From assembly GCA_002049455.2 (NCBI GenBank), contig KV918826.1, positions 229,938 through 293,937 of the forward strand: 64,000 bases of DNA, given 5' to 3'. Under the pieces are notes generated by a model that was given only the letters and a program-made list of their open reading frames with translations, made no database searches and had not been told where the DNA came from. Positions 1 through 64,000 of the stretch are shown here, one piece after another (the stretch's first letter is position 1; every line of letters starts with the position of its first letter). A program made the translations under genes and the position numbers. The DNA is from Porphyra umbilicalis (lineage: Eukaryota; Rhodophyta; Bangiophyceae; Bangiales; Bangiaceae).

Positions 1-663
1 TCGACAACGTTTGTCACAAACGTCAACACAAACGCCTGCCAGTGTCCCGGAACGGGCCTCAGCATCAGGTCCGACGAAAAAGAAGCACCGTGTCACAATC
101 GAGTGAGGGGCTCTAGTAGGATAGAGGACAGTCCCTGGTTACGTCGATGTGCTCAGCATGGTACAACCAGGGCTCCATCGTGCTAATATGACACCCTTCC
201 TGCTGCCCTTCACGCGTGCACCGCGAACGATGTGAGCTTAAAACGAAGTTGGTCCGAGTGAATCTTGTAGGATATTCTGATTAGGTCCAACGGTCAAAAG
301 TTTTCTGCTCAATGACTAGACGATGTGCAGCCTGAGTGCAGCACGACATAACCGCAGCTCCTTGCATGAAACCACTAATGAGAGGCCTCAGAACGCTTGA
401 CGTCTGACCGATACGGCTCACCAGTATGCGACCATGCCACGAGATTCCCATAAATTACGTCGAGTGAAAGCTGTCATCTGAGCAGTGTCTGATTGTCTGT
501 TGATGGCCGCTTTTCGGTCGGTTACCCACAACCTCAGGCGCAAGGCCTCTTCCATGAGCCCCATCTATCTGAGACAACGGTCACTGCCCGCACGCCGCCA
601 TAGCCTCAGAGCCCCCCCCTCCCGACCCAGTATGCGAGCAAGTGAGAGCTCATGCGTTGGTAC
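1..663. other. Intergenic, no gene seen
   Basis: Base composition is balanced here, unlike the GC-rich genes further on. Reading frames are short and interrupted, with no recognisable domain or repeat. Confidence 0.5.
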
Positions 664-665
664 TA

Positions 666-854
666 CAGTCTTTCTCCAACGCTGTCCACCCTCTATGGCG
701 ATCGTACGACCACAAAGTAGCCCACATTTTTCGTGCAGAAGACGATGATCGGGAGTCACGATCGCCGTTGATTGTACCGCAGAGGCCGGTCGACCGCGTT
801 CGTTGTTATCCCCCCCTGGACAAGAACGGGAGCGACAAGAATGGAGAAAGACTG
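666..854 (-). mobile_element. MITE copy A, TA-flanked (Tc1/mariner-like ends)
   Basis: A 189-bp segment has perfect 13-bp terminal inverted repeats, CAGTCTTTCTCCA and its complement. It is flanked on both sides by TA (664-665 and 855-856). It is non-coding. About 165 bp of its interior matches the right end of copy B (2950-3853) in the opposite orientation, so it looks like an internally deleted derivative of that larger element. TA duplication with CAGT termini is the known signature of the Tc1/mariner superfamily; the superfamily assignment is inference because no transposase is present. Confidence 0.8.
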
Positions 855-856
855 TA

Positions 857-2949
857 TGGGGGAAGGAGCTGGGTGAGGTACATGTGTGAGCCAATTTGCG
901 CCCGCTGAGCTCCAGTTGCATCCTCGACCTCTCCCAGCTCCACCATTCAGCAAGCCGCTCAGCTTTCCCCAATCCCCCCCGAACCCCCCTCCAAGCACCC
1001 CCCCCAGCACCTCCCCCAGCACCCCTTTCCAGCACTCCCCCAATCCCCCAAACCCCCCCCCACACCCCCTCACGATCTCTTGTAGCCACACACACGGTCT
1101 CTTGTACGTAGCCCACTGATCGTTGTGGGTCGTTTTTTTCGAGATATTTACTGAATACGCACCCCAATCGATCGATCGTCTGCAAAGTGGGGCATATGCT
1201 GATTTGCTGTACTGGCGCCGGTACCCACAATTTTCAAATTGCCTAAGAACGCGTCCAGTACAGGCTGAAATGGCATGTACTAGGCCATATTCGACCACCC
1301 TCCACACTGCAAAACTTCCAATATAGTATAGAAACGATATTCGCGTTTTAGACCGCGGCGCTCCTCTGCACGCGCCCAGTATAGTAATACACTGCGCTCA
1401 CAACGCGCCTGGCTGCCACTCCACGGCACCGACACTGCTCAGACATCGCGTGAGCGGGGGTCTTCCCGACGCTGGGTGGGGACACGTAGAACTCGCAGGA
1501 CATCCCACGATCAAGAAGCGTAACGCGGCACCTACAAACGGCGATCTATCACGCTTCCCTTGCGGGCTGTCGTGAGGCTGTTTGTTGGTCTGCAGGGGGG
1601 CCGTTTTTGCCTCGTCTCATGCTTTTATTCTTTGGCTGCGCTTCCTCTGCAAACACTGCATAACATGTCGAGCAGAGTCCAGGCCAGAAAAAAGGACCAA
1701 GAATAAAAACTAAAGCAGAGGTCACACCGCCCCGGCTTGATCGCATGCTGGACCCCAGCGTGCCCTGCTGAGTGCGTCAATGAAATAGAAACGAGTAGAC
1801 CAGCGTCGAACGCAGAAAAGCCAGAAAGAGATATACACGTAGCCAATCACGAGAAGCAAAGAGATCGACGAGCAACACGGAAACGCGAGACGTGCGTCAG
1901 TACAATGACACAAAAACTCAGTACGCCCGCGAGACCCGCACACACGTAGCCAATCACGAGAAGCAAAGAGATCGACGAGGAACACGGAAACGCGAGACGT
2001 GGGTCAGTACCATGATACAAAAACCCAGTACGTCCGTGAGACCCTCACGGGCACCCACAAAATGCGCAGGTACAACACGCCACTGAATTGTATCACTCTG
2101 AGCAGCTGCACGACGAAGCATCCGCCTCACTGCACGTACCGAGGAGCCTGCGGCAGATCGGAGACGGATCGAGGGGGTGGCGAACGACGGCGACGCCGGC
2201 GTGGCGTCGGACGACGCCAGAAGGGTGGGCGAGGGCGTCGGTCTCGACCCGACTCGACGACCTGTGGCAAAGCCTCAGAGACGCCGCCCTCGCGGTCACG
2301 TTGGCTCTTATGAGGCGAGCACACTGTTTTTGGACCCTCTCAGACGCACCGAGAGGGCGCATTGTGCGCGGTCCGCCCAGCCTCTTTCGACTCAGTGTGC
2401 AGCTGCGCGCTGTCGTTTACGACTCATACGTGATGCGTTCCATGGAACACAGCGATAGCCTCCCTGTGAGCTCTCGACAGCAAAGCTGTGTCATCAAACT
2501 GTGTGCACGTATCTGATTGGGCAACGATAGCTTTTCGAACGGAAATTTGACCGGTATCCACCTTCGTTGCTCGTTTTGATACGTGCTGAACGCTGGTGGC
2601 TTCTGGCAGTCCGGGCACGCCCGACATCGATTGATGTAAGACAAACCGTCCTGACCGGCCCTGGCACGCTGCGAAACGACGAAGACACACCCGATTTCCT
2701 TGTGTGCGCGTCACTTGTAGCCTGCTTCAGCAGGGGCTACAAGCCCACGAATCTGGCCCGATTTACCTGGTACACCCCACGGGGCCAGCACGTGGGACTT
2801 GTAGCCCACGTTCTGGACCCCCCCCCCCCCCAGATGACGTGTGTTCGGCCCTCCCCCCACGGCCGCCGCTCCGAATTGATGCCAGTAAGGCAATCGGGCC
2901 TGCAGTACATGAACTTTAGCCTAGTACGCGTCTTAGTACACGTCTAGTA
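857..2949. other. Intergenic, repeats, no gene seen
   Basis: No reading frame here resembles a known protein. The interval holds a C-rich tract of CCCCCC-AGCAC units around 970-1070, a 107-bp tandem duplication (listed separately), a short hairpin near 2713-2742 (CTTGTAGCC paired with GGCTACAAG) and a run of C near 2818-2830. Confidence 0.5.
1835..2048. repeat. Tandem duplication, 107-bp unit x2
   Basis: Two adjacent units begin ACACGTAGCCAATCACGAGA at 1835 and 1942. They are nearly identical over 107 bp, differing at about ten positions by eye. The period is not a multiple of three and no frame is preserved, so this is a non-coding duplication. Confidence 0.9.
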
Positions 2950-3853
2950 CAGTCTTTCTCCATTTCCCTGGCCTTTAGGACAGGGTGCTCTCAAAGTGTA
3001 GTGATGCACACATATACTTAGAGAATGGGAATTGATCTCCGTTTCAGAGGTGGCAGTCTGCATTCGTGTCCTCAGGGATCTGAGGGCGTGTCAGCGTTGG
3101 AAGGGTCGCGATGACGCTAAAAAGCAAATAGAGTTACGTGGCTGAGAAGGACTCTCCTGCCACAAGGGCCACAGGGCCCGGACGGCGTCTGCCCCTCTGC
3201 CCCCCGCCACCGCCCCGAGTTGCGCACGGCAACCGCGCGCAGCGACTTCCGAGGTTCGACGCGCCCACGATAACCCGCGGGTGATCGTGCCTGCGCGCCG
3301 TCTTCTGTTGCGGCGGCGCGTCGGCGGTTGCTGACGCCACCTAGCGGCGCGGTTGGATGCGCCCCATCGCGCGGCGATCAGTCCCACCCGCCTGCCCGTG
3401 CACCGTGTCGGCCTCCCTGCCCGCCGTGCGCAGGTGCGCTGCGCGGCGGAGTGACGCCCCTTCTGTGGGAGTCGCGCGACGCCGGCGGACCGCCGCCGCT
3501 GCTGAGGCGGCGGCGGCATCCCTTTCCCCGCCCCACATTCTCCCCGCCACGGCAGCGTGGCTGTACGTGCCCCCGTGCGCGCTCGCGGCTATGGAGCCGA
3601 CCGGCATGCCCGGTGTCGATGCGTCGCCGAGCGCGCCACCGCCCTGAAGGCCAGGGTATTGCACGCACGTGCCTGGAATCTTGTCGCTTCCGTTCTTGTC
3701 CAGGGGGGGATAACAACGATGGCGGTCGACCGGCCTCTGCGGTACAATCAACGGCGATCGTGACTCCCGATCATCGTCTTCTGCACGAAAAATGTGGGCT
3801 ACTTTGTGGTCGTACGATCGCCATAGAGGGTGGACAGCGTTGGAGAAAGACTG
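2950..3853 (+). mobile_element. Non-autonomous TA-flanked element copy B
   Basis: A 904-bp segment is bounded by the same 13-bp inverted termini as copy A (2950-2962 and 3841-3853), each flanked by TA (2948-2949 and 3854-3855). Its right 175 bp is the inverted homologue of copy A. The GC-rich interior has no transposase-like frame. It is probably the longer parent form from which the 189-bp MITE derived by internal deletion. The transposase must be supplied elsewhere. Confidence 0.75.
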
Positions 3854-3855
3854 TA

Positions 3856-4541
3856 TGCGCCCCACTTTCCCGACGATGCAAGCGAGGCGACCATATGGTG
3901 CGTGTCCCAAAATTGAGACATCGCGATTTTTTCTTTTTTTCTCGGCCCACTGGCCGTCTGCAACGGTCCGATAATGTAATGTGACCCACTCGGTCCCACT
4001 GTGCTTCCAGAACGACCCCTGACAGTGTTAGCGGAGGCGGCACCTCCTGACGTGTCATGGGGTATAGTGTCATTCATTGCAGCTTCGACAGGTGACGACC
4101 ACGCGCCCCAATCAAATGCACGGATACTAGAGCAGGCATGTGCTGACAGTTCTTGCACGAAGAAAAGGGCACGACCTTACCAATAAAACCGTGAAAAAGA
4201 CCCCTATGTAGCCCCCTGTGAAGAAAACACGATTTGGGACACCCCCCATCGAAGGTCCAGTTAGCACATGAGCTTTGGCGTTGCAAACCTGTAACCCCAA
4301 GAACCTGAAAAAGACTGGCTCCAAGATCGGGGCTATCTGAGAGGTCCACAGAACAGTGCCCACAGGCGGGCACTAAGGAGTTGTCAGCCAAGAACGCGTC
4401 GGGCGAGGCTCTTTCCATGGAGGCCAGTCGAGAATTTTCTCGTACCCCACCCCACCTGCCCCCGTGCAGTGATGTGTCAGTCCTTCAGAAAACGCGCATG
4501 TCTCATTTTTGGGACACGCACCATATGAAGTTTATTGCGCA
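3856..4541. other. Intergenic, no convincing gene
   Basis: One 114-codon frame on the minus strand (4074-4418, ATG at 4418) has ordinary amino-acid composition and several Cys, but no domain or homologue I recognise. I treat it as unproven. Confidence 0.35.
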
Positions 4542-4605
4542 AGCCCCGGTTGCCCACATTGTAGCCCCGGTTGCCCACAGTAGCCCCGGTTGCCGACAGT
4601 AGCCT
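4542..4605. repeat. 19-20 bp tandem repeat, three units
   Basis: Three consecutive units of AGCCCCGGTTGCCCACA(TTGT/GT) lie just upstream of the palindrome at 4646. The last unit carries a single change (GCCGACA). Confidence 0.85.
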
Positions 4606-4645
4606 CCTTCTTACATCAACCTTACAGTCTTTATTCGAATATGTC

Positions 4646-4682
4646 CGGCTTGGTTATATCCACAGTGGATATAACCAAGCCG
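4646..4682. repeat. Perfect 18-bp palindrome with 1-nt centre
   Basis: Arms 4646-4663 and 4665-4682 are exact reverse complements (CGGCTTGGTTATATCCAC) around a single A. Just before it, at 4622-4631, is TACAGTCTTT, which resembles the terminus of the TA-flanked MITEs. This may be a remnant of another foldback element. Confidence 0.9.
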
Positions 4683-4869
4683 AACAAATCGTGGAAATTT
4701 GCATTGCTAGAGGACTGGATGCGATGGACTCGATGCCGTCAGCCGATGCACCCCCTTCACCAGCGCGCCTCGGTCCTGGTGTCGCCCTCATCATCGCACG
4801 CAACGCTTCTCGCATGCAACCATCGCCCGCAGCCACCGCATCCAACCATCGTCATCCACAACGAGCCAT

Positions 4870-5199
4870 TTATTGGTCCCCATCGTCCCCCGCCAAAACC
4901 AAGTCCACCGTTTCATCAACAGCCCCACAGCCGTCCTCGGCCGCCAACCACCGTCGCACAGCGTCCTGGCGGTCCGCCGTGCTCATACCTCCAAACTCCT
5001 CCGACAACGTGGTGTTGGCCATCAGGGCCACGAGGTCGGAAACGTCGGTGTGTGCGTTATCGGTCACGGGCTGCACCCCATGCACCTGCCGCCACACCTC
5101 CGCCACCGCCTCTCTCGGTAGGACGTCAGCTTGTAGCCAGCAATTGTCCTTCAACAGCGGACAAATATGCAGTAAACTCTTGATGGTGAGGTCTCGCAC
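4870..5199 (-). CDS. Unrecognised open frame, possible exon
   Basis: About 110 codons are open on the minus strand. The product is helix-friendly and charged, including REAVAEVWRQ and ADRQDAVRRWLAAED, and ends at the stop at 4870. It has a more natural composition than neighbouring chance frames. No ATG opens it: a stop lies about 25 nt upstream of 5199. It would therefore have to be an internal or terminal exon. A neighbouring frame (5126-5530, same strand) ends in the dispersed repeat at 5490-5545. No domain is recognised. It could be a remnant of a mobile-element gene. Confidence 0.3.
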   Translation of the reverse strand: MRDLTIKSLLHICPLLKDNCWLQADVLPREAVAEVWRQVHGVQPVTDNAHTDVSDLVALMANTTLSEEFGGMSTADRQDAVRRWLAAEDGCGAVDETVDLVLAGDDGDQ

Positions 5200-5489
5200 A
5201 CCAACCGAATACTTCTCGGTTTTTTAAATACACCTGGGAAACGCAGGCTACTTCTGCAACGACCCCCTGACATAATCGGATAATGACTGTACGATTACCA
5301 GGATTCAGGGCCCGGCCGAGCGTCGACCAATCGCTCTCACCGCCCCGCGACACGCAGCGAAGCCCCACGACAATGGGACCGCCGAGATTCCCTGGTGCAG
5401 CATCTCGCAGCCCAAGCTGTGGTCTCCAAACCGTCCATTCCTGCCGGTGCCCTGGTGCGGCCGTCGGCTGGCCCGCTATTGGTCTTCCT

Positions 5490-5545
5490 GCATGTTGAGG
5501 TAGGATTTGCAAATCTAAAACAACATGCAAACGTTTGCATCTCAG
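5490..5545 (-). repeat. Dispersed repeat, inverted copy 1
   Basis: This shares a core with 8668-8724 in opposite orientation: ATCTAAAACAACATGC followed by AAACGTTTGCATCTCA. It contains the perfect 16-bp palindrome ATGCAAACGTTTGCAT at 5525-5540. Read on the minus strand, the end of the core (TTGTTTTAG) looks like a splice acceptor. Confidence 0.75.
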
Positions 5546-8500
5546 TTCGGGGGGGGGGGGAACGCCTGCCGTGCCGCCACGTGGGGGGGTGGGGGAGCGG
5601 ATTTCGGGGCTTCTGGGGGGGGGGGGGGGGTTCGAGCGGGGATGATGCCACGTGCGAGGAATGGTACTTCAAAACACTCCTTTTACCCCTTGTACTCGTG
5701 TCTGTGCATGACCGTCTGCCTCGGTATTGCTCCAGCTCGTCCGACACTGCTACTGTTTCCCGCGCATGTTCCTGGCCACCGCCTTGCCCAGGTGACTGCC
5801 GCCTCCTCCTTGCTGATCGTTTCCCCCCTCCCCCCGCGCGGTAATCGCCCCCCCCCTCCCCCTGGTCGCCGCAGTCTATGCGCGCCACCGCCCCCCCCCC
5901 GCTTCTGGCTGCCGCCGTTCCCGCGTGCTCCGCGGCGGTGGCGGCGGCGAGCGTGTCCGCCTCGACGGTAGATGAGTCAGAAGTCACACCCCGCGCAGTA
6001 AAAAGGACGGGGGTATGCAGCGGGCCTGCGGCCGCGCCGGGAGCAGAGAGAGTTGTGGCGGTGACACGCTGCAGGACGCTGGCTCACCCCCCCGCCACCA
6101 CCCGGCTTCGTGAGGCTACCTATGGTTGCAGCGGTGATGGAGAGGGGATGACGCTGAAAAGAGGACACAGCAGCAGTGGGGCGAGACAACAACAGCAGGG
6201 GAAGGTGGCAGAAATAGGGGGAGACAGCGCTGGTCGATGGGGCTGTGCAAAGATGGGGGCGGCGACGCTGGGGGGGGACATCAGTGGTAGTGGGGGGCAG
6301 CAGTGGCGGGGGGAGGCAGCGGTGGGGGAAAAACGCAGTGTTGTTGGAGGGAGGCAGCGGTGGTGGAGGGAGGCAGCGGTGGAGGAGGGAGGCCGCAATG
6401 GGGGGGAAAGCACTGTTGTGGTGGGAGCGGCGACGCTGGGGGGAGCCAGCAACAGCGGAATTCAGCAGGCCTCCAAACAGTCACGACAGCGGTCGTTGCT
6501 GCCGTGGCGACACCGCGCAGCTGGGACACCGCCCAACTGAGAGAGGCATGGGCACTGAGCAGACAGGAGAGACCTCCATCAACAGGTGCGTCAGGACCCC
6601 CTCTGACAGCGTGTGAGATCCACTGTACACGGCAGATTGACACTGACACTGATCAATCCAGTGAATCACGTGTTGGTGCTGACACTGTCCAATCCAGTGG
6701 GTTACGACTCTACGCTTCCTTTTCTGCCTACAACTGTTCTGTTTCTTTTCTCGCAGAATAAACGTCACCACATGCCTCGTACAGTACTCTGTGCCCATTC
6801 TTATTAGTTTCCACAGGAGTTGGTATGGTCTGGTTGTCGCGTGGTACTAGCTGCCATCTGGTCTCATGAGGAGGAGCGAACGGCACGTCTGGGAGGAACT
6901 TGACCAAAACATCACTTTTTTTTTAAAGACTCGTTTCTGAACCTTTGAAGGGTCCTGAGAACGGCATTGCAACTGGCTAAGCGTACAAAGGCTTCCTTCA
7001 TGCTCTTTGCACCCCCCGAAGGTCACAACTCCTACCACCGAACCTGGAAACTGCCACCACCTCCCCACTGTGCTCAGCCTGTGGGCTAGCCAACTTTTGG
7101 TGTGCGTGCGCACCACACACCCTATACTGTGTGTAGAGCCCGAAGCACCACATCAGCAGCCCCACTGGAACCACATCAGCAGCCCCACTGGACGCCCACA
7201 GAACGTACGTGGTGCTTTCGATCAACCCAGCAGTCAGCACATGGTGGGCGTGGGTCTCTAGCACACCAGGTATCCGGTGAACTCTACTCAGACTCGTTCA
7301 TAGCTCGGGGGTGTCCCCCTCTCCCACAGCCGCGGCGCGTAATCCCCCTGTGTGGCCGCCAGCCACCCCACCCACCGACCACCCACTCTGACACCCGCCG
7401 CTGCTAGCCGCCGCCGCTCGCTGGCCCCCTCACTAGCCCCGCAGCCAACCAGCAGTTGCGGTCGGCCACCACCCCCATCGACCGCCCACCTGCACAGGCT
7501 CCATCGCCGCCCGCCGCTAGCCGCCCCCACCGCCGGCAGACTGACGCCAATCGACCCCGCCGTCGGCCGCTCCCGCCGCCGGCCGCTCCCACCACCAGCC
7601 ACTCCCACCACCAGCCCCCGCCGCCAGGAACCCCACCCGCCGACCACCCAACCTAAGACCCGCCTCAGCCAGAGGCCACCTCGCTCGCCGGTCGCCGCGC
7701 CCGCCAGCGCCCGCCCCCACCTCCGTCCACGCCTACGGCCGGCTGCGCCCGCCGACGGCTGTCCCACAGTGAGCCGCTCCCGTTGCCCGCCGCTCCCGCC
7801 GCCCACCGCTCTCGCCGCCCGCCGCCCCCGCCGCCCGCCACCCCCGCACAGGCCGCCCCCGAACAGGCCGCCCCCGCACAGGCTGCCCCCGCCACCCGCC
7901 GCCCCTGCCGCACGCTGCGCCCGTCGTCGGCCCCACCGGCCGCCGCCGAACCCTTCACATGGGGGAGCGGAGAGGGGCAAGGGCGGAGGTCGCTGCGCCG
8001 CGTCGGGAGAGCCACGGCGCGGCGCGGCGGAAGGCGGTGCCCGCTGATACCGCCAGCCCCCGGGGTAAAGGGGGAGCGCACAAGGGGGCCTGGGACAGGG
8101 GAAGAGGAGGAAGGCGGCGGATAGGACAGGGGGGAGGCAATGTGGGGGCGGGGGTCGAACCGGGGCGGGTGGCGCAGCGCGGTGCGACGGGGCACGGGGT
8201 GGTGCCCGTCCCCGCCACCGGCCCCCCATGGGCGGAACGCGAAAGCAGGGGAGAGAAGAGTAGAGGGATAGAAGCGGGGGAGCAGAGGGAGAAGAGGGGA
8301 GCAGCGGGGGGGGGGGGGGAGGGGGGCGTGGGGAAGGAGGGCGTGGCAGGCGGGCGGGACAGGTGCAATACAGCCGCGACACGCGCATGACGGCCGACAC
8401 GGCGGTCGGACGATGTGGCTCGGAGCATCGGGCGGGGGGGGGGGGATGGATCACATCTGTGCAAGGGGTGCCGCACAGCATCCTGGGGGGGGGGGGGGTC

Positions 8501-8667
8501 GGCCGTGCGTGTCGCCATCACCACCGACATTCCATACCTCGCCATGGTATTGCAATAGCGAAGCAGTAAATGCAATGGCCGAGGCATTCCCTTCTGGGGC
8601 CTGGGACTCGTGCTGGACGCACGGCCGCAGCAACGAGCAGCGAGCGCTCTCAGAGCTTCTCAGCTGT
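5546..8667. other. GC-rich low-complexity spacer
   Basis: This stretch contains long G or C runs (about 5550-5630), a G-rich minisatellite of GGGAGGCAGCGGTGG-type units (about 6281-6440), a two-copy 24-bp repeat (CCACATCAGCAGCCCCACTGG, 7148-7195) and a CCGCC-rich block (7340-7950). Long frames on both strands here reflect the base composition. No supported gene is seen. One ATG frame on plus (5878-6540) is mostly minisatellite. Confidence 0.5.
6628..6715 (+). repeat. Dispersed repeat, copy 1 of 2
   Basis: About 85 bp is shared with 53249-53345, starting GTACACGGCAGAT and carrying several internal sub-repeats of CACTG-(T)CCAATCCAGTGG type. Similarity is imperfect but continuous. It is non-coding in all frames. 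Confidence 0.65.
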
Positions 8668-8724
8668 TTTGAGATGCAAACGTTTGCATGTTGTTTTAGA
8701 TCCTGGGATCCTACATGTGCATGT
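8668..8724 (+). repeat. Dispersed repeat, inverted copy 2
   Basis: This is the reverse-complement partner of 5490-5545, with the same 16-bp palindrome at 8674-8689. Downstream sequence (8725-8790) also shows weak inverted similarity to 5420-5490, so the homology extends outward from the core. Confidence 0.75.
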
Positions 8725-9027
8725 TGGCCATCTCTGGCCCACACTCCCTCTCGAGCAGCAGAAATCTGGGACGGCCTTGTGTGGTGCACCGTACGGAGGG
8801 GTGGAGGTGGCCCCTGCGTCGGCGGCCACACACGTCCGTGCCCGCCTCGGGTGGCGCTGTGGGGGGGGGGGTCGGAGCGCCGCCCCCTGCACGGGGGATC
8901 TGGAGGCATGGCTGCGGCTGCAAGGGGCGCTTGGCAGAGCTGCGCGCCGCCCGCCACCGCCTGGGGGTGTTTGCTGCACAAGCACCGCGACAAACAGTCG
9001 TCATCCTCACAGGTCGGCAGTCGACGT

Positions 9028-9224
9028 GCCGCCGCCGTCTGCCCTTCCGTCTGCCCAGCCGTCTGCCCTTCCGTCTGCCCAGCCGTCGGCACTGCCGTCT
9101 GCCCAGTCGTCTGCCCTTGCGTCTGCCCAGCCATCGGCACTGCCGTCTTGCCAGCCGTCGGCACTGCCGTCTGCCCAGCCGTCTGCCCTGCCGTCTGCCC
9201 TGCCGTCTGCCCTGCCGTTTGCAC
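9028..9224. repeat. 12-bp minisatellite upstream of MYB
   Basis: Degenerate 12-bp units CCGTCTGCCC(TT/AG) repeat about sixteen times. The period is a multiple of three, so the frame leading into the MYB gene stays open and would read as Pro-Ser-Ala-Leu/Gln repeats if translation began at the upstream ATG (8570). It is more likely to be part of the 5' leader. Confidence 0.8.
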
Positions 9225-9271
9225 CCCGTTGCGGTTGCGTCCGCCGCCACCCCCCCCCTTCCGCCCCGACC

Positions 9272-10571
9272 ATGGAGCCGCTGACACCCCGCTCGTGGCG
9301 GCCACCGTCGCCGCCGTCGGCCCCCACCGTGGACGGCAGCATGTCGTCGGCGTCTGCCGTGCCCGGCACGTTGTCCCCCGGCGCCCCCGCCACCGGCGCC
9401 GTCGTCAAGAAGGAGCGCAAAAAGTACGTCTTGACGCAACGCCGCGTCTACTGGACGCCCGACGAGCACCAGCGCTTCCTCGCCGCCCTCGCGTCGCACG
9501 GGCGGGATTGGAAGACGATCCAGCGGCTCGTCGGCACCAAGACCGCCATCCAAATCCGCTCCCACGCCCAAAAGTGGTTTGCGCGCCTCGAGCGGGGGCG
9601 CGCCCGCGCGGCCGCCGCCGCCGCCGGCACCGCCGCCCCACCGCCAGGCGCGCCCCCCGCCGCCACCGCCCCGTCGGCGGCGGCGGCGGCGGCGGCGGCA
9701 GCGGCGGCCGCAGCCGCCGCCGCCGCCGGCGCGGTCGCCGCCGGCGTGCTCCTCGTCGGCGGCGCCGCCGCCGCCGCCGTCGAGGCGGGCGGCCGCGCCG
9801 CGGCCCACTGCGCCCTCCCCCCACCGCCGTCGGCGCTCGAGGCGGCGGCGGCCGCCGCCGCCACCCTCCCCGCGCCGCGGCCGTCGGCGCGCGGGGCCGC
9901 CGCCGCCGCCCGGGCGGCGGCTGTGGCGGCCGCCGCCGCCGCGTCGGCGGCCGCCGCCGTCGCAACGGCGCCGCTGCCGCCGCTGTCTGCGGCGCGGGCG
10001 GCGTGGTCGTCGGCCACCACGTCGGCGTGCTCCTCTGCGTCGGCGGCCGACGCGCGGTGGCAGGCGCGCACCGGCGCCGCCCGCGGGCGGGCGCTCGCCC
10101 CCCGCGCCGCGCCGGCCATGGTGCCGCCGCCGGCGGCCGCCGCACACGCTGCCGCACTGGCGGCGGCGGGGGCGGGGTCCGCGGCGGCGGTGGACAAAAA
10201 GGTGCGCTTCACCTCCCCCCTCGCGCTGAGCATCCACGGCGGGGGGCTCCCGCTCGCCGCCGCCGTTGCGTCGCCGCCGGCCGGCGGGTGGCGGCTGCCG
10301 CGCCCGCGGTCTGCACCCGCCGCCGTCGACGGGCTCGCCGACGGGTCGATGGTCACTGCGTCGCCATTGGGGCGGGCGGGGGGCACCCCGTCCCCGCCCC
10401 CGCTGCCACCGCCCGTCTACCCGCCGCCGCCCTACGCGCCACCCGCCCCACCCCGCCTCGACGCCTTTTACTTTGGCTACCCGTACGCCCACCCCGGCGC
10501 GGCGGCGGCGGCGACAGCGGCCGCGGCCGCGGCGGCCGCCGCCGCCGCCGCGACGCGCGGCGGCGGCGTCC

Positions 10572-10617
<46 letters not shown>

Positions 10618-11440
10618 GGCGGTGCCCCCCCTCCCGCGGCTGCCCGGCATGCCCCCCGCCACTGGCGGCCGCGCGCCGTGCTGGTGCCCCCTGTGCGTGC
10701 GCGGGGGCGTGTGCGTGAGCGCCGCCGCCGCCGCGGCGGCCGCCGCCCTCGGCGCGGGCGGCGGCTTTGGCGGGGGGAGGTACGCGCCGCCCGCCTACGC
10801 GGGCGGCTACGCGCCGCCGCCGCCGCCCCCTTCGTCGCCACCGCCGCCGGGGGTGCACCCGGCGGCGGCCGCGGCTGCGGCTGCGGCCACGGCGGCCGCG
10901 TCGGCGGGTCGGCGGCGGCCGTGCACCGGCGCGCCCGACGTGCCCCCGCCGCGGCGGCGGTTCAAGGCCGACGCGGGGGCGGCGTGGGCGGCACCCCCAC
11001 CGACCGCGCCGCCGCCCGCGGCGCGACCGCCACGGTCGCGCCCGCCGGTGCGGCGGGTGCGGGACCTCCTGTGTGAGCCCGCCGAGCCGCAACCGCCGCC
11101 GCCGCTGATGCCGCGGGCGCCGCCGGGGGGGTGGCTGGTCGGCTCGCCAACCTCCTCCCCTGACGGCGCGCCGGCGGCGGCGGACGCGGCAACCGGGGCG
11201 GCGGCGGGGGCGGTGCGCCGCGCCGCGCCGCCGCCGCCGCCGACGGCGGCGGCGCACGTTGGCGCGGGCAACCTCCTCATGCTCCTCTCGGCGAGCCGCC
11301 ACTTGGAGCGCGTCGCGCGGCAGCCGTCCCTGGTGGTGGGGGCGGCGGCGGGGCGGCCGCCGCGGCCGCCGCCGTTGACCGTGGGGGGGGCGGGGGGGGG
11401 GGGGGGGGGGGGGGCGCGCGCTCCCTGCTGTCTGACCTGA
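9272..11440 (+). CDS. SHAQKYF-class single-repeat MYB transcription factor
   Basis: This 722-residue nuclear protein is predicted to bind DNA through one MYB repeat near the N-terminus (residues about 55-110). W61 and W80 are the spaced tryptophans. TKTAIQIRSHAQKWF, with SHAQKWF at 97-103, is the recognition-helix signature of the CCA1/LHY/REVEILLE family, with W replacing the usual Y or F. The rest is low complexity: poly-Ala blocks encoded by GCN runs, a poly-Gly block of GGC triplets (10571-10618), Pro-rich spacers, and a short conserved-looking KKVRFTSPLALSIHGGG segment. I chose ATG 9272 because it starts just ahead of the conserved part. An in-frame ATG at 8570 would add 234 residues, mostly minisatellite. 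The C-terminus is uncertain because a long G run at 11391-11414 sits just before the stop. Clock or stress roles known for plant relatives are not shown here. Confidence 0.88.
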
Positions 11441-12086
11441 CGCCGCCGTCGTCGCCCGACACCAAGCTCCCGCCGCCCCGCGGCGTGGCCGTGCCGTGCG
11501 CGTCGCGGTGACCGACGGGTGGGCGCGCCGTCGGCCGGCCGCGCCGCGGCCCCATGGGGGTCGGCGCGCCGTGGCGCTCCGCGAGGTGCGGTCGGCGGGT
11601 GCGGTTTGGCCCGCGTCGTTTTGAATGGTCTTTTTTCTCCCTGGGTGCTTGCCGGCCGGGTGACGCCGACCTTCTTTTGTGTTTTTTTTTAAACCTTTCT
11701 TGTCGGGGCGCCGTTGGGGCACTCCACAAATCCACCCTCGCCGCGCGGGGGTTCTTCTTGGTTTGCTCCAAAGGAAACCCCCGCCGCTGGCTGTCGACGT
11801 GCAGCGGGCGACCGTGACGGCCCGTCGCAGACGCGTGGGCGGCCCCAGTGCGGGCACGCTGCTCCAGGAGGTGCGCATCGCCTGGCGCGAGCCCGACCGT
11901 GGACGCACCGACCGTGCCACGCCCGCGCCAGCGTCGACGCGCGCCGGGCGCCGGCGCTCAGACATCCGCCACAAGGCCGGCGCACACCAGACATCCGCCA
12001 CAAGGCCGGCGCACACCCGCACGCCGCACGCTCGCCGGTGCCGCCCCCTCCGCCCACCTGCGCGCACCCCCCCCACCCCCCCCCCC
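11441..12086. other. Intergenic, convergent 3' regions
   Basis: This lies between the MYB gene (+) and the sterol reductase (-), which end towards each other. It holds a two-copy 29-bp tandem repeat (11959-12016, CAGACATCCGCCACAAGGCC...) and a T-rich tract at 11680-11700. A long C tract (12068-12086) abuts the reductase stop codon. Confidence 0.6.
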
Positions 12087-13297
12087 CTAGTACACGCCCG
12101 GCAGCATGTGCCACGGCACGGCGGCGCAGTAGGCCCCCCACTCCGCCGCGTACTTGCCCGCACACCGCCGGTCGTCCCGGCGCTCGCGGTGCACGGTTAG
12201 CAGCAGCAGGTAGACAAAGTAAAAGTAGGCGCCCGCGCCGCCGGCGCCGACCGGCGCGCACAGCGCCGCCGCAATCATCAAATCCCCCGTGTAGTTGATG
12301 TGGCGCGCGAGCCCCCACCACCCGCTGACGAGCAGCCGCCCGCCGGCGAGGGTGGCGGGCGGGCGCCCCCACACGGGCGCCTTGGGGTCCCCCTTGAACC
12401 CGTGCTTTTGCGAGTTGGCCCCACGGAACGCCGCCGCGCCGGCGGCAAAGAGCGCCACGGTCGCCGCCGCCGCCGCCGGGTGCAACGGCGCCAGCGGCGC
12501 CATGGACGGGCCCGGCAGGAGGTACCACAGCTGCACCGAAAAGCCAAACGGGATAAACACATAGTCCCCCCACACGAGCATGAGGCCAAAGCGCTCCGCG
12601 ATGATGTCCCACGTCGACGTCATGGCCGCCTCGTGCACAAAGTAGTCGACAATGTAGGCGGCGGAGAGGGCTTGGTAGAGGGCCATCCGCCCCGTCAAGC
12701 CGCCGCCGCCGCCGCCACCCGCCGTCGCCTGCGCGTAGGCAAAGGACAAGTTGAGGAGCAGCCACCCAATCATGGCCGGGCGGTAGGAGAAGAATTTCAC
12801 GTCGACGCCCCCGAGGTGCGGGTTGAGCTCCGCGCCGAGCAGCACGTCCCGCCACAGCGGCCGCCCCGCCGCCGCGCCGGCCGCCCGCGTCGACCGGCCG
12901 GCGGCGACGAGGTAGGCGGTGAGGGCGACCGCCAGCACGTTGGCCGCAAAGAGCAGCGGCAGGTAGTGGGTCACCAGGTAGTCGCCCGGGTAGAGGCCGG
13001 CGGCCACCCCGGCGGCCGCCACCGCCACCGCCACCGCCGCCACCGCCAGCCCGTTGCACTTGTACGTCAGGCGGGAGCCGTCAGACAGGGGCGTGCCCGC
13101 CACAACGGTACCGGGGAGCACCGCGCCGAGGGCGGCCAAGCCGAGGGTGTAGGCGAGGAGGGTGGCCACGGCGGTCGGCCACCCCGGGGGGGGGTCGGCC
13201 GCAGGACCGCGGACAGGCGGGGGAGGGCGTCGGCGGCCACGGCGCCGCCGGCGGTCACCCACAGGGCGGCATAGCCGACCGCCCAGGGGAGGCCCAT
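12087..13297 (-). CDS. Delta(14)-sterol reductase (ERG24/FACKEL family), frame broken once
   Basis: This is predicted to reduce the C14-C15 double bond of sterol intermediates with NADPH, in the ER membrane. Family signatures are visible in order: DGSRLTYKCNGL after the second membrane segment, GAELNP...DVKFF, RPAMIGW, ERFGLMLVWGDYVFIPF, LLVSGWWGLARHINYTGD and the C-terminal ERRDDRRC...PWHMLPGVY. The ending matches the C-14 reductase form better than DHCR7. Several hydrophobic helices span the chain. The conserved frame has no ATG before the middle of the protein. A good start, MGLPWAVGYAALW at 13297, is in another frame, and the two join if one base is added in the nine-base run at 13186-13194. 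That gives about 403 residues, normal for the family. The break is probably a homopolymer error; a real pseudogene is possible. Divergent from RCC1-like gene A. Confidence 0.88.
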
Positions 13298-14697
13298 CGT
13301 CGTTGCCGCGTGACAGAGGGGGGGGTGGAGGCGCGGCCACCGCAAGACGCGCGCGGCGGGGGGAGGGGGGACGCGCGCCGGCGCGGCGATCGCCCGAACG
13401 TTGCGCGTCTCGGCCCTCGCGCGCGGGGGGGGCCCAGCGCTGCCTCGGGCGTGCGCGGCGCGCGAGCCACCCTTCCGCTCGACAGGGGCAGCCGCCAAGT
13501 CAATGTTTGGAAATAGGTGCCGACCGTATCCACGTTGCACCCCATCGTCAATCCTTGTGGACCACAATCCTTGTGGTCAGGTGTACTTTCCGCGTACTTG
13601 CGTCACGTTACATTTTTTGCGTCGCTGCGTCGCGTGGCACGGCGCATCCGCATCGCGCGGGGCCCCGGCGGTGCGTCGTGTCCGCCGACGCACCGGCGTC
13701 GGCCGCGCCGCGCCACGCTGGCAGCGGCGCCGCCGCCCGCCGCTGGCCGGCCGCCCGCTCCGCGCCGCCCCGTCGGGCGCGCGCGCGGCGCCCCGACCGG
13801 CCGGGCGGCGCGCGCCCGCCGGCTGACAATCCCCCCCCGCGCGCCGCCGCCGCGCCGTCGGCGCCCGCGCCGCGCGGCGCGGCGCCGCGCCCGCGGCCGC
13901 GGGCGGCGGGCGGGGTCGTGGCGGCGCGCGGCCGCGGCGCGGAGCGCGCCCGCCCCGGCGCGCGGCGCCCGACTGACACGGAGGGGCAGGGGGCGGGGGT
14001 GGCGCCCCCCCCCCCGGGCGGTGCGCGGGTCCCCCCCACCGGTCGTCCCCCCCCCCGCCCACCGACCACCCCCCCCGCCGCGGCCGCCGTACAATCGGCC
14101 GACCCGCCGCCGACCGTACAATGGCCGCCCGAGGCGCCCGTCCGTGACCGCCCCGCTCGCGGCGGCGACGCGGCCGCGGCCGCGGCGGCGGCGGGGGGGC
14201 GTGGGCGGGGGGGCGGGGGGGACGACCCCCGCGCCGCCCGCCGCGCGGTCGCACCGTGTGGCCGCGGCCGCGACCCGTTGGGCGGCGGCGCTCCGCCTCG
14301 GCCCCTGCCTCTTTTTTCTTTGCTGCTTGATTGTACGGTGCGTGCGGCGACGGAGCGCGTCGCGCCCGCGGGGGTGGCCTTCTCGGTGACACCCGCCGCG
14401 CGCGCGGCGCGCGCGGGCGCACGGGGTGGGGCGTCCACCCGGCGGGCGTGCCCCCGCGTCGCCCCCGCGCCCGTGCGGGGAGGGCCACAAGGGGCCCGCC
14501 CGCGCGTCGACGGCCGCGACGATGCCGCCGCCGCCGCGCCACCGTTGCCACCGTCGACGGCGGGTTGCGTGCGCGTCGTTGCGCGCCGCGTCGCCGTCGC
14601 CGTCTGCCCCCCCACGCTGCCTGGCGGTCCGCCCCCCCACGCCCCCACGCCCCCACCCCCTCCCCCCCCCCCCCCCCGCCCCGCCATCGCTTGGAGG
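13298..14697. other. Intergenic between divergent genes
   Basis: This 1.4-kb spacer between the reductase start (13297, -) and the RCC1-like gene A start (14698, +) must hold both promoters. The reductase-proximal 300 bp is less extreme in composition. The rest is very GC-rich with many CG-only runs. Long frames on both strands are compositional artefacts. No clear promoter element is recognised. Confidence 0.5.
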
Positions 14698-16175
14698 ATG
14701 GCCCCCCCCCCCCGTTGCGCCCGCGCGCCCGCCTCGACCGCTCCCCCCCGGCGGTCGGTCGGTCGGGCGGCGGCGGGGGCGCACCGCCTGGCCGCCGCCG
14801 CCGCCGCCGCCGCTGCGGTCGTTGCCGCCGCCGCGGCGATTGCGCTCGTGCCGTCGTTGGCGGGGGCGCAAGTCACCTCCGCCTTTGGGTCGCTCGGCCT
14901 CGGCTCGGAGTTTTCGGCGGGCGTCGAAGACGCGACGGTGTACGTCTGGGGCACCGTCCGCCCGTTCAACACGGAGGACGTGGCGGCGCTCGACGTTTAC
15001 TCCATCGTTGCCGGCAACAACTATGCGTGCATGCTCCGCTCCACCGACCTGTCGGTCGTGTGTCGGGGGCAGGACGCCACGTCCGACGCGCGCATTGCAG
15101 AGGCGCTCACCAACCAGTCGTACCTCCAGCTGTCGGCGGGCGTGCAGCACGTGTGTGGGCTGACGGCGGATTTCAGTTATTGGGATTTTGGCGCGTCGGC
15201 GCCGCGGTCGTCGCTGTCGGCCGCCGACGTGGCCGCCTTTGAGGGCTCCATCCGCCCCTCGTGTTGGGGCAATGGGGTGACCAACGCGCGGGGCAACGAC
15301 TCCTTCCTCACCCCCGCGTACATTGGGTCCCCCGGCGACCCGGTCGTCGACGTGTCGGTCGGCGACTCGTTCACGTGCACGCGCACGCGCTCCGGCCGCA
15401 TCAACTGCGACGGCACGTTTGGCTCCAACGGCGACTATGGGGCGTACATCAACACCAAGGACGTGACGGACCCGTCGTTTGACAACCCCAACGGCGTCAC
15501 CTTTGGCGTCGTCGTCGCCGGCTATGACCACGTGTGCGGCGTCGGCACGCCGACCGGCGGCAACGCGGTGCACTGTTGGGGGTCGGCCAACCTCGGCGTC
15601 GTGCAGGCGGCCAACATCCCCGCCGGCACCGCCTTTCGCACCGAGGCGGGGGCGCTCGCGTCGGGCAATGGCTTCTCCTGCGTCCTCCGGGACGACCGCA
15701 CGCCCGTCTGCTGGGGCGCCTTTTCCCAATTCTTCACCCCGCCGACGCCGTCGACGACGCGCTTCTCCTACATCACCGCCGGCCGCTTCCACGTGTGTGG
15801 CATCCGCGTCGTCGACTCGTCGACCGAGTGTTGGGGGGTGTGCGAGCACGCCGAGTGCAATCCGCCCGAGCAGCTCGCGCCGCGGAGCGTCGGCTGCTCC
15901 GCGCTGGCGTCCACGGGGGGGGGTGCATGGCGTACGCGCGCAACGACACGGGCGTGACGCCGCCGGTGGGGATGTGTGCGGCGCCCGACTGTACGGGGTA
16001 CGTGTGGGACGCGGATGGGGAGTGCCGCTGCGCGCGCGCCACGGCGACCGTGTGGACGTACGAGGGGCCGACGCCGACGCCGGCGCCGGGCGTTGGCGCG
16101 CCCGCCGAGGCGCTCGTGTATTGTCGGCCGCAGGAGCGGCAGGTGCTCCGCGTCCTCTCCTGTGACAACCGGTGA
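14698..16175 (+). CDS. Secreted RCC1-like repeat protein A, frame broken once
   Basis: An extracellular or cell-surface beta-propeller-like protein is predicted. An Ala/Val-rich signal peptide (residues about 30-60) ends SLAGA before QVTSAFGSL. The mature part has about six degenerate RCC1-type repeats, each with paired cysteines in motifs such as AG..H.CG and CWG (for example AGYDHVCGVG...VHCWGS). A C-terminal Cys-rich segment follows (CAAPDCTGY...GECRC, then a PTPTPAPG linker and LVYCRPQERQ). About three-quarters of residues match protein B at 34885-36312. After ALASTG the frame is lost in a nine-G run (15915-15923). The last 80 residues continue in the next frame to the stop at 16175, and adding one G restores alignment with B. 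RCC1 folds act as protein or ligand-binding scaffolds; the ligand is unknown. Confidence 0.82.
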
Positions 16176-16601
16176 GAGGAGAGGTGGGGGGGGGACCGTG
16201 CGATTGGTGGGTAGGAGCGGGGGGGGGGGGCGGGGTGGGTGCTTGTGTTTTGTGTTTGTTAACTGTGATTGACTGGACGTGGGCGCGCAAAGCCGTGGCG
16301 CCGCCGCCTCGGGGGGGTCGACCCGGCGGCTTTGCATCACAAAGCAGAGACGCAGTTGCCCACTTTGCTTGCTCCTTTGTTGTTGCCGTCGCAGGAAGCG
16401 GTGGGGGATCGCTACCACAGGCTGCGGCGGGGCCGGCGCGACTCGCGGGCCACGTCACAAGCGCAATGCGCCACCAGTCTTGATTCGACGTGTCCAGGCC
16501 ACCCTCGCAATGGCAAGCACCCTCCATACCTTTGTGGCCGTTCCACACAACGCAACCCCCCCCCGCCGCCGCCGTCCCCACCTCCACCCCACCCGACACG
16601 G
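16176..16601. other. Intergenic, convergent 3' regions
   Basis: Two genes end towards each other across 426 bp. There are G runs at 16218-16231 and no gene-like frame. Confidence 0.6.
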
Positions 16602-17279
16602 TCACACGGGCACGTTGTACTGGTAGGCAATCGACTCTAAGAAAAACACCACCGAATCCAGCGGCGAGCGCACCCGCGTGTCCCCCTCACATCGAAAGTC
16701 GCGGAGCTCCCGCACGAGGCGCGTCATCAAACACAGGTCGCGGATGAAGTCGGGGCGGCTGGCGCCCCACGGCCCGTAGCGCTCCTCCGCAACGCCCAGC
16801 TCCGCCCGCACCGCGTCGCAGCTGTCCCCAAACCGCGGGGGCGGGGTGGGGCTCCCAAACGCCGCCGTCAAGTCAACCCCCGGCTTGCGGTTAAAGTACG
16901 GGCGCTCCCACGCTTTCCCAAACCGCAGCGCAATCACGTCGCCGGCGCACTTGTTGACGATTGACTCATCTTCGGCGGTCATGACGAGCGCCCTGGCGCG
17001 CACGTGGAAGCGCAGCGGGTAGCGCGGGCGGTAGCACTCCAAGGCGCCGCTGTACGTTTGGCCAATGACGGCGGGGTTGAAGGGCGCCGCGGGGGGGGCC
17101 GCCCCGCACCGCGTCGCGTTGCGCTGGGTGAGGCGCAGGTCGGTAAAGTAGCGGGTCGCCGACTCGGCCGACGTCGACTGGGCCCCCGCCGGCGCCGCGG
17201 CGGCAAGGGCCACGGCGACGGCGACGGCCGCGGCGGCGGCGGCGGCGGCCATCCGAGGCAGACGGCGGGGGGCGACCAT
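16602..17279 (-). CDS. Small secreted cysteine-containing protein, novel
   Basis: A 225-residue protein starts at ATG 17279. The first 33 residues are a classic signal peptide: an RRLPR basic start, an Ala/Val core, then AAAPAGA before Q. The mature chain has six cysteines (CGAA, CYRP, CAGD, CDAV, CLMT, CEGD), suggesting three disulphides. It has natural composition with conserved-looking stretches such as TYSGALECYRPRYPLRFHVRA and ends SIAYQYNVPV. I recognise no family. The next gene downstream, RCC1-like A, converges on it, and both encode secreted proteins. The frame is uninterrupted, which supports it as a real gene. Confidence 0.75.
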   Translation of the reverse strand: MVAPRRLPRMAAAAAAAAVAVAVALAAAAPAGAQSTSAESATRYFTDLRLTQRNATRCGAAPPAAPFNPAVIGQTYSGALECYRPRYPLRFHVRARALVMTAEDESIVNKCAGDVIALRFGKAWERPYFNRKPGVDLTAAFGSPTPPPRFGDSCDAVRAELGVAEERYGPWGASRPDFIRDLCLMTRLVRELRDFRCEGDTRVRSPLDSVVFFLESIAYQYNVPV

Positions 17280-18510
17280 GGCGACGGGGGGAGTAGGCGG
17301 GTGGGGTGGGGGCGGGGCGGGGATGGAGGCAGGGGACGCGTCGGGGCTTGCACGGGCTGGCGCAGCGAGCACACGGAGCGGGGCAAGGCTCAGGCCCGCG
17401 TCTTGACCGCCGGCGCCAGCGACTGCCGCGGGCCGTGGCGGCCGCCGTCCTGCTGTACCCACCCACGCGCGCGCCCAAACAGGGCGGTTGACGGTGCGCA
17501 AGGGCGCCCCGGAGCGTGCCGATGCGTGGAAAGCCACGGTGCCACCGCGTGTCACCCGGTCCTGTTGTGTCGGCGGGAGGCAGATAGAGGGCTGTCAGCT
17601 GGGCAGCGAGCAAGCTCGGAGATACGTTTGGGGTCGATGCGTGGCATCACCAGCTTTCGAGTCATGTGGCGCGCGCCTTTGCCATGCACTGTATGTCAAC
17701 GGGGCCCTGCTTGGCAGTCACGAGTCGTAGTGCCAGCTGCAAGGACCAAGAGCCGGACCAACTTTTTTGGTGGCACGAGGGTTTGGCTGTGTCGACTGAA
17801 AAAACAAATGTTGGCGGAGCCCAGCCGTCATCATCATCACCATGGCTAGCTGCTCAAACGTCTGCCGTCATGATGGCTGACGCAGCACGATACAGTACGT
17901 CAAGTAGCGTCCTTCTCTTCGCTGAACGTGCCTGCAAGCAGCTGTCTTGCGACTGTACAGTACCCCCGTCGAGGTCACACGAACATGAACGAATTCCTGG
18001 ACGAAGGCCCCATGGCCGATTACAGTCCGTCCTCAAAACTGAAGACGAAAGACGTGGGAGGGACACGTGTCATTGAAATAGTCCACCAAGATCATGCATG
18101 TGGTCCCCTAAAAATCTCAATATTGGACTCGTACCCCTCCCTTTGAGGTCGTCAGCGGGGGCCCGGACAACATGAAAGTCCGATGTGAAAATATGTTCAG
18201 ACCCACATCTTTGAGCACCAACTGTACAGCCTATCAGCCCCACAAGTGCCACATTCCACGGCAAAGAATCGCATTATCTGCCAATCAGACCGCACTGTCT
18301 TGCACCGGGCATGTTCAAAAGAATCTCTTTATTTTTAGGACGAGCAATATTCAATGCTCTCTGCTTTTTTTTGAAGATACACTGGTCAACAGGGATCAGA
18401 CAGAGAGTCCTTCCGCCGATCCCCTTCGCAGCCCCTCCCTACCTGGCGGATCGCTGCCATCGACATCTTGCCCGTGACTCGCCCGCCCCTCCCCCGCCCC
18501 CCCAACCACC
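17280..18510. other. Intergenic, divergent upstream regions
   Basis: This spacer separates the small secreted protein (-) from RCC1-like gene C (+). Its middle (17600-18400) has balanced composition and no supported frame. A TTTTTTTTGAAG stretch near 18360 precedes the GC-rich leader of gene C. Confidence 0.5.
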
Positions 18511-19626
18511 ATGCCGCCCCCTCCACCTCCCTCCCTCTTGGCCGCCGCCGCCGCCCTCACCGCCCTCACCGCCGTGGCGGCGGCCCCGCCGCCGCCCGAC
18601 CGCCGCGCCGCCGCCCTCGCCCTCCCGTGGCCCTTTGGGCGGCCCCCCCCCCCCGCCCCCCCCCCCCCCCCCCCCCCCCCCCGGCACGCTGCTGCTGTGG
18701 GGCCCCGGGGTGTCCAAACGCCCCACAGCACCGCCCTTCCTCCCCCGCTCCATCACCGCCGCCGCCGTCGCCGACGGGGTGTGCGCGGCGGCCGACGCGG
18801 GCGGCACCCTCCACGCGTGGCGCACCGCCGACAGCGGGCGGGCCGACGTGCCGGCGGGCGCCGCCGCCGTGCGGGGCCTCACCGCCATTGTGGACGTGGG
18901 CGTGCGGTGGGCCGACGGCGCCATCTTTGCCGTCACGCGGGGGGGGGAGCTCATCGCCGTGCCGCCGCCGCCGCCGCTCGGGGGGGTGGCGGCGGCAGCG
19001 GCGGCGGTGGCAGCGGCAGCGGCAGCAGAAGCGGCAGCGGCAGCAGCAGCGGTAGCGGCAGCGGCAGTGGCAGCAGCAGCAACGGCAGCGGCACCGCCGC
19101 CGCCCCCCCCCCCCCCCCCCGGCGGCGCGCCCACCCGCCTCGGCGGCGCGTCGACCGCCGCCCACCCGACGGCGGTCGACTGCGGGGACCGCCACTGCCT
19201 CGCCGTAACGGCGGGCGGCGCCCTCCTCGGCTGGGGCGACGACTCGGCGGGCGCCCTCACCGGCCACCCGCGGCGGCGGCGGTCCGTGACGGCGGCGGGG
19301 TCGCTCGTCGCGGCGCCGCCGCCCGTCGGCCTTGCCGTCGTGCCCGACGGGGCGCCCGTGGCGGTGACCCCCCCCGCGGGGGGGGTGGGGGGGGCGTAAC
19401 CGCCGCCGCCGCGGGGGGGGGGCACAGCCTCGCCCTCCACGCCGACGGGGCGGTGACGGCGGCGGGGTGGGACGATTGGGGGCAGCTGGGCGTGACCGCC
19501 ACCCCGTGGGTGGGCGCCCCGCCGTCCCCGCCGGCGGGCGGCGGCGCCCTCGTCGACGGCGGCGGCGGCGGTGGTGGTGGCGGCAGCGGCGGCGGCGGCG
19601 GCGGCGGCGACGCGGGCGCGGCGGCG

Positions 19627-19661
<35 letters not shown>

Positions 19662-20212
19662 CAGCGGTGGCGGCAGCGGCGGTGGCGGCGGCGGCGGCGG
19701 CGGGTGGGTGCGGTCCCCCCCCGGCGGGGGCGCCCCCCCCGCGTCGGCGCTCGCCGCCGGCGGCGCCCACAGCGTCGCCGTCCACCCCGACGGGACGGCC
19801 ACGTCGTGGGGCGCCGGCGCCGCCGGCGCGACGGCGCAGGCCAACGCGGCGGGCGTGTCGCCGCGCCGGCGCGTCGTCGTCCCCGGGGGCGGGGCCGTCA
19901 CCGCCGCCGCCGCGGGGCGCACCCACACGGTCGTCGTCGCGGGGGGGCGGCTGGCGGCCACGGGCGGGCGCGGCGTCGGCGTCCTCCGGCCCGTGGGGGG
20001 TGTGCGGGCGGCGGCGGTGGCGGCGGCGGGGGGGCGGGGGTGCGGGACGGGGGGGAGGGGGAGACCACCGCCCGCGAGGGGGGGGGGGGGGGGGTGCCGC
20101 GGACCGCCGGGGGGTGGAGGTGCTCGCGGTGCTCGCGGGGGGGGACCTGTCGGGCGCAATCGTGCGGCTGCGGGAGGGGGGGGGGGGGGGGGACGCGGCC
20201 GCGGGGGGGTGA
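18511..20212 (+). CDS. Secreted RCC1-like repeat protein C, several frame breaks
   Basis: A signal peptide (SLLAAAAALTALTAVAAAPPPPD) starts at ATG 18511 and is followed by RCC1/BLIP-II-type repeats: GTLLLWGPG, HCLAVTAGGALLGWGDD, HSLALHADGAVTAAGWDDWGQLG, HSVAVHPDGTATSWG and HTVVVAGGRLAATG. The frame changes inside the C run at 18651-18681, in a G tract near 19376-19396, and in G runs near 20080. The last part reads VEVLAVLAGGDLSGAIVRLREG and stops at 20212. An Ala/Gly-rich insertion (18985-19110 and 19560-19700) separates the repeats. It is a different subfamily from proteins A and B, with no cysteine pairs. The breaks fall in homopolymers, so consensus errors are likely, but expansion-contraction within the species cannot be excluded. 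Confidence 0.7.
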
Positions 20213-20551
20213 GAGCGGTGGGAGGTGGGGGGGGGGGGGGGGGGGGGCGCGAGTGCCGTGTGCGCGGCTCGGCGCTCGACGCGGTTGCCCGCCCACGGTG
20301 GCCGGGGCGGGGCGCCGGCGCCGGCGGCTGCGGGGGGCCTGCGGTGCCTCGACCGTCGAGACGCAGACGGCCGCTGCATTGGCTGCGCGGCCGCCGTGAG
20401 TGTTACACGCTAGAGAGAAAAGAGAAAGGGGCCACCGTTTACGTGGGTCCCTCCACCCAACACCCCGCGCCAAAGTGCCTCTCTCGCCTAGGCCCGACCG
20501 TCTGGCCACACCGCACCGCAGCCGCAACGGGTGGCAGCGCCGCTTGTCGAT
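20213..20551. other. Intergenic, convergent 3' regions
   Basis: A long G run at 20228-20247 is followed by ordinary sequence, with no frame of interest. RCC1-like gene C and RPS29 converge here. Confidence 0.5.
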
Positions 20552-21127
20552 TTACCGGTACTGTGGGGGTGGGAACAGAGCAGGGGAGGGATCCATGCAG
20601 ACCCAACCAACGAGCAAAGCGCGCACAGAGCCGACCGCAACGGTACGTTAGCAACGTGCCACCGTTTCACCAGGGGTGCTCTCGTGAAGCGCGGGTCAAG
20701 CGGGCCCGCGGCACACCCCGCGGGCGCGTGGGCGCGGCCGAGCCGCCGCACCCGCCACGCCCATACCGTTGCCACAGGGCAACCCGCCCACACCCGCAGC
20801 AGGCAATGATACCCAACATCATCATTGGCCCCCCCAGTCGCTCCACTAGGCCCGATCGCGACGAACCAACGACACCCTCCCTCCCTCCGCGCCATGCACC
20901 CAGAACCAGTCTCCCGCACGAGTGTCCGCCCCCCCAACCCCCCACCCCCCCCCAGTCACACATACCTTGTGGAAGCCGATCGCGTTAGCATTCTCCCGGA
21001 AACACCGGCGGCAAATGTCGAGCGAGTACTTGCGGATGAGGCCGATGCGCGACCCGCACACGCGGCAGGCGCGGGAGCCCTTGCCGTAGCCCTTGGGGTG
21101 GGAGTTCCACACCGCCGCGTGACCCAT
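20552..21127 (-). CDS. RPS29: Cytosolic 40S ribosomal protein uS14 (S29), one intron
   Basis: A zinc-binding protein of the small ribosomal subunit head, 56 residues, the normal length for the family. Exon 1 (21127 down to 20966) encodes the start [19 protein letters not shown], the two zinc pairs CRVC (21-24) and CRRC (39-42), and the end AIGFHK. A GTATGT donor follows. The acceptor, after a pyrimidine tract (CTCTGTTCCCACCCCCACAG), joins a 9-nt exon TAC CGG TAA (20560 down to 20552), giving the family ending K-Y-R. The intron is 405 nt (20965-20561). The alternative, unspliced ending would run into a Gly-rich tail unlike any S29. Neighbour RCC1-like C converges. Confidence 0.95.
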
Positions 21128-23039
21128 GATGACAAAGGAGCTGGTACAAGGGGGGGAGGATCTAGGGAGTAGAGAAGGGGGGGGGGGGGAGTACGTACAA
21201 GGGGCGCGCAGGGTGCGTGGGGAGGACGGGAGGGTGGCGGTGGGGTGTGCAGACGGGCGGCGGTCGGGCGCGGTCTAACCAGACGTCGTCGACGACGACG
21301 AGGAGCGATGTGCCGGATACGAAAGAATTCCATTGTTCACTGGCATCGACACGGACAAGTACAGACAGACATCTGATGCTCAATAGCAATTGTGCGGCCC
21401 ACAACGTACATTCAGTAACGAAAACTGCTGCAGCAGTTTCCTGGTGCGTGAAGCGCCGCCGCGACGTGATGCACCGGCCGTGGCGCGTCTGGCGGCAGAT
21501 GGCGGACGTTGGCGGCAGGCCAGACCGGGTACCCTCCCGCAACGCCGTGTCCTCGCCGTCGATGGACCACGCGTCAGTCGCAGGGCGGGACCTCACTCCA
21601 GCATCGCGATGCGATTTCGGGTTGTCGTCGAGCGACGCTGCGTCGCGACCGCCATGAAGAGTCGAGCGTCTACCGTTGCGCTTCTCATCCCTCGCTCCAG
21701 GTCGGCCCGCATGGCGAGCCGACAACAGTAAGCAAACGCGGAAAAAGCAGAGCCGTGGGCGCTGCACCTCGGCGGTGCCATGCCACACAGAGCCGCTGGC
21801 AACAGGACCGGCCGGACGGAGCAGGTGCGCGCGGCGGGGCGTCGTGTGGCGCGCGACCGCACCGGTGATGCGCCAGCGCCTCGTGCTCGGCTCGATTCCA
21901 GCGCCGTGCCCATGTTCTGTGGGGCGCCCCGCTGCCCACGACTCGCACGGGCCGCCGGCGCAGACGTGGCTCCCCGTCGTCTCTTCACCTCGATCGACGT
22001 GGCGTCGCCCCGCGGGGTGCCCGCTCCCGCGACAGACCCACCATTCCGGCAGCAGCTACCCGCGTCGTGCGCCCCTCCGCCGTCCGTCCCACCGGCGCTG
22101 GGCGCTGGGCGGCGGGTCGTACGCGGAGTGGCGGATCCTGCCGCTGGACAAAGCGAGAGCACGGCACCGCAACTGCGCGCCTCAGTCAGACGCCACGAAG
22201 AACACACTGCAAATCGGGGGGAAGATGCCACCCCCGGCTGCATCGGCAGGTCACAGGCGCGTGCCGCCCACACCCGCCGCTCCGCCCCCGCCGGCGTCCG
22301 CTCCACCCGCCAAAGCGGCACGCGCCCGTCTCACGCGCGAGCATCCCGCGGCGGGCGCCGCCGCCCCCGCCACGCGTCCGTCGCGACGCGTTGCCGTCTC
22401 CGCCACTGATGCGTCCGACACGCCCCACGTGGCCGCCGCCGTCGCCTTCGCAGCTGCCGCGGTCGCCTCCACCGATGTGCGTGACACCCCCGTCGACGCG
22501 CGGCATGAGGTGCCACCGCGGCGGGCGCGGACCCCCCCACCTCTCCCCCCAGCAGACACTGCGCGACGGCGGGAGTGAGCCACCCCGCCCGCCCCCCGGC
22601 GCGCCGCCGCCCACGCCAGCGCCGCGGTGGCGGCGGCCACGAGCGCGGCGTCGGGGGCGGGGGGCCCCCCCTGCCACGCGAGCGTGGCGGGTGGGTGGTC
22701 GCAGGGAGGAAGGACGGGCCTGACCCCGCTGCGCACGCCCGCGGGGCCACCCACGGCGGACGGCGGCGCGGGAGCGCCCGTGGCGACGGCGGCGGCGGGG
22801 GGGGGGACATGCCGACGGGCGGCGGCGCGGCGGCAACCACGCCCGCAGCGACGTGCGGGGGGGCTGTAGTGAGAGAGTATCACACGCGCGCACTCCGCCG
22901 CGTCGTCGTCCGTCCGCCCCGCTCGTCAGCTGGTCGGATGTGGGAAGCCAAAGTCTCTACCGAGCGTGTTGGGCTAACTCGCCTCCCCCCACGCCCCTCA
23001 TAACCCGGCGCTGCTCGCACCGTCCCCCGGCGCGCCAGT
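21128..23039. other. Intergenic, no supported gene
   Basis: About 1.9 kb has several overlapping open frames on both strands and no domain I recognise. A minus frame at 22251-22883 has an Ala-rich hydrophobic stretch, and a plus frame at 21676-22578 includes GGSYAEWRILPLDKA. Neither can be preferred. Confidence 0.35.
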
Positions 23040-23240
23040 CCCCCGCCGGCGCACACAGCTCCCCCCCCGCACACCCGTGCCCGCGCACGCCCTCCCCGCG
23101 TGCTCCCCCGCGCACCCGCGCCCGGTCTGACGCACGCCTTTCCCGCGTGCTCCCCCGCGCCATCGCACCCGCTCCGACGCATCCCTCTCCCGCGTGCCCC
23201 GCCGGGCACGCGCCGCCTTGCCCGCTGCGGCGCACCCGCG
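23040..23240. repeat. About 49-bp degenerate tandem repeat
   Basis: Units of CTCCCCGCGTGCTCCCCCGCG recur near 23091, 23138 and 23185 with changing spacers, in an otherwise C-rich block. Upstream of a CCAAT-containing stretch (23356 and 23392). Confidence 0.6.
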
Positions 23241-23339
23241 CCATCGCGCCCCTTGCTCCACGTGCGCCAGTGTGGCGGCAGCCGCCACGCGGCTCCGCCC
23301 CGACGCCCTCCAGTGTTGCAATTCACTCGTATCCACCGT

Positions 23340-24357
23340 CACCGGTCGTGTCGACCAATGATTCGCCGAGGTGCCATTATTTGGATCACCCGTGGCCAAT
23401 CATTTGGCGTGCCCGTGTAAGTCGCGCGTGCCGAAGCAGCGGCGCTTCCACCGGGTCATGTCACCGTGGCGGGCGCGGCGCACCCGGCCACGCAACCGCC
23501 CGCGCGGCCAGCGCGGGGGCGCCATCGCTCAGCATTGGGCCGCGGCCGTGGCGGCCGCCCCCGGCGCCACGTCCGCCCGCGCCCCCGCCTGTCCGTCCGA
23601 CCCCCCCGCGTCCAGCGCCCGGTCCGCCTTGTGCACTGGCGCCAACAGGGGCCGCTGCCGCGGCAGCTGCCGCCGCTACCCTGTTGGCCGCCGCGTCGGC
23701 GGCCGACCACGCACCTGCGTGCCACACAAGCACGGTTGGCGTCGGTCGCGTCGCGGTGGCAGCTGCTGCCACGGGCGCGTCGGGCGCCCCGTCGTGGCCA
23801 CCGACGCAGGTGGCCGCACCGACAGAGGCAGGGTCGGCAGGGTTTGACGCCACGCCGTCAGCGGCAGCCGTCCTGCCTCCCGTGCCCGTCGGCTCTCTGG
23901 TGGACCAGTCCGCGGTTGTGGCTGCCACGACGGCGCCCGCGCGGTCGTGCTCCACGGTGGCGGCGGCGGCTGACCATTGGCGGCTGGGGGGCGGCCGCGG
24001 GGGGTCCTCTTTGGCTGACGCCAGCCGCTTAGTGGACTGCCCTCCGCCGCCAGAGGGCACAAGAGTGTCAGAGGTCATAGCAACAGGCACCTGTGCACCT
24101 GCTGCCGCCTCGCTGACAGTGGCGCGCGGGGTCGGCAGCGCCCCCGCAACAAGCGGTGGACCGAGGACCGTCGGCTGCGGCGACCAACGTGGCGGTGATG
24201 GCCGCGTAGGCGCGTCGGTTGGGGAGGGCGTGCGACCCGACCGGACTGAGACGGCCAGGCCGCGCGCATTGCCGTGGCCTCGGCCCCAATGCTGGGTGGC
24301 GTCAACGTCAGGGACCACTGGCGGGGTCGACGCCCGCGGCGGGCGCGATGGCGGCGG
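23340..24357 (+). pseudogene. Left part of a host frame split by CACTA-1
   Basis: A Ser/Ala/Thr/Pro-rich frame on plus runs into the transposon end. Removing the element plus one CGG copy (6361 bases) joins it in frame to 30719-31334, which has the same composition. The minus strand is also open across the repaired site, so strand is judged from the convincing C-terminal stretch at 31600-31748 (+). Two CCAAT motifs (23356, 23392) sit just upstream. The start codon is not fixed. No domain is recognised. The insertion probably inactivates this copy. Confidence 0.4.
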
Positions 24358-24510
24358 CCCTACAAGAAAATTTGACCGAAAATCCCAGGTTTTCTGCCTC
24401 GAAATCCCAGGTCGCCTGGGATACCGAGCCAAACCCACTTCCATGGAGCGATTTACCTGGGATTCCGTGCAACGGCGACCTGGCCCGTGCGGATCGACCT
24501 GGGATTTCGA
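24358..24510 (+). repeat. CACTA-1 left TIR and subterminal repeats
   Basis: The terminal inverted repeat (24358-24398) is followed by AATCCCAGGT-type motifs at about 24382, 24402, 24412 (inverted), 24452 (inverted) and 24495 (inverted). In plant CACTA elements such arrays are bound by TnpA; by analogy these are the binding sites for the accessory protein. Confidence 0.85.
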
Positions 24511-25239
24511 GTCCAATGTCGCGGATCGGCCTGGATGGGATCCTCAGCCTCTCTGCTCATGCCGCTTCGCACGCCAACAATCCCCGCCAGCTCGGAACAA
24601 ATTGTGAAGTGGCCGTGTCCTCATACATTCCCGACCTTCGGCCTGCCCCATCGCCACCGCGGCGTAGTGACACGTCAGGCTTCAGGGAGGGAGGGTATCC
24701 CCGGCTGGGCTTGTGCCCCGATACAGAAGGTCCGGTGACGCGGGCCGGCGGCGCTCTGGGCCGCCGCCAAGCGACCATTCCGGCATGTGGGGACATCAGG
24801 ACCAGCATGCCTCGAGCTGTCAGACTGGAGCAGGGGGGGGGGTGCAGCGGGTGGAAGGTGGCCAACACAGCGATGCATTGAGCCCCTCTCGTGTGCGTGC
24901 TGGAAGGGAAAAGTGAGACTTGTGGCCACCTGGTCGAAACACCTGAGGCTTATGACGAGCGAGCTGCTTCCAGTCTGGCCTTCCACCGTTGAGATCTAGA
25001 TGCCGATGGAAGCTTCCAGAGCATTCCACTGTCAGCCGTGCAATCCTGCCATTTGATAGGGCACTGCTTCGCCCTGTTTGCCTGTAAAAGAGTCTCCCAT
25101 GGCCTTACCGACGATGTGTTCCATCAGCCATCGACACTCGCATTGCCACCGCCGGTGCTCCTTCTTCGCCGCCTCGTCATCGACCTGCTGCTCCAGCTCC
25201 CCCCCCTATCCCAACCTCCACCCCCCACCAGCAGTGGCC

Positions 25240-28200
25240 ATGGTACCCTCTGGCGTCGGCGAGCGGTACGCCTGTTACTGCCCATCCTGCACGGACGACG
25301 GCCGCAGTGGTCCCAACTCGGTGTGTCGGTCAACTTTTTTTATCCACCGACAGCGTGAAAAGCGCCGTCGTCTGGAGCATGGCGGCCACGGTGGCGGTCC
25401 AGCTAATGCCCTACTCCCCAATGGTGGGGGGGGGGGACCATCAGCGGGCGACGGGCTTTCGGTGCCGTCGGGCGGCCAGGGTGGACAACCGCCAGGGGAT
25501 GACGGCGCCAGCGCACAGGCGGCCGTCGAGGCGGACCGGCGCCGATGCGATGCGGACGAAACGCCGGACGCAAGTGTGGCATCGAGCGATTCCACGTCAA
25601 ACGACGGATCAGACGGATCAGACGGGTCAAACGACGTGCCACCACCGGATTTCATCGCTGATCCGGAGCCAGAAGATCAGATTGGGGCTCCACCAATCCC
25701 GATTTACCAACCAACCGTCAGCACGAACGAAGTGCGTCTGACGGTGGGCCAGTTTAAGGATTGCAGAGCAGACCTTGCGCTGCATGCCTTTACAGTTCAA
25801 CACGATTTGACGCAAGCGTCGATTGCGGATCTACTTCAATTAAGCTCCTCCGCGGCCACGTACTGCACGCCCCACCTTATGGAGCGTTTCGTCGATGCAA
25901 GCGTCAACTTGGAGACAAGGTTAGTCGACTGTTGCGTCCACGGGTGCGTGGCCTTCACCCATACGCGCGCGCAACAGACCACGTGCGACGCTTGCGGATC
26001 ACCGCGCTTCAAAGCCAACGGCAAGCCGGCCAAACAGGTCACATACTGGTCCTTGACATCCTGGTTGGCTCACCTTCTCAGCGACCCCATAATTGGGAAG
26101 TCAATGATGGAGAACATGGCTGCGGCGCGCAAGGCTGTGGATGAAGTGGCCGACGGGGTCCACGACTACCCCCACAGCTCGAACTTCCGTCACTACCGCG
26201 ATGCAGGACTACTTGATCACGGCCCTTTCGTACCAGTTAACTGTGGAACCGACGGCTTTCAGTTCTTTCGGCAGAACGGGTTCGAAGGCTGGCCGGTAAC
26301 GGTCACACCCCTGAGCCTGAGCCCTAACCAACGGACGCGCATGAAGTACCAGCTACTGCTGGTCGTAACGCCTGGGCCAAGACAACCTGCCGACCTCGAA
26401 TCGTTTCTACACCCCATTGCGGCGGAGTTAAACGAGCTGGCCAAGGGTGTTCCCGGTCTAATAGTAGCCAACTCGCCAACCCCAGTCGTGTTAAGGGCCG
26501 GAGTGCTCAACTTTACGACGGATCAGCCGGGCGGCGACAAGCTCTGTCAGCTAACTGGCGTCAGCAGCTACATTTACAACCGTTTTCGCCTCTTCCAGGG
26601 AATCTACGCTCCTGCAAGTAGCCATGTCTACTTCCCGCCTAAGGATCTAAGCGGCAAGTCTCTGTTCAAAGTACGTGACTGCATTGCACCGCGACGCACG
26701 GCCGCAAGTATCGCCGTAAGTGCGGCTGAAGTGGAGGACGCGCGTGCAGAAGGCAGATCGGTCGCGTACCAGACAAGGCTGCAGCAGAAGAGTGGCGTCA
26801 AGGGCTACTCCCTGTTCTTCGCGCCCAGCCCAGCAATGCGCACCGCCTACCCGCACCTGAAACACTTATGGACAATGGGTCCTACCGCCGCCCCCTACGA
26901 TACCATGCACTTGGTGCTCCTAAACGTTGTGCCGCACCTGTGGAAGCTCTTCGCTGGGCTTAAGCTGGTAAACAACAAGAAGGACGAAGACTACTTCTTA
27001 CCGAAGGCGACGGTGGCCCTCATCGGCCGGGAGCTGCGGGAGGCGCGCCAGACGGTGCCCCTGGCCCAGGCCAGATCTCTGAGAAATATCGACATCCATC
27101 AAAAGTCCTTCAAGGCGGTCGACTGGATGCACTTTATCCTGTGCAGCGGAGAAGTACTGCTGGCAAGTCGGATTCCAAGCGCCTTCTACAAGATCTTCAT
27201 GGCACTAAGCCGCGCCTGCCGTCTGCTATTCCGACCTAGGGGCGTATCTGAGGCGGATATCCAGTCGATTGACAACGATCTCAAGTACTTCGTGACCAAC
27301 TACTACGATAAGATATACCGCGGATCGGCCGAGCGGTTACCGCTCTGCCTGTCTACAATTTCTTCTCTTCTAGACATTGTTCCGCTGCTCCGCGCGTGCG
27401 GCCCAGCCTGGGTCGTCTGGCAGTTTCCGATGGAGCGGAAAATTGGGACGCTGGGAAAGCTGATCCGCTCCAGTTCAAGACCGCACGCCACCCTCGTCAA
27501 GAATGTCACGCGCGAATGCAAGGCCGACCTCATTACTTCCTTTGGCCAGCAATACTTACCCACCGAATGGGCAGAAACAACTAAGAAACGTTGGACGGCG
27601 CCCGGTCTTCCTCGCGGCAGCCTGAAGGTACCTCAGGATGTCGGCGCTGACTGCGCGCTGCTACCACCTAGGAGCGAGCCGGTGGGCCTTGAAGGGGCGG
27701 AGCTTTCCAGTATGCGGGCAGTGCTGATCCAAGAAAACGCCGACGAAGTGCCTCTTCAGGTTTTGGCTAAGAAGTACTACCGAGCTAAGCTGGCGTCCGG
27801 AAAAATTGCCGGATCTAGGCCTGTCGGGTCGGACTGCGACAAGCGCCGGCGCCGCAACTACTTGGTACGGATCAACTCCCGAGAAGATTTCTTCCTCCCC
27901 GACGGTTCCGTGGGGGAGCGCTCAGTCTCAACGTTTGGGGCCATCTTACACTACGCGGCCGTGTTCATTGATGGCCAAGCAATGGCCTTCGCCTACGTAG
28001 AGCGCGTTAAGTCGGCTAAGGACCGCCCCGGCCGGTATGGTTACGCGGCGACCAAGTACGGGATTGAGTGTATCCTCGGGCTAGGCGGGTCGTGCGGATA
28101 CGTACCAGTCGGCGCCGTGGCCGAAGTTGTCGCCACAATTGGGAGAGAGGGCCTCCATTTTGTGTTGTTTAATAGGGAGCCGTTTTCTGAGGACCTGTAG
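25240..28200 (+). CDS. CACTA-1 Tnp2-family transposase (TnpD-like)
   Basis: A 986-residue, uninterrupted protein catalyses cut-and-paste transposition in the nucleus. Two catalytic aspartates of the Transposase_21 (Tnp2) fold are visible: D338 in CGTDGFQFF and D554 in PYDTMHLVLLNVVPHLWK. An N-terminal Cys cluster (CYCPSC, residues 11-16), a basic stretch REKRRRL, and a CC...C...C...CDAC zinc-ribbon-like segment (about 230-255) precede the core. I chose ATG 25240 because the transposase of CACTA-2 starts at the equivalent place (Cys cluster within ten residues). An in-frame ATG at 25099 would add 47 residues without counterpart. Base composition is lower in GC than host genes. Intact frame and termini suggest a potentially active copy. 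Confidence 0.93.
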   Translation: MVPSGVGERYACYCPSCTDDGRSGPNSVCRSTFFIHRQREKRRRLEHGGHGGGPANALLPNGGGGGPSAGDGLSVPSGGQGGQPPGDDGASAQAAVEADRRRCDADETPDASVASSDSTSNDGSDGSDGSNDVPPPDFIADPEPEDQIGAPPIPIYQPTVSTNEVRLTVGQFKDCRADLALHAFTVQHDLTQASIADLLQLSSSAATYCTPHLMERFVDASVNLETRLVDCCVHGCVAFTHTRAQQTTCDACGSPRFKANGKPAKQVTYWSLTSWLAHLLSDPIIGKSMMENMAAARKAVDEVADGVHDYPHSSNFRHYRDAGLLDHGPFVPVNCGTDGFQFFRQNGFEGWPVTVTPLSLSPNQRTRMKYQLLLVVTPGPRQPADLESFLHPIAAELNELAKGVPGLIVANSPTPVVLRAGVLNFTTDQPGGDKLCQLTGVSSYIYNRFRLFQGIYAPASSHVYFPPKDLSGKSLFKVRDCIAPRRTAASIAVSAAEVEDARAEGRSVAYQTRLQQKSGVKGYSLFFAPSPAMRTAYPHLKHLWTMGPTAAPYDTMHLVLLNVVPHLWKLFAGLKLVNNKKDEDYFLPKATVALIGRELREARQTVPLAQARSLRNIDIHQKSFKAVDWMHFILCSGEVLLASRIPSAFYKIFMALSRACRLLFRPRGVSEADIQSIDNDLKYFVTNYYDKIYRGSAERLPLCLSTISSLLDIVPLLRACGPAWVVWQFPMERKIGTLGKLIRSSSRPHATLVKNVTRECKADLITSFGQQYLPTEWAETTKKRWTAPGLPRGSLKVPQDVGADCALLPPRSEPVGLEGAELSSMRAVLIQENADEVPLQVLAKKYYRAKLASGKIAGSRPVGSDCDKRRRRNYLVRINSREDFFLPDGSVGERSVSTFGAILHYAAVFIDGQAMAFAYVERVKSAKDRPGRYGYAATKYGIECILGLGGSCGYVPVGAVAEVVATIGREGLHFVLFNREPFSEDL

Positions 28201-28814
28201 AACCAGAAGGGGTGGGCTAAGAGGACGCAAACCACTTGTCATTGGATTTAATTAAGCGTGTAACTGCCTAAAAATAATAGAAAGCAGTGACGAAGACAAG
28301 AACAACTGCCATATTTACTTTGTACACGCAAACAATTGCAGCTCTGATTCATTCCAGTGACGTTTCTACGCCAACCGGATCTCGACCGGACCCAGGGCCC
28401 ACGGAGGCCTCTGGGCCGCACGATCTCGGAAGAGCGGTCGAGGGGGCGGCATTGGTTTCCAATGGCCTCTGGCGGGGGTGCCCGTTCACCAGCACCGCCC
28501 GGCGGCAGCTTTCCGCCACCAGTGCTTCGTGGGCGCTCTACGGAAGGGGGGCGCTCAGAGCCTGCGCACTGTGAGTATTCTGGCCACGGCCCAGACGATG
28601 CCAGCGCACACCTGGCCACACTGACTACCACGGTGTGAGTGACGCGGTCACCGCAGTCGCAGGCACCACCCCGTCGCATCCAACGTCGCCTTCACCGTCG
28701 CGTCTCACAAAGGCACGCACACTCCCCGCCCCTTTTGCACCTGTCATCTGTGTCGCACTCTCGACGCTCCTTCCCCGATACCCCTGGACCGATCCTTTCC
28801 CGAGCTCCCGTAAC
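28201..28814. other. CACTA-1 intergenic leader
   Basis: The 614 bp between transposase and accessory genes has no frame of interest. It would contain the transposase terminator and accessory-gene promoter unless both come from one transcript by alternative splicing, as in plant En/Spm. Confidence 0.5.
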
Positions 28815-30195
28815 ATGGCGGCCGGCCGCAAGCGAGCGCGTGGTGCTAGCGGTACGTGTTGTTCGTTTCTTTGGATCTGATGTATATCCACTGCCCCCAC
28901 CCCCCACTCCCCCCCAACATCCCCCGTTCTGAGCGTGATTATGCTCTTTGTCCGTACGGCCACGTGTTATATGTGTGTGATATGCTGTCCCATCTTTGTA
29001 TGGACACCCGGTCCTCCTCGTCTGTCTTTTTTCGGCACAGAATGGTGTACATACGGGGGGAATGCACACTGGTATGGTGACTGACGAGACCGAAATACTT
29101 GAGTGCTTTCCTTTGCGTTGTGTTTCTTTGTGCTCGATATCCTTCTCTTCGATCCATTTCGTTTTCTTTCCAGGCAATTTGGCCGCCGCCGTCGCGGCGG
29201 CTGCAGCACTGCCGGCGGCGGCTCCCCGCGCGTCGAACGACGCATCGTCACCCCCGCGAGCGCAGCCGAATCGAACTTCGGGACGCCGGCGCGCGGCCGT
29301 TGCCACGCCGCCACCACCGCCGAATCGTCGGCTGTCCTCTCCCCGCGAGGCGTTGCCCCCGCCCCCCGTGCGAACGCGTCTCTCTTCTCGCGGTGCCGGC
29401 GCGCCAAGCTCTTCGGCGACGGGGGCTACTTCCGCGTGCCCGAACGGGCGCGGCAGCGCCGAGGCTGCGGCCGTTCCGGCGAGCCCTGCTGGGCCTGCGG
29501 CGGTTTTGAACGGCTCTTCGGAGCGCCCGCTGGTGGTTCTGCCCGTCCCATCTCGGTCACGTGGGGCGGGCAGGACCCGCGGCACCACGAACGGCCGGTG
29601 CGGATTCGATCTTCACCCGGACCCGGATGCCGCGCGGCGTGCGGTGGCGATACCCGCAGCCGCCGTCAACCGCTTGCCAGTTTTTCAGGTCCTTAACATC
29701 TCTGGGCCGGACGTGATACACATCAAGCGGCTGGCAAAGTCGGCCGCTAAGGTGTTTGACCCCCTCGTCACCTTCTGCGCACAGGCGCGAGTGGACATTG
29801 ACGTGGCCGTCCGGCACCTTGAGCGGTTCGAGCCGCGGCTGGGCGTTTGCGTTCGGAGCTGGGGTGCCTGCTGTCTACTGTCTAAGGTAGCCAACAACAG
29901 CGCGGCCTATCACAAGGCGCTCGCAAAGAAGGGGCAGGCCGGGCAGGCGGCGGCCGCGGCGGCGACGGCGGGCGGGGCAACGCTCCCGTCGCCGACACGG
30001 CCGCTGCCACCGCCGCCGACACGGCGGCTGCCACCGCCGCCAACACGGCCGCTGCCACCGCCGCCGAATCGGTCGGTGCGACCCTCGTCACCGGCTGCAC
30101 GGGTCAGATCGGGAACTAACGCCAGCGATCACGCAACCGTTGACAGTGCGACGGGTGCCCAGTCGGCCGAGGATTTCTTTGCTTCTCATCGCTAG
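28815..30195 (+). CDS. CACTA-1 accessory protein (TnpA-like), one intron
   Basis: Exon 1 (28815-28851) encodes MAAGRKRARGAS. A GTACGT donor starts the intron (28852-29173, acceptor TTTCTTTCCAG). Exon 2 (29174-30195) completes 352 residues. The splice is phase 1 and restores an open frame. The N-terminus is basic (nuclear-localisation-like). A conserved core lies about residues 180-260: IKRLAKSAAKVF...AVRHLERFEPRLGVCVRSWGA..LLSKVANN. A Pro/Arg repeat linker (LPPPPTR units) and the C-terminal QSAEDFFASHR follow. CACTA-2 encodes a homologue with the same exon structure, core and tail. No known domain is recognised. By position and partner it is the probable end-binding factor; that role is inferred. 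Confidence 0.85.
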
Positions 30196-30504
30196 TTAAT
30201 AAACACAACCATCCGACCTGTTCACAACATTGTCTAATCAATGAATACTTGACTAAACGGAATATTGCTATTATAGCAAGCTGTCAAGTATACTCGAACA
30301 CAGCGTACAGCAGAAACTGATATGCCAGTACGTAATACCGTACTTCACTCTTATATGTAACATTCTTTGAAGGTATCCCAGTGTAAGATTGTGCAGTCAC
30401 AACTGCACTCATACTTGAATATGGACCATTGCGCTGTCTGACAGCATTGCTCTCAGCCACCCATCTATGCAACGTGGATGCCTGTGAGCGAACCAAAGTC
30501 CATA

Positions 30505-30715
30505 CAATCCCAGGTTGTACCTGGGATTCTAAGCCCCAGCGATGCCCGAAGATCCCAGGCAAGCTGGTATTCCGCATGAGCTTGAGGTCCTTTTTTCAGG
30601 GCTGTGAAGGTCTTCGACCTGGGATATTGAGCCACACAACCTGGTTTTTTGTGCCACTTCACCTGGTATTATGGGCCATAAAACTTGGGATTTCTCGTTA
30701 GATGTTCTAGTAGGG
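30505..30715 (-). repeat. CACTA-1 right subterminal repeats and TIR
   Basis: ATCCCAGGT/ACCTGGGAT motifs lie at about 30508, 30518, 30560, 30617 and 30683. The terminal inverted repeat occupies 30675-30715 and ends GTAGGG. Confidence 0.85.
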
Positions 30716-30718
30716 CGG

Positions 30719-31748
30719 CAGAGGCGTTGGAGACAACGCCACCGGTACGGCGTCATCCGCCCCCGCCGTGGTCGTCAACCCCGCCGCCGCCGCCTTCGGC
30801 CAACCGTCGCGCACCAGCGCCACCGCGGGCGCCCCCCCGCCTCCACCAGCAGCAGGGAACGTCGACCCCACCGGAGGCAACGCCATCACGTCGGCCGCAG
30901 CCGCGGCGGCGTCCGTGGCACACGCCAACGCCGGTTCTGGCCGCGACGCTGGCGCCGCCACTGCCAACAGCAGCGCGGCAGCGTCGGCGTCGGGTGCAGG
31001 CGCCCCCCGACCTGCGGGCGTCAGCTCCAGCACCCGAACGGGCGCGGCCGACGGTCTTCCAGCGGCTGCATCCGCCGCCACTGCCGACGCTGCGGCGGCA
31101 GTCACGCCGCCACCGACGCAGGGGGCGGGCGTCACGGGGGAGCCACCCGCGACGACGACCGCAGCGGTGGCAACGGCGGTGGTGGCCGCCGCCGCCGCCG
31201 CGGCCGACGCGCCCGCAACGATGGGCGGCGGGGCGGCGGCGGGGGCACTCGCGGGGGGAGGGGACGGCAACCGCCCCATGGTCACAGGGGCGGGGCTATC
31301 CGCGGTGGCGGCGGCGGCGGCGGCACGCTTGTGAGGCGGCGGCGGCTCCATTCGGCGGCCGCCGCGGCGTCGGCGGGAGGCGTCCGCGGGAGCGTGGCGC
31401 GCCCCGCCACTCGTTGGGTGCCGCTGGCCCCGCGGCTGCGGTCGCCGCTGGGGCGGGGGGCACCGCCGGCGGCGCTCCAACCCGACCACCCGCCTGCTCC
31501 CGGCGGCCGACATCGGGCGCGGTCGCGCGCCAGCCGACGCTGCGGTACAGCAGCTGCTGCAGCTGCAGCTGCATGGTGGAGCCCCTCACCGCGGGCCACC
31601 CGGCACGGTGGGGGGCCTCCGGGCCACGGCTCGGGATCTGGGGTTGTTGGGCGTGGGCTCTGAAGGGCATGACTTGTTCAAAGTTGACGATGGTCAGTAC
31701 ATAGTTATCATGAAGATATCTCGACCAGACCTGGATGGCCTGTCCTGA
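30719..31748 (+). pseudogene. Right part of host frame split by CACTA-1
   Basis: The first portion (to the stop at 31334) is Ala/Thr/Gly-rich, continuing the composition left of the transposon. The last 50 codons in the same frame read LRATARDLGLLGVGSEGHDLF then KVDDGQYIVIMKISRPD, ending at 31746-31748. This has the composition of a real conserved C-terminus. A GTGAGG donor at 31329 and an AG near 31547 could splice out the intervening stop; alternatively the copy has decayed. No family is recognised. Confidence 0.45.
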
Positions 31749-33758
31749 CAATCTCGGCTCGGGGTGGCGGTCGACCCGGACCAATCACACGCCCTCCCGA
31801 GACCCAGGAGACACTGGCCGCAGGCTATTGCGACACACGTCGGCCGTTTAAAGACCCGCGGATCGTCATCGCCTCCCCACATACAATTGGCGCGGTGGGC
31901 GTGGCACGCCGTTCGGGAGATATCGGGCGCTGAGGTGTGCCCATCGAGGATTTTTTTGTGATTGGTCCACTGCATTGCATGCGTCGTCACGGGCTCTCAA
32001 GCGGCGGCATGCCACCTTTTCCTCTGTAATTCTTTATACGATGAGCTTGCCCTGGGGGCTTCGCAGTCAGGCCGACACCTCCAAAATGGGCGAGTGTGGG
32101 GGGGGGGGGGTTGGCTCTCGGTTTGGCCCAATCACCACCCCGACGCGCACACGGGCACGAGGAGAGGTGGCGGCGCTGAGGCGCCCGTCACCCGTGAAAG
32201 CGAGCGTTGCCTGTCTGAGCGAGTGCCGCTCGGGGTGTCTCCAAGGCCCTCTGGATGCGATTCGTGGCGCTTGTTGGAGCGGGAAGCCCCACAGCCTGGT
32301 CAGACAGGTGGCCCGAGGGGGGTGCTGGCGCGGCCAGGGCCGGCACCGAGGGGGGCTTGGTCACGCCTGCCTGCCTCGGGTCATCCCTGCTGGATCGACG
32401 TTTTTTTTTCTGCGTGTCGATTTCCACGGCTGCTGCCACTGGTGGGGAACGCGATTTCCTTGCAGCCGCCGCACAGGCCACTCGGTGCCCAGAATCGGCA
32501 ACTGCTTCATGGAAAACAGTATTTATATATTGAACGGAATACCATGTATACCAATGCTTCCCTAAACCCATATATGCATTTTCGTGCATCAAAAAATGAT
32601 CTATCTACTTAATTCTTCCACAGGAAGACTGCTAGACTTGTCAACTCCGATGTGTTGGGGGCACGTCTCGCATTGATGCATTGGTACACGGTACGAGAGC
32701 GTGACTGTATCCTGCGCTATCGGAGAAGCACGTGGAAACAAGGACCGGGTGTGAGTACGACAATTCGGACATCTCTCTCGGTGAGTGTGTCATTGAATGA
32801 AGCCATTCATGTTGACGACCTGCTTCACAGGGCATGGCTGTCACATCAGTGCATGCCCAGGAGAGTAGTACTCCAGCAGTTCGACATGCGTGTTTTTCTT
32901 AGAGGACGGGCGAGGATTCATGCCCTTCGTCGCTATCACCGTGACCTACCGTATTGCTGAATACAGCGGTCTTGCAGAGAGCGCTCTAGACAGGCAATAC
33001 AAGCACAGTGCTGCGAGAGCACATGAAGGATGCAGACTTGCTGGATATATGTGGTCGTGTAACTTCCTCTCAAATGCCTGAATGAATATCTAACTTTAAG
33101 TCGATTTTGCAGCACAACACAAGTAGGTCGGCATCGAAAGTGATATATATATATTTACGTTGTCAAACGTCTCAAGTATCAAATGGCTCTGAATGACACA
33201 GATGTGTCAAGTCGATGGCAACGTCCGATTTCTCATCCATTCTCGACACTGTTCCCTTTCCTCTGCTTCAGCACTCGAGGGGCGTCGGGCACACCCTGCA
33301 GGGAGGGTGCGTGCCAAGCAGCTCCTGACTTGTCTTGTCTAGCGTGCGCGCTACAGCCCCCTGGGAGCGGGTCGGTGGTTGGGGCTCTCGCAACTGCCAC
33401 GCCTGCCCCGCATGCGTACTTGAAGGGTGGCCGGGTGAGCCCATTGTGGCGACCTCGGGCTGCCACGCGCCCCCACCTCCCTCACAGCTCCGGCAAACAA
33501 GAGCTCGCACGCCCACCCTTCCATACCCCACACGCCCGTTCCGCCGCCAGTCGTCGAGCTGCCGCCTCCCCCTCCTCACGCTCGCTACCCGGGCCTCCGC
33601 GTGCCTGTGCCGTCGCCATCCCTGCCACGTTCCTCACGACGCCGCCGGACACCCGCTCGCCACGCACTTCCCCCACGCTGCTCAACCGGCCGTTCCCTCT
33701 TCATCTACCGAGCGCGCTTCGTCTCTCCCTCCTTGGCAGCTAACCCCCCCCTGTTGTC
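31749..33758. other. Gene-poor stretch of balanced composition
   Basis: Two kb with AT-rich patches (TATATATATATT at 33143) and no domain-bearing frame. A plus frame at 32640-32960 is open for about 105 codons without an ATG, behind an acceptor-like ATTCTTCCACAG. It is unproven. The last 500 bp may be the leader of the next gene, ending in CTCCCTCCTTGGCAG just before its ATG. Confidence 0.4.
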
Positions 33759-34094
33759 ATGGCCCTCAAGATGTCGCTCACGGCAACACCCTTTTGCCCC
33801 GGTGTCAGCGAGTGGCACTCGGCTCGCCAAGCCACCCGCATGACGCCCGAGGAGGAGATGTGGTTGGAAGCCCAGATGGCTGCAGCGGCCAAGACGACTG
33901 GCGCCTCGGCGTCGGTTGCCAACGGCGCGACGACGGCCTCGTCCGTGACCGCCCGCATGTCTCGGATGCAGCTCGGCGACCGGTCGACGCCGGCTGCACC
34001 CACATCTGCTGCCACCCATGGGCTGACGCAAGACGAGCAAGAGGAGTTCGACCGCTGGATTAGCGGTGCGGTCGGGGGCCACAAACACGCCTAG
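33759..34094 (+). CDS. Small hydrophilic protein of unknown function
   Basis: A 111-residue protein starts at ATG 33759, just after a splice-acceptor-like CTTGGCAG, so a 5'-UTR intron is possible. It is acidic-amphipathic (MTPEEEMWLEAQMAAAAK, then LTQDEQEEFDRWISGAV at the end) with a Ser/Thr/Ala linker and no membrane segment or signal peptide. Codon third positions are GC-rich as in the host genes. A T-rich 3' region (34150-34220) follows. Two acidic helices, EEEMWLEAQM and QEEFDRWI, suggest a protein-binding role, but I recognise no family. Confidence 0.6.
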   Translation: MALKMSLTATPFCPGVSEWHSARQATRMTPEEEMWLEAQMAAAAKTTGASASVANGATTASSVTARMSRMQLGDRSTPAAPTSAATHGLTQDEQEEFDRWISGAVGGHKHA

Positions 34095-34884
34095 GCGCGA
34101 GGCTGTCGTGGGCTCCCCCTTGACGGTGGGCCTGCTGGCGGCTTGGTGGCCATTTTATTGTTCGTTTGGCATTGTTTCGCTCTTGTTTGCATTGGTTGCC
34201 TGGGTGTGTTTTATGGTTTTCCTATGAGCATGTTGACGTCGACGGTGGGGCTGTCGACATAGGAGGTTGTATATTTTTTTGGCCTCCGCCTGCACGTTCC
34301 CTCCCCATCGGCTACTGCGCAGTAGTCGGGCGAGCCCAGGCCTGGCTTCTCAAGTGACCCATCACCAACACACGGAAGTGAACTGCCTCTGTAGTCGGGC
34401 CTAACATTACGTTTGCTCTGGTTCGACTGCTGCAATGCGGTGATCGTCACGGTCTTTTCCAAGCCTGCAGGGGATGTCGAGAAACGCGGCCAGCCGCGCT
34501 CTTTTCCGACCCGGCAGGGGATGTTGAGAAACGCTGCAGCCGCGCTCATTCGAGTCCACAAGTGTGAGCCGGTGGGCCACTGAGCGAGATGGGGGAGAGC
34601 AGCCGAAGGCTTGCGCAGGAAGCAACGGAGCACGTCGCCCCCACACGGCAGGCGCTGTGGCACGTCTCCGAGCGCCGAGGCGGCGCTCCATTTCATTTCC
34701 ACGCGGGACCACGAGGCGGTTGTGAAAAAAACGGCGTGGCCTGCGGCGCGGTCAACAGCCACCCGACCCCCCGGCAAGAAGCAGAAGGAGAACAACCCAC
34801 GTGGCGCGCTGCAAGTAGAAGAGAATCAAAGTTACACAGCGCTACAAAAGTCAAACCACCCAACCACCCCACCGAGTCATTTTT
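34095..34884. other. Intergenic, convergent 3' regions
   Basis: This lies between the small gene (+) and RCC1-like gene B (-). It contains a two-copy 47-bp tandem duplication at 34467-34560 (GCAGGGGATGT[C/T]GAGAAACGC...) and a T-rich tract after 34140. No gene is seen. Confidence 0.6.
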
Positions 34885-36312
34885 CTAAGGTGGACAGGAC
34901 ACCTTGCGGAGGATGAGCCTCTCCCGCGGCTCACAAAACACGAGTGCCTCGGAGGGCGTCGACGCGCCCGGCGCTGGCGTCGGCGTCGGCCCGAGGAGGG
35001 TCCACACAGGCACCGTGTCGGTCGAGCACCGGCACTCCCCGTCCGCGTCCCAGGTGAAGCCTGAACAGTCGGGCACGGTGCACATGCCCGTCCCCGTCGA
35101 GCTGTCGTTGCGCGCAAACGCCACGCACGTGCCCGTCGATGCCAGCTGACTGCACCCGACGGTCGTTGGCGCCAGCTGCTCGGGCGGGAAGCACTCGGCG
35201 TGCTCACAAAAGCCCCAACACTGCGTCGACGAGTCGGCCACGCGGATGCCGCACACGTGCTGCGCGCCCGCGGTGATGTAGCTAAACTCGGTCGTGGTGG
35301 GCGTCGTGGGGAAGAAGCTCGAGATGATGCGGCCCCAGCAGACGGGCGTGCGGTCCGAGCGGAGCGCGCAGCTAAAGCCGCTGCCCGATGCGACCGACCC
35401 GGGGCCAGTTTGGAAGTCGCTGCCGGTTGGGATGGACGACGGGTCCGTCACCACCCGGCCGGCCGACCCCCAACAGTGCAGCACGTCCCCGTTGGTCGCC
35501 GTGCCGACGCCGCACACGTGGTCGCTGCCAGCCACAATCGTGGAGAAGGCAACGCCCTCCCGGTTGTCAAACGACGGGTCCGTCACGTCCTTGGTGTTCT
35601 CAAACGCGTCAAAGTCGCCCGACGACCCAAACGTGCCGTCGCAGTTGACCCGCCCCGCGCGGGTGCGGGAGCAGGTGAAGGAGTCGCCAACGGTCACGTC
35701 GACCACCGGATCGTCGGAGCTGCCAATGTAGGAGGGCGTGAGGAAAGACTCGTTGCCGCGGCTGCTCGTCACGCCATTGCCCCAGCACACTGGGCGGACG
35801 CTGCTCTCAAACTCAGTCGTCTCCTCGTCCGAGAGCGTCGACCGCGGCGCCTGCGCGTCAAAATCCCAAAAGTCAAAGTTCGCTGTCAACCCACACACGT
35901 GCTGCGCGCCCGCCGACAGCTGCAGGTACGACTGGTTGGTGAGCGCGCCGGCAATGCGCGCGTCTGACGACGCGTCCTGCCCGCGGCACACCACCGACAG
36001 GTTGGCCGACAGCAGGAGGCACGCCACATTGTTCCCGGCGGCGATGGAGTAGACGTCGAGCGACGCCACGTCCTCAGTGCTGAACGGCCGCACCGTCCCC
36101 CACACGTACACGGTGCCGCCTTCGATGCCCGTTGAAAACTCTCGGCCGAGGCTGAGCGACCCAAACGCGGGCGTCACCTGCGCCTGCACACGGAGGGCGC
36201 CAAGGGTGCAGAGCGTCATCCAGAGCAGCGCCGCGACAGCAACGGCTGGCCTCCCCAGGGCGGCGGGGAGCCCCGTCCGCACCGCAAACGGCCGCGCCGG
36301 TCGGACGACCAT
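34885..36312 (-). CDS. Secreted RCC1-like repeat protein B
   Basis: A 475-residue extracellular repeat protein, paralogue of the one at 14698-16175. ATG 36312 opens a signal peptide (ALGRPAVAVAALLWMTLCTLGALRVQA) cleaved before QVTPAFGSL. An upstream in-frame GTG adds nothing conserved. About six RCC1-type repeats carry paired Cys and Trp-Gly motifs (AGAQHVCGIR...STQCWG). The C-terminus has the Cys-rich CTVPDCSGF...GECRC segment, the PTPTPAPG hinge and LVFCEPRERL. The frame is intact, so it serves as the reference for the broken paralogue A. Third positions are GC-rich but G/C runs are shorter than in A. Confidence 0.88.
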   Translation of the reverse strand: MVVRPARPFAVRTGLPAALGRPAVAVAALLWMTLCTLGALRVQAQVTPAFGSLSLGREFSTGIEGGTVYVWGTVRPFSTEDVASLDVYSIAAGNNVACLLLSANLSVVCRGQDASSDARIAGALTNQSYLQLSAGAQHVCGLTANFDFWDFDAQAPRSTLSDEETTEFESSVRPVCWGNGVTSSRGNESFLTPSYIGSSDDPVVDVTVGDSFTCSRTRAGRVNCDGTFGSSGDFDAFENTKDVTDPSFDNREGVAFSTIVAGSDHVCGVGTATNGDVLHCWGSAGRVVTDPSSIPTGSDFQTGPGSVASGSGFSCALRSDRTPVCWGRIISSFFPTTPTTTEFSYITAGAQHVCGIRVADSSTQCWGFCEHAECFPPEQLAPTTVGCSQLASTGTCVAFARNDSSTGTGMCTVPDCSGFTWDADGECRCSTDTVPVWTLLGPTPTPAPGASTPSEALVFCEPRERLILRKVSCPP

Positions 36313-38224
36313 GGTGGCGGGCGCGGGCAGATGACACACGCGCAGTCGGTCGAACCGCAGCAGGGGCCCGCCCGTCGACGTCGGTCGTTCCCCCCTTCAA
36401 GGCCTCGCCTACCCACCCGCGGCGGCAAGACGACGGCGGGGGGGACGGAGGAAGGAACTCGACCACGAAGACCTGCCCGCGTGGGGTTGTGTGTGGAGGA
36501 GCCGGCGGCGCGGACCACAATGCACGCGGCGGCGTACCCTTCACCCCAACCCTCCGCCCCGCCCGCCGCCGGCCCAGTGAGCACCACCGGGAGCGCTTCC
36601 ACGCGCACTGGCGAGGGCCAGGCAGAGGCCACCCAGCAAGCCCCGTCGCCCGAGCCGCGCGCCGTACGAGGGATGGCACGCGGTACAAAACCCGGGAAGG
36701 CCTCCCACAATACGCAAGGGGGTGCCCCACGAGGCCAGCAGGAACAGCAAAGGAACCAAAGGTACACACACACGCGTGACGCACGAGCCAGCAGGCAGCA
36801 GAAACCAGCACGGTCTGGCGGAATCCCTGCCACGCCCCATCCACCGTGGGTACCGCTGCGCTCGCCACGGCGCAGGCGCCGCAGCCGGCAAAGCAGCCAC
36901 CCTCCCCCACCCCCCGCCTACCGCCCATCCCACCCCACCAGGAGGAAGCCCCACTTACACCCCCTCTGGCAGGGGCGGTCGCGCGACGCAGGCGTTGGTC
37001 TCGGCCGCCCTCGCACACCCCCCCCCCGCCCCCATCATCCGGGAACGAACACGCGGCGACGGGAGTGGCCTGGAAGCGGGCGCCGGCGCGGCTGGAGCGC
37101 CATACGGCGCGGCGCTGCAGGCGACGCGGCGCTCGGCCAGCGCCGGCGCTGCCGTCTGTCAGTCGGCCCCGATGGCACGGCCATCGTCACGAAAGAACGC
37201 GGCCGGCAGCGCCCGGCAGGCGGCGCCGCGCCAGCCACGACGACATTGTCAGCGGCGGCTTGCGGCAATGCGGAAGGGCGGCCAGCGTCCAGCGGCCAGC
37301 GGCGAGCGCGCCGGGGTGGGTGCGGGGAGGGCGGACGACGGCGACGAGTGGCCACTGGCGGCGTTGGTGGTGCCGCCGTAGAGGTGCGGCACCAGGAACG
37401 AAATATTGTCGGACCTCGAACGGCGTACACGTGTACGAACATAGAAGTACATGCGAAGTGCCAGTTAGGATAAATACAACTAGTGTTCGAAGTACTATGG
37501 AGGAACGGACAACAAGAAAAAGATAGACACGAGGAAGAAGTCAAACGCCGACCGCCTGCCGACGTTGTGTGCAGGGGCGCACCACGACAGACGGACCAAC
37601 GTACTCTCCGCGACTGCCGCGACTGCCGCGACTGCCGCGACTGCCGCGACGCTCTTCAAGACGCCGTTCCACACCACCGCACCACCGTGTCCCCCACGCC
37701 GACCCCCCGCCACACCCGTGCCGCTCCCCAGTGCACGACCCCTCACCACCGCGGGCGGGATCGCGAGCGGCGGGCCCGTTGCCCCCGGCCTGCTGTTGGC
37801 GGGTGACACCCCCTCCCGCCGGCGCTTGGGCGCTCGGTTTGGTCCCGGTCACCCAAGCGCGCTCCGTTTGGTCCCGGTCAACAACAAGAACACAAAAGGC
37901 CACAGACGTCCTGCAGACGCCTCTGTCGCTCGCCGCACCCGTGCGGATACGACAACCCCGACGCCGGGTAGCGTCGGCCGGGACGGCCGCCCGCTGCAGG
38001 CCTCCGGCCAGACTGGGCGGCAGGTCAACCGCCCGTCCACCCACCCACACGGCTCGGGGCCATGGCGGACGCGCCCGCCCATCCCCCTCCACCCACGACG
38101 CGGCCCCGACCCGCGTCGGGCGCCTCGGCTCACAGCGGTCCGTCCACCGAGGAGCGGCGCGGTTATTGCCCCCCCCCCTCCGTGGCGCCGGCACCATCCC
38201 CCCCCCCCCCCCCCTCCCCCCCCC
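36313..38224. other. Intergenic, repeats, no supported gene
   Basis: Upstream region of RCC1-like gene B and downstream of the nitrilase. It contains a nine-base tandem array CCGCGACTG (37608-37660, nearly six units) and a short direct repeat TTTGGTCCCGGTCA (37837 and 37867). Frames around 36700-37380 are open but carry no recognisable domain. Confidence 0.45.
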
Positions 38225-39062
38225 CAGTGCACGACCGTCACGGGCGCGGTCGGCCCGTCGACGGCGTGCCCATGTCCCCGGGGCATGCGGCGCCCCCCCC
38301 CCGGCGGCAGCTCGACGAGCGTCACGCCCGGGGCGTCCCCCCCCAGATCGGCGAGAACCCCCCCCCACGCGTCCACGGCGAGGGCGTGGCCCCAGCTGGT
38401 GCGCCCCCCCCCCCCCCCCCCGGCGCGTGGTCCCCCACCTGCGCGGCCGCCACCACCGGCACCCCCCCCTCAATCGCGCGCGCGCGGAGGAGCACCTCCC
38501 AGTGGTCCCGCCCCGTCCCGACCGCAAACGCCGACGGGACGAGGAGGAGGTCCGCCCCCGCCCCGACGAGCGCGCGGTACATGCCCGCAAAGCGCACGTC
38601 GTAGCACGTTGACAAGCCGACCGCGCCGACGGGCGTGTGGGCAACGACGACGAGCGCGTCGCCCGGGGTGATCGTGTCCGACTCGCGAAAGGCGGTGCCG
38701 TCGGGGAGCACCGCGTCAAAGAGGTGCGCCTTGCGGTAGGCGCCAACGATGGCGCCCGCCCCGTCGACGAGCGCGTGCGTGTTGTACACGCGCCCGCCGT
38801 CGCGCTCGTGGAAGCCGCCGAGGGACAACCACACCCCGTGGCGCGCCGCGAGGGCGCGGTAGCGGCCAAAGAGGGGGCCGTCCAGCGGTTCGGCGACGGC
38901 CGCCGACGCGCCCGCGCGGGGGGGCATAAACGCAAAGCACTCGGGGAGGGCGACGAGGGCGGCGCCGCCGGCAGCGGCGGCGGCGACCGCGGCTGCGACC
39001 GCGTCAAAGTTGTCGTCGACCGACGCGGTCGACGTTAGCTGCGTGAGGGCGACGAGCGGCAT
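38225..39062 (-). CDS. Carbon-nitrogen hydrolase, Nit1/Nit2-type amidase, frame broken
   Basis: Nitrilase-superfamily amidases hydrolyse small amides; the closest types are deaminated-glutathione amidase (Nit1) and omega-amidase (Nit2). The full catalytic triad is visible in order: E in LPECFAF, K in YRKAHLFD and C in GLSTCYDVRF. VYNTHALVDGAG, RESDTITPGD and RAIEGGVPVVAAAQVGDH are family stretches, the last closest to Nit1. ATG 39062 opens MPLVALTQLTST. After the AAQVGDH motif the frame is lost in an 18-C run (38404-38421). The next frame gives the expected GHALAVDAWGGVLADLG. One added base repairs it. The true C-terminus is unclear because more C runs follow, so the end given is approximate. 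Probably cytosolic; no targeting signal is seen. Confidence 0.82.
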
Positions 39063-40286
39063 GGTGGGGGGGGGGGGGGGGGGCCCGCCGCCGGCGCGGT
39101 GCGGCGGGGGAAGGGGGGGGGGGGGGCGCCGCCGCCGGCGCAGTGGCGGGGGGGGGGGGGGGGGGGCGGGGCGCGCCCGCCGGTGTAGTGGGGGGGCGGG
39201 CGGGGGGGCGCGCCCGCCGGCGCAGTGGGGGGTCGGGGGGGGCGGCCGCACGGGGGTGGGCCCTCGCGGCGGGCGGGGGCGGGCCACGGACCGGGCGCCG
39301 GCGCACGCCGCGGCGGCCGGCGGGCAAGAAGGCACAAGGGTGGGGGCGTCGGGCGACGCCGTGCAAAAAAAAAAAAAAAAAAAAAAAAAAGGCGGAAAAA
39401 CCAGCCGGGGCCGTGGCGACGGACGCGTAGCGCCAGACGCGGCGGCGGCGGCGCGGCGGCGCGGGTGCACCGCGCGGCCGCGCCGCGGGCGCGGCGGGGC
39501 CGGCGGGGCGGGCCCGCCGCCGCGCCCCGCCACGCGCCCGTGATCCGCGCGGCGGCGGCCGCGGCGTTCCCCCCCCCCCCCCCCCCACGCCCGCGCGCGG
39601 CGCGGCGCGGCGACCCCCCCCCCCCGCGCCGCCGCCGCGCCCCCGCTCCCCCGCCCGCCCGCCCGCCCGCCCGCCTGCCCGCGCACACCGCCGCCGCCGC
39701 GTTGCCGGGTGGGCGCGCGCCCCCCCCGCCCCCCCCCCTCCCCCCCCCATGCGTCGGCGCCGCCGCGCAGCGTCGGCGGCGCGGCACGCACGGGCGGGCG
39801 GGCGGCGGCGGGCGGGGGCGGGGGTGTGTGCCCCCCCGCTGGCGTCCGCGGTTGGCCGCGGGGGGGGGGGGGGGGGGGAGGAGGGGGGGGGGGGGGGGTG
39901 CGGGCGCACGCCCCGCGCGACCCCCCCGCGCCCGCGGCCGCGGCACCGCCGCCCGTGGCGGCGGCGGCGGCGGCGGACGCGGCGGCGGACGCGGCGTGGG
40001 GCCGATGGCGGGGACGCGGCCGCCGCCGCCGCCGCCGCGCGGCCGCCGCCGTGGGGGGGAGGGCGCTGCCGCCGCGGGGGGGTACCGCCGCCGCCCCCCC
40101 GCCCGCGCGGCTGGCGCGCGCGGCGTTTCCCCCCCGCGCCCCGGCGGCAGCGTCACGGGCGGGGCTGGTCGGACCGCCGCCCGGCCGTGACGGTCGCCCG
40201 CCGGTGGGCGCGTGGCGGGGAGGCGGACGCGGTCGGGAGGGCAGAGCCGTTTAGGACGGGACCGGTCGGTACGTACGGTACTGGGG
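39063..40286. other. Extremely GC-rich spacer upstream of nitrilase
   Basis: Multiple G or C runs of 10-20 bases (39063-39083, 39569-39586, 39859-39898) surround a single pure A tract. Open frames on both strands are compositional. It should contain the nitrilase promoter. Confidence 0.6.
39365..39390 (+). repeat. Poly(A) tract, 26 bases
   Basis: Twenty-six consecutive A residues sit about 300 bp upstream of the nitrilase start, on the strand opposite to the gene, in sequence otherwise over 80% GC. It could be a nucleosome-excluding poly(dA:dT) promoter element or the tail of a retroposed transcript. No coding match is visible to its left. Confidence 0.95.
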
Positions 40287-40398
40287 ATGGCTCGAATCCT
40301 GCATGCTCTTGAGGAGCTATCTGGCAGCAGAGAAGCGCCAACAAGCGCCATGCAAGAAAAAAGCACTTTTTGGTCTATCTCTGCGAGGCCCGCCTCGA
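40287..40398. other. Left flank of CACTA-2, possible coding remnant
   Basis: On plus, ATG 40287 opens MARILHALEELSGSREAPT, which runs into the transposon. After removing the element and one CGA it would continue in frame to a stop at 46787. On minus, the frame from 46889 also crosses the repaired site. Strand cannot be decided. Confidence 0.3.
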
Positions 40399-40560
40399 CC
40401 CTACAAGGAAAATAACCGCGATATCGGGGGTGAAGTGGGGGCTCAAAATCGCTGGTAGGACCCCCCCTCACGGGTTCTCTGAGGCATGCCAGAACCCGCG
40501 ATATCGGAACTTCTGGCTGACCATAATCGCGGTTTTTTCCGCGATTTTCTGGTCGCGATC
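40399..40560 (-). repeat. CACTA-2 left TIR and subterminal repeats
   Basis: Terminal inverted repeat 40399-40430, then CCGCGATATCGG-type motifs at about 40416 and 40498, and inverted AATCGCGG with CCGCGATTTTCTGG at 40526-40550. These are the presumed binding sites for the element's own accessory protein. Confidence 0.82.
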
Positions 40561-40685
40561 GGTGGCACTTTGATTTGCTGAGAGGCCTCCACGTGTTCTG
40601 CGTCATTGGCCCAGAGAGCATCTCAGAGCACATTCTCAACCACAGCTTTCAGCCAGCTTGTATTGGAATATCCGATTGTTTACAG

Positions 40686-42403
40686 CTATCTACTAATGCT
40701 AGCAAAGAAATCCTCGGCGGTCCTGGTGGCCGGGGCGTCCCCACGCCGCGTTGCGCCCGCGTGGCCACCCGCACCACCGCGGGCGCGGATGCCGTCCCCG
40801 CCCCCTCCCCCTCTCATTCCCCTCGCGTCCGGGCTTGCACCGACGGCCAAGCCTGTAATGACCTGACCCGCACCGGCGGCGCCGGTTGGCGAACGACCTG
40901 GCATCGAGCCGGTGCTGGTCGCGTCGGCCCTAGTGCCGGCCCGAGCAGGGCGCACAGTGTCGGCGCTCGCACCGACCCGAGAGGGGCTCGTCCCTCCGAG
41001 GGCAAGCGAGGGTGTCGACGAAGCGGGTGCATCCTCAGAGCAGCAGCGTGCGTGCACGTGCGCCGCCTTGTTGTTGATCGCGCGGGAAAGCAGGGCACAC
41101 GCCCCCCAGGAACGCACACAGGCCGCCAAACGCGGCTCGTGCAGCTCCACGTAGGTGATTGCCTGCTCCATGTCCTGCGAGTGCTGATAGCCCCACGTGA
41201 GGTAGCTGGTGAAGTACTCTTTGACTGCCGCCCGCACGATTGAACGGACAAACAGCACGCGGTCGGGGGGGATACCGACGGCGTCGTTTCCGAATACGGG
41301 CATCTTGTTCACTGGCGGCGGCGGTGCCGCCAGTGTTCGAGCGACCGCATGCGGGTCGGCGGGCAGGTCAAACCCGCCGCGGCCGTTCGTGTGGGCCCGA
41401 CCGCGGCGCGGTTGTCGGCAGCGGCAGGGGGTCTCGGTCGCCCCTCCCCCTGTGCTGCTTGCGGCGGGAAGTCGCGACGGTCGCGGCAGATGCGCGCGCC
41501 GTCGCGGGCCAGGCAAAACTGGAGGGGCTGGCGCGGGGGGTGCCTGCCGTCCGCCGCTTGACGTAGCCAGGGCCCCGCCCGTGGCGTTGCCCTCCAGCCT
41601 GCTTGTCGCCTCCGGCCGAGGCCCGCGCGCCGGGGATCCCGGCGTTCCACCCTGTCGACGTCCACTTGAAACGGGCGGGCCCGACCCGGGCAGAGCCCCC
41701 GAGCCAGACCCGCGCCGCGCGGTAGCGCGTCCCCCACTTGGCGCAAGCGGGCGCGAATCCGCCAACGAAATTTCATCCGTGGCATGACCGTCCGAGTCGC
41801 CCGCCCGAATGGAATCCAGTCTCGCCGCCGGAGCCCTAGTCCCTTGCACTGGCAATAAACCTCCCAATGGGAGCCTCGCGTGGCGGGCCGCCGCTCTGGG
41901 GGGTGGCACCGGCGCCCTCTTCGGCGGCGGCCGCGGAGGAGCCCGGCGAGGCGGCTGGGTACGATGCGCCTGCAAAGCCGCTCTCGCTGGAGATGGGGGC
42001 GTTCGACGAGAAGGTGACATAGCGGGTGAAGGTGAGGATGGGCGTTGCGCCGCCGTTCTTGAGGAAGCGCGCCGACGAATAGGACGATGGGCAACGTCTT
42101 CGGCGTCACCATCATCGGCTGCAAGGACGGAAAAAGCAGCGGCAGCCGCCGCTGCTGCAGCGACACTGGCTTCTAAGTCTGAAAACGAAAACCATGCTCA
42201 AAACGCGGCCAAAAAGAAAAGCAGCACAATAGTGTTAGCGGAAAAATAACACCGGGGGCCGGACACGCTACGCGGTCGTCGCGGCTATACTAACAACTCA
42301 ACAGCAGGTACAGGAGAAGGAAAGTACAAACAATACAACAAGAAGAGCTCACAAACGTACGATCTTGAGCCACCTCGCGCGTTCGTTTGCGAGTAGACGG
42401 CAT
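40686..42403 (-). CDS. CACTA-2 accessory protein (TnpA-like), one intron
   Basis: Exon 1 (42403 down to 42361) encodes MPSTRKRTREVAQD. The intron (42360-42179) has a GTACGT donor and a TTTTCGTTTTCAG acceptor and is phase 1. Exon 2 runs 42178 down to 40686. The total is 511 residues. The N-terminus is basic, followed by low-complexity Ala/Pro/Arg sequence. The core PPDRVLFVRSIVRAAVKEYF, then EQAITYVELHEPRLAACVRSWGACALLSRAINNKAA, matches the CACTA-1 protein. The tail TAEDFFASISR also matches. Identical intron position and phase prove common descent. The low-complexity middle differs completely. No known domain is recognised; a subterminal DNA-binding role is inferred. Confidence 0.85.
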
Positions 42404-43221
42404 AGTATTCTGTGTCAGCCTGACACAAAGGTGCTGTTAGAAGCTTACGTGGACCGTACGGTCCCGAGCGGCGGACCCGACGGGGCGGGGAAACCAAAGG
42501 GAAAGTGATGGCAAAGGTACGTCTGGAAGCAAACACACAGGCGTGGTGCGTGGTGGAACAATCAATCCGGGCAGGGGACGGGGGACGGAGAAGCGATCGG
42601 GATGAGGTGGAATGTGTAGGAAGGTGGGCGGGGGGGTGACGAGGGCGGACAGGATCTCGACAGAAAGCGGCGACGTGAGGGTGTGGGCGGGCTGGTGGGA
42701 GCGTGTGCCAAGTCCCAGCGTGTGGTCGTGTGGCAGGACAGCGTGTGGCTTTGGTCCCAGCGGGTGGTCGTGTGGCAGGACAGCGTGTGGCTTTGGTGCG
42801 ATCACGGTGGCCCACTGAGTGAAACCTCCAGCCCGCTCGCTGGAAGTACGCACTTAAGCTTTCTGCAGCCAATTTCTGAGACACCAGATAAATACAGCGA
42901 TCCAGGAGCAAACCTGTGCCCAACCGTGACAGGTGAGTGCATAGCTCGGCTCTGACGTTTCGGTGGGATTGCTCCGCGAATGCACATTAGTCGCCACGCA
43001 TCGCTGATGCAGTCAAATGCATGATCCTCGACCCCCGTTCTGGGGAGGGAGTCATCAACGGGTCCGCCTCCGTCGTTTCCACGACGCTTTGGATCATCCG
43101 AAGGGACGCCCGGCCACTCTGGCAACAGACCACCGCAATATTGGGTCACCCCGCCCTTTTTATGAGCACCCTCTTGTCTGGTCACACCCAATACATCCAT
43201 GCTCCTAGATCAGAGAGACGA
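42404..43221. other. CACTA-2 intergenic leader
   Basis: Between the transposase and accessory genes, 818 bp. It includes a two-copy 42-bp tandem repeat (42712-42795, GTCCCAGCG[T/G]GTGGTCGTG...) ending in a partial third unit. No frame of interest is seen. Confidence 0.6.
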
Positions 43222-46145
43222 TTATCGCTCCTCCGAGAACGGCTCTCGCGCATACAACACAAAATGCACCCCTTCTCGCTCCAGACTCCCGACCACCGCG
43301 TCCAGCGACGCGGCTGGCGCGTAGTAGCGCACCCCGTCCGCGCTAAAAAAACAATCAATCCCAAAGCGTTGCGCGGGGTAGCCGTAGCGCCCTTGCCGGT
43401 CGCGCGCAGACTTGATCCGCGTGAGGTAGGCAAAAGCCATTGGTTCTCCATCGACAAACACAACGGCGTAGTGAAGTGCCGCAGCATAGGTGGTCACAGG
43501 CACGTCCACCTCCTGACCGTCAGACCGCCGCCGCTTCTCCGTGGAATTAATTCGAAGGAGATAATTGGGGCGGCGATGTTTGGTACAGTCCGAACCGGCC
43601 GGCCGCGACCCTGCCAATTTTCCGTCCACAAGCTTGAGTCGGAAGAACTTCATCGCCAAAATGGCGGCTGGCACGTCCGCAACGCCAGCGACAGCGAGCG
43701 CCTCCCGCATGCTGGCCAGCTCTGCGTCAGCGAGGTGGGCCACAGCAGAGCGAGGAGGCAGCAGGGTTACAGCCTCGCCCCCGCCCACAGATACCACGAC
43801 GCTACCGCGGGGGGGGCCTTCGCCCCGCGGCGCCTTGCCGGTCGCCTCTCTCCACTGCACCGGTGCGTACGTCTGCCCAAACGCCGTTACCAGCTCAGCC
43901 TGAGTCCGTCGCATCAGGCTGGCGGTGAGGTTGGCGCTCGGGCTGGAGTGCGAGTGGACGAGTGGCCCGAGCTCCCCGATTTTACGCTCCGCCGGGAATT
44001 GCCACGAAACCCAGGCCGGCCCGCACGCGCGCATGTTTGGCACGATGTCCAGCACAGCGGCGATAACTGACCGGCACAACGGGAGGCGCGCATAGGTACC
44101 GCGGTACACGTTGCGGTAGTACCGGCGCACAAACCGCTGCAGTCGACTCTCGACGTCGTCAATTTCCGGTGGGGAGAGGCCGCGGGGACGGAAGAGGATG
44201 CGGCACGCTTTGCACAGCGTCCTCAGCATTGCGTAGTGCGAGTCGGGAATTCGACCCGCCAACAGGACTTCAGCAGTCGAAACCAACCAGTACATCCAGT
44301 CCACGGCCTTAAACGACCGGAATTGAGTGTCGATGTTGCGTAGCGATCGAGCTTGGGCTCGGGGCACCGTGCGCCGTGCCCCGACCATCTCGCGGCCAAT
44401 GAGCGCTACGGTCGCTGCAGGCAACACATAGTCCTCATTAGCTGTCCCCTCAACCGGTACCTTACCAGCGAACAGCTTCCAAAGGAGAGGGGCGACGTTT
44501 TGCAACAGCAAATGCATCACGTCATACGGAGCCCTGGCGGGACCAGGGCTCCATGTGCGTGTCAGGTGCGGGTACGCCAGTCGCATTGCCTCAGACGGGG
44601 CAAAGAACAGCGAGTGTCCTTTGATCCCTGACAATTTGGAGAGCCGGTTCTGGTGGGCCTGCGACCGACCTGTCACCCGAGCCTCCTCCACCGCTGCAGC
44701 ATCACGGGCGAAGCTCTCGGCCGTCCTTCGCGGGACAGTACAATTGCGAACAGCAAACAGCACCGTTCCATGGGGACAAGTAGGGTCCACCGGAGGAAAG
44801 TAGTGGTGGTTGCTGGCCGCGTGGTGCACCCCGTGAAATTCACGACCCCGGTTCGGCGAGTAGCCACCAGACCCGGTCGTATTCAGCAGCTTATCGCCAG
44901 CCGGCATATCCGTCGTAAATTGGACCGGATGGGCCCGCAAGACAATCGGTTCCGAGGTACCAGCGACGCGAATACCAGGAATGCCCCGCGCCAGCTCGTT
45001 CAACTCCTCCGCCAGAGGGTGCAGAAACGACTCCAGATCGACAGGCTGTCGAGGCCCGGGTGTAATGGCCACGACAATTTGACACACATTGCGCGTCCTT
45101 GCACCTGGTGGCAGGTTAAGAACAGTCACAATGATGGGCCAGCCCTGAAATCCTCCTTGGCGCCATGCCTCAAAACCGTCCGTGGAAATGCTGAGAGCAA
45201 TGTCGGTGTCCTTCGTAAAAAGGCCAGCACGAACCGCCGCGAGGAAGACAAGGCCATGGTACCAGTCATGGAGTCCCTCCTTTTGCTTCCCGTCCGCACA
45301 GGCGGCGGCCGCCTGGCGCGCGCTGTTCATGCCGGCCATAATGTCAGGACCCAAAGTTGGGTCACTGAGCATATTGACGAGCCACCCTGTCAGCGGCCAG
45401 TATGTCATTTGCCGCACCGGCTGCCCGTTGGCGGCGTACCGTGCAGCACCGCAGGCATCACATACCGTCTCTTCTGACCGGGTGTGCGTGAAGGCGACGC
45501 AGCCATTGACGCAGCAGTCCACCTGACGCCGCTCAACATTGACGCTTGCCTCAATGAACTTTCTCATGAGGTACGGAGTTCGATACTTAGCCTTGCATGC
45601 GCGCAGCTTAAGCAGATCTGCAAACGCCTCCTCGGTGAGATCATGGTTCACAGAGTAAGTAAACATCGCCAAGTCTTCGGCGTTCTCGGCAAATTGAGTC
45701 ACGGGAAGCTGTACCTCGTTGGAGCTTACAGAGTCCTGGATTACAGGGTCTGGCAACCCAATCAGCTCCGCAGCAGGACCGGCTTCGTCGGCAGGCTCCT
45801 CCACGACAAAAGCGGCGGCCTGAGGGAGCTATCCTCGCTGCAAGCAGCGGCCCCCCCATCAGCCGTGTGATCAGGTCCTGGTGGACAGTCCGCGCCCGCA
45901 GTCTCCCCCCCTCCCCCCCCCCCAGAGCCGGTGGCCAGATCGGCCAGAGGCTCGTCCCCGTCCGTGTCCGTGTTACTTCCAGTGGGGCCCGCAGAGCCAC
46001 CACCAGAGACACTTTCTCCTGTCAGCCGGCGCCGCTTGTTCGCCTGATGGCGGAACCATGTCCTCTTGGACACCAGACAGGGAGGGTCTTCACCGTCACC
46101 CGTACAGGCGTCGCAATCGCACAGGCGCCGGCTGTCAGTGGGCAT
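43222..46145 (-). CDS. CACTA-2 Tnp2-family transposase, one frame change
   Basis: Homologue of the CACTA-1 transposase over its whole length. The N-terminal part (ATG 46145) reads MPTDSRRLCDCDACTGDG with the same early Cys cluster and a basic KRRRLTG stretch. The main 861-codon frame carries the CC..GC...CDACG zinc-ribbon-like segment and both catalytic aspartates (STDGFEAW and APYDVMHLLLQNVAPLLWK). It ends LYAREPFSEER. The two frames overlap between about 45762 and 45829, where one base must be gained or a small intron removed. An acceptor-like CTCCCTCAG lies at 45820-45828. No long homopolymer lies at the junction, so decay of this copy is possible. Expected product is about 970 residues. 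Confidence 0.85.
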
Positions 46146-46549
46146 TTTGTGCCTGTAGACGGACCGGGGGAGGACGTGAGGAGGACGGAAGAGGGGAGTA
46201 GCAGGGGACTGGGGGGGGTTGAGGGGAGAGGGGGGTCAAGGGGCGACGGCAGGTAGCGTCCGGCGGGGGCGCCGACGCGGCAGCTTTCGGTGGGGACGAC
46301 GATGAGACAGCACCGAGCGCGGCAGCAAGATGGGAGAGCCCGAGAATGCCGGCACTGCGGCGACGGGGGCACCGACTAAATAGACATGCCGACGGCTCTT
46401 CGTCCAATGAGACGAAAGAACCGCCTCATCAAGTCGCGGAATGCGGTTGTCTTTACAGCGGTTCGACGAATGCAGTCGAAGGATCACTGTCCATGTCCGT
46501 CGCGGTCTCCTGTGTTCCTGTCCAGGGAGAGCCCAGGAAAACTGGCCTG

Positions 46550-46689
46550 ACTGACCCGCGATTTTCAGGCACCCCGTTTGGCTACCTGCCCTGGCACCCC
46601 CCTGCGGGAGGAGTGCTGCTGAGAGGGTTGGGGAAACCCGCGATTTTCGTCCCATATTCCGCGATATCGCGGGTATATTTCTTGTAGGG
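46550..46689 (+). repeat. CACTA-2 right subterminal repeats and TIR
   Basis: ACCCGCGATTTTC appears at 46554 and 46636, then a perfect 14-bp palindrome CCGCGATATCGCGG at 46659-46672 within the terminal inverted repeat (46658-46689). Confidence 0.85.
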
Positions 46690-46889
46690 CGAACGCCGTC
46701 CCGAGCGCGCGCGACGAGGCCCTCAGAGCAGCCCAGCTGCCGCGCCGCCTGTCTCACCGCCATCTCACGCGCGCGCAGCAGAGGTAGCAAGCTGTCCAGC
46801 AGTACTTCCTGGTCTTTGGTGAGACCGCGGGTAGGCTGGGCCATGACGGGCTGCCCACGGCGGGCAGTGGGCTGGCCGCCTGGAGCCAT
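46690..46889 (-). pseudogene. Small helix-rich frame cut by CACTA-2
   Basis: From ATG 46889 on minus, about 66 residues run into the transposon: LTKDQEVLLDSLLPLLRARE then MAVRQAARQLGCSEGLVARARD. This reads like a helix-turn-helix (transposase or recombinase type). After excision it would continue only 24 codons in frame. The opposite strand is also open. It may be a remnant of another mobile-element gene used as a landing site. Confidence 0.35.
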
Positions 46890-47476
46890 GGTGTCCAACA
46901 GCACAGGGCAACGAGTGTGCGCGTCACGCAGGTGGGTGGGGAAGTGAGAGGAGGCAAGGGAGGGGAGGGAAAGGAAGGAAAACTGCTGCACTCGCTGGAG
47001 CCGAGACGACGGGCGTGGCCACAACGGCGGATGATATGGGGTTCCACCTGCGCCTTGTCGAGCCAACTGGACCCCAGCAGCCGGGCCTCAGAGGGACGGG
47101 GGGCACGTCTGTCTCTCCTCCGAGCTGGGGCCAGCCGACCGCCTGGGGAGGCTGGCTTCTGTCGTGAGAACGAGACAGAAGGACGTCGCCGTGCTCATGC
47201 AGTCACATGAACAGCACGTCTGTGTCCGTGGAGCACGCAATACGGATGAGTGCGACGCAGAACTGAGTGCAACCGAAGCGGGAGACGTCAGGCAGTCTCA
47301 TGAGCCCTTGACATCCCCGAATCAGCGACGCTCATGGTGACTTTTGTCTCTGTTATTTCTTGCAAAGAGCCTGTTGAAGCGCTCCGTTCAGTCCTGAGTC
47401 CACGAAGTCTCGCTCGAACACATCAGAATCGCAGCTGTAAGGGGGCCCCGTGATTGGTCACACTCTCCATGATTGC
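46890..47476. other. Intergenic, no gene seen
   Basis: G/A-rich purine tracts (46925-46980) and otherwise unremarkable sequence with no supported frame. Confidence 0.5.
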
Positions 47477-47614
47477 GTACAGCCGTTCTCTCAAAAATCC
47501 CGCACTCCAACTGTTCCAAAAGAGTGCCAAATCGGCCTCTGAGGTGTCGTAGAGGCCGATTTGGCACTGTTTTGCAACAGTTGGAGTGCGGGATTTTTGA
47601 GAGAACGGCTGTAC
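47477..47614. repeat. Long hairpin, 64-bp arms, 10-nt loop
   Basis: Arms 47477-47540 and 47551-47614 are reverse complements with only two mismatches. The loop is GAGGTGTCGT. Both ends are GTACAGCC/GGCTGTAC. No target duplication is clear. It is either a foldback MITE or a precursor of small RNAs; transcription is needed to decide. Confidence 0.93.
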
Positions 47615-48047
47615 ACTCCCAGTAGATGCAAAGCCCAATGGATTCGGTAGGCGTGCCCCCCCGTGTGCGCGCGCGCTCGTGACCCCCAACCGCAGAGCCG
47701 GCAGACGCCGACGCGGCTTCCGACCCGCCGCCCCCACAGCCGTCCCACCACTCAGCCACCCCACCCCGCAGCCGCCCCACCCCACAACCGCAGCTGCCGC
47801 CGCCGCCACGGTCGCCGCCGCCGCCACCGCCGCCGCCGCCCCAACCGTCGGCACAGCCGCCGTCGCAGCCACCCAACGCGTGACCCGTCGCGTCTCGCAC
47901 GGGCGCGCTCCTCTGGTCACGACGCGAATGCCCGTGCCGACCGCCACGCCGCCCACGTCACACGCGGCCTGCCGCGACCCGCACCCGTGGGCCACCCGCG
48001 CCGGGGTCGCCCGCAGGCATGGCTGCCGCCGCGGAGACTAATTTAAT

Positions 48048-49091
48048 TTAGGCGGCTATGATGAGCGGAGCAGACTCAGGTGCGACATCATCCCCCCCAC
48101 CCCCCCCCCTGCACCACGCCACCAAATCCCGAGGCCCCACACACCACCGCCACGCACCGACGGCCGCAGCGGCAACGAGCAGCATCGGAGCCGCTGCCGC
48201 AACGACAATTACCGCGTCGGGCGCGTCGGTCGGCAGGGAACGCATGGCGGCGGCGGCACCTGCCACCGCCACCGCCGCGGCAGCGGTACTCGCCAACACC
48301 CACCCTATCACCAGGACGCTGGTGCGGGCGGCCGCCGGGCGGGCGGCTGCCCACGTCCACACGGAGCCGCCGGGGTCGACGGCAGTTCCCACAGCGGAGT
48401 CCACCCCGCGGGCGGCCGCCCCCCACCAGCCATCCGGGGCCGGCATCGGCAGCGCTACGGAGCGCGCGATGCCGATAGCGACCGCCGCTTGAAGCGCAAA
48501 GGCGCAGGCGGCGGCCGCCGCGACGCGCGCGTTTGGTTCCATACCCACCGGCACGCCGCCTGCGGCAAGCAGGAGGGCGACTGCGGCCGCCGCCTCAACG
48601 GCACACACCCCCGCCAGGCGCAGCCGCAAGGCCGCCTTGGCGCCCGTTGCCGGCTGGCGCCAGCCGGCCGTCTGCCACGCGGCGAGTAGCAGCATCGCCT
48701 TGACGGCGGTCACACTGCCGACGGCCGCGACGAGCGGCGTGGCGACGGTGAGCGCGACGAGAAACGCGGTAACGTCAGTCGCAAGCGCCGCGGAGAGGGT
48801 GGTGTGCGTAATGGGGCCGTTCGCGAGCGACCGCCAAGTGCTGTCGGTGGCGGCGGCCGACAAGCAGGTGGTGACCATGGCGGGGAGCTGCTGCGTCAGT
48901 TGGAATTCGATCATCCCCGCGGCCATTGCCATGCCCGCGGTGACGACGGAAATGACGACGGCGGCCGAGCTAAACGCCGCGGGCAGGCGGGCGACCGCCA
49001 CGTCGGCCGGCCGCACGCCCGTGCTGACATTTTCGGAACGGCGGGTTGTCTCATCGGCCGGAAAAGGGGGGAGCGCCGCCACGCCGTCCAT
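48048..49091 (-). CDS. Multipass membrane protein of unknown family
   Basis: A 347-residue integral membrane protein starts at ATG 49091 (MDGVAALPPFPADETTRR). After a soluble N-terminal 40 residues there are about seven hydrophobic helices rich in Ala/Val: SAAVVISVVTAGMAMAAGM, VTAFLVALTVATPLVAAVGS, AAAAVALLLAAGGV and VIVVAAAAPMLLVAAAA among them. The C-terminal tail (WCRGGGGGDDVAPESAPLIIAA) is probably cytosolic. Conserved-looking loops include TQQLPAMVTTCLSAAATDSTWRSL. The same frame is open to an ATG at 49595, but that extension contains direct repeats and no conserved look. I cannot assign a transporter or channel family. GC-rich codon use matches the host genes. Confidence 0.65.
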   Translation of the reverse strand: MDGVAALPPFPADETTRRSENVSTGVRPADVAVARLPAAFSSAAVVISVVTAGMAMAAGMIEFQLTQQLPAMVTTCLSAAATDSTWRSLANGPITHTTLSAALATDVTAFLVALTVATPLVAAVGSVTAVKAMLLLAAWQTAGWRQPATGAKAALRLRLAGVCAVEAAAAVALLLAAGGVPVGMEPNARVAAAAACAFALQAAVAIGIARSVALPMPAPDGWWGAAARGVDSAVGTAVDPGGSVWTWAAARPAAARTSVLVIGWVLASTAAAAVAVAGAAAAMRSLPTDAPDAVIVVAAAAPMLLVAAAAVGAWRWCVGPRDLVAWCRGGGGGDDVAPESAPLIIAA

Positions 49092-51266
49092 TGTCGCGGG
49101 CAGGGCCACGGGGGGGGCGGAGCGATCCGCGTCGTGGTGCGTGCCGTGGGGTGGCGCGCGTTCGCCGAGGGGGCACGCCGCGACGGGGCGGCGGGCGCAG
49201 ACGAGTAGGGGGCGCTCAGTGTCTTGACGCACTACCATGCAGAGGGCCACTACAAGCGGGCGCCCGTGCTGCCGCCTTTTCGGCGTGGGGGGGGGGGGGG
49301 GTCTTGGGCGGCGATCTTGCTTCTGACGTCGGGGTGAGGTCGCAGACGCTGTCGCGCCTCCGTCAACGAGGTCAGGGGCCTCGACTGGGCAGCCCAGCCG
49401 TCTCGTGAAGGCAGCATGACGTGGCCCGGCAGGCCGCTGCAGGGGCCTCGACGAGGCAGTCCAGCGGGGCAAGTTGGATCCCTGCTGGACCACCCCGTTC
49501 GAGGCCCATGACCCTTTCATAGTCTGACAGATCATCAACCACAGAACTAAAATACATACAGTACTGTATATCCGTCTATCTTTCCCCGTTCTCATGAAAA
49601 TTTTGACCGCACGAGAAGCAAAAGAGTTTCAGGCCCAGTCTGGACGACGGGCTGTGTGGCCCATTAAAAACGGCACGCTCAGAACGAGCATGCACGCGTG
49701 TCCACCAATGAGCGCACGCCGTTCCAATCACGCACCCTCTTTCTTGGCTTTTCGCCGCGGAATGGTGTCTCCGCTATTTAGGGTTGTTAAAGCGGACAGG
49801 AAAAAAAAGACGGACGCAGACACGGACCGTCCGAGACGGTCCGCTTCGTCCGCTTCGTCTCATTGGGTGCATCTGAGATCTCCAACGATTGTCCTTCGCC
49901 GTCTGATTGGTCTCTCATCCACACTCAGCCGATGCTGTCGTTTCGCGGACACTTGCTGTAATGGCTTGTGATCCGAGACTGTGCTGTTTCTGTCGGCCAC
50001 CCCCTCCCACGGGGCTGCCGAGCTTTACGTAACGTGACGGCCGGGGGGGGTCTACCGTTTGAGCATTACGGACCGTCCGGAATGCGTCCGATGGGAAACG
50101 GACAGGCGTGGGACCGTCGTCAAGATCGGGGGTAGGGAGTGGAATCGGGGTGGATTCCACCTCAATCGCACGCGGTCCCACGCTTGATTCCAGCTCATGA
50201 GAGGGGGTGGGCCCCTTCTCGGAGGGGCCCAATCGTCCATGTATTTGATAAAACAAGTTGGTCCCCCAGGGCAGGGACCAGGTAGCGAAGCTTCCACTTT
50301 TCGTGAGAACACAGACACACAGTTTGGGAAAAAGCCAGTAGTCACCAGTGCGCATCCACCAGTTCTTGACATTCAATCAGATTGACTTGGAGATAGCCTC
50401 ACAGGACAGATCTCGATGAGCTGAGTCGAACGGTGTGTCCAACTCCAAAATAACGTTTGCTCAAACAATAAGGATTCTATCCTAAGGCGCCAAATGTGTT
50501 TCCCGTCACACGAGCGAGTGCTTCACCCATTCTACAAATATTGTTGGGATGACTGACAGAGCAATTAACTTATCATGTGATGCAGTATTCAGCATAATGG
50601 TTGTACATCGGGGGAGCGTCTCTTTTTGATGCTGCCATAGAATTCCGAGCTTCAGCACTGTAATGAGGCCTTTCGTTCTGCTCCTTCACTGTTCTAACCA
50701 CGACGTCGTTGGGTCCCTTTCCTCTTTCCCAGTTGTTGTTGTGTCCCTTTGTCTTCTCCAGTTAAAGCGTCCCCATTGTCGGTCCCCATTTGGTATCTTC
50801 ATCTTCGTCGTATGATTCTCAGCACAAAGAAATGGTCAGCAAGGCAGACAAGCGAAGCACCCGGCGCGCCGCCACACGCAGGGGGAGGTCGGCAGCAGAG
50901 GCGATCAGTTGCCTCAAGAAAAGAAGAACAGAAGAGTAAACAACCCGGCTGGGGCTCGGGGGGGGACGGGGAAGGACGAGGAACACATTGAAGAAAAAAC
51001 GTACCTGAGTGCAGCGCAACGTGCATGGTGTGCGGAGGGGGGAAAGGGGGAGGGGGAAAGAAATGGGCGGATGCGGCGCGCGGGGGCAAAGAAAGGGGCG
51101 GATGTGGCGAGCGCGTCCAAGAGAGAGCACGGTGGTGCGGTGACGACGATGGAGGGGTGCTGTGAAAGGCCCGACGGAGGGGCGAGATGGCGAGACGATG
51201 GAAGAGGGCGGAGACGCGGTGCTGATATGGCCGCAAAGATGCGCGCTGCTGACCATTTCGGGGCTC
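49092..51266. other. Gene-poor region
   Basis: Contains a direct repeat AGGGGCCTCGAC[T/G]...GGCAG..CCAGC at 49374 and 49439, then a long stretch of balanced composition with short interrupted frames. No gene is supported. Confidence 0.5.
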
Positions 51267-51729
51267 TTGTGTGGAGTATTCCTGATCCCCAAATTCTGTC
51301 CTCATGGCCCCGGAACGGTAGTGGAACGGCAATGAATGCAGATCTCTCATTGGTCGAGCAGTCCGACAGCAGTGCATGTCCGGCCCGATCTTTACAGAAT
51401 GTGCCCGTACGGCCCCCAATCGCACAATCGACGCCTTCGTTTTTCTGCACTTTTCTGCGTATCTCCCAGAAAATCTCAATATCCCAACGATTGCGTGCCG
51501 GTTGCTCCCTTGACACGGAAGGGATCGGAAGAAAATCTCAACAAAAAGAAGGATCTCGGTTCTGCACGGCAGAGGCGGAGGGAGAGCCAATAGGACGCCT
51601 CAGATTCGTGCTGAGCAGCTGTTTACGGCTGCGTTTAACCAATAGATGGCCAGTTCCACAAGAACCGTACCGCCAGGAACCGTTCCTGGTCGACGAGGAC
51701 AGAATTGGGGGATCAGCAATACAGTGGGG
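51267..51729. mobile_element. Putative foldback/MITE with about 50-bp inverted ends
   Basis: Inverted repeats at 51267-51320 and 51677-51729 share TGATCCCC(A/C)AATTCTGTCCTC and CCAGGAACGGT-type blocks, about 75-80% similar by eye. The 360-bp interior has no gene. Target duplication is not clear, so limits are approximate. Confidence 0.45.
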
Positions 51730-53573
51730 GTTCCAGGAAGGCATCTGTAAACGCTGTTGAAGAAAGCTGTAATCGCTTGCATGTGTAATCCTTCTGGACC
51801 AGAGCGATCGTAGGCCATCGAATGCTGAAACGTGGATACGCGTGATTGGGCGTACAGATGGGATCATCCAATCACATGGCCTAGAGGATGACCATCAAAC
51901 AGACCAGGGCCATCAATTTCATGCAACGTGGCTGCCTGAGCGTTGAGAACGCGAATGGAACCCTACTAGAAGCTTCGCTAATAAAATACAACGTACTTGC
52001 ATGATATCCAGACTTACATGAGATGTATTGTTTGTGAGGGTAGGGCGTGACGGCGAGAGCGCGGCACGTGCGCATCCACAGCGAAGCTGTCCTCCTTCGG
52101 CGTCTTGGTGTCGCCCCCTGCCTCTAGGGACGCCGCCATAGCTTCCTGCTGGTAGGCGCTGCGGCTCTTCCCAGTCCTCCCCCATTCGGCCGCCGCAGTC
52201 GTGTCGGAGGAACTGTACAGTTGCTCTTGTATAGCAGCTGGCCTTCTCGGCTGGTGTCGCCTCACACCCCCACCTTCTCACGCACCCACCCCGCACCCCA
52301 TCCCCAAGTGCCCTGTCGCCAGAAAGCGCGTGGAGGGGCCTCTGGTGGCACCATCCGACGCCTTTCAAAGAAGCGCACTGGGGGCGCGGCCGTTCCCGCG
52401 GATGGCCGCAGGTTCCTGTGGCAGCATCTGTCAAAACATGGCGGCCGCTAATCATGCAGGAGCGACCACCACGAAGCACATGCGACAGAGCTCTGCAGCT
52501 GAAACATGGCGCGGCTCTTTGATGTCTCGTTCATGTCTCGGGCGCCGCTCTTAAGAGTTCCGCCGCGCCCACGATGCTGGCTACTCCCATGCACTTTCCC
52601 ATCCTTGGCATCATGCACTTTCCCATCCTTGGCATCCCAACCTGCTATCTGTTTCCGAGGCCACCGGCTCCCACGGCTCGCTTTATACTAGCAATAGGAA
52701 CAAGAAGAGTTGTGCAGCTGTTTTGTACAATGTCGCTGCTGTTGGCCGCTCCCACTGAAACGCCCCCCCAGCCGGCAGCCGCCGCTCACAACGCGCGCTG
52801 TTTCCTTTGACCACCGCTGCGAGTTTCAGGCGCCACTGCAGAGGCAGTCGCTGTACCACTCCGGTTACGGCGAAGGCCAACTACGACTGGCTGCCGACCG
52901 GTCCTCGTGGGCTGCCGGCGTGACCCCCCGGCCGCCACCTGGAACCAGGTGGTGCTTCCGCGGGCTGCTGTTGTCTATGTCGCTGAATTGGAAGCACATG
53001 TGGACGGGGTACTTGGCCAGACGAGCGTGGGGTTGGAGCGGAGGGGTGGCAAAGGCAAGGGGTTAAGCGCAAGGCGGAGGTGGGCGTTTAGGCGAGACGC
53101 AGAGCGGAGGGCACAGGGGTGGGGGTTGCTGCAGAAATCTCAGGCGTCTGGAAAACGTCCTTCTAACGAGGGATACATGATGGCAGCGTGCCCAGCAACC
53201 AACAACGGACAGATGTAGCCCCGAAGACGTCGCGTAGGATGCCGTGTACACGGCAGATCGCGACTGACACTGACCATTCCAGTGGATCACATGGTACCTC
53301 GTGCCAGCCCAGCACTGTCCAATCCAGAGTATTGCGTGTTTGCTGCCTCGTTCGAGCCGAACACTGCTCAATCCAGTGGATTGCCCTCCCCCCCGCCGCC
53401 GCCGCCGCCCCTTCCGTACGCGGTGAGTGTCTACGGCAGCCGGCCCGCCGGCCACGGCCGTTGGCGCGTCGGCAGCGGCGGCGGCACCGCCCGCCGGCGC
53501 CTGCCAGCGGCGGGCGGCGGCGGTGTGGGGCGACGGCGCAAGGGGACGGGGGGGGGGGGGGGGGGGAGGGGGG
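51730..53573. other. Gene-poor region with one unproven exon-like frame
   Basis: On minus, 52014-52265 is open without an ATG. Its product is hydrophilic (GKSRSAYQQEAMAASLEAGG), possibly an exon, but unproven. The second copy of the 6628 dispersed repeat lies at 53249-53345. Tandem pieces ATGCACTTTCCCATCCTTGGC occur twice near 52583 and 52613. Confidence 0.4.
53249..53345 (+). repeat. Dispersed repeat, copy 2 of 2
   Basis: Matches 6628-6715: GTGTACACGGCAGAT, GACTGACACTGA, ACTGTCCAATCCAG in the same order. Further CACTG-CCAATCCAGTGG sub-repeats continue to 53385. Confidence 0.65.
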
Positions 53574-53711
53574 GACGCGACGGGGGCGGGGGGTGTGTGC
53601 TCCCCGCCCTCGCCTCCGCCGCGCGCCCGCCGACGCGGCGGTGACGCGACGGGGGCGGGGGGGGTGTGCCCCGCGCCCCCGCCACCGCCGCGCGCCCGCC
53701 GACGTGGCGGT
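53574..53711. repeat. 69-bp tandem duplication
   Basis: Two units begin GACGCGACGGGGGCGGGG at 53574 and 53643, in GC-rich sequence after an 18-G run (53549-53566). Confidence 0.75.
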
Positions 53712-54333
53712 GCCGCCGCCGGCGGCGGTGGCGGCTGGCGCCTGCCCCCCGCCCGCCCGTTGCGGCGCGACTCACCACCGGCGGGGGTGGGGTGGCGGCG
53801 CCACGTACCACGCGGTGGGGGCGGCGCGCCTGTCATCCCCGCCGCGCCGCCGCCGCCGCGGTGCCGGCGGGGGCGCGACGGCCGTTGCACACCCCCCGTG
53901 GGAGGGGTCTGCTCCGCAGCCAAACGCGTCCCCCACGCGGCCCGCCGCGCGCGCCACGCCGGCGCGCGGGCGGTGCAAGCGGCGGTGCCGCGTCTCCCGT
54001 GCCCCCCCCCCCCCCCCCCACCGACACACGCGCGGTGGGGTGCCCCTTTGCCGCTGCGAGCCCCCCCGGCGCGCCCCGTCGGCGGACGCGGGGGGCGCTT
54101 AAAACGGCGCCCGGCGGGCGCCCGTCTTGGCCGACAGCCCCTGCCGGCAGTAGCGACGCGGCCCGCTGCCCCCCCCCGCCGCCGCCCGTCTCCTCCTCTC
54201 GCCGCCCGGTCGTCGCACCGCCAACCGAGTGCCCGCGGCAGCCCGTCGCCCGTCGTCCCCCCCTCCCCCCTTCGCGTGCGAACGCCGCTTGTCCCTCCTC
54301 CGCGCCCCGTCGGCGACGCCCGACCCGGGCGCC

Positions 54334-55468
54334 ATGGGTTTCCTAAGCGGCGTGGCGGCGCCGCCGCCGCCGCCGCCACCGTCGGTGCCGCCGCCGTCGG
54401 TGCCTTTCCTTTGGAGGGCGCCCCCACCGGCGGCCGCGCCGCCGCCGTGCCAGACGCGGCGGTGCCCGCCACCGCCCGCGCGTTTGAGGGCTCCATGCTC
54501 CGCAACAGCCGCTACACCCGCTTCATCCGCCAAGGCAACTGCCCGACGCGCGTCGCCATTGGGGCCGTCTCCAACGTGGCCTTCGGCGTCTTCAACGTCC
54601 CGCACGGGTCCATCACGTCTGACGGTACGGCGTGCACGTCGGCCTCAGCCATGACCGTCGTGACGTCCTCGTCGGGCGCGGCGGGGGACCTGGACGCGCT
54701 CCTCGCCGCGGATGACATCCTCGACGCAACGTTCGAGGAGCTCAACCCGGCCGGCGCGTCCTTCCTCGTCGGCTTTGAAAGCCAGCGGCGGGTGTGTGGG
54801 CGTGGGGGGGCGGCGACGCAGCCGGCGCCGGCCGTGACGCTGTTTATCAATGAGGACGCGGGGGTGGCCATCCCGTCGGTCGCGTTTTTGCGCCCGACGC
54901 CGGGGGGGTACATGGTCGTCTTTACGCCGTCGGCGGGGCAGCGCATCCCGTGCACGTACGCTGCGGCGCGGCAGGGGGTGGCGGCGCACACGGGGGTGGT
55001 GGATGACGAGGCGGGGGGGGGGGTGGCCGAAGCCGGTGCGGCCGCGGGGGGGGGTGGCGGGGGGGGGGCGGTGAGGGGGAGGATGACGACGAAGACGATG
55101 CGGCGGACGCGACGGGCGAGCCGGCGGCGACGGGCGAGGGGGGGGCCGGCGGCGCAGGCGGCGGTGGCGGTGCCGGCGGTAGTGCTGGCGGCGTCGGAAG
55201 TGCCGGCGGTGCTGGTAGTGCCGGCAGTGCCGGCGGTGCCGGTGAGGGTGGCGCCGGTGGCGGCGCGGGTGGCGGCGCGGGCGGCGGCGGCGCTGGGGAG
55301 GAGACGGACGACGATGACGATGACGATACGCCGACCGTTGTGGTTGCCGGCGGCGGTGCGGGCGGCGGCGGCGAGGGTGGCGGCGGCGCCGGTGGCGGTG
55401 GCACGGGCGCCGGCGGTGCGGGTGTGCCTCAGAGCTCTGTAACAGCGGTTCCCACGGTGACTTACTGA
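54334..55468 (+). CDS. Secreted or surface protein with acidic/Gly-rich C-terminus, novel
   Basis: The conserved-looking core (54480-54990) reads SMLRNSRYTRFIRQGNCPTR, AIGAVSNVAFGVFNV, SFLVGFESQRRVCGRG, AVTLFINEDAGVAIPSVAFL and GYMVVFTPSAGQRIPCTYAA. Its composition is natural, with four cysteines. Upstream, Ala/Val-rich sequence (TVGAAAVGAFPLEG) looks like the end of a signal peptide. ATG 54334 (MGFLSGVAA) is one frame away within a CCG repeat. After G runs at 55046-55068 the frame shifts again by the same amount, giving EGEDDDEDDAADATGE, then Gly/Ala/Ser repeats, DDDDDDD, more Gly, and VPQSSVTAVPTVTY at the stop. One extra base at each place would join all parts. No family is recognised. A Gly/Asp-rich tail suggests a wall or matrix protein binding cations. 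Confidence 0.6.
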
Positions 55469-56890
55469 AAAAACACCGGTGCCGGTCTCCCAGAGGACGC
55501 TCTGTACTTCTTTCATGGTGCAGAAAGGAGCGGGAGCTGTCTGGTGGCAACACTCTCCCCGCCTCTTTTCATCTCTTTCGCATGTGCACGACAGAGGCAT
55601 GCGTCGCCCTTCTGGGTGGAATACGATTGCACCACATTTTTTCTCGACAGTCTGCTACTGGGTGCTTTAACGCCTCCATTTTACGATCATGTGCGCCGTT
55701 CTGCCCGCCCACGGTTCCTTCTTGCGTTTTCTGCCCCTGAAAGGCCACGGCGGCGAGCAAGTGCCACCACTGCAACAGCCCCCCGTACCCTTGAAAGGAC
55801 CAAGTAGTTGGATGCGTTGGCTTCCGAACATGCTACCCTAGCAAGCCAGCCCGGAAGAACGGACCTGAGCACCGATAAGAACACTACAGTACGCATTGCC
55901 CATGGTGCCCCTTCGGAACGAACATTTTGAGCGTCTTCGGCCCTGTTGTACAGTTACGCGCAGGGTAAGAGTGAAAGAACAGCGGAGCAGGTGTGTTTGT
56001 AGGCGGAACCGACTCGTCGGCCATGCGTGCGTACAGTCGACCCCGCGTGCTGCCCCACTGGGTCAGAAGTAGGGTTGGGTCGCCGGTCGGTCAACGTTGT
56101 GGTATTAATGACGTTAGTTCAATTACCAGTGTACTGAGACCGACCGTAGCCAAGCAATAAAGCGAGTTCTATCGCCGTCGCGGCGAGGAAGAAGACCTTT
56201 TGTTGAAGGGCATCCGATGGGGAGCCGGGTGGTGCCCACGACGGCGACCCCGGACCCACGGTGGTTTAATACAAACAACGGCACTGGTCGATCGACCATC
56301 CGATCAAGCGATCGTAATGAGTGCCGGAAGACAGATAAGACAGGCAAGCAATAAAAAAATAAACAATGCGGAAGTAACCCCCCAAAGGGCGTGCCACAAG
56401 CCGAGTCACACACATCCGTGGATTCGGCCAGTCAAGGGGGCTACTCGTGGCTAATTGCCAATTGGTAGCAGAGATATGCTACATACCTCCAACGCGAGAT
56501 TCGAACCGTCCCGGTGAGATCCGAGGATGGTGAAACCCGATTGGGCGATCGCGGCCCCTTACGGGCCCGCGCGGGCGCAGCCGCCCAGGCGGCGGGAGCC
56601 GGGGGGGGGGGGGGGGCGCGCCGCCCAGTCCCGATTGGGGGGAGGTGGCGGTTCGCCGTCGTCGGTCGCGACCGTCCCGCCACACACGCGTGGGCGTGGG
56701 TGGTGGGCAGCTGACGCGGCGGATCCGACCGGCGCTTGCGCGTACGCGCGCCCTCGCAGGCGAGTCGGCGTCGGCGTCGGCGTGGTGGCCAGACGGTCGG
56801 TTGACAGGCGACGAGCGTCGGGGTTAAGACCCGTTGGTGCGCGGGTGCGTCGTGCAACACGTGTTGGGGCAACCGTCGTCGGCGCCGAGT
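55469..56890. other. Intergenic, no gene seen
   Basis: Mostly balanced composition up to 56500, then GC-rich. No frame has a recognisable domain. A TTCGAACC element at 56503 does not fit a tRNA fold. Confidence 0.55.
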
Positions 56891-57118
56891 GGCGCCTCCT
56901 TCGTCGGGGGTTTGACTACCCCGACGACACGGCGAAAGCCGGGACGCGGGTCCGTGGTGCCGAGCGTGGGGGTGGGGTTCACACCTCCAGGCCGGTTAGC
57001 ACCGAGGCGTACGCGCGGGACAGCACCAGCTGGGTGGTGGTCGTCGTGACGGCAGGCGCCGCCCTCGTCGGGGTGTTGACTCCCCCGACGACACGGCGGA
57101 AGCCGGGGTGCGGGTCCG
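56891..57118. repeat. Direct repeat, about 62-bp copies 164 bp apart
   Basis: Copies 56891-56953 and 57055-57118 share GTCGGGG(G)TTTGACT-CCCCGACGACACGGCG and GGGTCCG. Each contains its own small inverted repeat (CGTCGGGG...CCCCGACG), so each could fold as a hairpin. Confidence 0.75.
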
Positions 57119-57311
57119 CGTTGTATCGGCACGGGGCCCTCCCGTGTCTTCGTGCTCGCGCACAGGTCGCTGCCTAACGGCAAGGTTGAGTAGGGGTGCG
57201 CCGCCGCAAGGTGGCACACCGCGAGGTGGTGGGCCCGGTGAGTGTGGGTTTGCGCGGGGTGGGGGGGGCGGCGCGCACGGCGGCAAGGGCGGCAAGCCCG
57301 GCGGCGACGGC

Positions 57312-57890
57312 GGCAAGGGCGGCAAGGGCGGCAAGGGCGGCAAGGGCGGCAAGGGCGGCAAGGGCGGCAAGGGCGGCAAGGAACAAGGGCGGAAAGGCGC
57401 AGGGGCGGCAAGGTCGGCAACGAGGGCGGCACACTTGGCGGCTAAGCGCGGCGGCGGCACGGGTGGTGAGGCCGGGGGCACGGGCAGTTCGCCTTGCGGC
57501 GCGGGCGACGAGGGCCGGCGGCGCGGGCGGTTCGCCTTGCGGCGCGGGCGACGAGGGCCGGCGGCGCGGGCGGTCCGCCTTGCGGCGCGGGCGATTTGCC
57601 GCGGGCGTCGAGTGCCGGCAACGCGGGCAAGGGCGGCAACGGCCGGCGGCGCGGGCAGTTTGCCTTGCGGCGCGGGCGTCGAGGGCCGGCAGCGCGGGCA
57701 AGGGCGGCATCGGCCAGCGACGCGGGCGATTCGCCTTGCGGCACGCGCGATTTGCCTTGCGGCGCAGGCAAGGGCGGCATCGGCCAGCGACGCGGGCGGT
57801 TCGCCTGGCGACGCGGGCGATTCTCCTTGCGGCGCGGGCAAGGGCGGCAACGGCCGGCGACGCGGGCAGTTTGCCTTGCGGCTACGTACG
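57312..57890. repeat. Minisatellite block: 9-bp then longer GC-rich units
   Basis: GGCAAGGGC repeats about eight times (57312-57384), then degenerate units of GCGGGCGATTCGCCTTGCGGCG and GGCAAGGGCGGCA(AC/TC)GGCC of roughly 30-60 bp continue to about 57890. The plus frame would read as Gly-Gly-Lys repeats, but no start or conserved partner supports translation. Confidence 0.75.
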
Positions 57891-57922
57891 GAGGCGGTAA
57901 GGGTGTACACCCAGGTACCAGC

Positions 57923-58209
57923 ATGATTGACCCCGCAGCGATGGCGGTGGACGGCGGCAACGCCAACGGCGAGGCGCACGTGGCTCACGCCGTTGCAGGT
58001 GACGGACCCGATGTCGATCCGTCCACCGACACGGAGATGTATGTCCGCCTCAGCCTCGCGGCTCGTTCTACGCGCACGTTCGCCCGACCGAGGTGGTCGA
58101 TGGGATCCCGGTCATTGCTGACCAGAGTCTGTACGACAGTTGCGTCCGCAACCGCGCTCGCGCGCACACTCAGCGTATTTACTTCGCAGTTTCCTGTCAG
58201 TCATCATAG
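57923..58209 (+). pseudogene. Short gene with one frame break, unknown
   Basis: From ATG 57923 the product reads MIDPAAMAVDGGNANGEAHV to TDTEMYVRLSLA. After one lost base near 58058-58066 it continues GSFYAHVRPTEVVDGIPVIA then DQSLYDSCVRNRARAHTQRI to a stop at 58207-58209. Both halves have ordinary coding composition, and one added base gives about 95 residues. No homopolymer is at the break. Its last 13 nt overlap, tail to tail, the minus-strand frame at 58197-58796. No family is recognised. Confidence 0.45.
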
Positions 58210-58796
58210 CGATGTAGGAAGTGGCAGGCCAGCATGGCCCATGGTGTGGGATTTGCATCCCTTGCATCTGCTGATAAAAGCACTTCGTACTCGAAACATG
58301 CGCGTATGGCGGTAGCGTACCAACTGGTGTTGGTCCATTGTAGTATTACCACGGTTGCCTCCTCGGTGGTTGTTACCAAGCGTCGAAGGACTGAGTCCAA
58401 GTGTTGCACCGGGGGTACCAGAAGCCCGTTGGGGAGCACTGGTACAGGGGGATCGCTCCCGATCAGTGTCGCCTGTGCGGATTTCGGCCACACATATGTG
58501 TACGGGCCGTAAACACGGTTCAGCCGAGAGAAATGCCGCAAGGCAAGTTGGGGATCATACGCAAAGTTGCGCGTCATGGACGGCAGAGTGGACTTGAGCC
58601 ACGCCACAGGAATTACTTCCTTAATTGCAACGTCGGTACTTGACTCTGTCCAAGAGACATCGGCATGGATAACTCCGTCACCGGTAACATGGACATGTTG
58701 AATAGTGGGTATCCACTGGTCCAGGAATACCTCAGATCTGTCGGCACGGTCTGACCACCCGCCTCTATGGCCTCCAATCGCCCCGTTTCCTGGCCC
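58197..58796 (-). CDS. Retroelement polyprotein fragment, RNase H-linked region
   Basis: Two hundred codons are open without an early ATG, ending HFLHRYDD. The order of motifs (FLDQWIPTIQHVHVTGDGV then HADVSWTES, WLKSTLP, LNRVYGPYTYVW, NGLLVPPVQHLDSVLRRL, ATVVILQWTNTSWYATAIRA) resembles the stretch following reverse transcriptase in DIRS/Ty3-like elements, where a ...PP..LI..VL..L...T.V.P.W....W pattern is known. Reverse transcriptase itself is not in the window, so this is a fragment or an exon of a captured gene. Family assignment is by pattern only. Confidence 0.5.
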   Translation of the reverse strand, partial: GPGNGAIGGHRGGWSDRADRSEVFLDQWIPTIQHVHVTGDGVIHADVSWTESSTDVAIKEVIPVAWLKSTLPSMTRNFAYDPQLALRHFSRLNRVYGPYTYVWPKSAQATLIGSDPPVPVLPNGLLVPPVQHLDSVLRRLVTTTEEATVVILQWTNTSWYATAIRACFEYEVLLSADARDANPTPWAMLACHFLHRYDD

Positions 58797-59985
58797 TCAG
58801 CGACCCTCGGCACGGCACGAACATGCCCTTTCCCTCCCATGCCGGCCGTCTGACCAATCAGAGGCCAGGAATGACCGTTCCTCGCGCCCCCCCCAGGCCG
58901 GTATTTGGGTGGCCTGGATTGGGCCTGGGCCGCCTGCAGAATCTGCAGCGATCTGGCGCATTTTTCCGCCTGCTCCTCAGGGTGCTCATTACAGTGCTTC
59001 CGGGGCCCTGCAATATCGAGCTTGTGGACCGGGGCGTTATTGAGCGCACGTTGGGTCCTGCACTAGAGGCGCCAGCCTTGCAACGGGGCTCGGACGAGGT
59101 CCTACAGGTGCTTCGATCGGGTAGGTCCACAATCCTGGGCCGCACGTGGCCGGCTCGGGGGGCCTGCTTCACTGCCCGTTACGCCTTCTCTGCGTCACGT
59201 GGCGCGCGCGCGCGCACGGGCTCCGACCGGCCTCGCAGCTGGCACTGTTGCAGGCGTGGGGACGCCTTGCCGGCGGCCCCGACGGCACGCCGAGGTCGGT
59301 CCGTCCGGGTCCGGCGTCGCGGGGACCCCTCTTGTGTCGTCCTCGTCCCCGTAGCGGACGCCGTAACCACCATCGACGCGGCGCGCCGCGCTGGCTCTGC
59401 CTCGCTTTCGGTCGCATGCACCCGTGTCTACCGTGTCCCTGTCCGTCTTATTGTCCCCATTGCCGATCACACCGCCGGGGCCAACGTAGCCTGCGTTGCT
59501 CCGTGAGTGGGTGGGTCGCTAGGGGCAAATCTGTGCCGGCTGTGGCCGTTTTTCGCGCGGCCCGAGGTTAAGACGGTGGACGTTTGTTTCTCTTGGTTGT
59601 GGCCCACCCTGTTATTCTCTCGGGTGTCCGCGTGGCGGCGGTCGATTTGCCGCAGTTTTTGCGTTGGGGTCGCGGCGGTGGCCTGCGACGGCTGTCGCGC
59701 GGCGTCGCCGTCGCCGTGAATCTGATTTGGCGCGTGGGGCTGTTCGTCGTGGCTTTGGCAGCTCGGCTTGCAAAGGAGGCGGGGGCGGTTACGGTGGTGA
59801 TCGCGGTGTTTGGCGGTTGCGGGGGGGGGTGGCGTTTCGGTGGTGGCCGTGGTGTGTAGGGGTTGCGGGGGGGGGTGGCGTTTCGGTGGTGGCCGTGGTG
59901 TGTGGGGGTTGCGGGGGGGGGGGGGGGGTGCGCCGTGAGATTCAGTTCTACGTCTTGGTGTGCGTGTGCGTCTAATCCGGGCGCA
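58797..59985. other. Upstream region of large gene, unproven frame
   Basis: A plus frame at 58823-59506 is open for 228 codons (GWPGLGLGRLQNLQRSGAFF), possibly a genuine exon but with no domain. A G/T-rich tandem repeat follows at 59805-59930 (two units of about 50 bp containing GGTGGCGTTTCGGTGGTGGC) just before the next ATG. Confidence 0.4.
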
Positions 59986-62900
59986 ATGGTGTCCGACGCC
60001 GTCAACCAGGCGGCCCTCGCGACGTGCAAGTCCTTCGTCGACGCCGTCGGGGAGCGGCGCATCGGCTCGGTCACGTTGGAGCAGGTCAAGCTTCTCCTGA
60101 CGCACGTGGAGCTCTTCTCCAAAGACCACAACGACCTCAACTGGCACGTGCACGTGTCGGGCTACGACAAGCGCGGCAAAGTCTTCTGGTTGCCCATCTA
60201 CGAGGACGCGGCCATTTGCGAGAGCCCCGCGGCCCATGCGTTGGGCCAGGTCTACCGATACGCGGAGAGCGGATCCTGCATGGAGGCGACGGTCGCCTCC
60301 ATCCTGACGGACGCGCGGTCGTCACGGACGCCGCTCCCTCCAGCCGCCCGCGCGGACGGATCCGTCGCACGGGGACGGCGGGGAAAAGGTGATGAGAGGA
60401 CGGGAGATGCTGAGAAGGATGTGAGGGGAGACGGAGGGGGTGGGGAGGGGACGGGGGCTGCCCAACCAGCCCCTGAAAGAGAGGACTCCGCGCGGGAAGC
60501 TGGTACAAGTGCTGCTGGGGACGCCCCGGGCCAGCCCACGACGGCCGCTGCTCGACTGGCAATGTCGCAAGCAGCCGCAGCGGCCGTCATTGACGGAGAC
60601 GCTGCAGACGATTTTACTCCTCCAGCTGTTGCAGACGACGGGACCCGACCGTTGGGATCCGGCAGGGCAGCAACGGATACAGGTGCCGTTGCATCGCATC
60701 CTCTGGCAAGCAAGACCGTTGGGGGCGGCAGTGGCCGTATGTACCCAACCTTGGACGATCCCCTGTCTGGGCTGGACGTCAGTGACTGCGGCGGCGGTGA
60801 CGAGACCGAGGATGAGCTCGCTGCGGGAGCATCCGGGGCACGCCCCCGGCCGTCGGGCAACGTCAAGCGTGTCAAGCGGGTTCGGCGCGACTGGGAGCCC
60901 ACCGCGCCGGCGACCATACACCCTCCTACTGACTACCTGCCGACCGACACCGCCGTGTTGTTGGCCAAGACGGTACTAGAGTGCCCCGAGCCTCTCACGC
61001 AGCTGAGGAAGGTCGCAGTGCTCGGAAACGCGGCTGCGGCGGGCGGGATGTCCTGGCCGAGAGCGCGGCTGAGCTTGCCGTGGTGGCCTCGACAAGTCGG
61101 GTGCGAAAAGCCGTGGCCGCTCCACGTCATTGTCAATAACTCCCTCGTCCACCTCGGGGACCCGAAGCACGTGACCAAGGACGGTTCGGTGAGGGTGGTG
61201 CTGCCTCACATGAACATCGCCTGCTCCAGCACGCTGGAGTGCCGCCTTGGAGAACTGATGGCGGTGGTAGACAAGTGCGAGAGGGCTCACGCGGCGATAT
61301 CGGGGTACGTTTCCAAGTTCAACCCGAAGGTGCTGCCGCCGATTGCGTCGCGGACGTCCCAGCGGCCGTCTCTCTCCGGGCTGTCCGGGTTGCGAGCAGC
61401 ATCAAGGATTGCACCGACGCCATCCGCGTTTGCTCTGCAACAGGCGGACGCTCGGAGGCCTGGTGAGCTATTTTATGGCGGCTCCCGTCGACCCGCGGGG
61501 TGGGTGGCCAACGGCTCACAGCCGCCGACACACCACGTGCGGATGGCGCCGCCCGATCTTCCCGCCCCGCTACCCCGCGACCATCCTGCTCCTCAAGCGC
61601 CTTCGGCTAGCACGAGACCTAGTGGGGCGACTGCGGCGGTGGCTGCCGCACAGACGGCGGCTGCCACACTCCGAGCGACTTTAGTCGCGCGAGCGGCAGT
61701 GGCAAAGCAGCCGCGAGCTTCCTCAAGCGCCAGCCGTGCCGCGGCGACTGGCCGTGAAAGCGCTACGTCGACGGCTCGCCGAGCTCGTCGAAATGCGTCC
61801 ACGGCATCACCGCCTCAACCATATCCACCTACTCCTGCGTCGCTCTCTGGATGTGCAGCGACAGCTCCATCCACAGCTGCTGCTGTATCACAGGTGGCTG
61901 CTGCGCCTCGAGCGCGCCCTGCACATCATCCTGCAGCTCCCATAGCGCGTGCCACAACCACGACGCATACCACTGCGGTTGCAGCTCCTGGAACTGCTGC
62001 ACCTCGAGCAATTTCTACCAGTCTTTCTGCACGTCCATCTTCACGTGCGACGACAACACCATCCACAGCTGCGGCACCGTCATCATCTGTTGCTGCCCCT
62101 CGACCATGCCTCCCTACTCCTGCTGCTTCTTCACTTCCGCCTGCAACGACCAAGCCAACTGCAGCTGCGGCTGCACCCATTGTGGCTGCTACGTTTCCAC
62201 CACGCACTCTTAATCCTGCTGTTTCTACATCTCCAAATGCAACGACCAAGCCGTCTGCATCTGCGGCTGGACCACCTTTGGCTGGTACGCAAGCACCACG
62301 CCCTCCTACTCCTCCTACTCATTCTGTTTCTCCATCTCCACGTGCGACGGCTAAGCCTATCGCAGCTACGGCTGCAACACCAGTGGCTACTGCGCCGTCT
62401 CCACGTGCTGACGCCCAGCCATCAAGATCTGGAGGTCGACCACCTGTAGCTGCCGCGCCGTCTGCTGCTTCCGGGACAGCACTGCCTGCCTGCACTTTGC
62501 CGTCGCCGATCGCCGCGCAAGCTTCTTCCACCCGCCCATCTGCAACGACACCGCAGCCGGCGACCAGCGCCGCGTCCATTGCGGTTGCTTCTTTGAAGCT
62601 TTCAGAGCCGTCGCCGTCTGTAGCCGCGACAAGTGCATCGGCTACCCCGGAGGGCCCAACAAGTTTATCTTCTCCATCTGGTGGACCGGATGCATTGGCA
62701 GCAGCGCGCGCTCTTCCTGCTCCTTCACCGGGCTTAGAGGTTTCACGGACAACGGTCTCTCGCCCCTCGTCACCTCCTCCACCTGGTGGTCGTTCCTCGC
62801 TTGAGGGGTCACCAAAGTCGGTGGCCAGCTCCGCGGCTACTACACACCAGTCCGCCGCCGGCGGCGCGCTTGCTTCCGTTCCGGGCCGCTTGGTGGCACC

Positions 62901-63942
62901 TAGGCCGCTGGCTGCGTCTAGCGACGGGTCTGCTGCCAGCCTGCTGAGCCGAGCTGGCTCATCCTCGCGGCCTCCGCCACTCCCCCCGAGACCCCCGCTG
63001 CCCAGCGGTCGGCGCCGGGCCACGTCCAAAGCGGCAGCGGAAAGAAGTTCCCAAGAGCCGGAAGCGAAGGGCTCCAAGGCGGGCGCCAAGGCGGGCATCA
63101 AGGTGGGCACCAAGGCGAGCGCCACGGCGGGCGCCAAGGTCAGGGACAAGGTGAGCGGCAAGGTTGGTTCCACGTCGGTTGCCAATGCAAGAGCCAAGGC
63201 GGGTTCCAAGGCGGGCGTCAAGGCGTCGGCCACGCGGGTCAAGTCGACCCAGATTCTTGGTGCTGCGGCGGGCGCCAACGGGGAGGCCGATGCGCAACCT
63301 CCTCCTGCAACGACACCGGTCGCCAGCAGAGCCAGCGGGTCCGCTTCACTGCTGTCGTCGGCGACTCGTCCGTCGCCACCAAGTGGCAACAGCGCGCGAA
63401 GAGGGCGCTCGGCATTTGGGCTGGCGGCGGATGCCCTCAGGCTTTCAACGAGTGCAGCGGCAGCGCCAAAGACTACTAAACGAGCGGCTGCTGCAAAGCC
63501 AACCTCGAGTCCCGCGCGTCCTCCGAAGCGCTCGCGTCGCCTTGAAGCGCGGGAGCAGCTTGAGGCAGCGGAGCGACGGATCGCAGCCGCGCGGGAGACC
63601 GCGGCGGCATCCGCGACTGCCACAGATGCGTCAGCAGTGGCGGTGGCGGCGTCGCAAGCCCCTCTCAGCGCCGTGGCCAACCGCGCCGTCTGCACCCTCC
63701 TGTCAGAGCTTGGTGTGCCGGTTGCTACTGGGCGGCTGTTGAAGGAGCGTCGTAAGGTGAGCAACCGCTGGATCGACCCGGACATGGCAGCGGTGGAGCT
63801 GTGCTCCATCCTCGAGCCGTCCGTCGCGTACCCCTACAATGACCGCTACCCACTGGCTCCGAAGCGGTCGGCGGTCGTGCATCTTGATGGTCATGTTGGT
63901 ACCACGATCGTGTGGTCCGTGGAATCGGTGTCTTTCTCGTAG
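59986..63942 (+). CDS. Large modular protein with H1-like lysine-rich tract, novel
   Basis: A 1318-residue protein starts at ATG 59986. Residues 1-105 form a globular domain (VNQAALATCKSFVDAVGE, LNWHVHVSGYDKRGKVFWLP). An acidic low-complexity linker follows. A second globular part lies at about 300-450 (TDTAVLLAKTVLECPEPL, PLHVIVNNSLVHLGDPKHV). Residues 450-1020 are Ser/Ala/Pro/Thr-rich with degenerate repeats of about 32-37 residues (ATTKPTAAAAAPIVA type, about 605-810). Residues 1025-1085 repeat Lys every four residues (KAGAKAGIKVGTK), like the tail of histone H1. The C-terminal domain (about 1225-1318) includes LLSELGVPVATGRLLKERRK and WIDPDMAAVELCSILEPS. A chromatin- or DNA-associated role is plausible from the H1-like tract. 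No family is recognised. The frame is unbroken. Confidence 0.7.
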   Translation: MVSDAVNQAALATCKSFVDAVGERRIGSVTLEQVKLLLTHVELFSKDHNDLNWHVHVSGYDKRGKVFWLPIYEDAAICESPAAHALGQVYRYAESGSCMEATVASILTDARSSRTPLPPAARADGSVARGRRGKGDERTGDAEKDVRGDGGGGEGTGAAQPAPEREDSAREAGTSAAGDAPGQPTTAAARLAMSQAAAAAVIDGDAADDFTPPAVADDGTRPLGSGRAATDTGAVASHPLASKTVGGGSGRMYPTLDDPLSGLDVSDCGGGDETEDELAAGASGARPRPSGNVKRVKRVRRDWEPTAPATIHPPTDYLPTDTAVLLAKTVLECPEPLTQLRKVAVLGNAAAAGGMSWPRARLSLPWWPRQVGCEKPWPLHVIVNNSLVHLGDPKHVTKDGSVRVVLPHMNIACSSTLECRLGELMAVVDKCERAHAAISGYVSKFNPKVLPPIASRTSQRPSLSGLSGLRAASRIAPTPSAFALQQADARRPGELFYGGSRRPAGWVANGSQPPTHHVRMAPPDLPAPLPRDHPAPQAPSASTRPSGATAAVAAAQTAAATLRATLVARAAVAKQPRASSSASRAAATGRESATSTARRARRNASTASPPQPYPPTPASLSGCAATAPSTAAAVSQVAAAPRARPAHHPAAPIARATTTTHTTAVAAPGTAAPRAISTSLSARPSSRATTTPSTAAAPSSSVAAPRPCLPTPAASSLPPATTKPTAAAAAPIVAATFPPRTLNPAVSTSPNATTKPSASAAGPPLAGTQAPRPPTPPTHSVSPSPRATAKPIAATAATPVATAPSPRADAQPSRSGGRPPVAAAPSAASGTALPACTLPSPIAAQASSTRPSATTPQPATSAASIAVASLKLSEPSPSVAATSASATPEGPTSLSSPSGGPDALAAARALPAPSPGLEVSRTTVSRPSSPPPPGGRSSLEGSPKSVASSAATTHQSAAGGALASVPGRLVAPRPLAASSDGSAASLLSRAGSSSRPPPLPPRPPLPSGRRRATSKAAAERSSQEPEAKGSKAGAKAGIKVGTKASATAGAKVRDKVSGKVGSTSVANARAKAGSKAGVKASATRVKSTQILGAAAGANGEADAQPPPATTPVASRASGSASLLSSATRPSPPSGNSARRGRSAFGLAADALRLSTSAAAAPKTTKRAAAAKPTSSPARPPKRSRRLEAREQLEAAERRIAAARETAAASATATDASAVAVAASQAPLSAVANRAVCTLLSELGVPVATGRLLKERRKVSNRWIDPDMAAVELCSILEPSVAYPYNDRYPLAPKRSAVVHLDGHVGTTIVWSVESVSFS

Positions 63943-64000
63943 TGCTTTCTGTCCTTTCTGTCTGCAAGCTATTTCTGCTGTGGTACACTGGTTCCCTACT
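63943..64000. other. 3' flank of the large gene
   Basis: Only 58 bases remain after the stop; no signal is visible. Confidence 0.5.

Follow-up and report, generated by a model that had tools for sequence, protein, structure and literature searches.

Two CACTA-like transposons, designated elements A and B, lie between positions 24358 and 46689 of the window, the whole stretch of 64,000 nucleotides of Porphyra umbilicalis DNA that was analysed. Element A (24358-30715, plus strand, 6358 bp) has inverted ends and is flanked by a CGG target site duplication (TSD) at 24355-24357 and 30716-30718; element B (40399-46689, 6291 bp), with its genes on the minus strand, also has inverted ends and is flanked by CGA at 40396-40398 and 46690-46692. 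The tips of element A are CCCTACAAG and CCCTACTAG and both tips of element B are CCCTACAAG, all four beginning with CCCTAC. The inverted match found by blastn from tip to tip covers 55 bp (74.5 %) in A and 31 bp (87 %) in B. Since the CCCTAC hexamer by itself is ordinary, with 19 occurrences in the window versus 23.7 expected, the element ends were established from the paired inverted tips together with the TSDs, and these confirmed the CCCTAC ends and 3-bp duplications described in the first-pass annotation. The 3-bp TSD is that of the CACTA/EnSpm superfamily. Because the tips read CCCTAC instead of CAC(TA), both elements were labelled CACTA-like and filed by Tnp2 alone.

The elements are separated by 9.7 kb of other DNA. 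A nitrilase open frame lies beside element B, with its upstream end approximately 150 bp from B and a candidate start codon at 39062, 1.3 kb away. A flanking RCC1-type frame gave one weak tblastn match in plasmids (Acidovorax, 24.9 % identity, E 2e-6), and the Rfam scan of the window returned no match.

Each element carries a Tnp2 transposase gene. The element A gene (25240-28200, plus strand) is a single open frame from ATG 25240, a start picked by comparison with B. The element B gene (43222-46145, minus strand) begins at ATG 46145, and its main frame spans 43222-45828. The superfamily's Transposase_21/Tnp2 domain (PF02992) was detected above the cut-off of 28.6 bits in A (30.6 bits, E 2.3e-7) as well as in B (35.5 bits, E 7.4e-9), in agreement with the first reading; DUF4218 in A stayed under its cut-off (E 0.25). 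The two Tnp2 proteins are 54 % identical. In element B the start ATG and the main frame are in different reading frames, a change near the 5' end that may represent an intron or a frameshift or other damage, and the completeness of element B is therefore doubtful. Of the "two complete" elements originally proposed, the ends stand for both, and B is less surely complete than A. A search of PDB sequences with the Tnp2 alignment gave no rows at E<=1. A scan for the C..C / H..H transposase pattern, a crude one with D, D and E placed by eye, found none in A; in B it found a C..C at residue 539 and an H..H pair (residues 332 and 336), the order thus being reversed and the pattern not shared with A.

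The second gene lies on the Tnp2 strand in both elements. In element A it was predicted to consist of exon 1 at 28815-28851 (MAAGRKRARGAS), a phase-1 intron at 28852-29173 (GTACGT...CCAG, 322 bp) and exon 2 at 29174-30195, all on the plus strand, giving a protein of 352 aa. The corresponding gene of element B, on the minus strand, comprises exon 1 at 42361-42403 (MPSTRKRTREVAQD), a phase-1 intron at 42179-42360 (GTACGT...TCAG, 182 bp) and exon 2 at 40686-42178, and would encode 511 aa; the splice sites of both genes were predicted from sequence alone. Both proteins have a basic head on the tiny exon 1, a conserved core (29596-29910 in A, 41059-41393 in B) and an AEDFFAS C-terminal tag (30166-30186 and 40698-40718, respectively), the common plan noted at first reading. 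The cores are 39 % identical over 84 residues (E 2e-16), and their alignment score of 226 was reached by none of 1000 shuffles (27.5 +/- 4.8; z 41). The linkers are unrelated, as had been proposed for the low-complexity parts: the N linkers (z -0.15, 270 of 500 shuffles reaching the score) and the C linkers (z -1.5, 491 of 500) align at chance level. The second gene is thus a conserved part of both of the elements compared.

The accessory protein diverges more than Tnp2 between A and B. With a home-made Nei-Gojobori procedure, dN was 0.58 and dS 1.75 for the accessory core, and dN was 0.42 and dS 2.20 for Tnp2, values pointing to purifying selection with dS near saturation. The values computed for the N linker, dominated by alanine and proline, and for the C part, cut in the wrong frame, were discarded. 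Differences at codon positions 1, 2 and 3 numbered 301, 253 and 527 in 854 codons of Tnp2 and 45, 36 and 56 in 88 codons of the core, where the third-position excess is weak. With Tnp2 proteins 54 % identical, the second genes of A and B still agree in position, strand and intron phase and in the head and tail of their products, which argues that this gene is part of the element. CACTA elements often capture genes (PMC8195511), and the second gene might have been captured from the host in this way or be a host gene enclosed by the ends by chance. Its retention in two families with near-saturated synonymous sites, between which intron phase, head, core and tail agree, and the lack of any credible Pfam family make that origin very improbable.

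Each element has its own end-specific subterminal array, newly found here, composed of AATCCCAGGT in A and ATCGCGGGT in B. In element A the motif occurs in both orientations in the 5' array (24381-24506), and the 3' array (30506-30692) has copies 24, 46, 68 and 90 bp from the tip, the one at 68 bp having two mismatches; both tips have the 24-bp and 46-bp copies. In element B the gene-5' array lies at 46554-46674 and the gene-3' array at 40414-40545, with copies 25 and 46 or 25 and 50 bp from the tips, the 25-bp copy at the 5' tip having two mismatches. At up to one mismatch all nine matches to AATCCCAGGT in the window fall within approximately 210 bp of the tips of A and 8 of the 14 matches to ATCGCGGGT are at the tips of B; in this window search neither motif was found at the ends of the other element. 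When one end was left out, the opposite end's 260 bp contained 5 of 5 remaining matches for A (P 1e-12) and 5 of 11 for B (P 5e-10), in a test that was not blind because the motifs had first been spotted with both ends pooled. By exact 9-mer count the array of A (7) was equalled or exceeded by 32 of 2000 random segment pairs, some overlapping A's own ends, and that of B (4) was unremarkable, 139 of 2000 pairs reaching at least 4. Family-specific arrays, one of the functional marks of plant TnpA, are present at both ends of each element, with those of B weaker by exact 9-mer count. The tips are common to A and B, whereas the subterminal motif differs.

Plant TnpA/TNP1 proteins read subterminal arrays of such layout, and those found here would be a plausible target for a second protein acting like TnpA. 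By analogy, the second gene probably encodes a TnpA-like accessory protein binding subterminal DNA, the working counterpart of plant TnpA/TNP1; we put the probability of this reading at about 0.6. Tnp2 would recognise and then cut the shared CCCTACAAG-type tips, and the accessory protein would bind the family-specific array just inside them, bring the element ends together and probably also act on the element promoter. Contact with DNA could involve either the core, modelled as helical, or the basic head, and AEDFFAS might be a docking or activation motif. In plants, transposases stay conserved together with the terminal inverted repeats, and dissimilar second proteins accompany diverged subterminal motifs, one half of which is AT-rich and the other GC-rich, as described in PMC2613891. 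The combination of conserved tips and Tnp2 with a diverged motif and accessory protein follows the pattern described there and favours the subterminal binder. Of the TnpA counterpart suggested in the first-pass annotation, a second gene belonging to the element and a plausible substrate have been found, and the function itself is argued by analogy.

The accessory proteins have no credible Pfam family and no recognised DNA-binding domain by Pfam, PDB sequences or Foldseek, which counts against a binder. Stray Pfam rows for DUF5529 (0.1), DUF2457 (2.3) and crAss_THB (0.2), all far under cut-off, were rejected. The core gave only chance-level rows against PDB sequences: LIMK2 (E 1.3) was the sole row of one search, and a second listed ten rows, of which seven were MyD88 and the best had E 0.5. 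The core is unrelated to Tnp2 (hhalign probability 0.5 %). Its structure prediction, proposed at first reading, yielded a pLDDT of 42.5 for 119 residues and, after trimming to 91 residues, a weak helical model (pLDDT 62.3) with no Foldseek match at E<=10. The W...NN stretch of the core may loosely resemble plant Ptta proteins at their end, a likeness given no weight here.

In A and B alike, the N-terminus of Tnp2 carries C-x-C-x2-C...H, a cysteine/histidine region without Pfam match, which could read the motifs instead. The accessory protein would then be a subunit that does not bind DNA but binds Tnp2, for example via AEDFFAS, and aids assembly or nuclear import. This is unlikely, given that the accessory proteins are strongly basic (K+R to D+E, 48 to 17 and 70 to 35), that the accessory protein outpaces Tnp2 in divergence as the motif outpaces the tips, and that the maize second protein TnpA is a subterminal binder (PMC2613891). 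Somewhat less probable again is a sequence-specific anti-silencing factor, dispensable for cutting, that binds the motifs and removes methylation or activates the promoter in the manner of VANC. The acidic and aromatic tail would suit this role, end-proximal arrays could serve a promoter, and element-encoded proteins countering DNA methylation, TnpA included, are reported in PMC10398659; however, the near-equal motif distances from both ends fit end pairing better than promoter control alone. The two roles are also compatible, TnpA being credited with both in PMC1636069 and PMC2613891.

Among known elements, A and B are close to maize En/Spm (TnpA and TnpD) and snapdragon Tam1 (TNP1 and TNP2), which likewise combine a Tnp2-type transposase with a second protein and have a 3-bp TSD. 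Subterminal arrays whose repeats have one AT-rich and one GC-rich half, and second proteins dissimilar between elements, are also common to them (in the account of PMC2613891). Unlike these plant elements, A and B have CCCTAC tips instead of CACTA, and their second protein comes from an apparent two-exon gene of its own rather than from a mosaic splice product. The accessory protein also differs from plant TnpA in lacking a match to Transposase_24 (PF03004), the Pfam domain that PMC8195511 uses for tnpA. As claimed at first, no sequence relation to plant TnpA was detectable: no Transposase_24 row appeared for cores, fragments or exon-2-bearing frames in Pfam scans listed to E<=10, a range in which HMMER filters discard the majority of those weaker than about 0.1.

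Animal and fungal TRC elements, such as SmTRC1 of Schistosoma, share with A and B the Transposase_21 domain, CCC-starting tips in animal members (Tribolium CCCTAGTAGC...) and, in one SmTRC1 clone, a second tandem ORF; they differ in the 2-bp direct repeats next to the tips of two insect elements and in extra proteins made via alternative splicing, a likeness by description only (PMC1636069). Red-algal EnSpm elements, also likened by description, are stated in PMC12477816 to carry accessory genes but are described there as giant, with multiple such genes. VANC of Arabidopsis VANDAL elements resembles the accessory protein, again by description, in being element-encoded and, as proposed for the accessory protein, sequence-specific (PMC10398659), although VANDAL is a different element group.

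In viral contigs Tnp2 of B gave 3 pattern matches, the Tnp2 alignment 34 and two accessory alignments 138 and 67, and in prokaryote genome contigs the Tnp2 alignment gave 21 and the accessory core 61, with no confirmed relative among them; Tnp2 of B had no match in phages. No third family of this kind was found in these viral and prokaryote collections, which have little bearing on eukaryotes.

The two-gene CACTA-like design is of a known kind, with dissimilar TnpA-like partners in plants and accessory genes in red-algal EnSpm elements (as described in PMC12477816). Tentatively, and at somewhat less than even odds, a partner protein unrelated by descent to TnpA/TNP1 may have evolved independently, in a further lineage of eukaryotes, as the obligatory subterminal binder alongside Tnp2. 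The DNA specificity of this protein would have shifted in step with the repeats (AATCCCAGGT versus ATCGCGGGT) while repeat spacing from the tips and the pairing of Tnp2 with the tips stayed fixed. If the subterminal-binder reading is true, the CACTA two-component design, in which a conserved transposase serves the tips and a rapidly evolving partner the inner repeats, would be extended by a partner protein of a different sort and might reach beyond land plants. Elements A and B would then be two matched protein-and-motif pairs, making co-evolution directly testable by partner swap.

Elements A (24358-30715) and B (40399-46689, coding on the minus strand) are both bounded by CCCTAC-type inverted tips and 3-bp duplications, CGG and CGA, respectively. 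Each codes for a Tnp2 transposase (Pfam Transposase_21), 54 % identical between the two, and for a second gene located downstream on the same strand. The two-gene design proposed in the first-pass annotation was thereby recovered in A and B. The 9.7 kb separating A from B contains a frame with RCC1 repeats and a gene of nitrilase type, so that the range 24358-46689 given there spans two separate elements. Two separate RCC1-repeat open frames were noted, one per strand, at 18478-20985 (+; PF13540, E 8.5e-6) and 34888-36396 (-; E 4.8e-7). The carbon-nitrogen hydrolase gene (38325-39062, -; PF00795, E 3.7e-47; candidate start 39062) has element B approximately 1.3 kb upstream of it. A 1360-codon open frame at 59860-63942 (+) gave no Pfam match at E ≤ 0.001.

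Of the strict CACTA features, both elements have Tnp2 and the 3-bp target duplication but not the CAC tip. A crude pattern scan also found no C(2)C/H(3-4)H motif common to the Tnp2 frames of A (25240-28200) and B (43222-45828), and the elements are therefore called CACTA-like. This motif is common to CMC/Transib transposases according to PMC12730594, and animal relatives with CCC tips have also been reported (PMC1636069).

The ATG of B Tnp2 (46145) and its main frame (43222-45828) lie in different frames. A script listed 22 GT-AG pairs that would restore the frame, none of which uses GTACGT, the donor seen in both accessory introns; the best-looking candidate by eye was GTAACA...TTGCCAG (45976-45750, minus strand). 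The change, near the 5' end of the gene, is either an intron or a frameshift inactivating B, so the description of both elements as complete is not proven for B.

The accessory proteins encoded by the second genes start with a basic head, MAAGRKRARGAS in A and MPSTRKRTREVAQD in B, encoded by an exon 1 of 37 nt (A) or 43 nt (B) that is followed by a phase-1 intron with the donor GTACGT, and both end with AEDFFAS plus two or three residues. Their cores share 33 of 84 residues (39 %; BLASTP E 2e-16), with a z of 41 and a score reached by none of 1000 shuffles. The N-terminal and C-terminal linkers gave z of -0.15 and -1.5, so the unrelated low-complexity parts remarked on earlier were borne out, as were the shared head, intron, core and tail. 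At the DNA level, blastn of A against B outside Tnp2 returned only two rows at E < 0.01, one of 45 bp where the core begins and one of 18 bp over the AEDFFAS tail. A home-made Nei-Gojobori calculation, with dS near saturation, gave dN 0.58 and dS 1.75 for the core and dN 0.42 and dS 2.20 for Tnp2, values that point to purifying selection. Differences at codon positions 1/2/3 numbered 301/253/527 in 854 Tnp2 codons and 45/36/56 in 88 core codons, the third-position excess in the core being weak.

Arrays of repeated motifs inside the tips were first spotted by counting repeated words with both ends pooled. The A motif, AATCCCAGGT, has nine matches at ≤1 mismatch in the whole window, all within ~210 bp of the A tips. 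The B motif, ATCGCGGGT, has 14, of which eight are at the B tips, one inside B and five outside. Neither motif was found at the ends of the other element. In a split test, 5/5 A matches (P 1e-12) and 5/11 B matches (P 5e-10) outside the 5' end lay in the 260-bp stretch at the other end, a test that was not blind since the initial word count had pooled both ends. Motifs lie 24 and 46 bp from the tip at both ends of A, with further copies at 68 (two mismatches) and 90 bp at the 3' end, and in B at 25 (two mismatches) and 46 bp (5') and 25 and 50 bp (3'); A and B have tips in common and spacing nearly so, but different motifs. The shuffle and random-pair controls were mixed or unfavourable. When the two 250-bp ends were joined and dinucleotide-shuffled (n = 300), the top 9-mer count was at most 3, against 7 observed in A and 4 in B, the latter exceeding the maximum by one only, and random window segment pairs reached the count of B in 139/2000 cases and that of A in 32/2000, some overlapping A's own ends.

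No Transposase_24 or other credible Pfam family was found for the accessory protein at E up to 10, in agreement with the first-pass annotation, which saw no recognisable sequence relation to plant TnpA. PDB sequences contained no credible relative. Structure prediction of the core, recommended at that stage, gave a helical model (62 pLDDT) without a Foldseek match, and a model this weak can not exclude a known fold. Relatives were not confirmed in viral, phage and prokaryote collections, which is what one would expect of an element from a eukaryote.

The maize system needs both TnpD (Tnp2-type) and TnpA, and TnpA binds subterminal repeats; the same source reports little similarity between TnpA and Tam1 TNP1, repeats with a GC-rich and an AT-rich part, and the argument that conservation of the transposase goes with that of the tips, and divergence of the second protein with that of the repeats (PMC2613891). 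Divergence of tnpA is also described in PMC8195511. This En/Spm and Tam1 pattern of conserved tips and diverged two-part repeats fits A and B, where ACCTGGGATT (A) and ACCCGCGAT (B) are likewise made up of a GC-rich half and an AT-rich half. The second gene is conserved within both elements and under selection, and the arrays are present. By analogy with the plant systems, a TnpA-like role of the accessory protein is the favoured reading, at a probability of roughly 0.6; the protein would read the arrays and may pair the element ends. No description of it was found in the literature searched, most subscription journals lying outside the coverage. Two-component systems, and dissimilar partners within them, are already known; the accessory protein of A and B is probably a new partner family.
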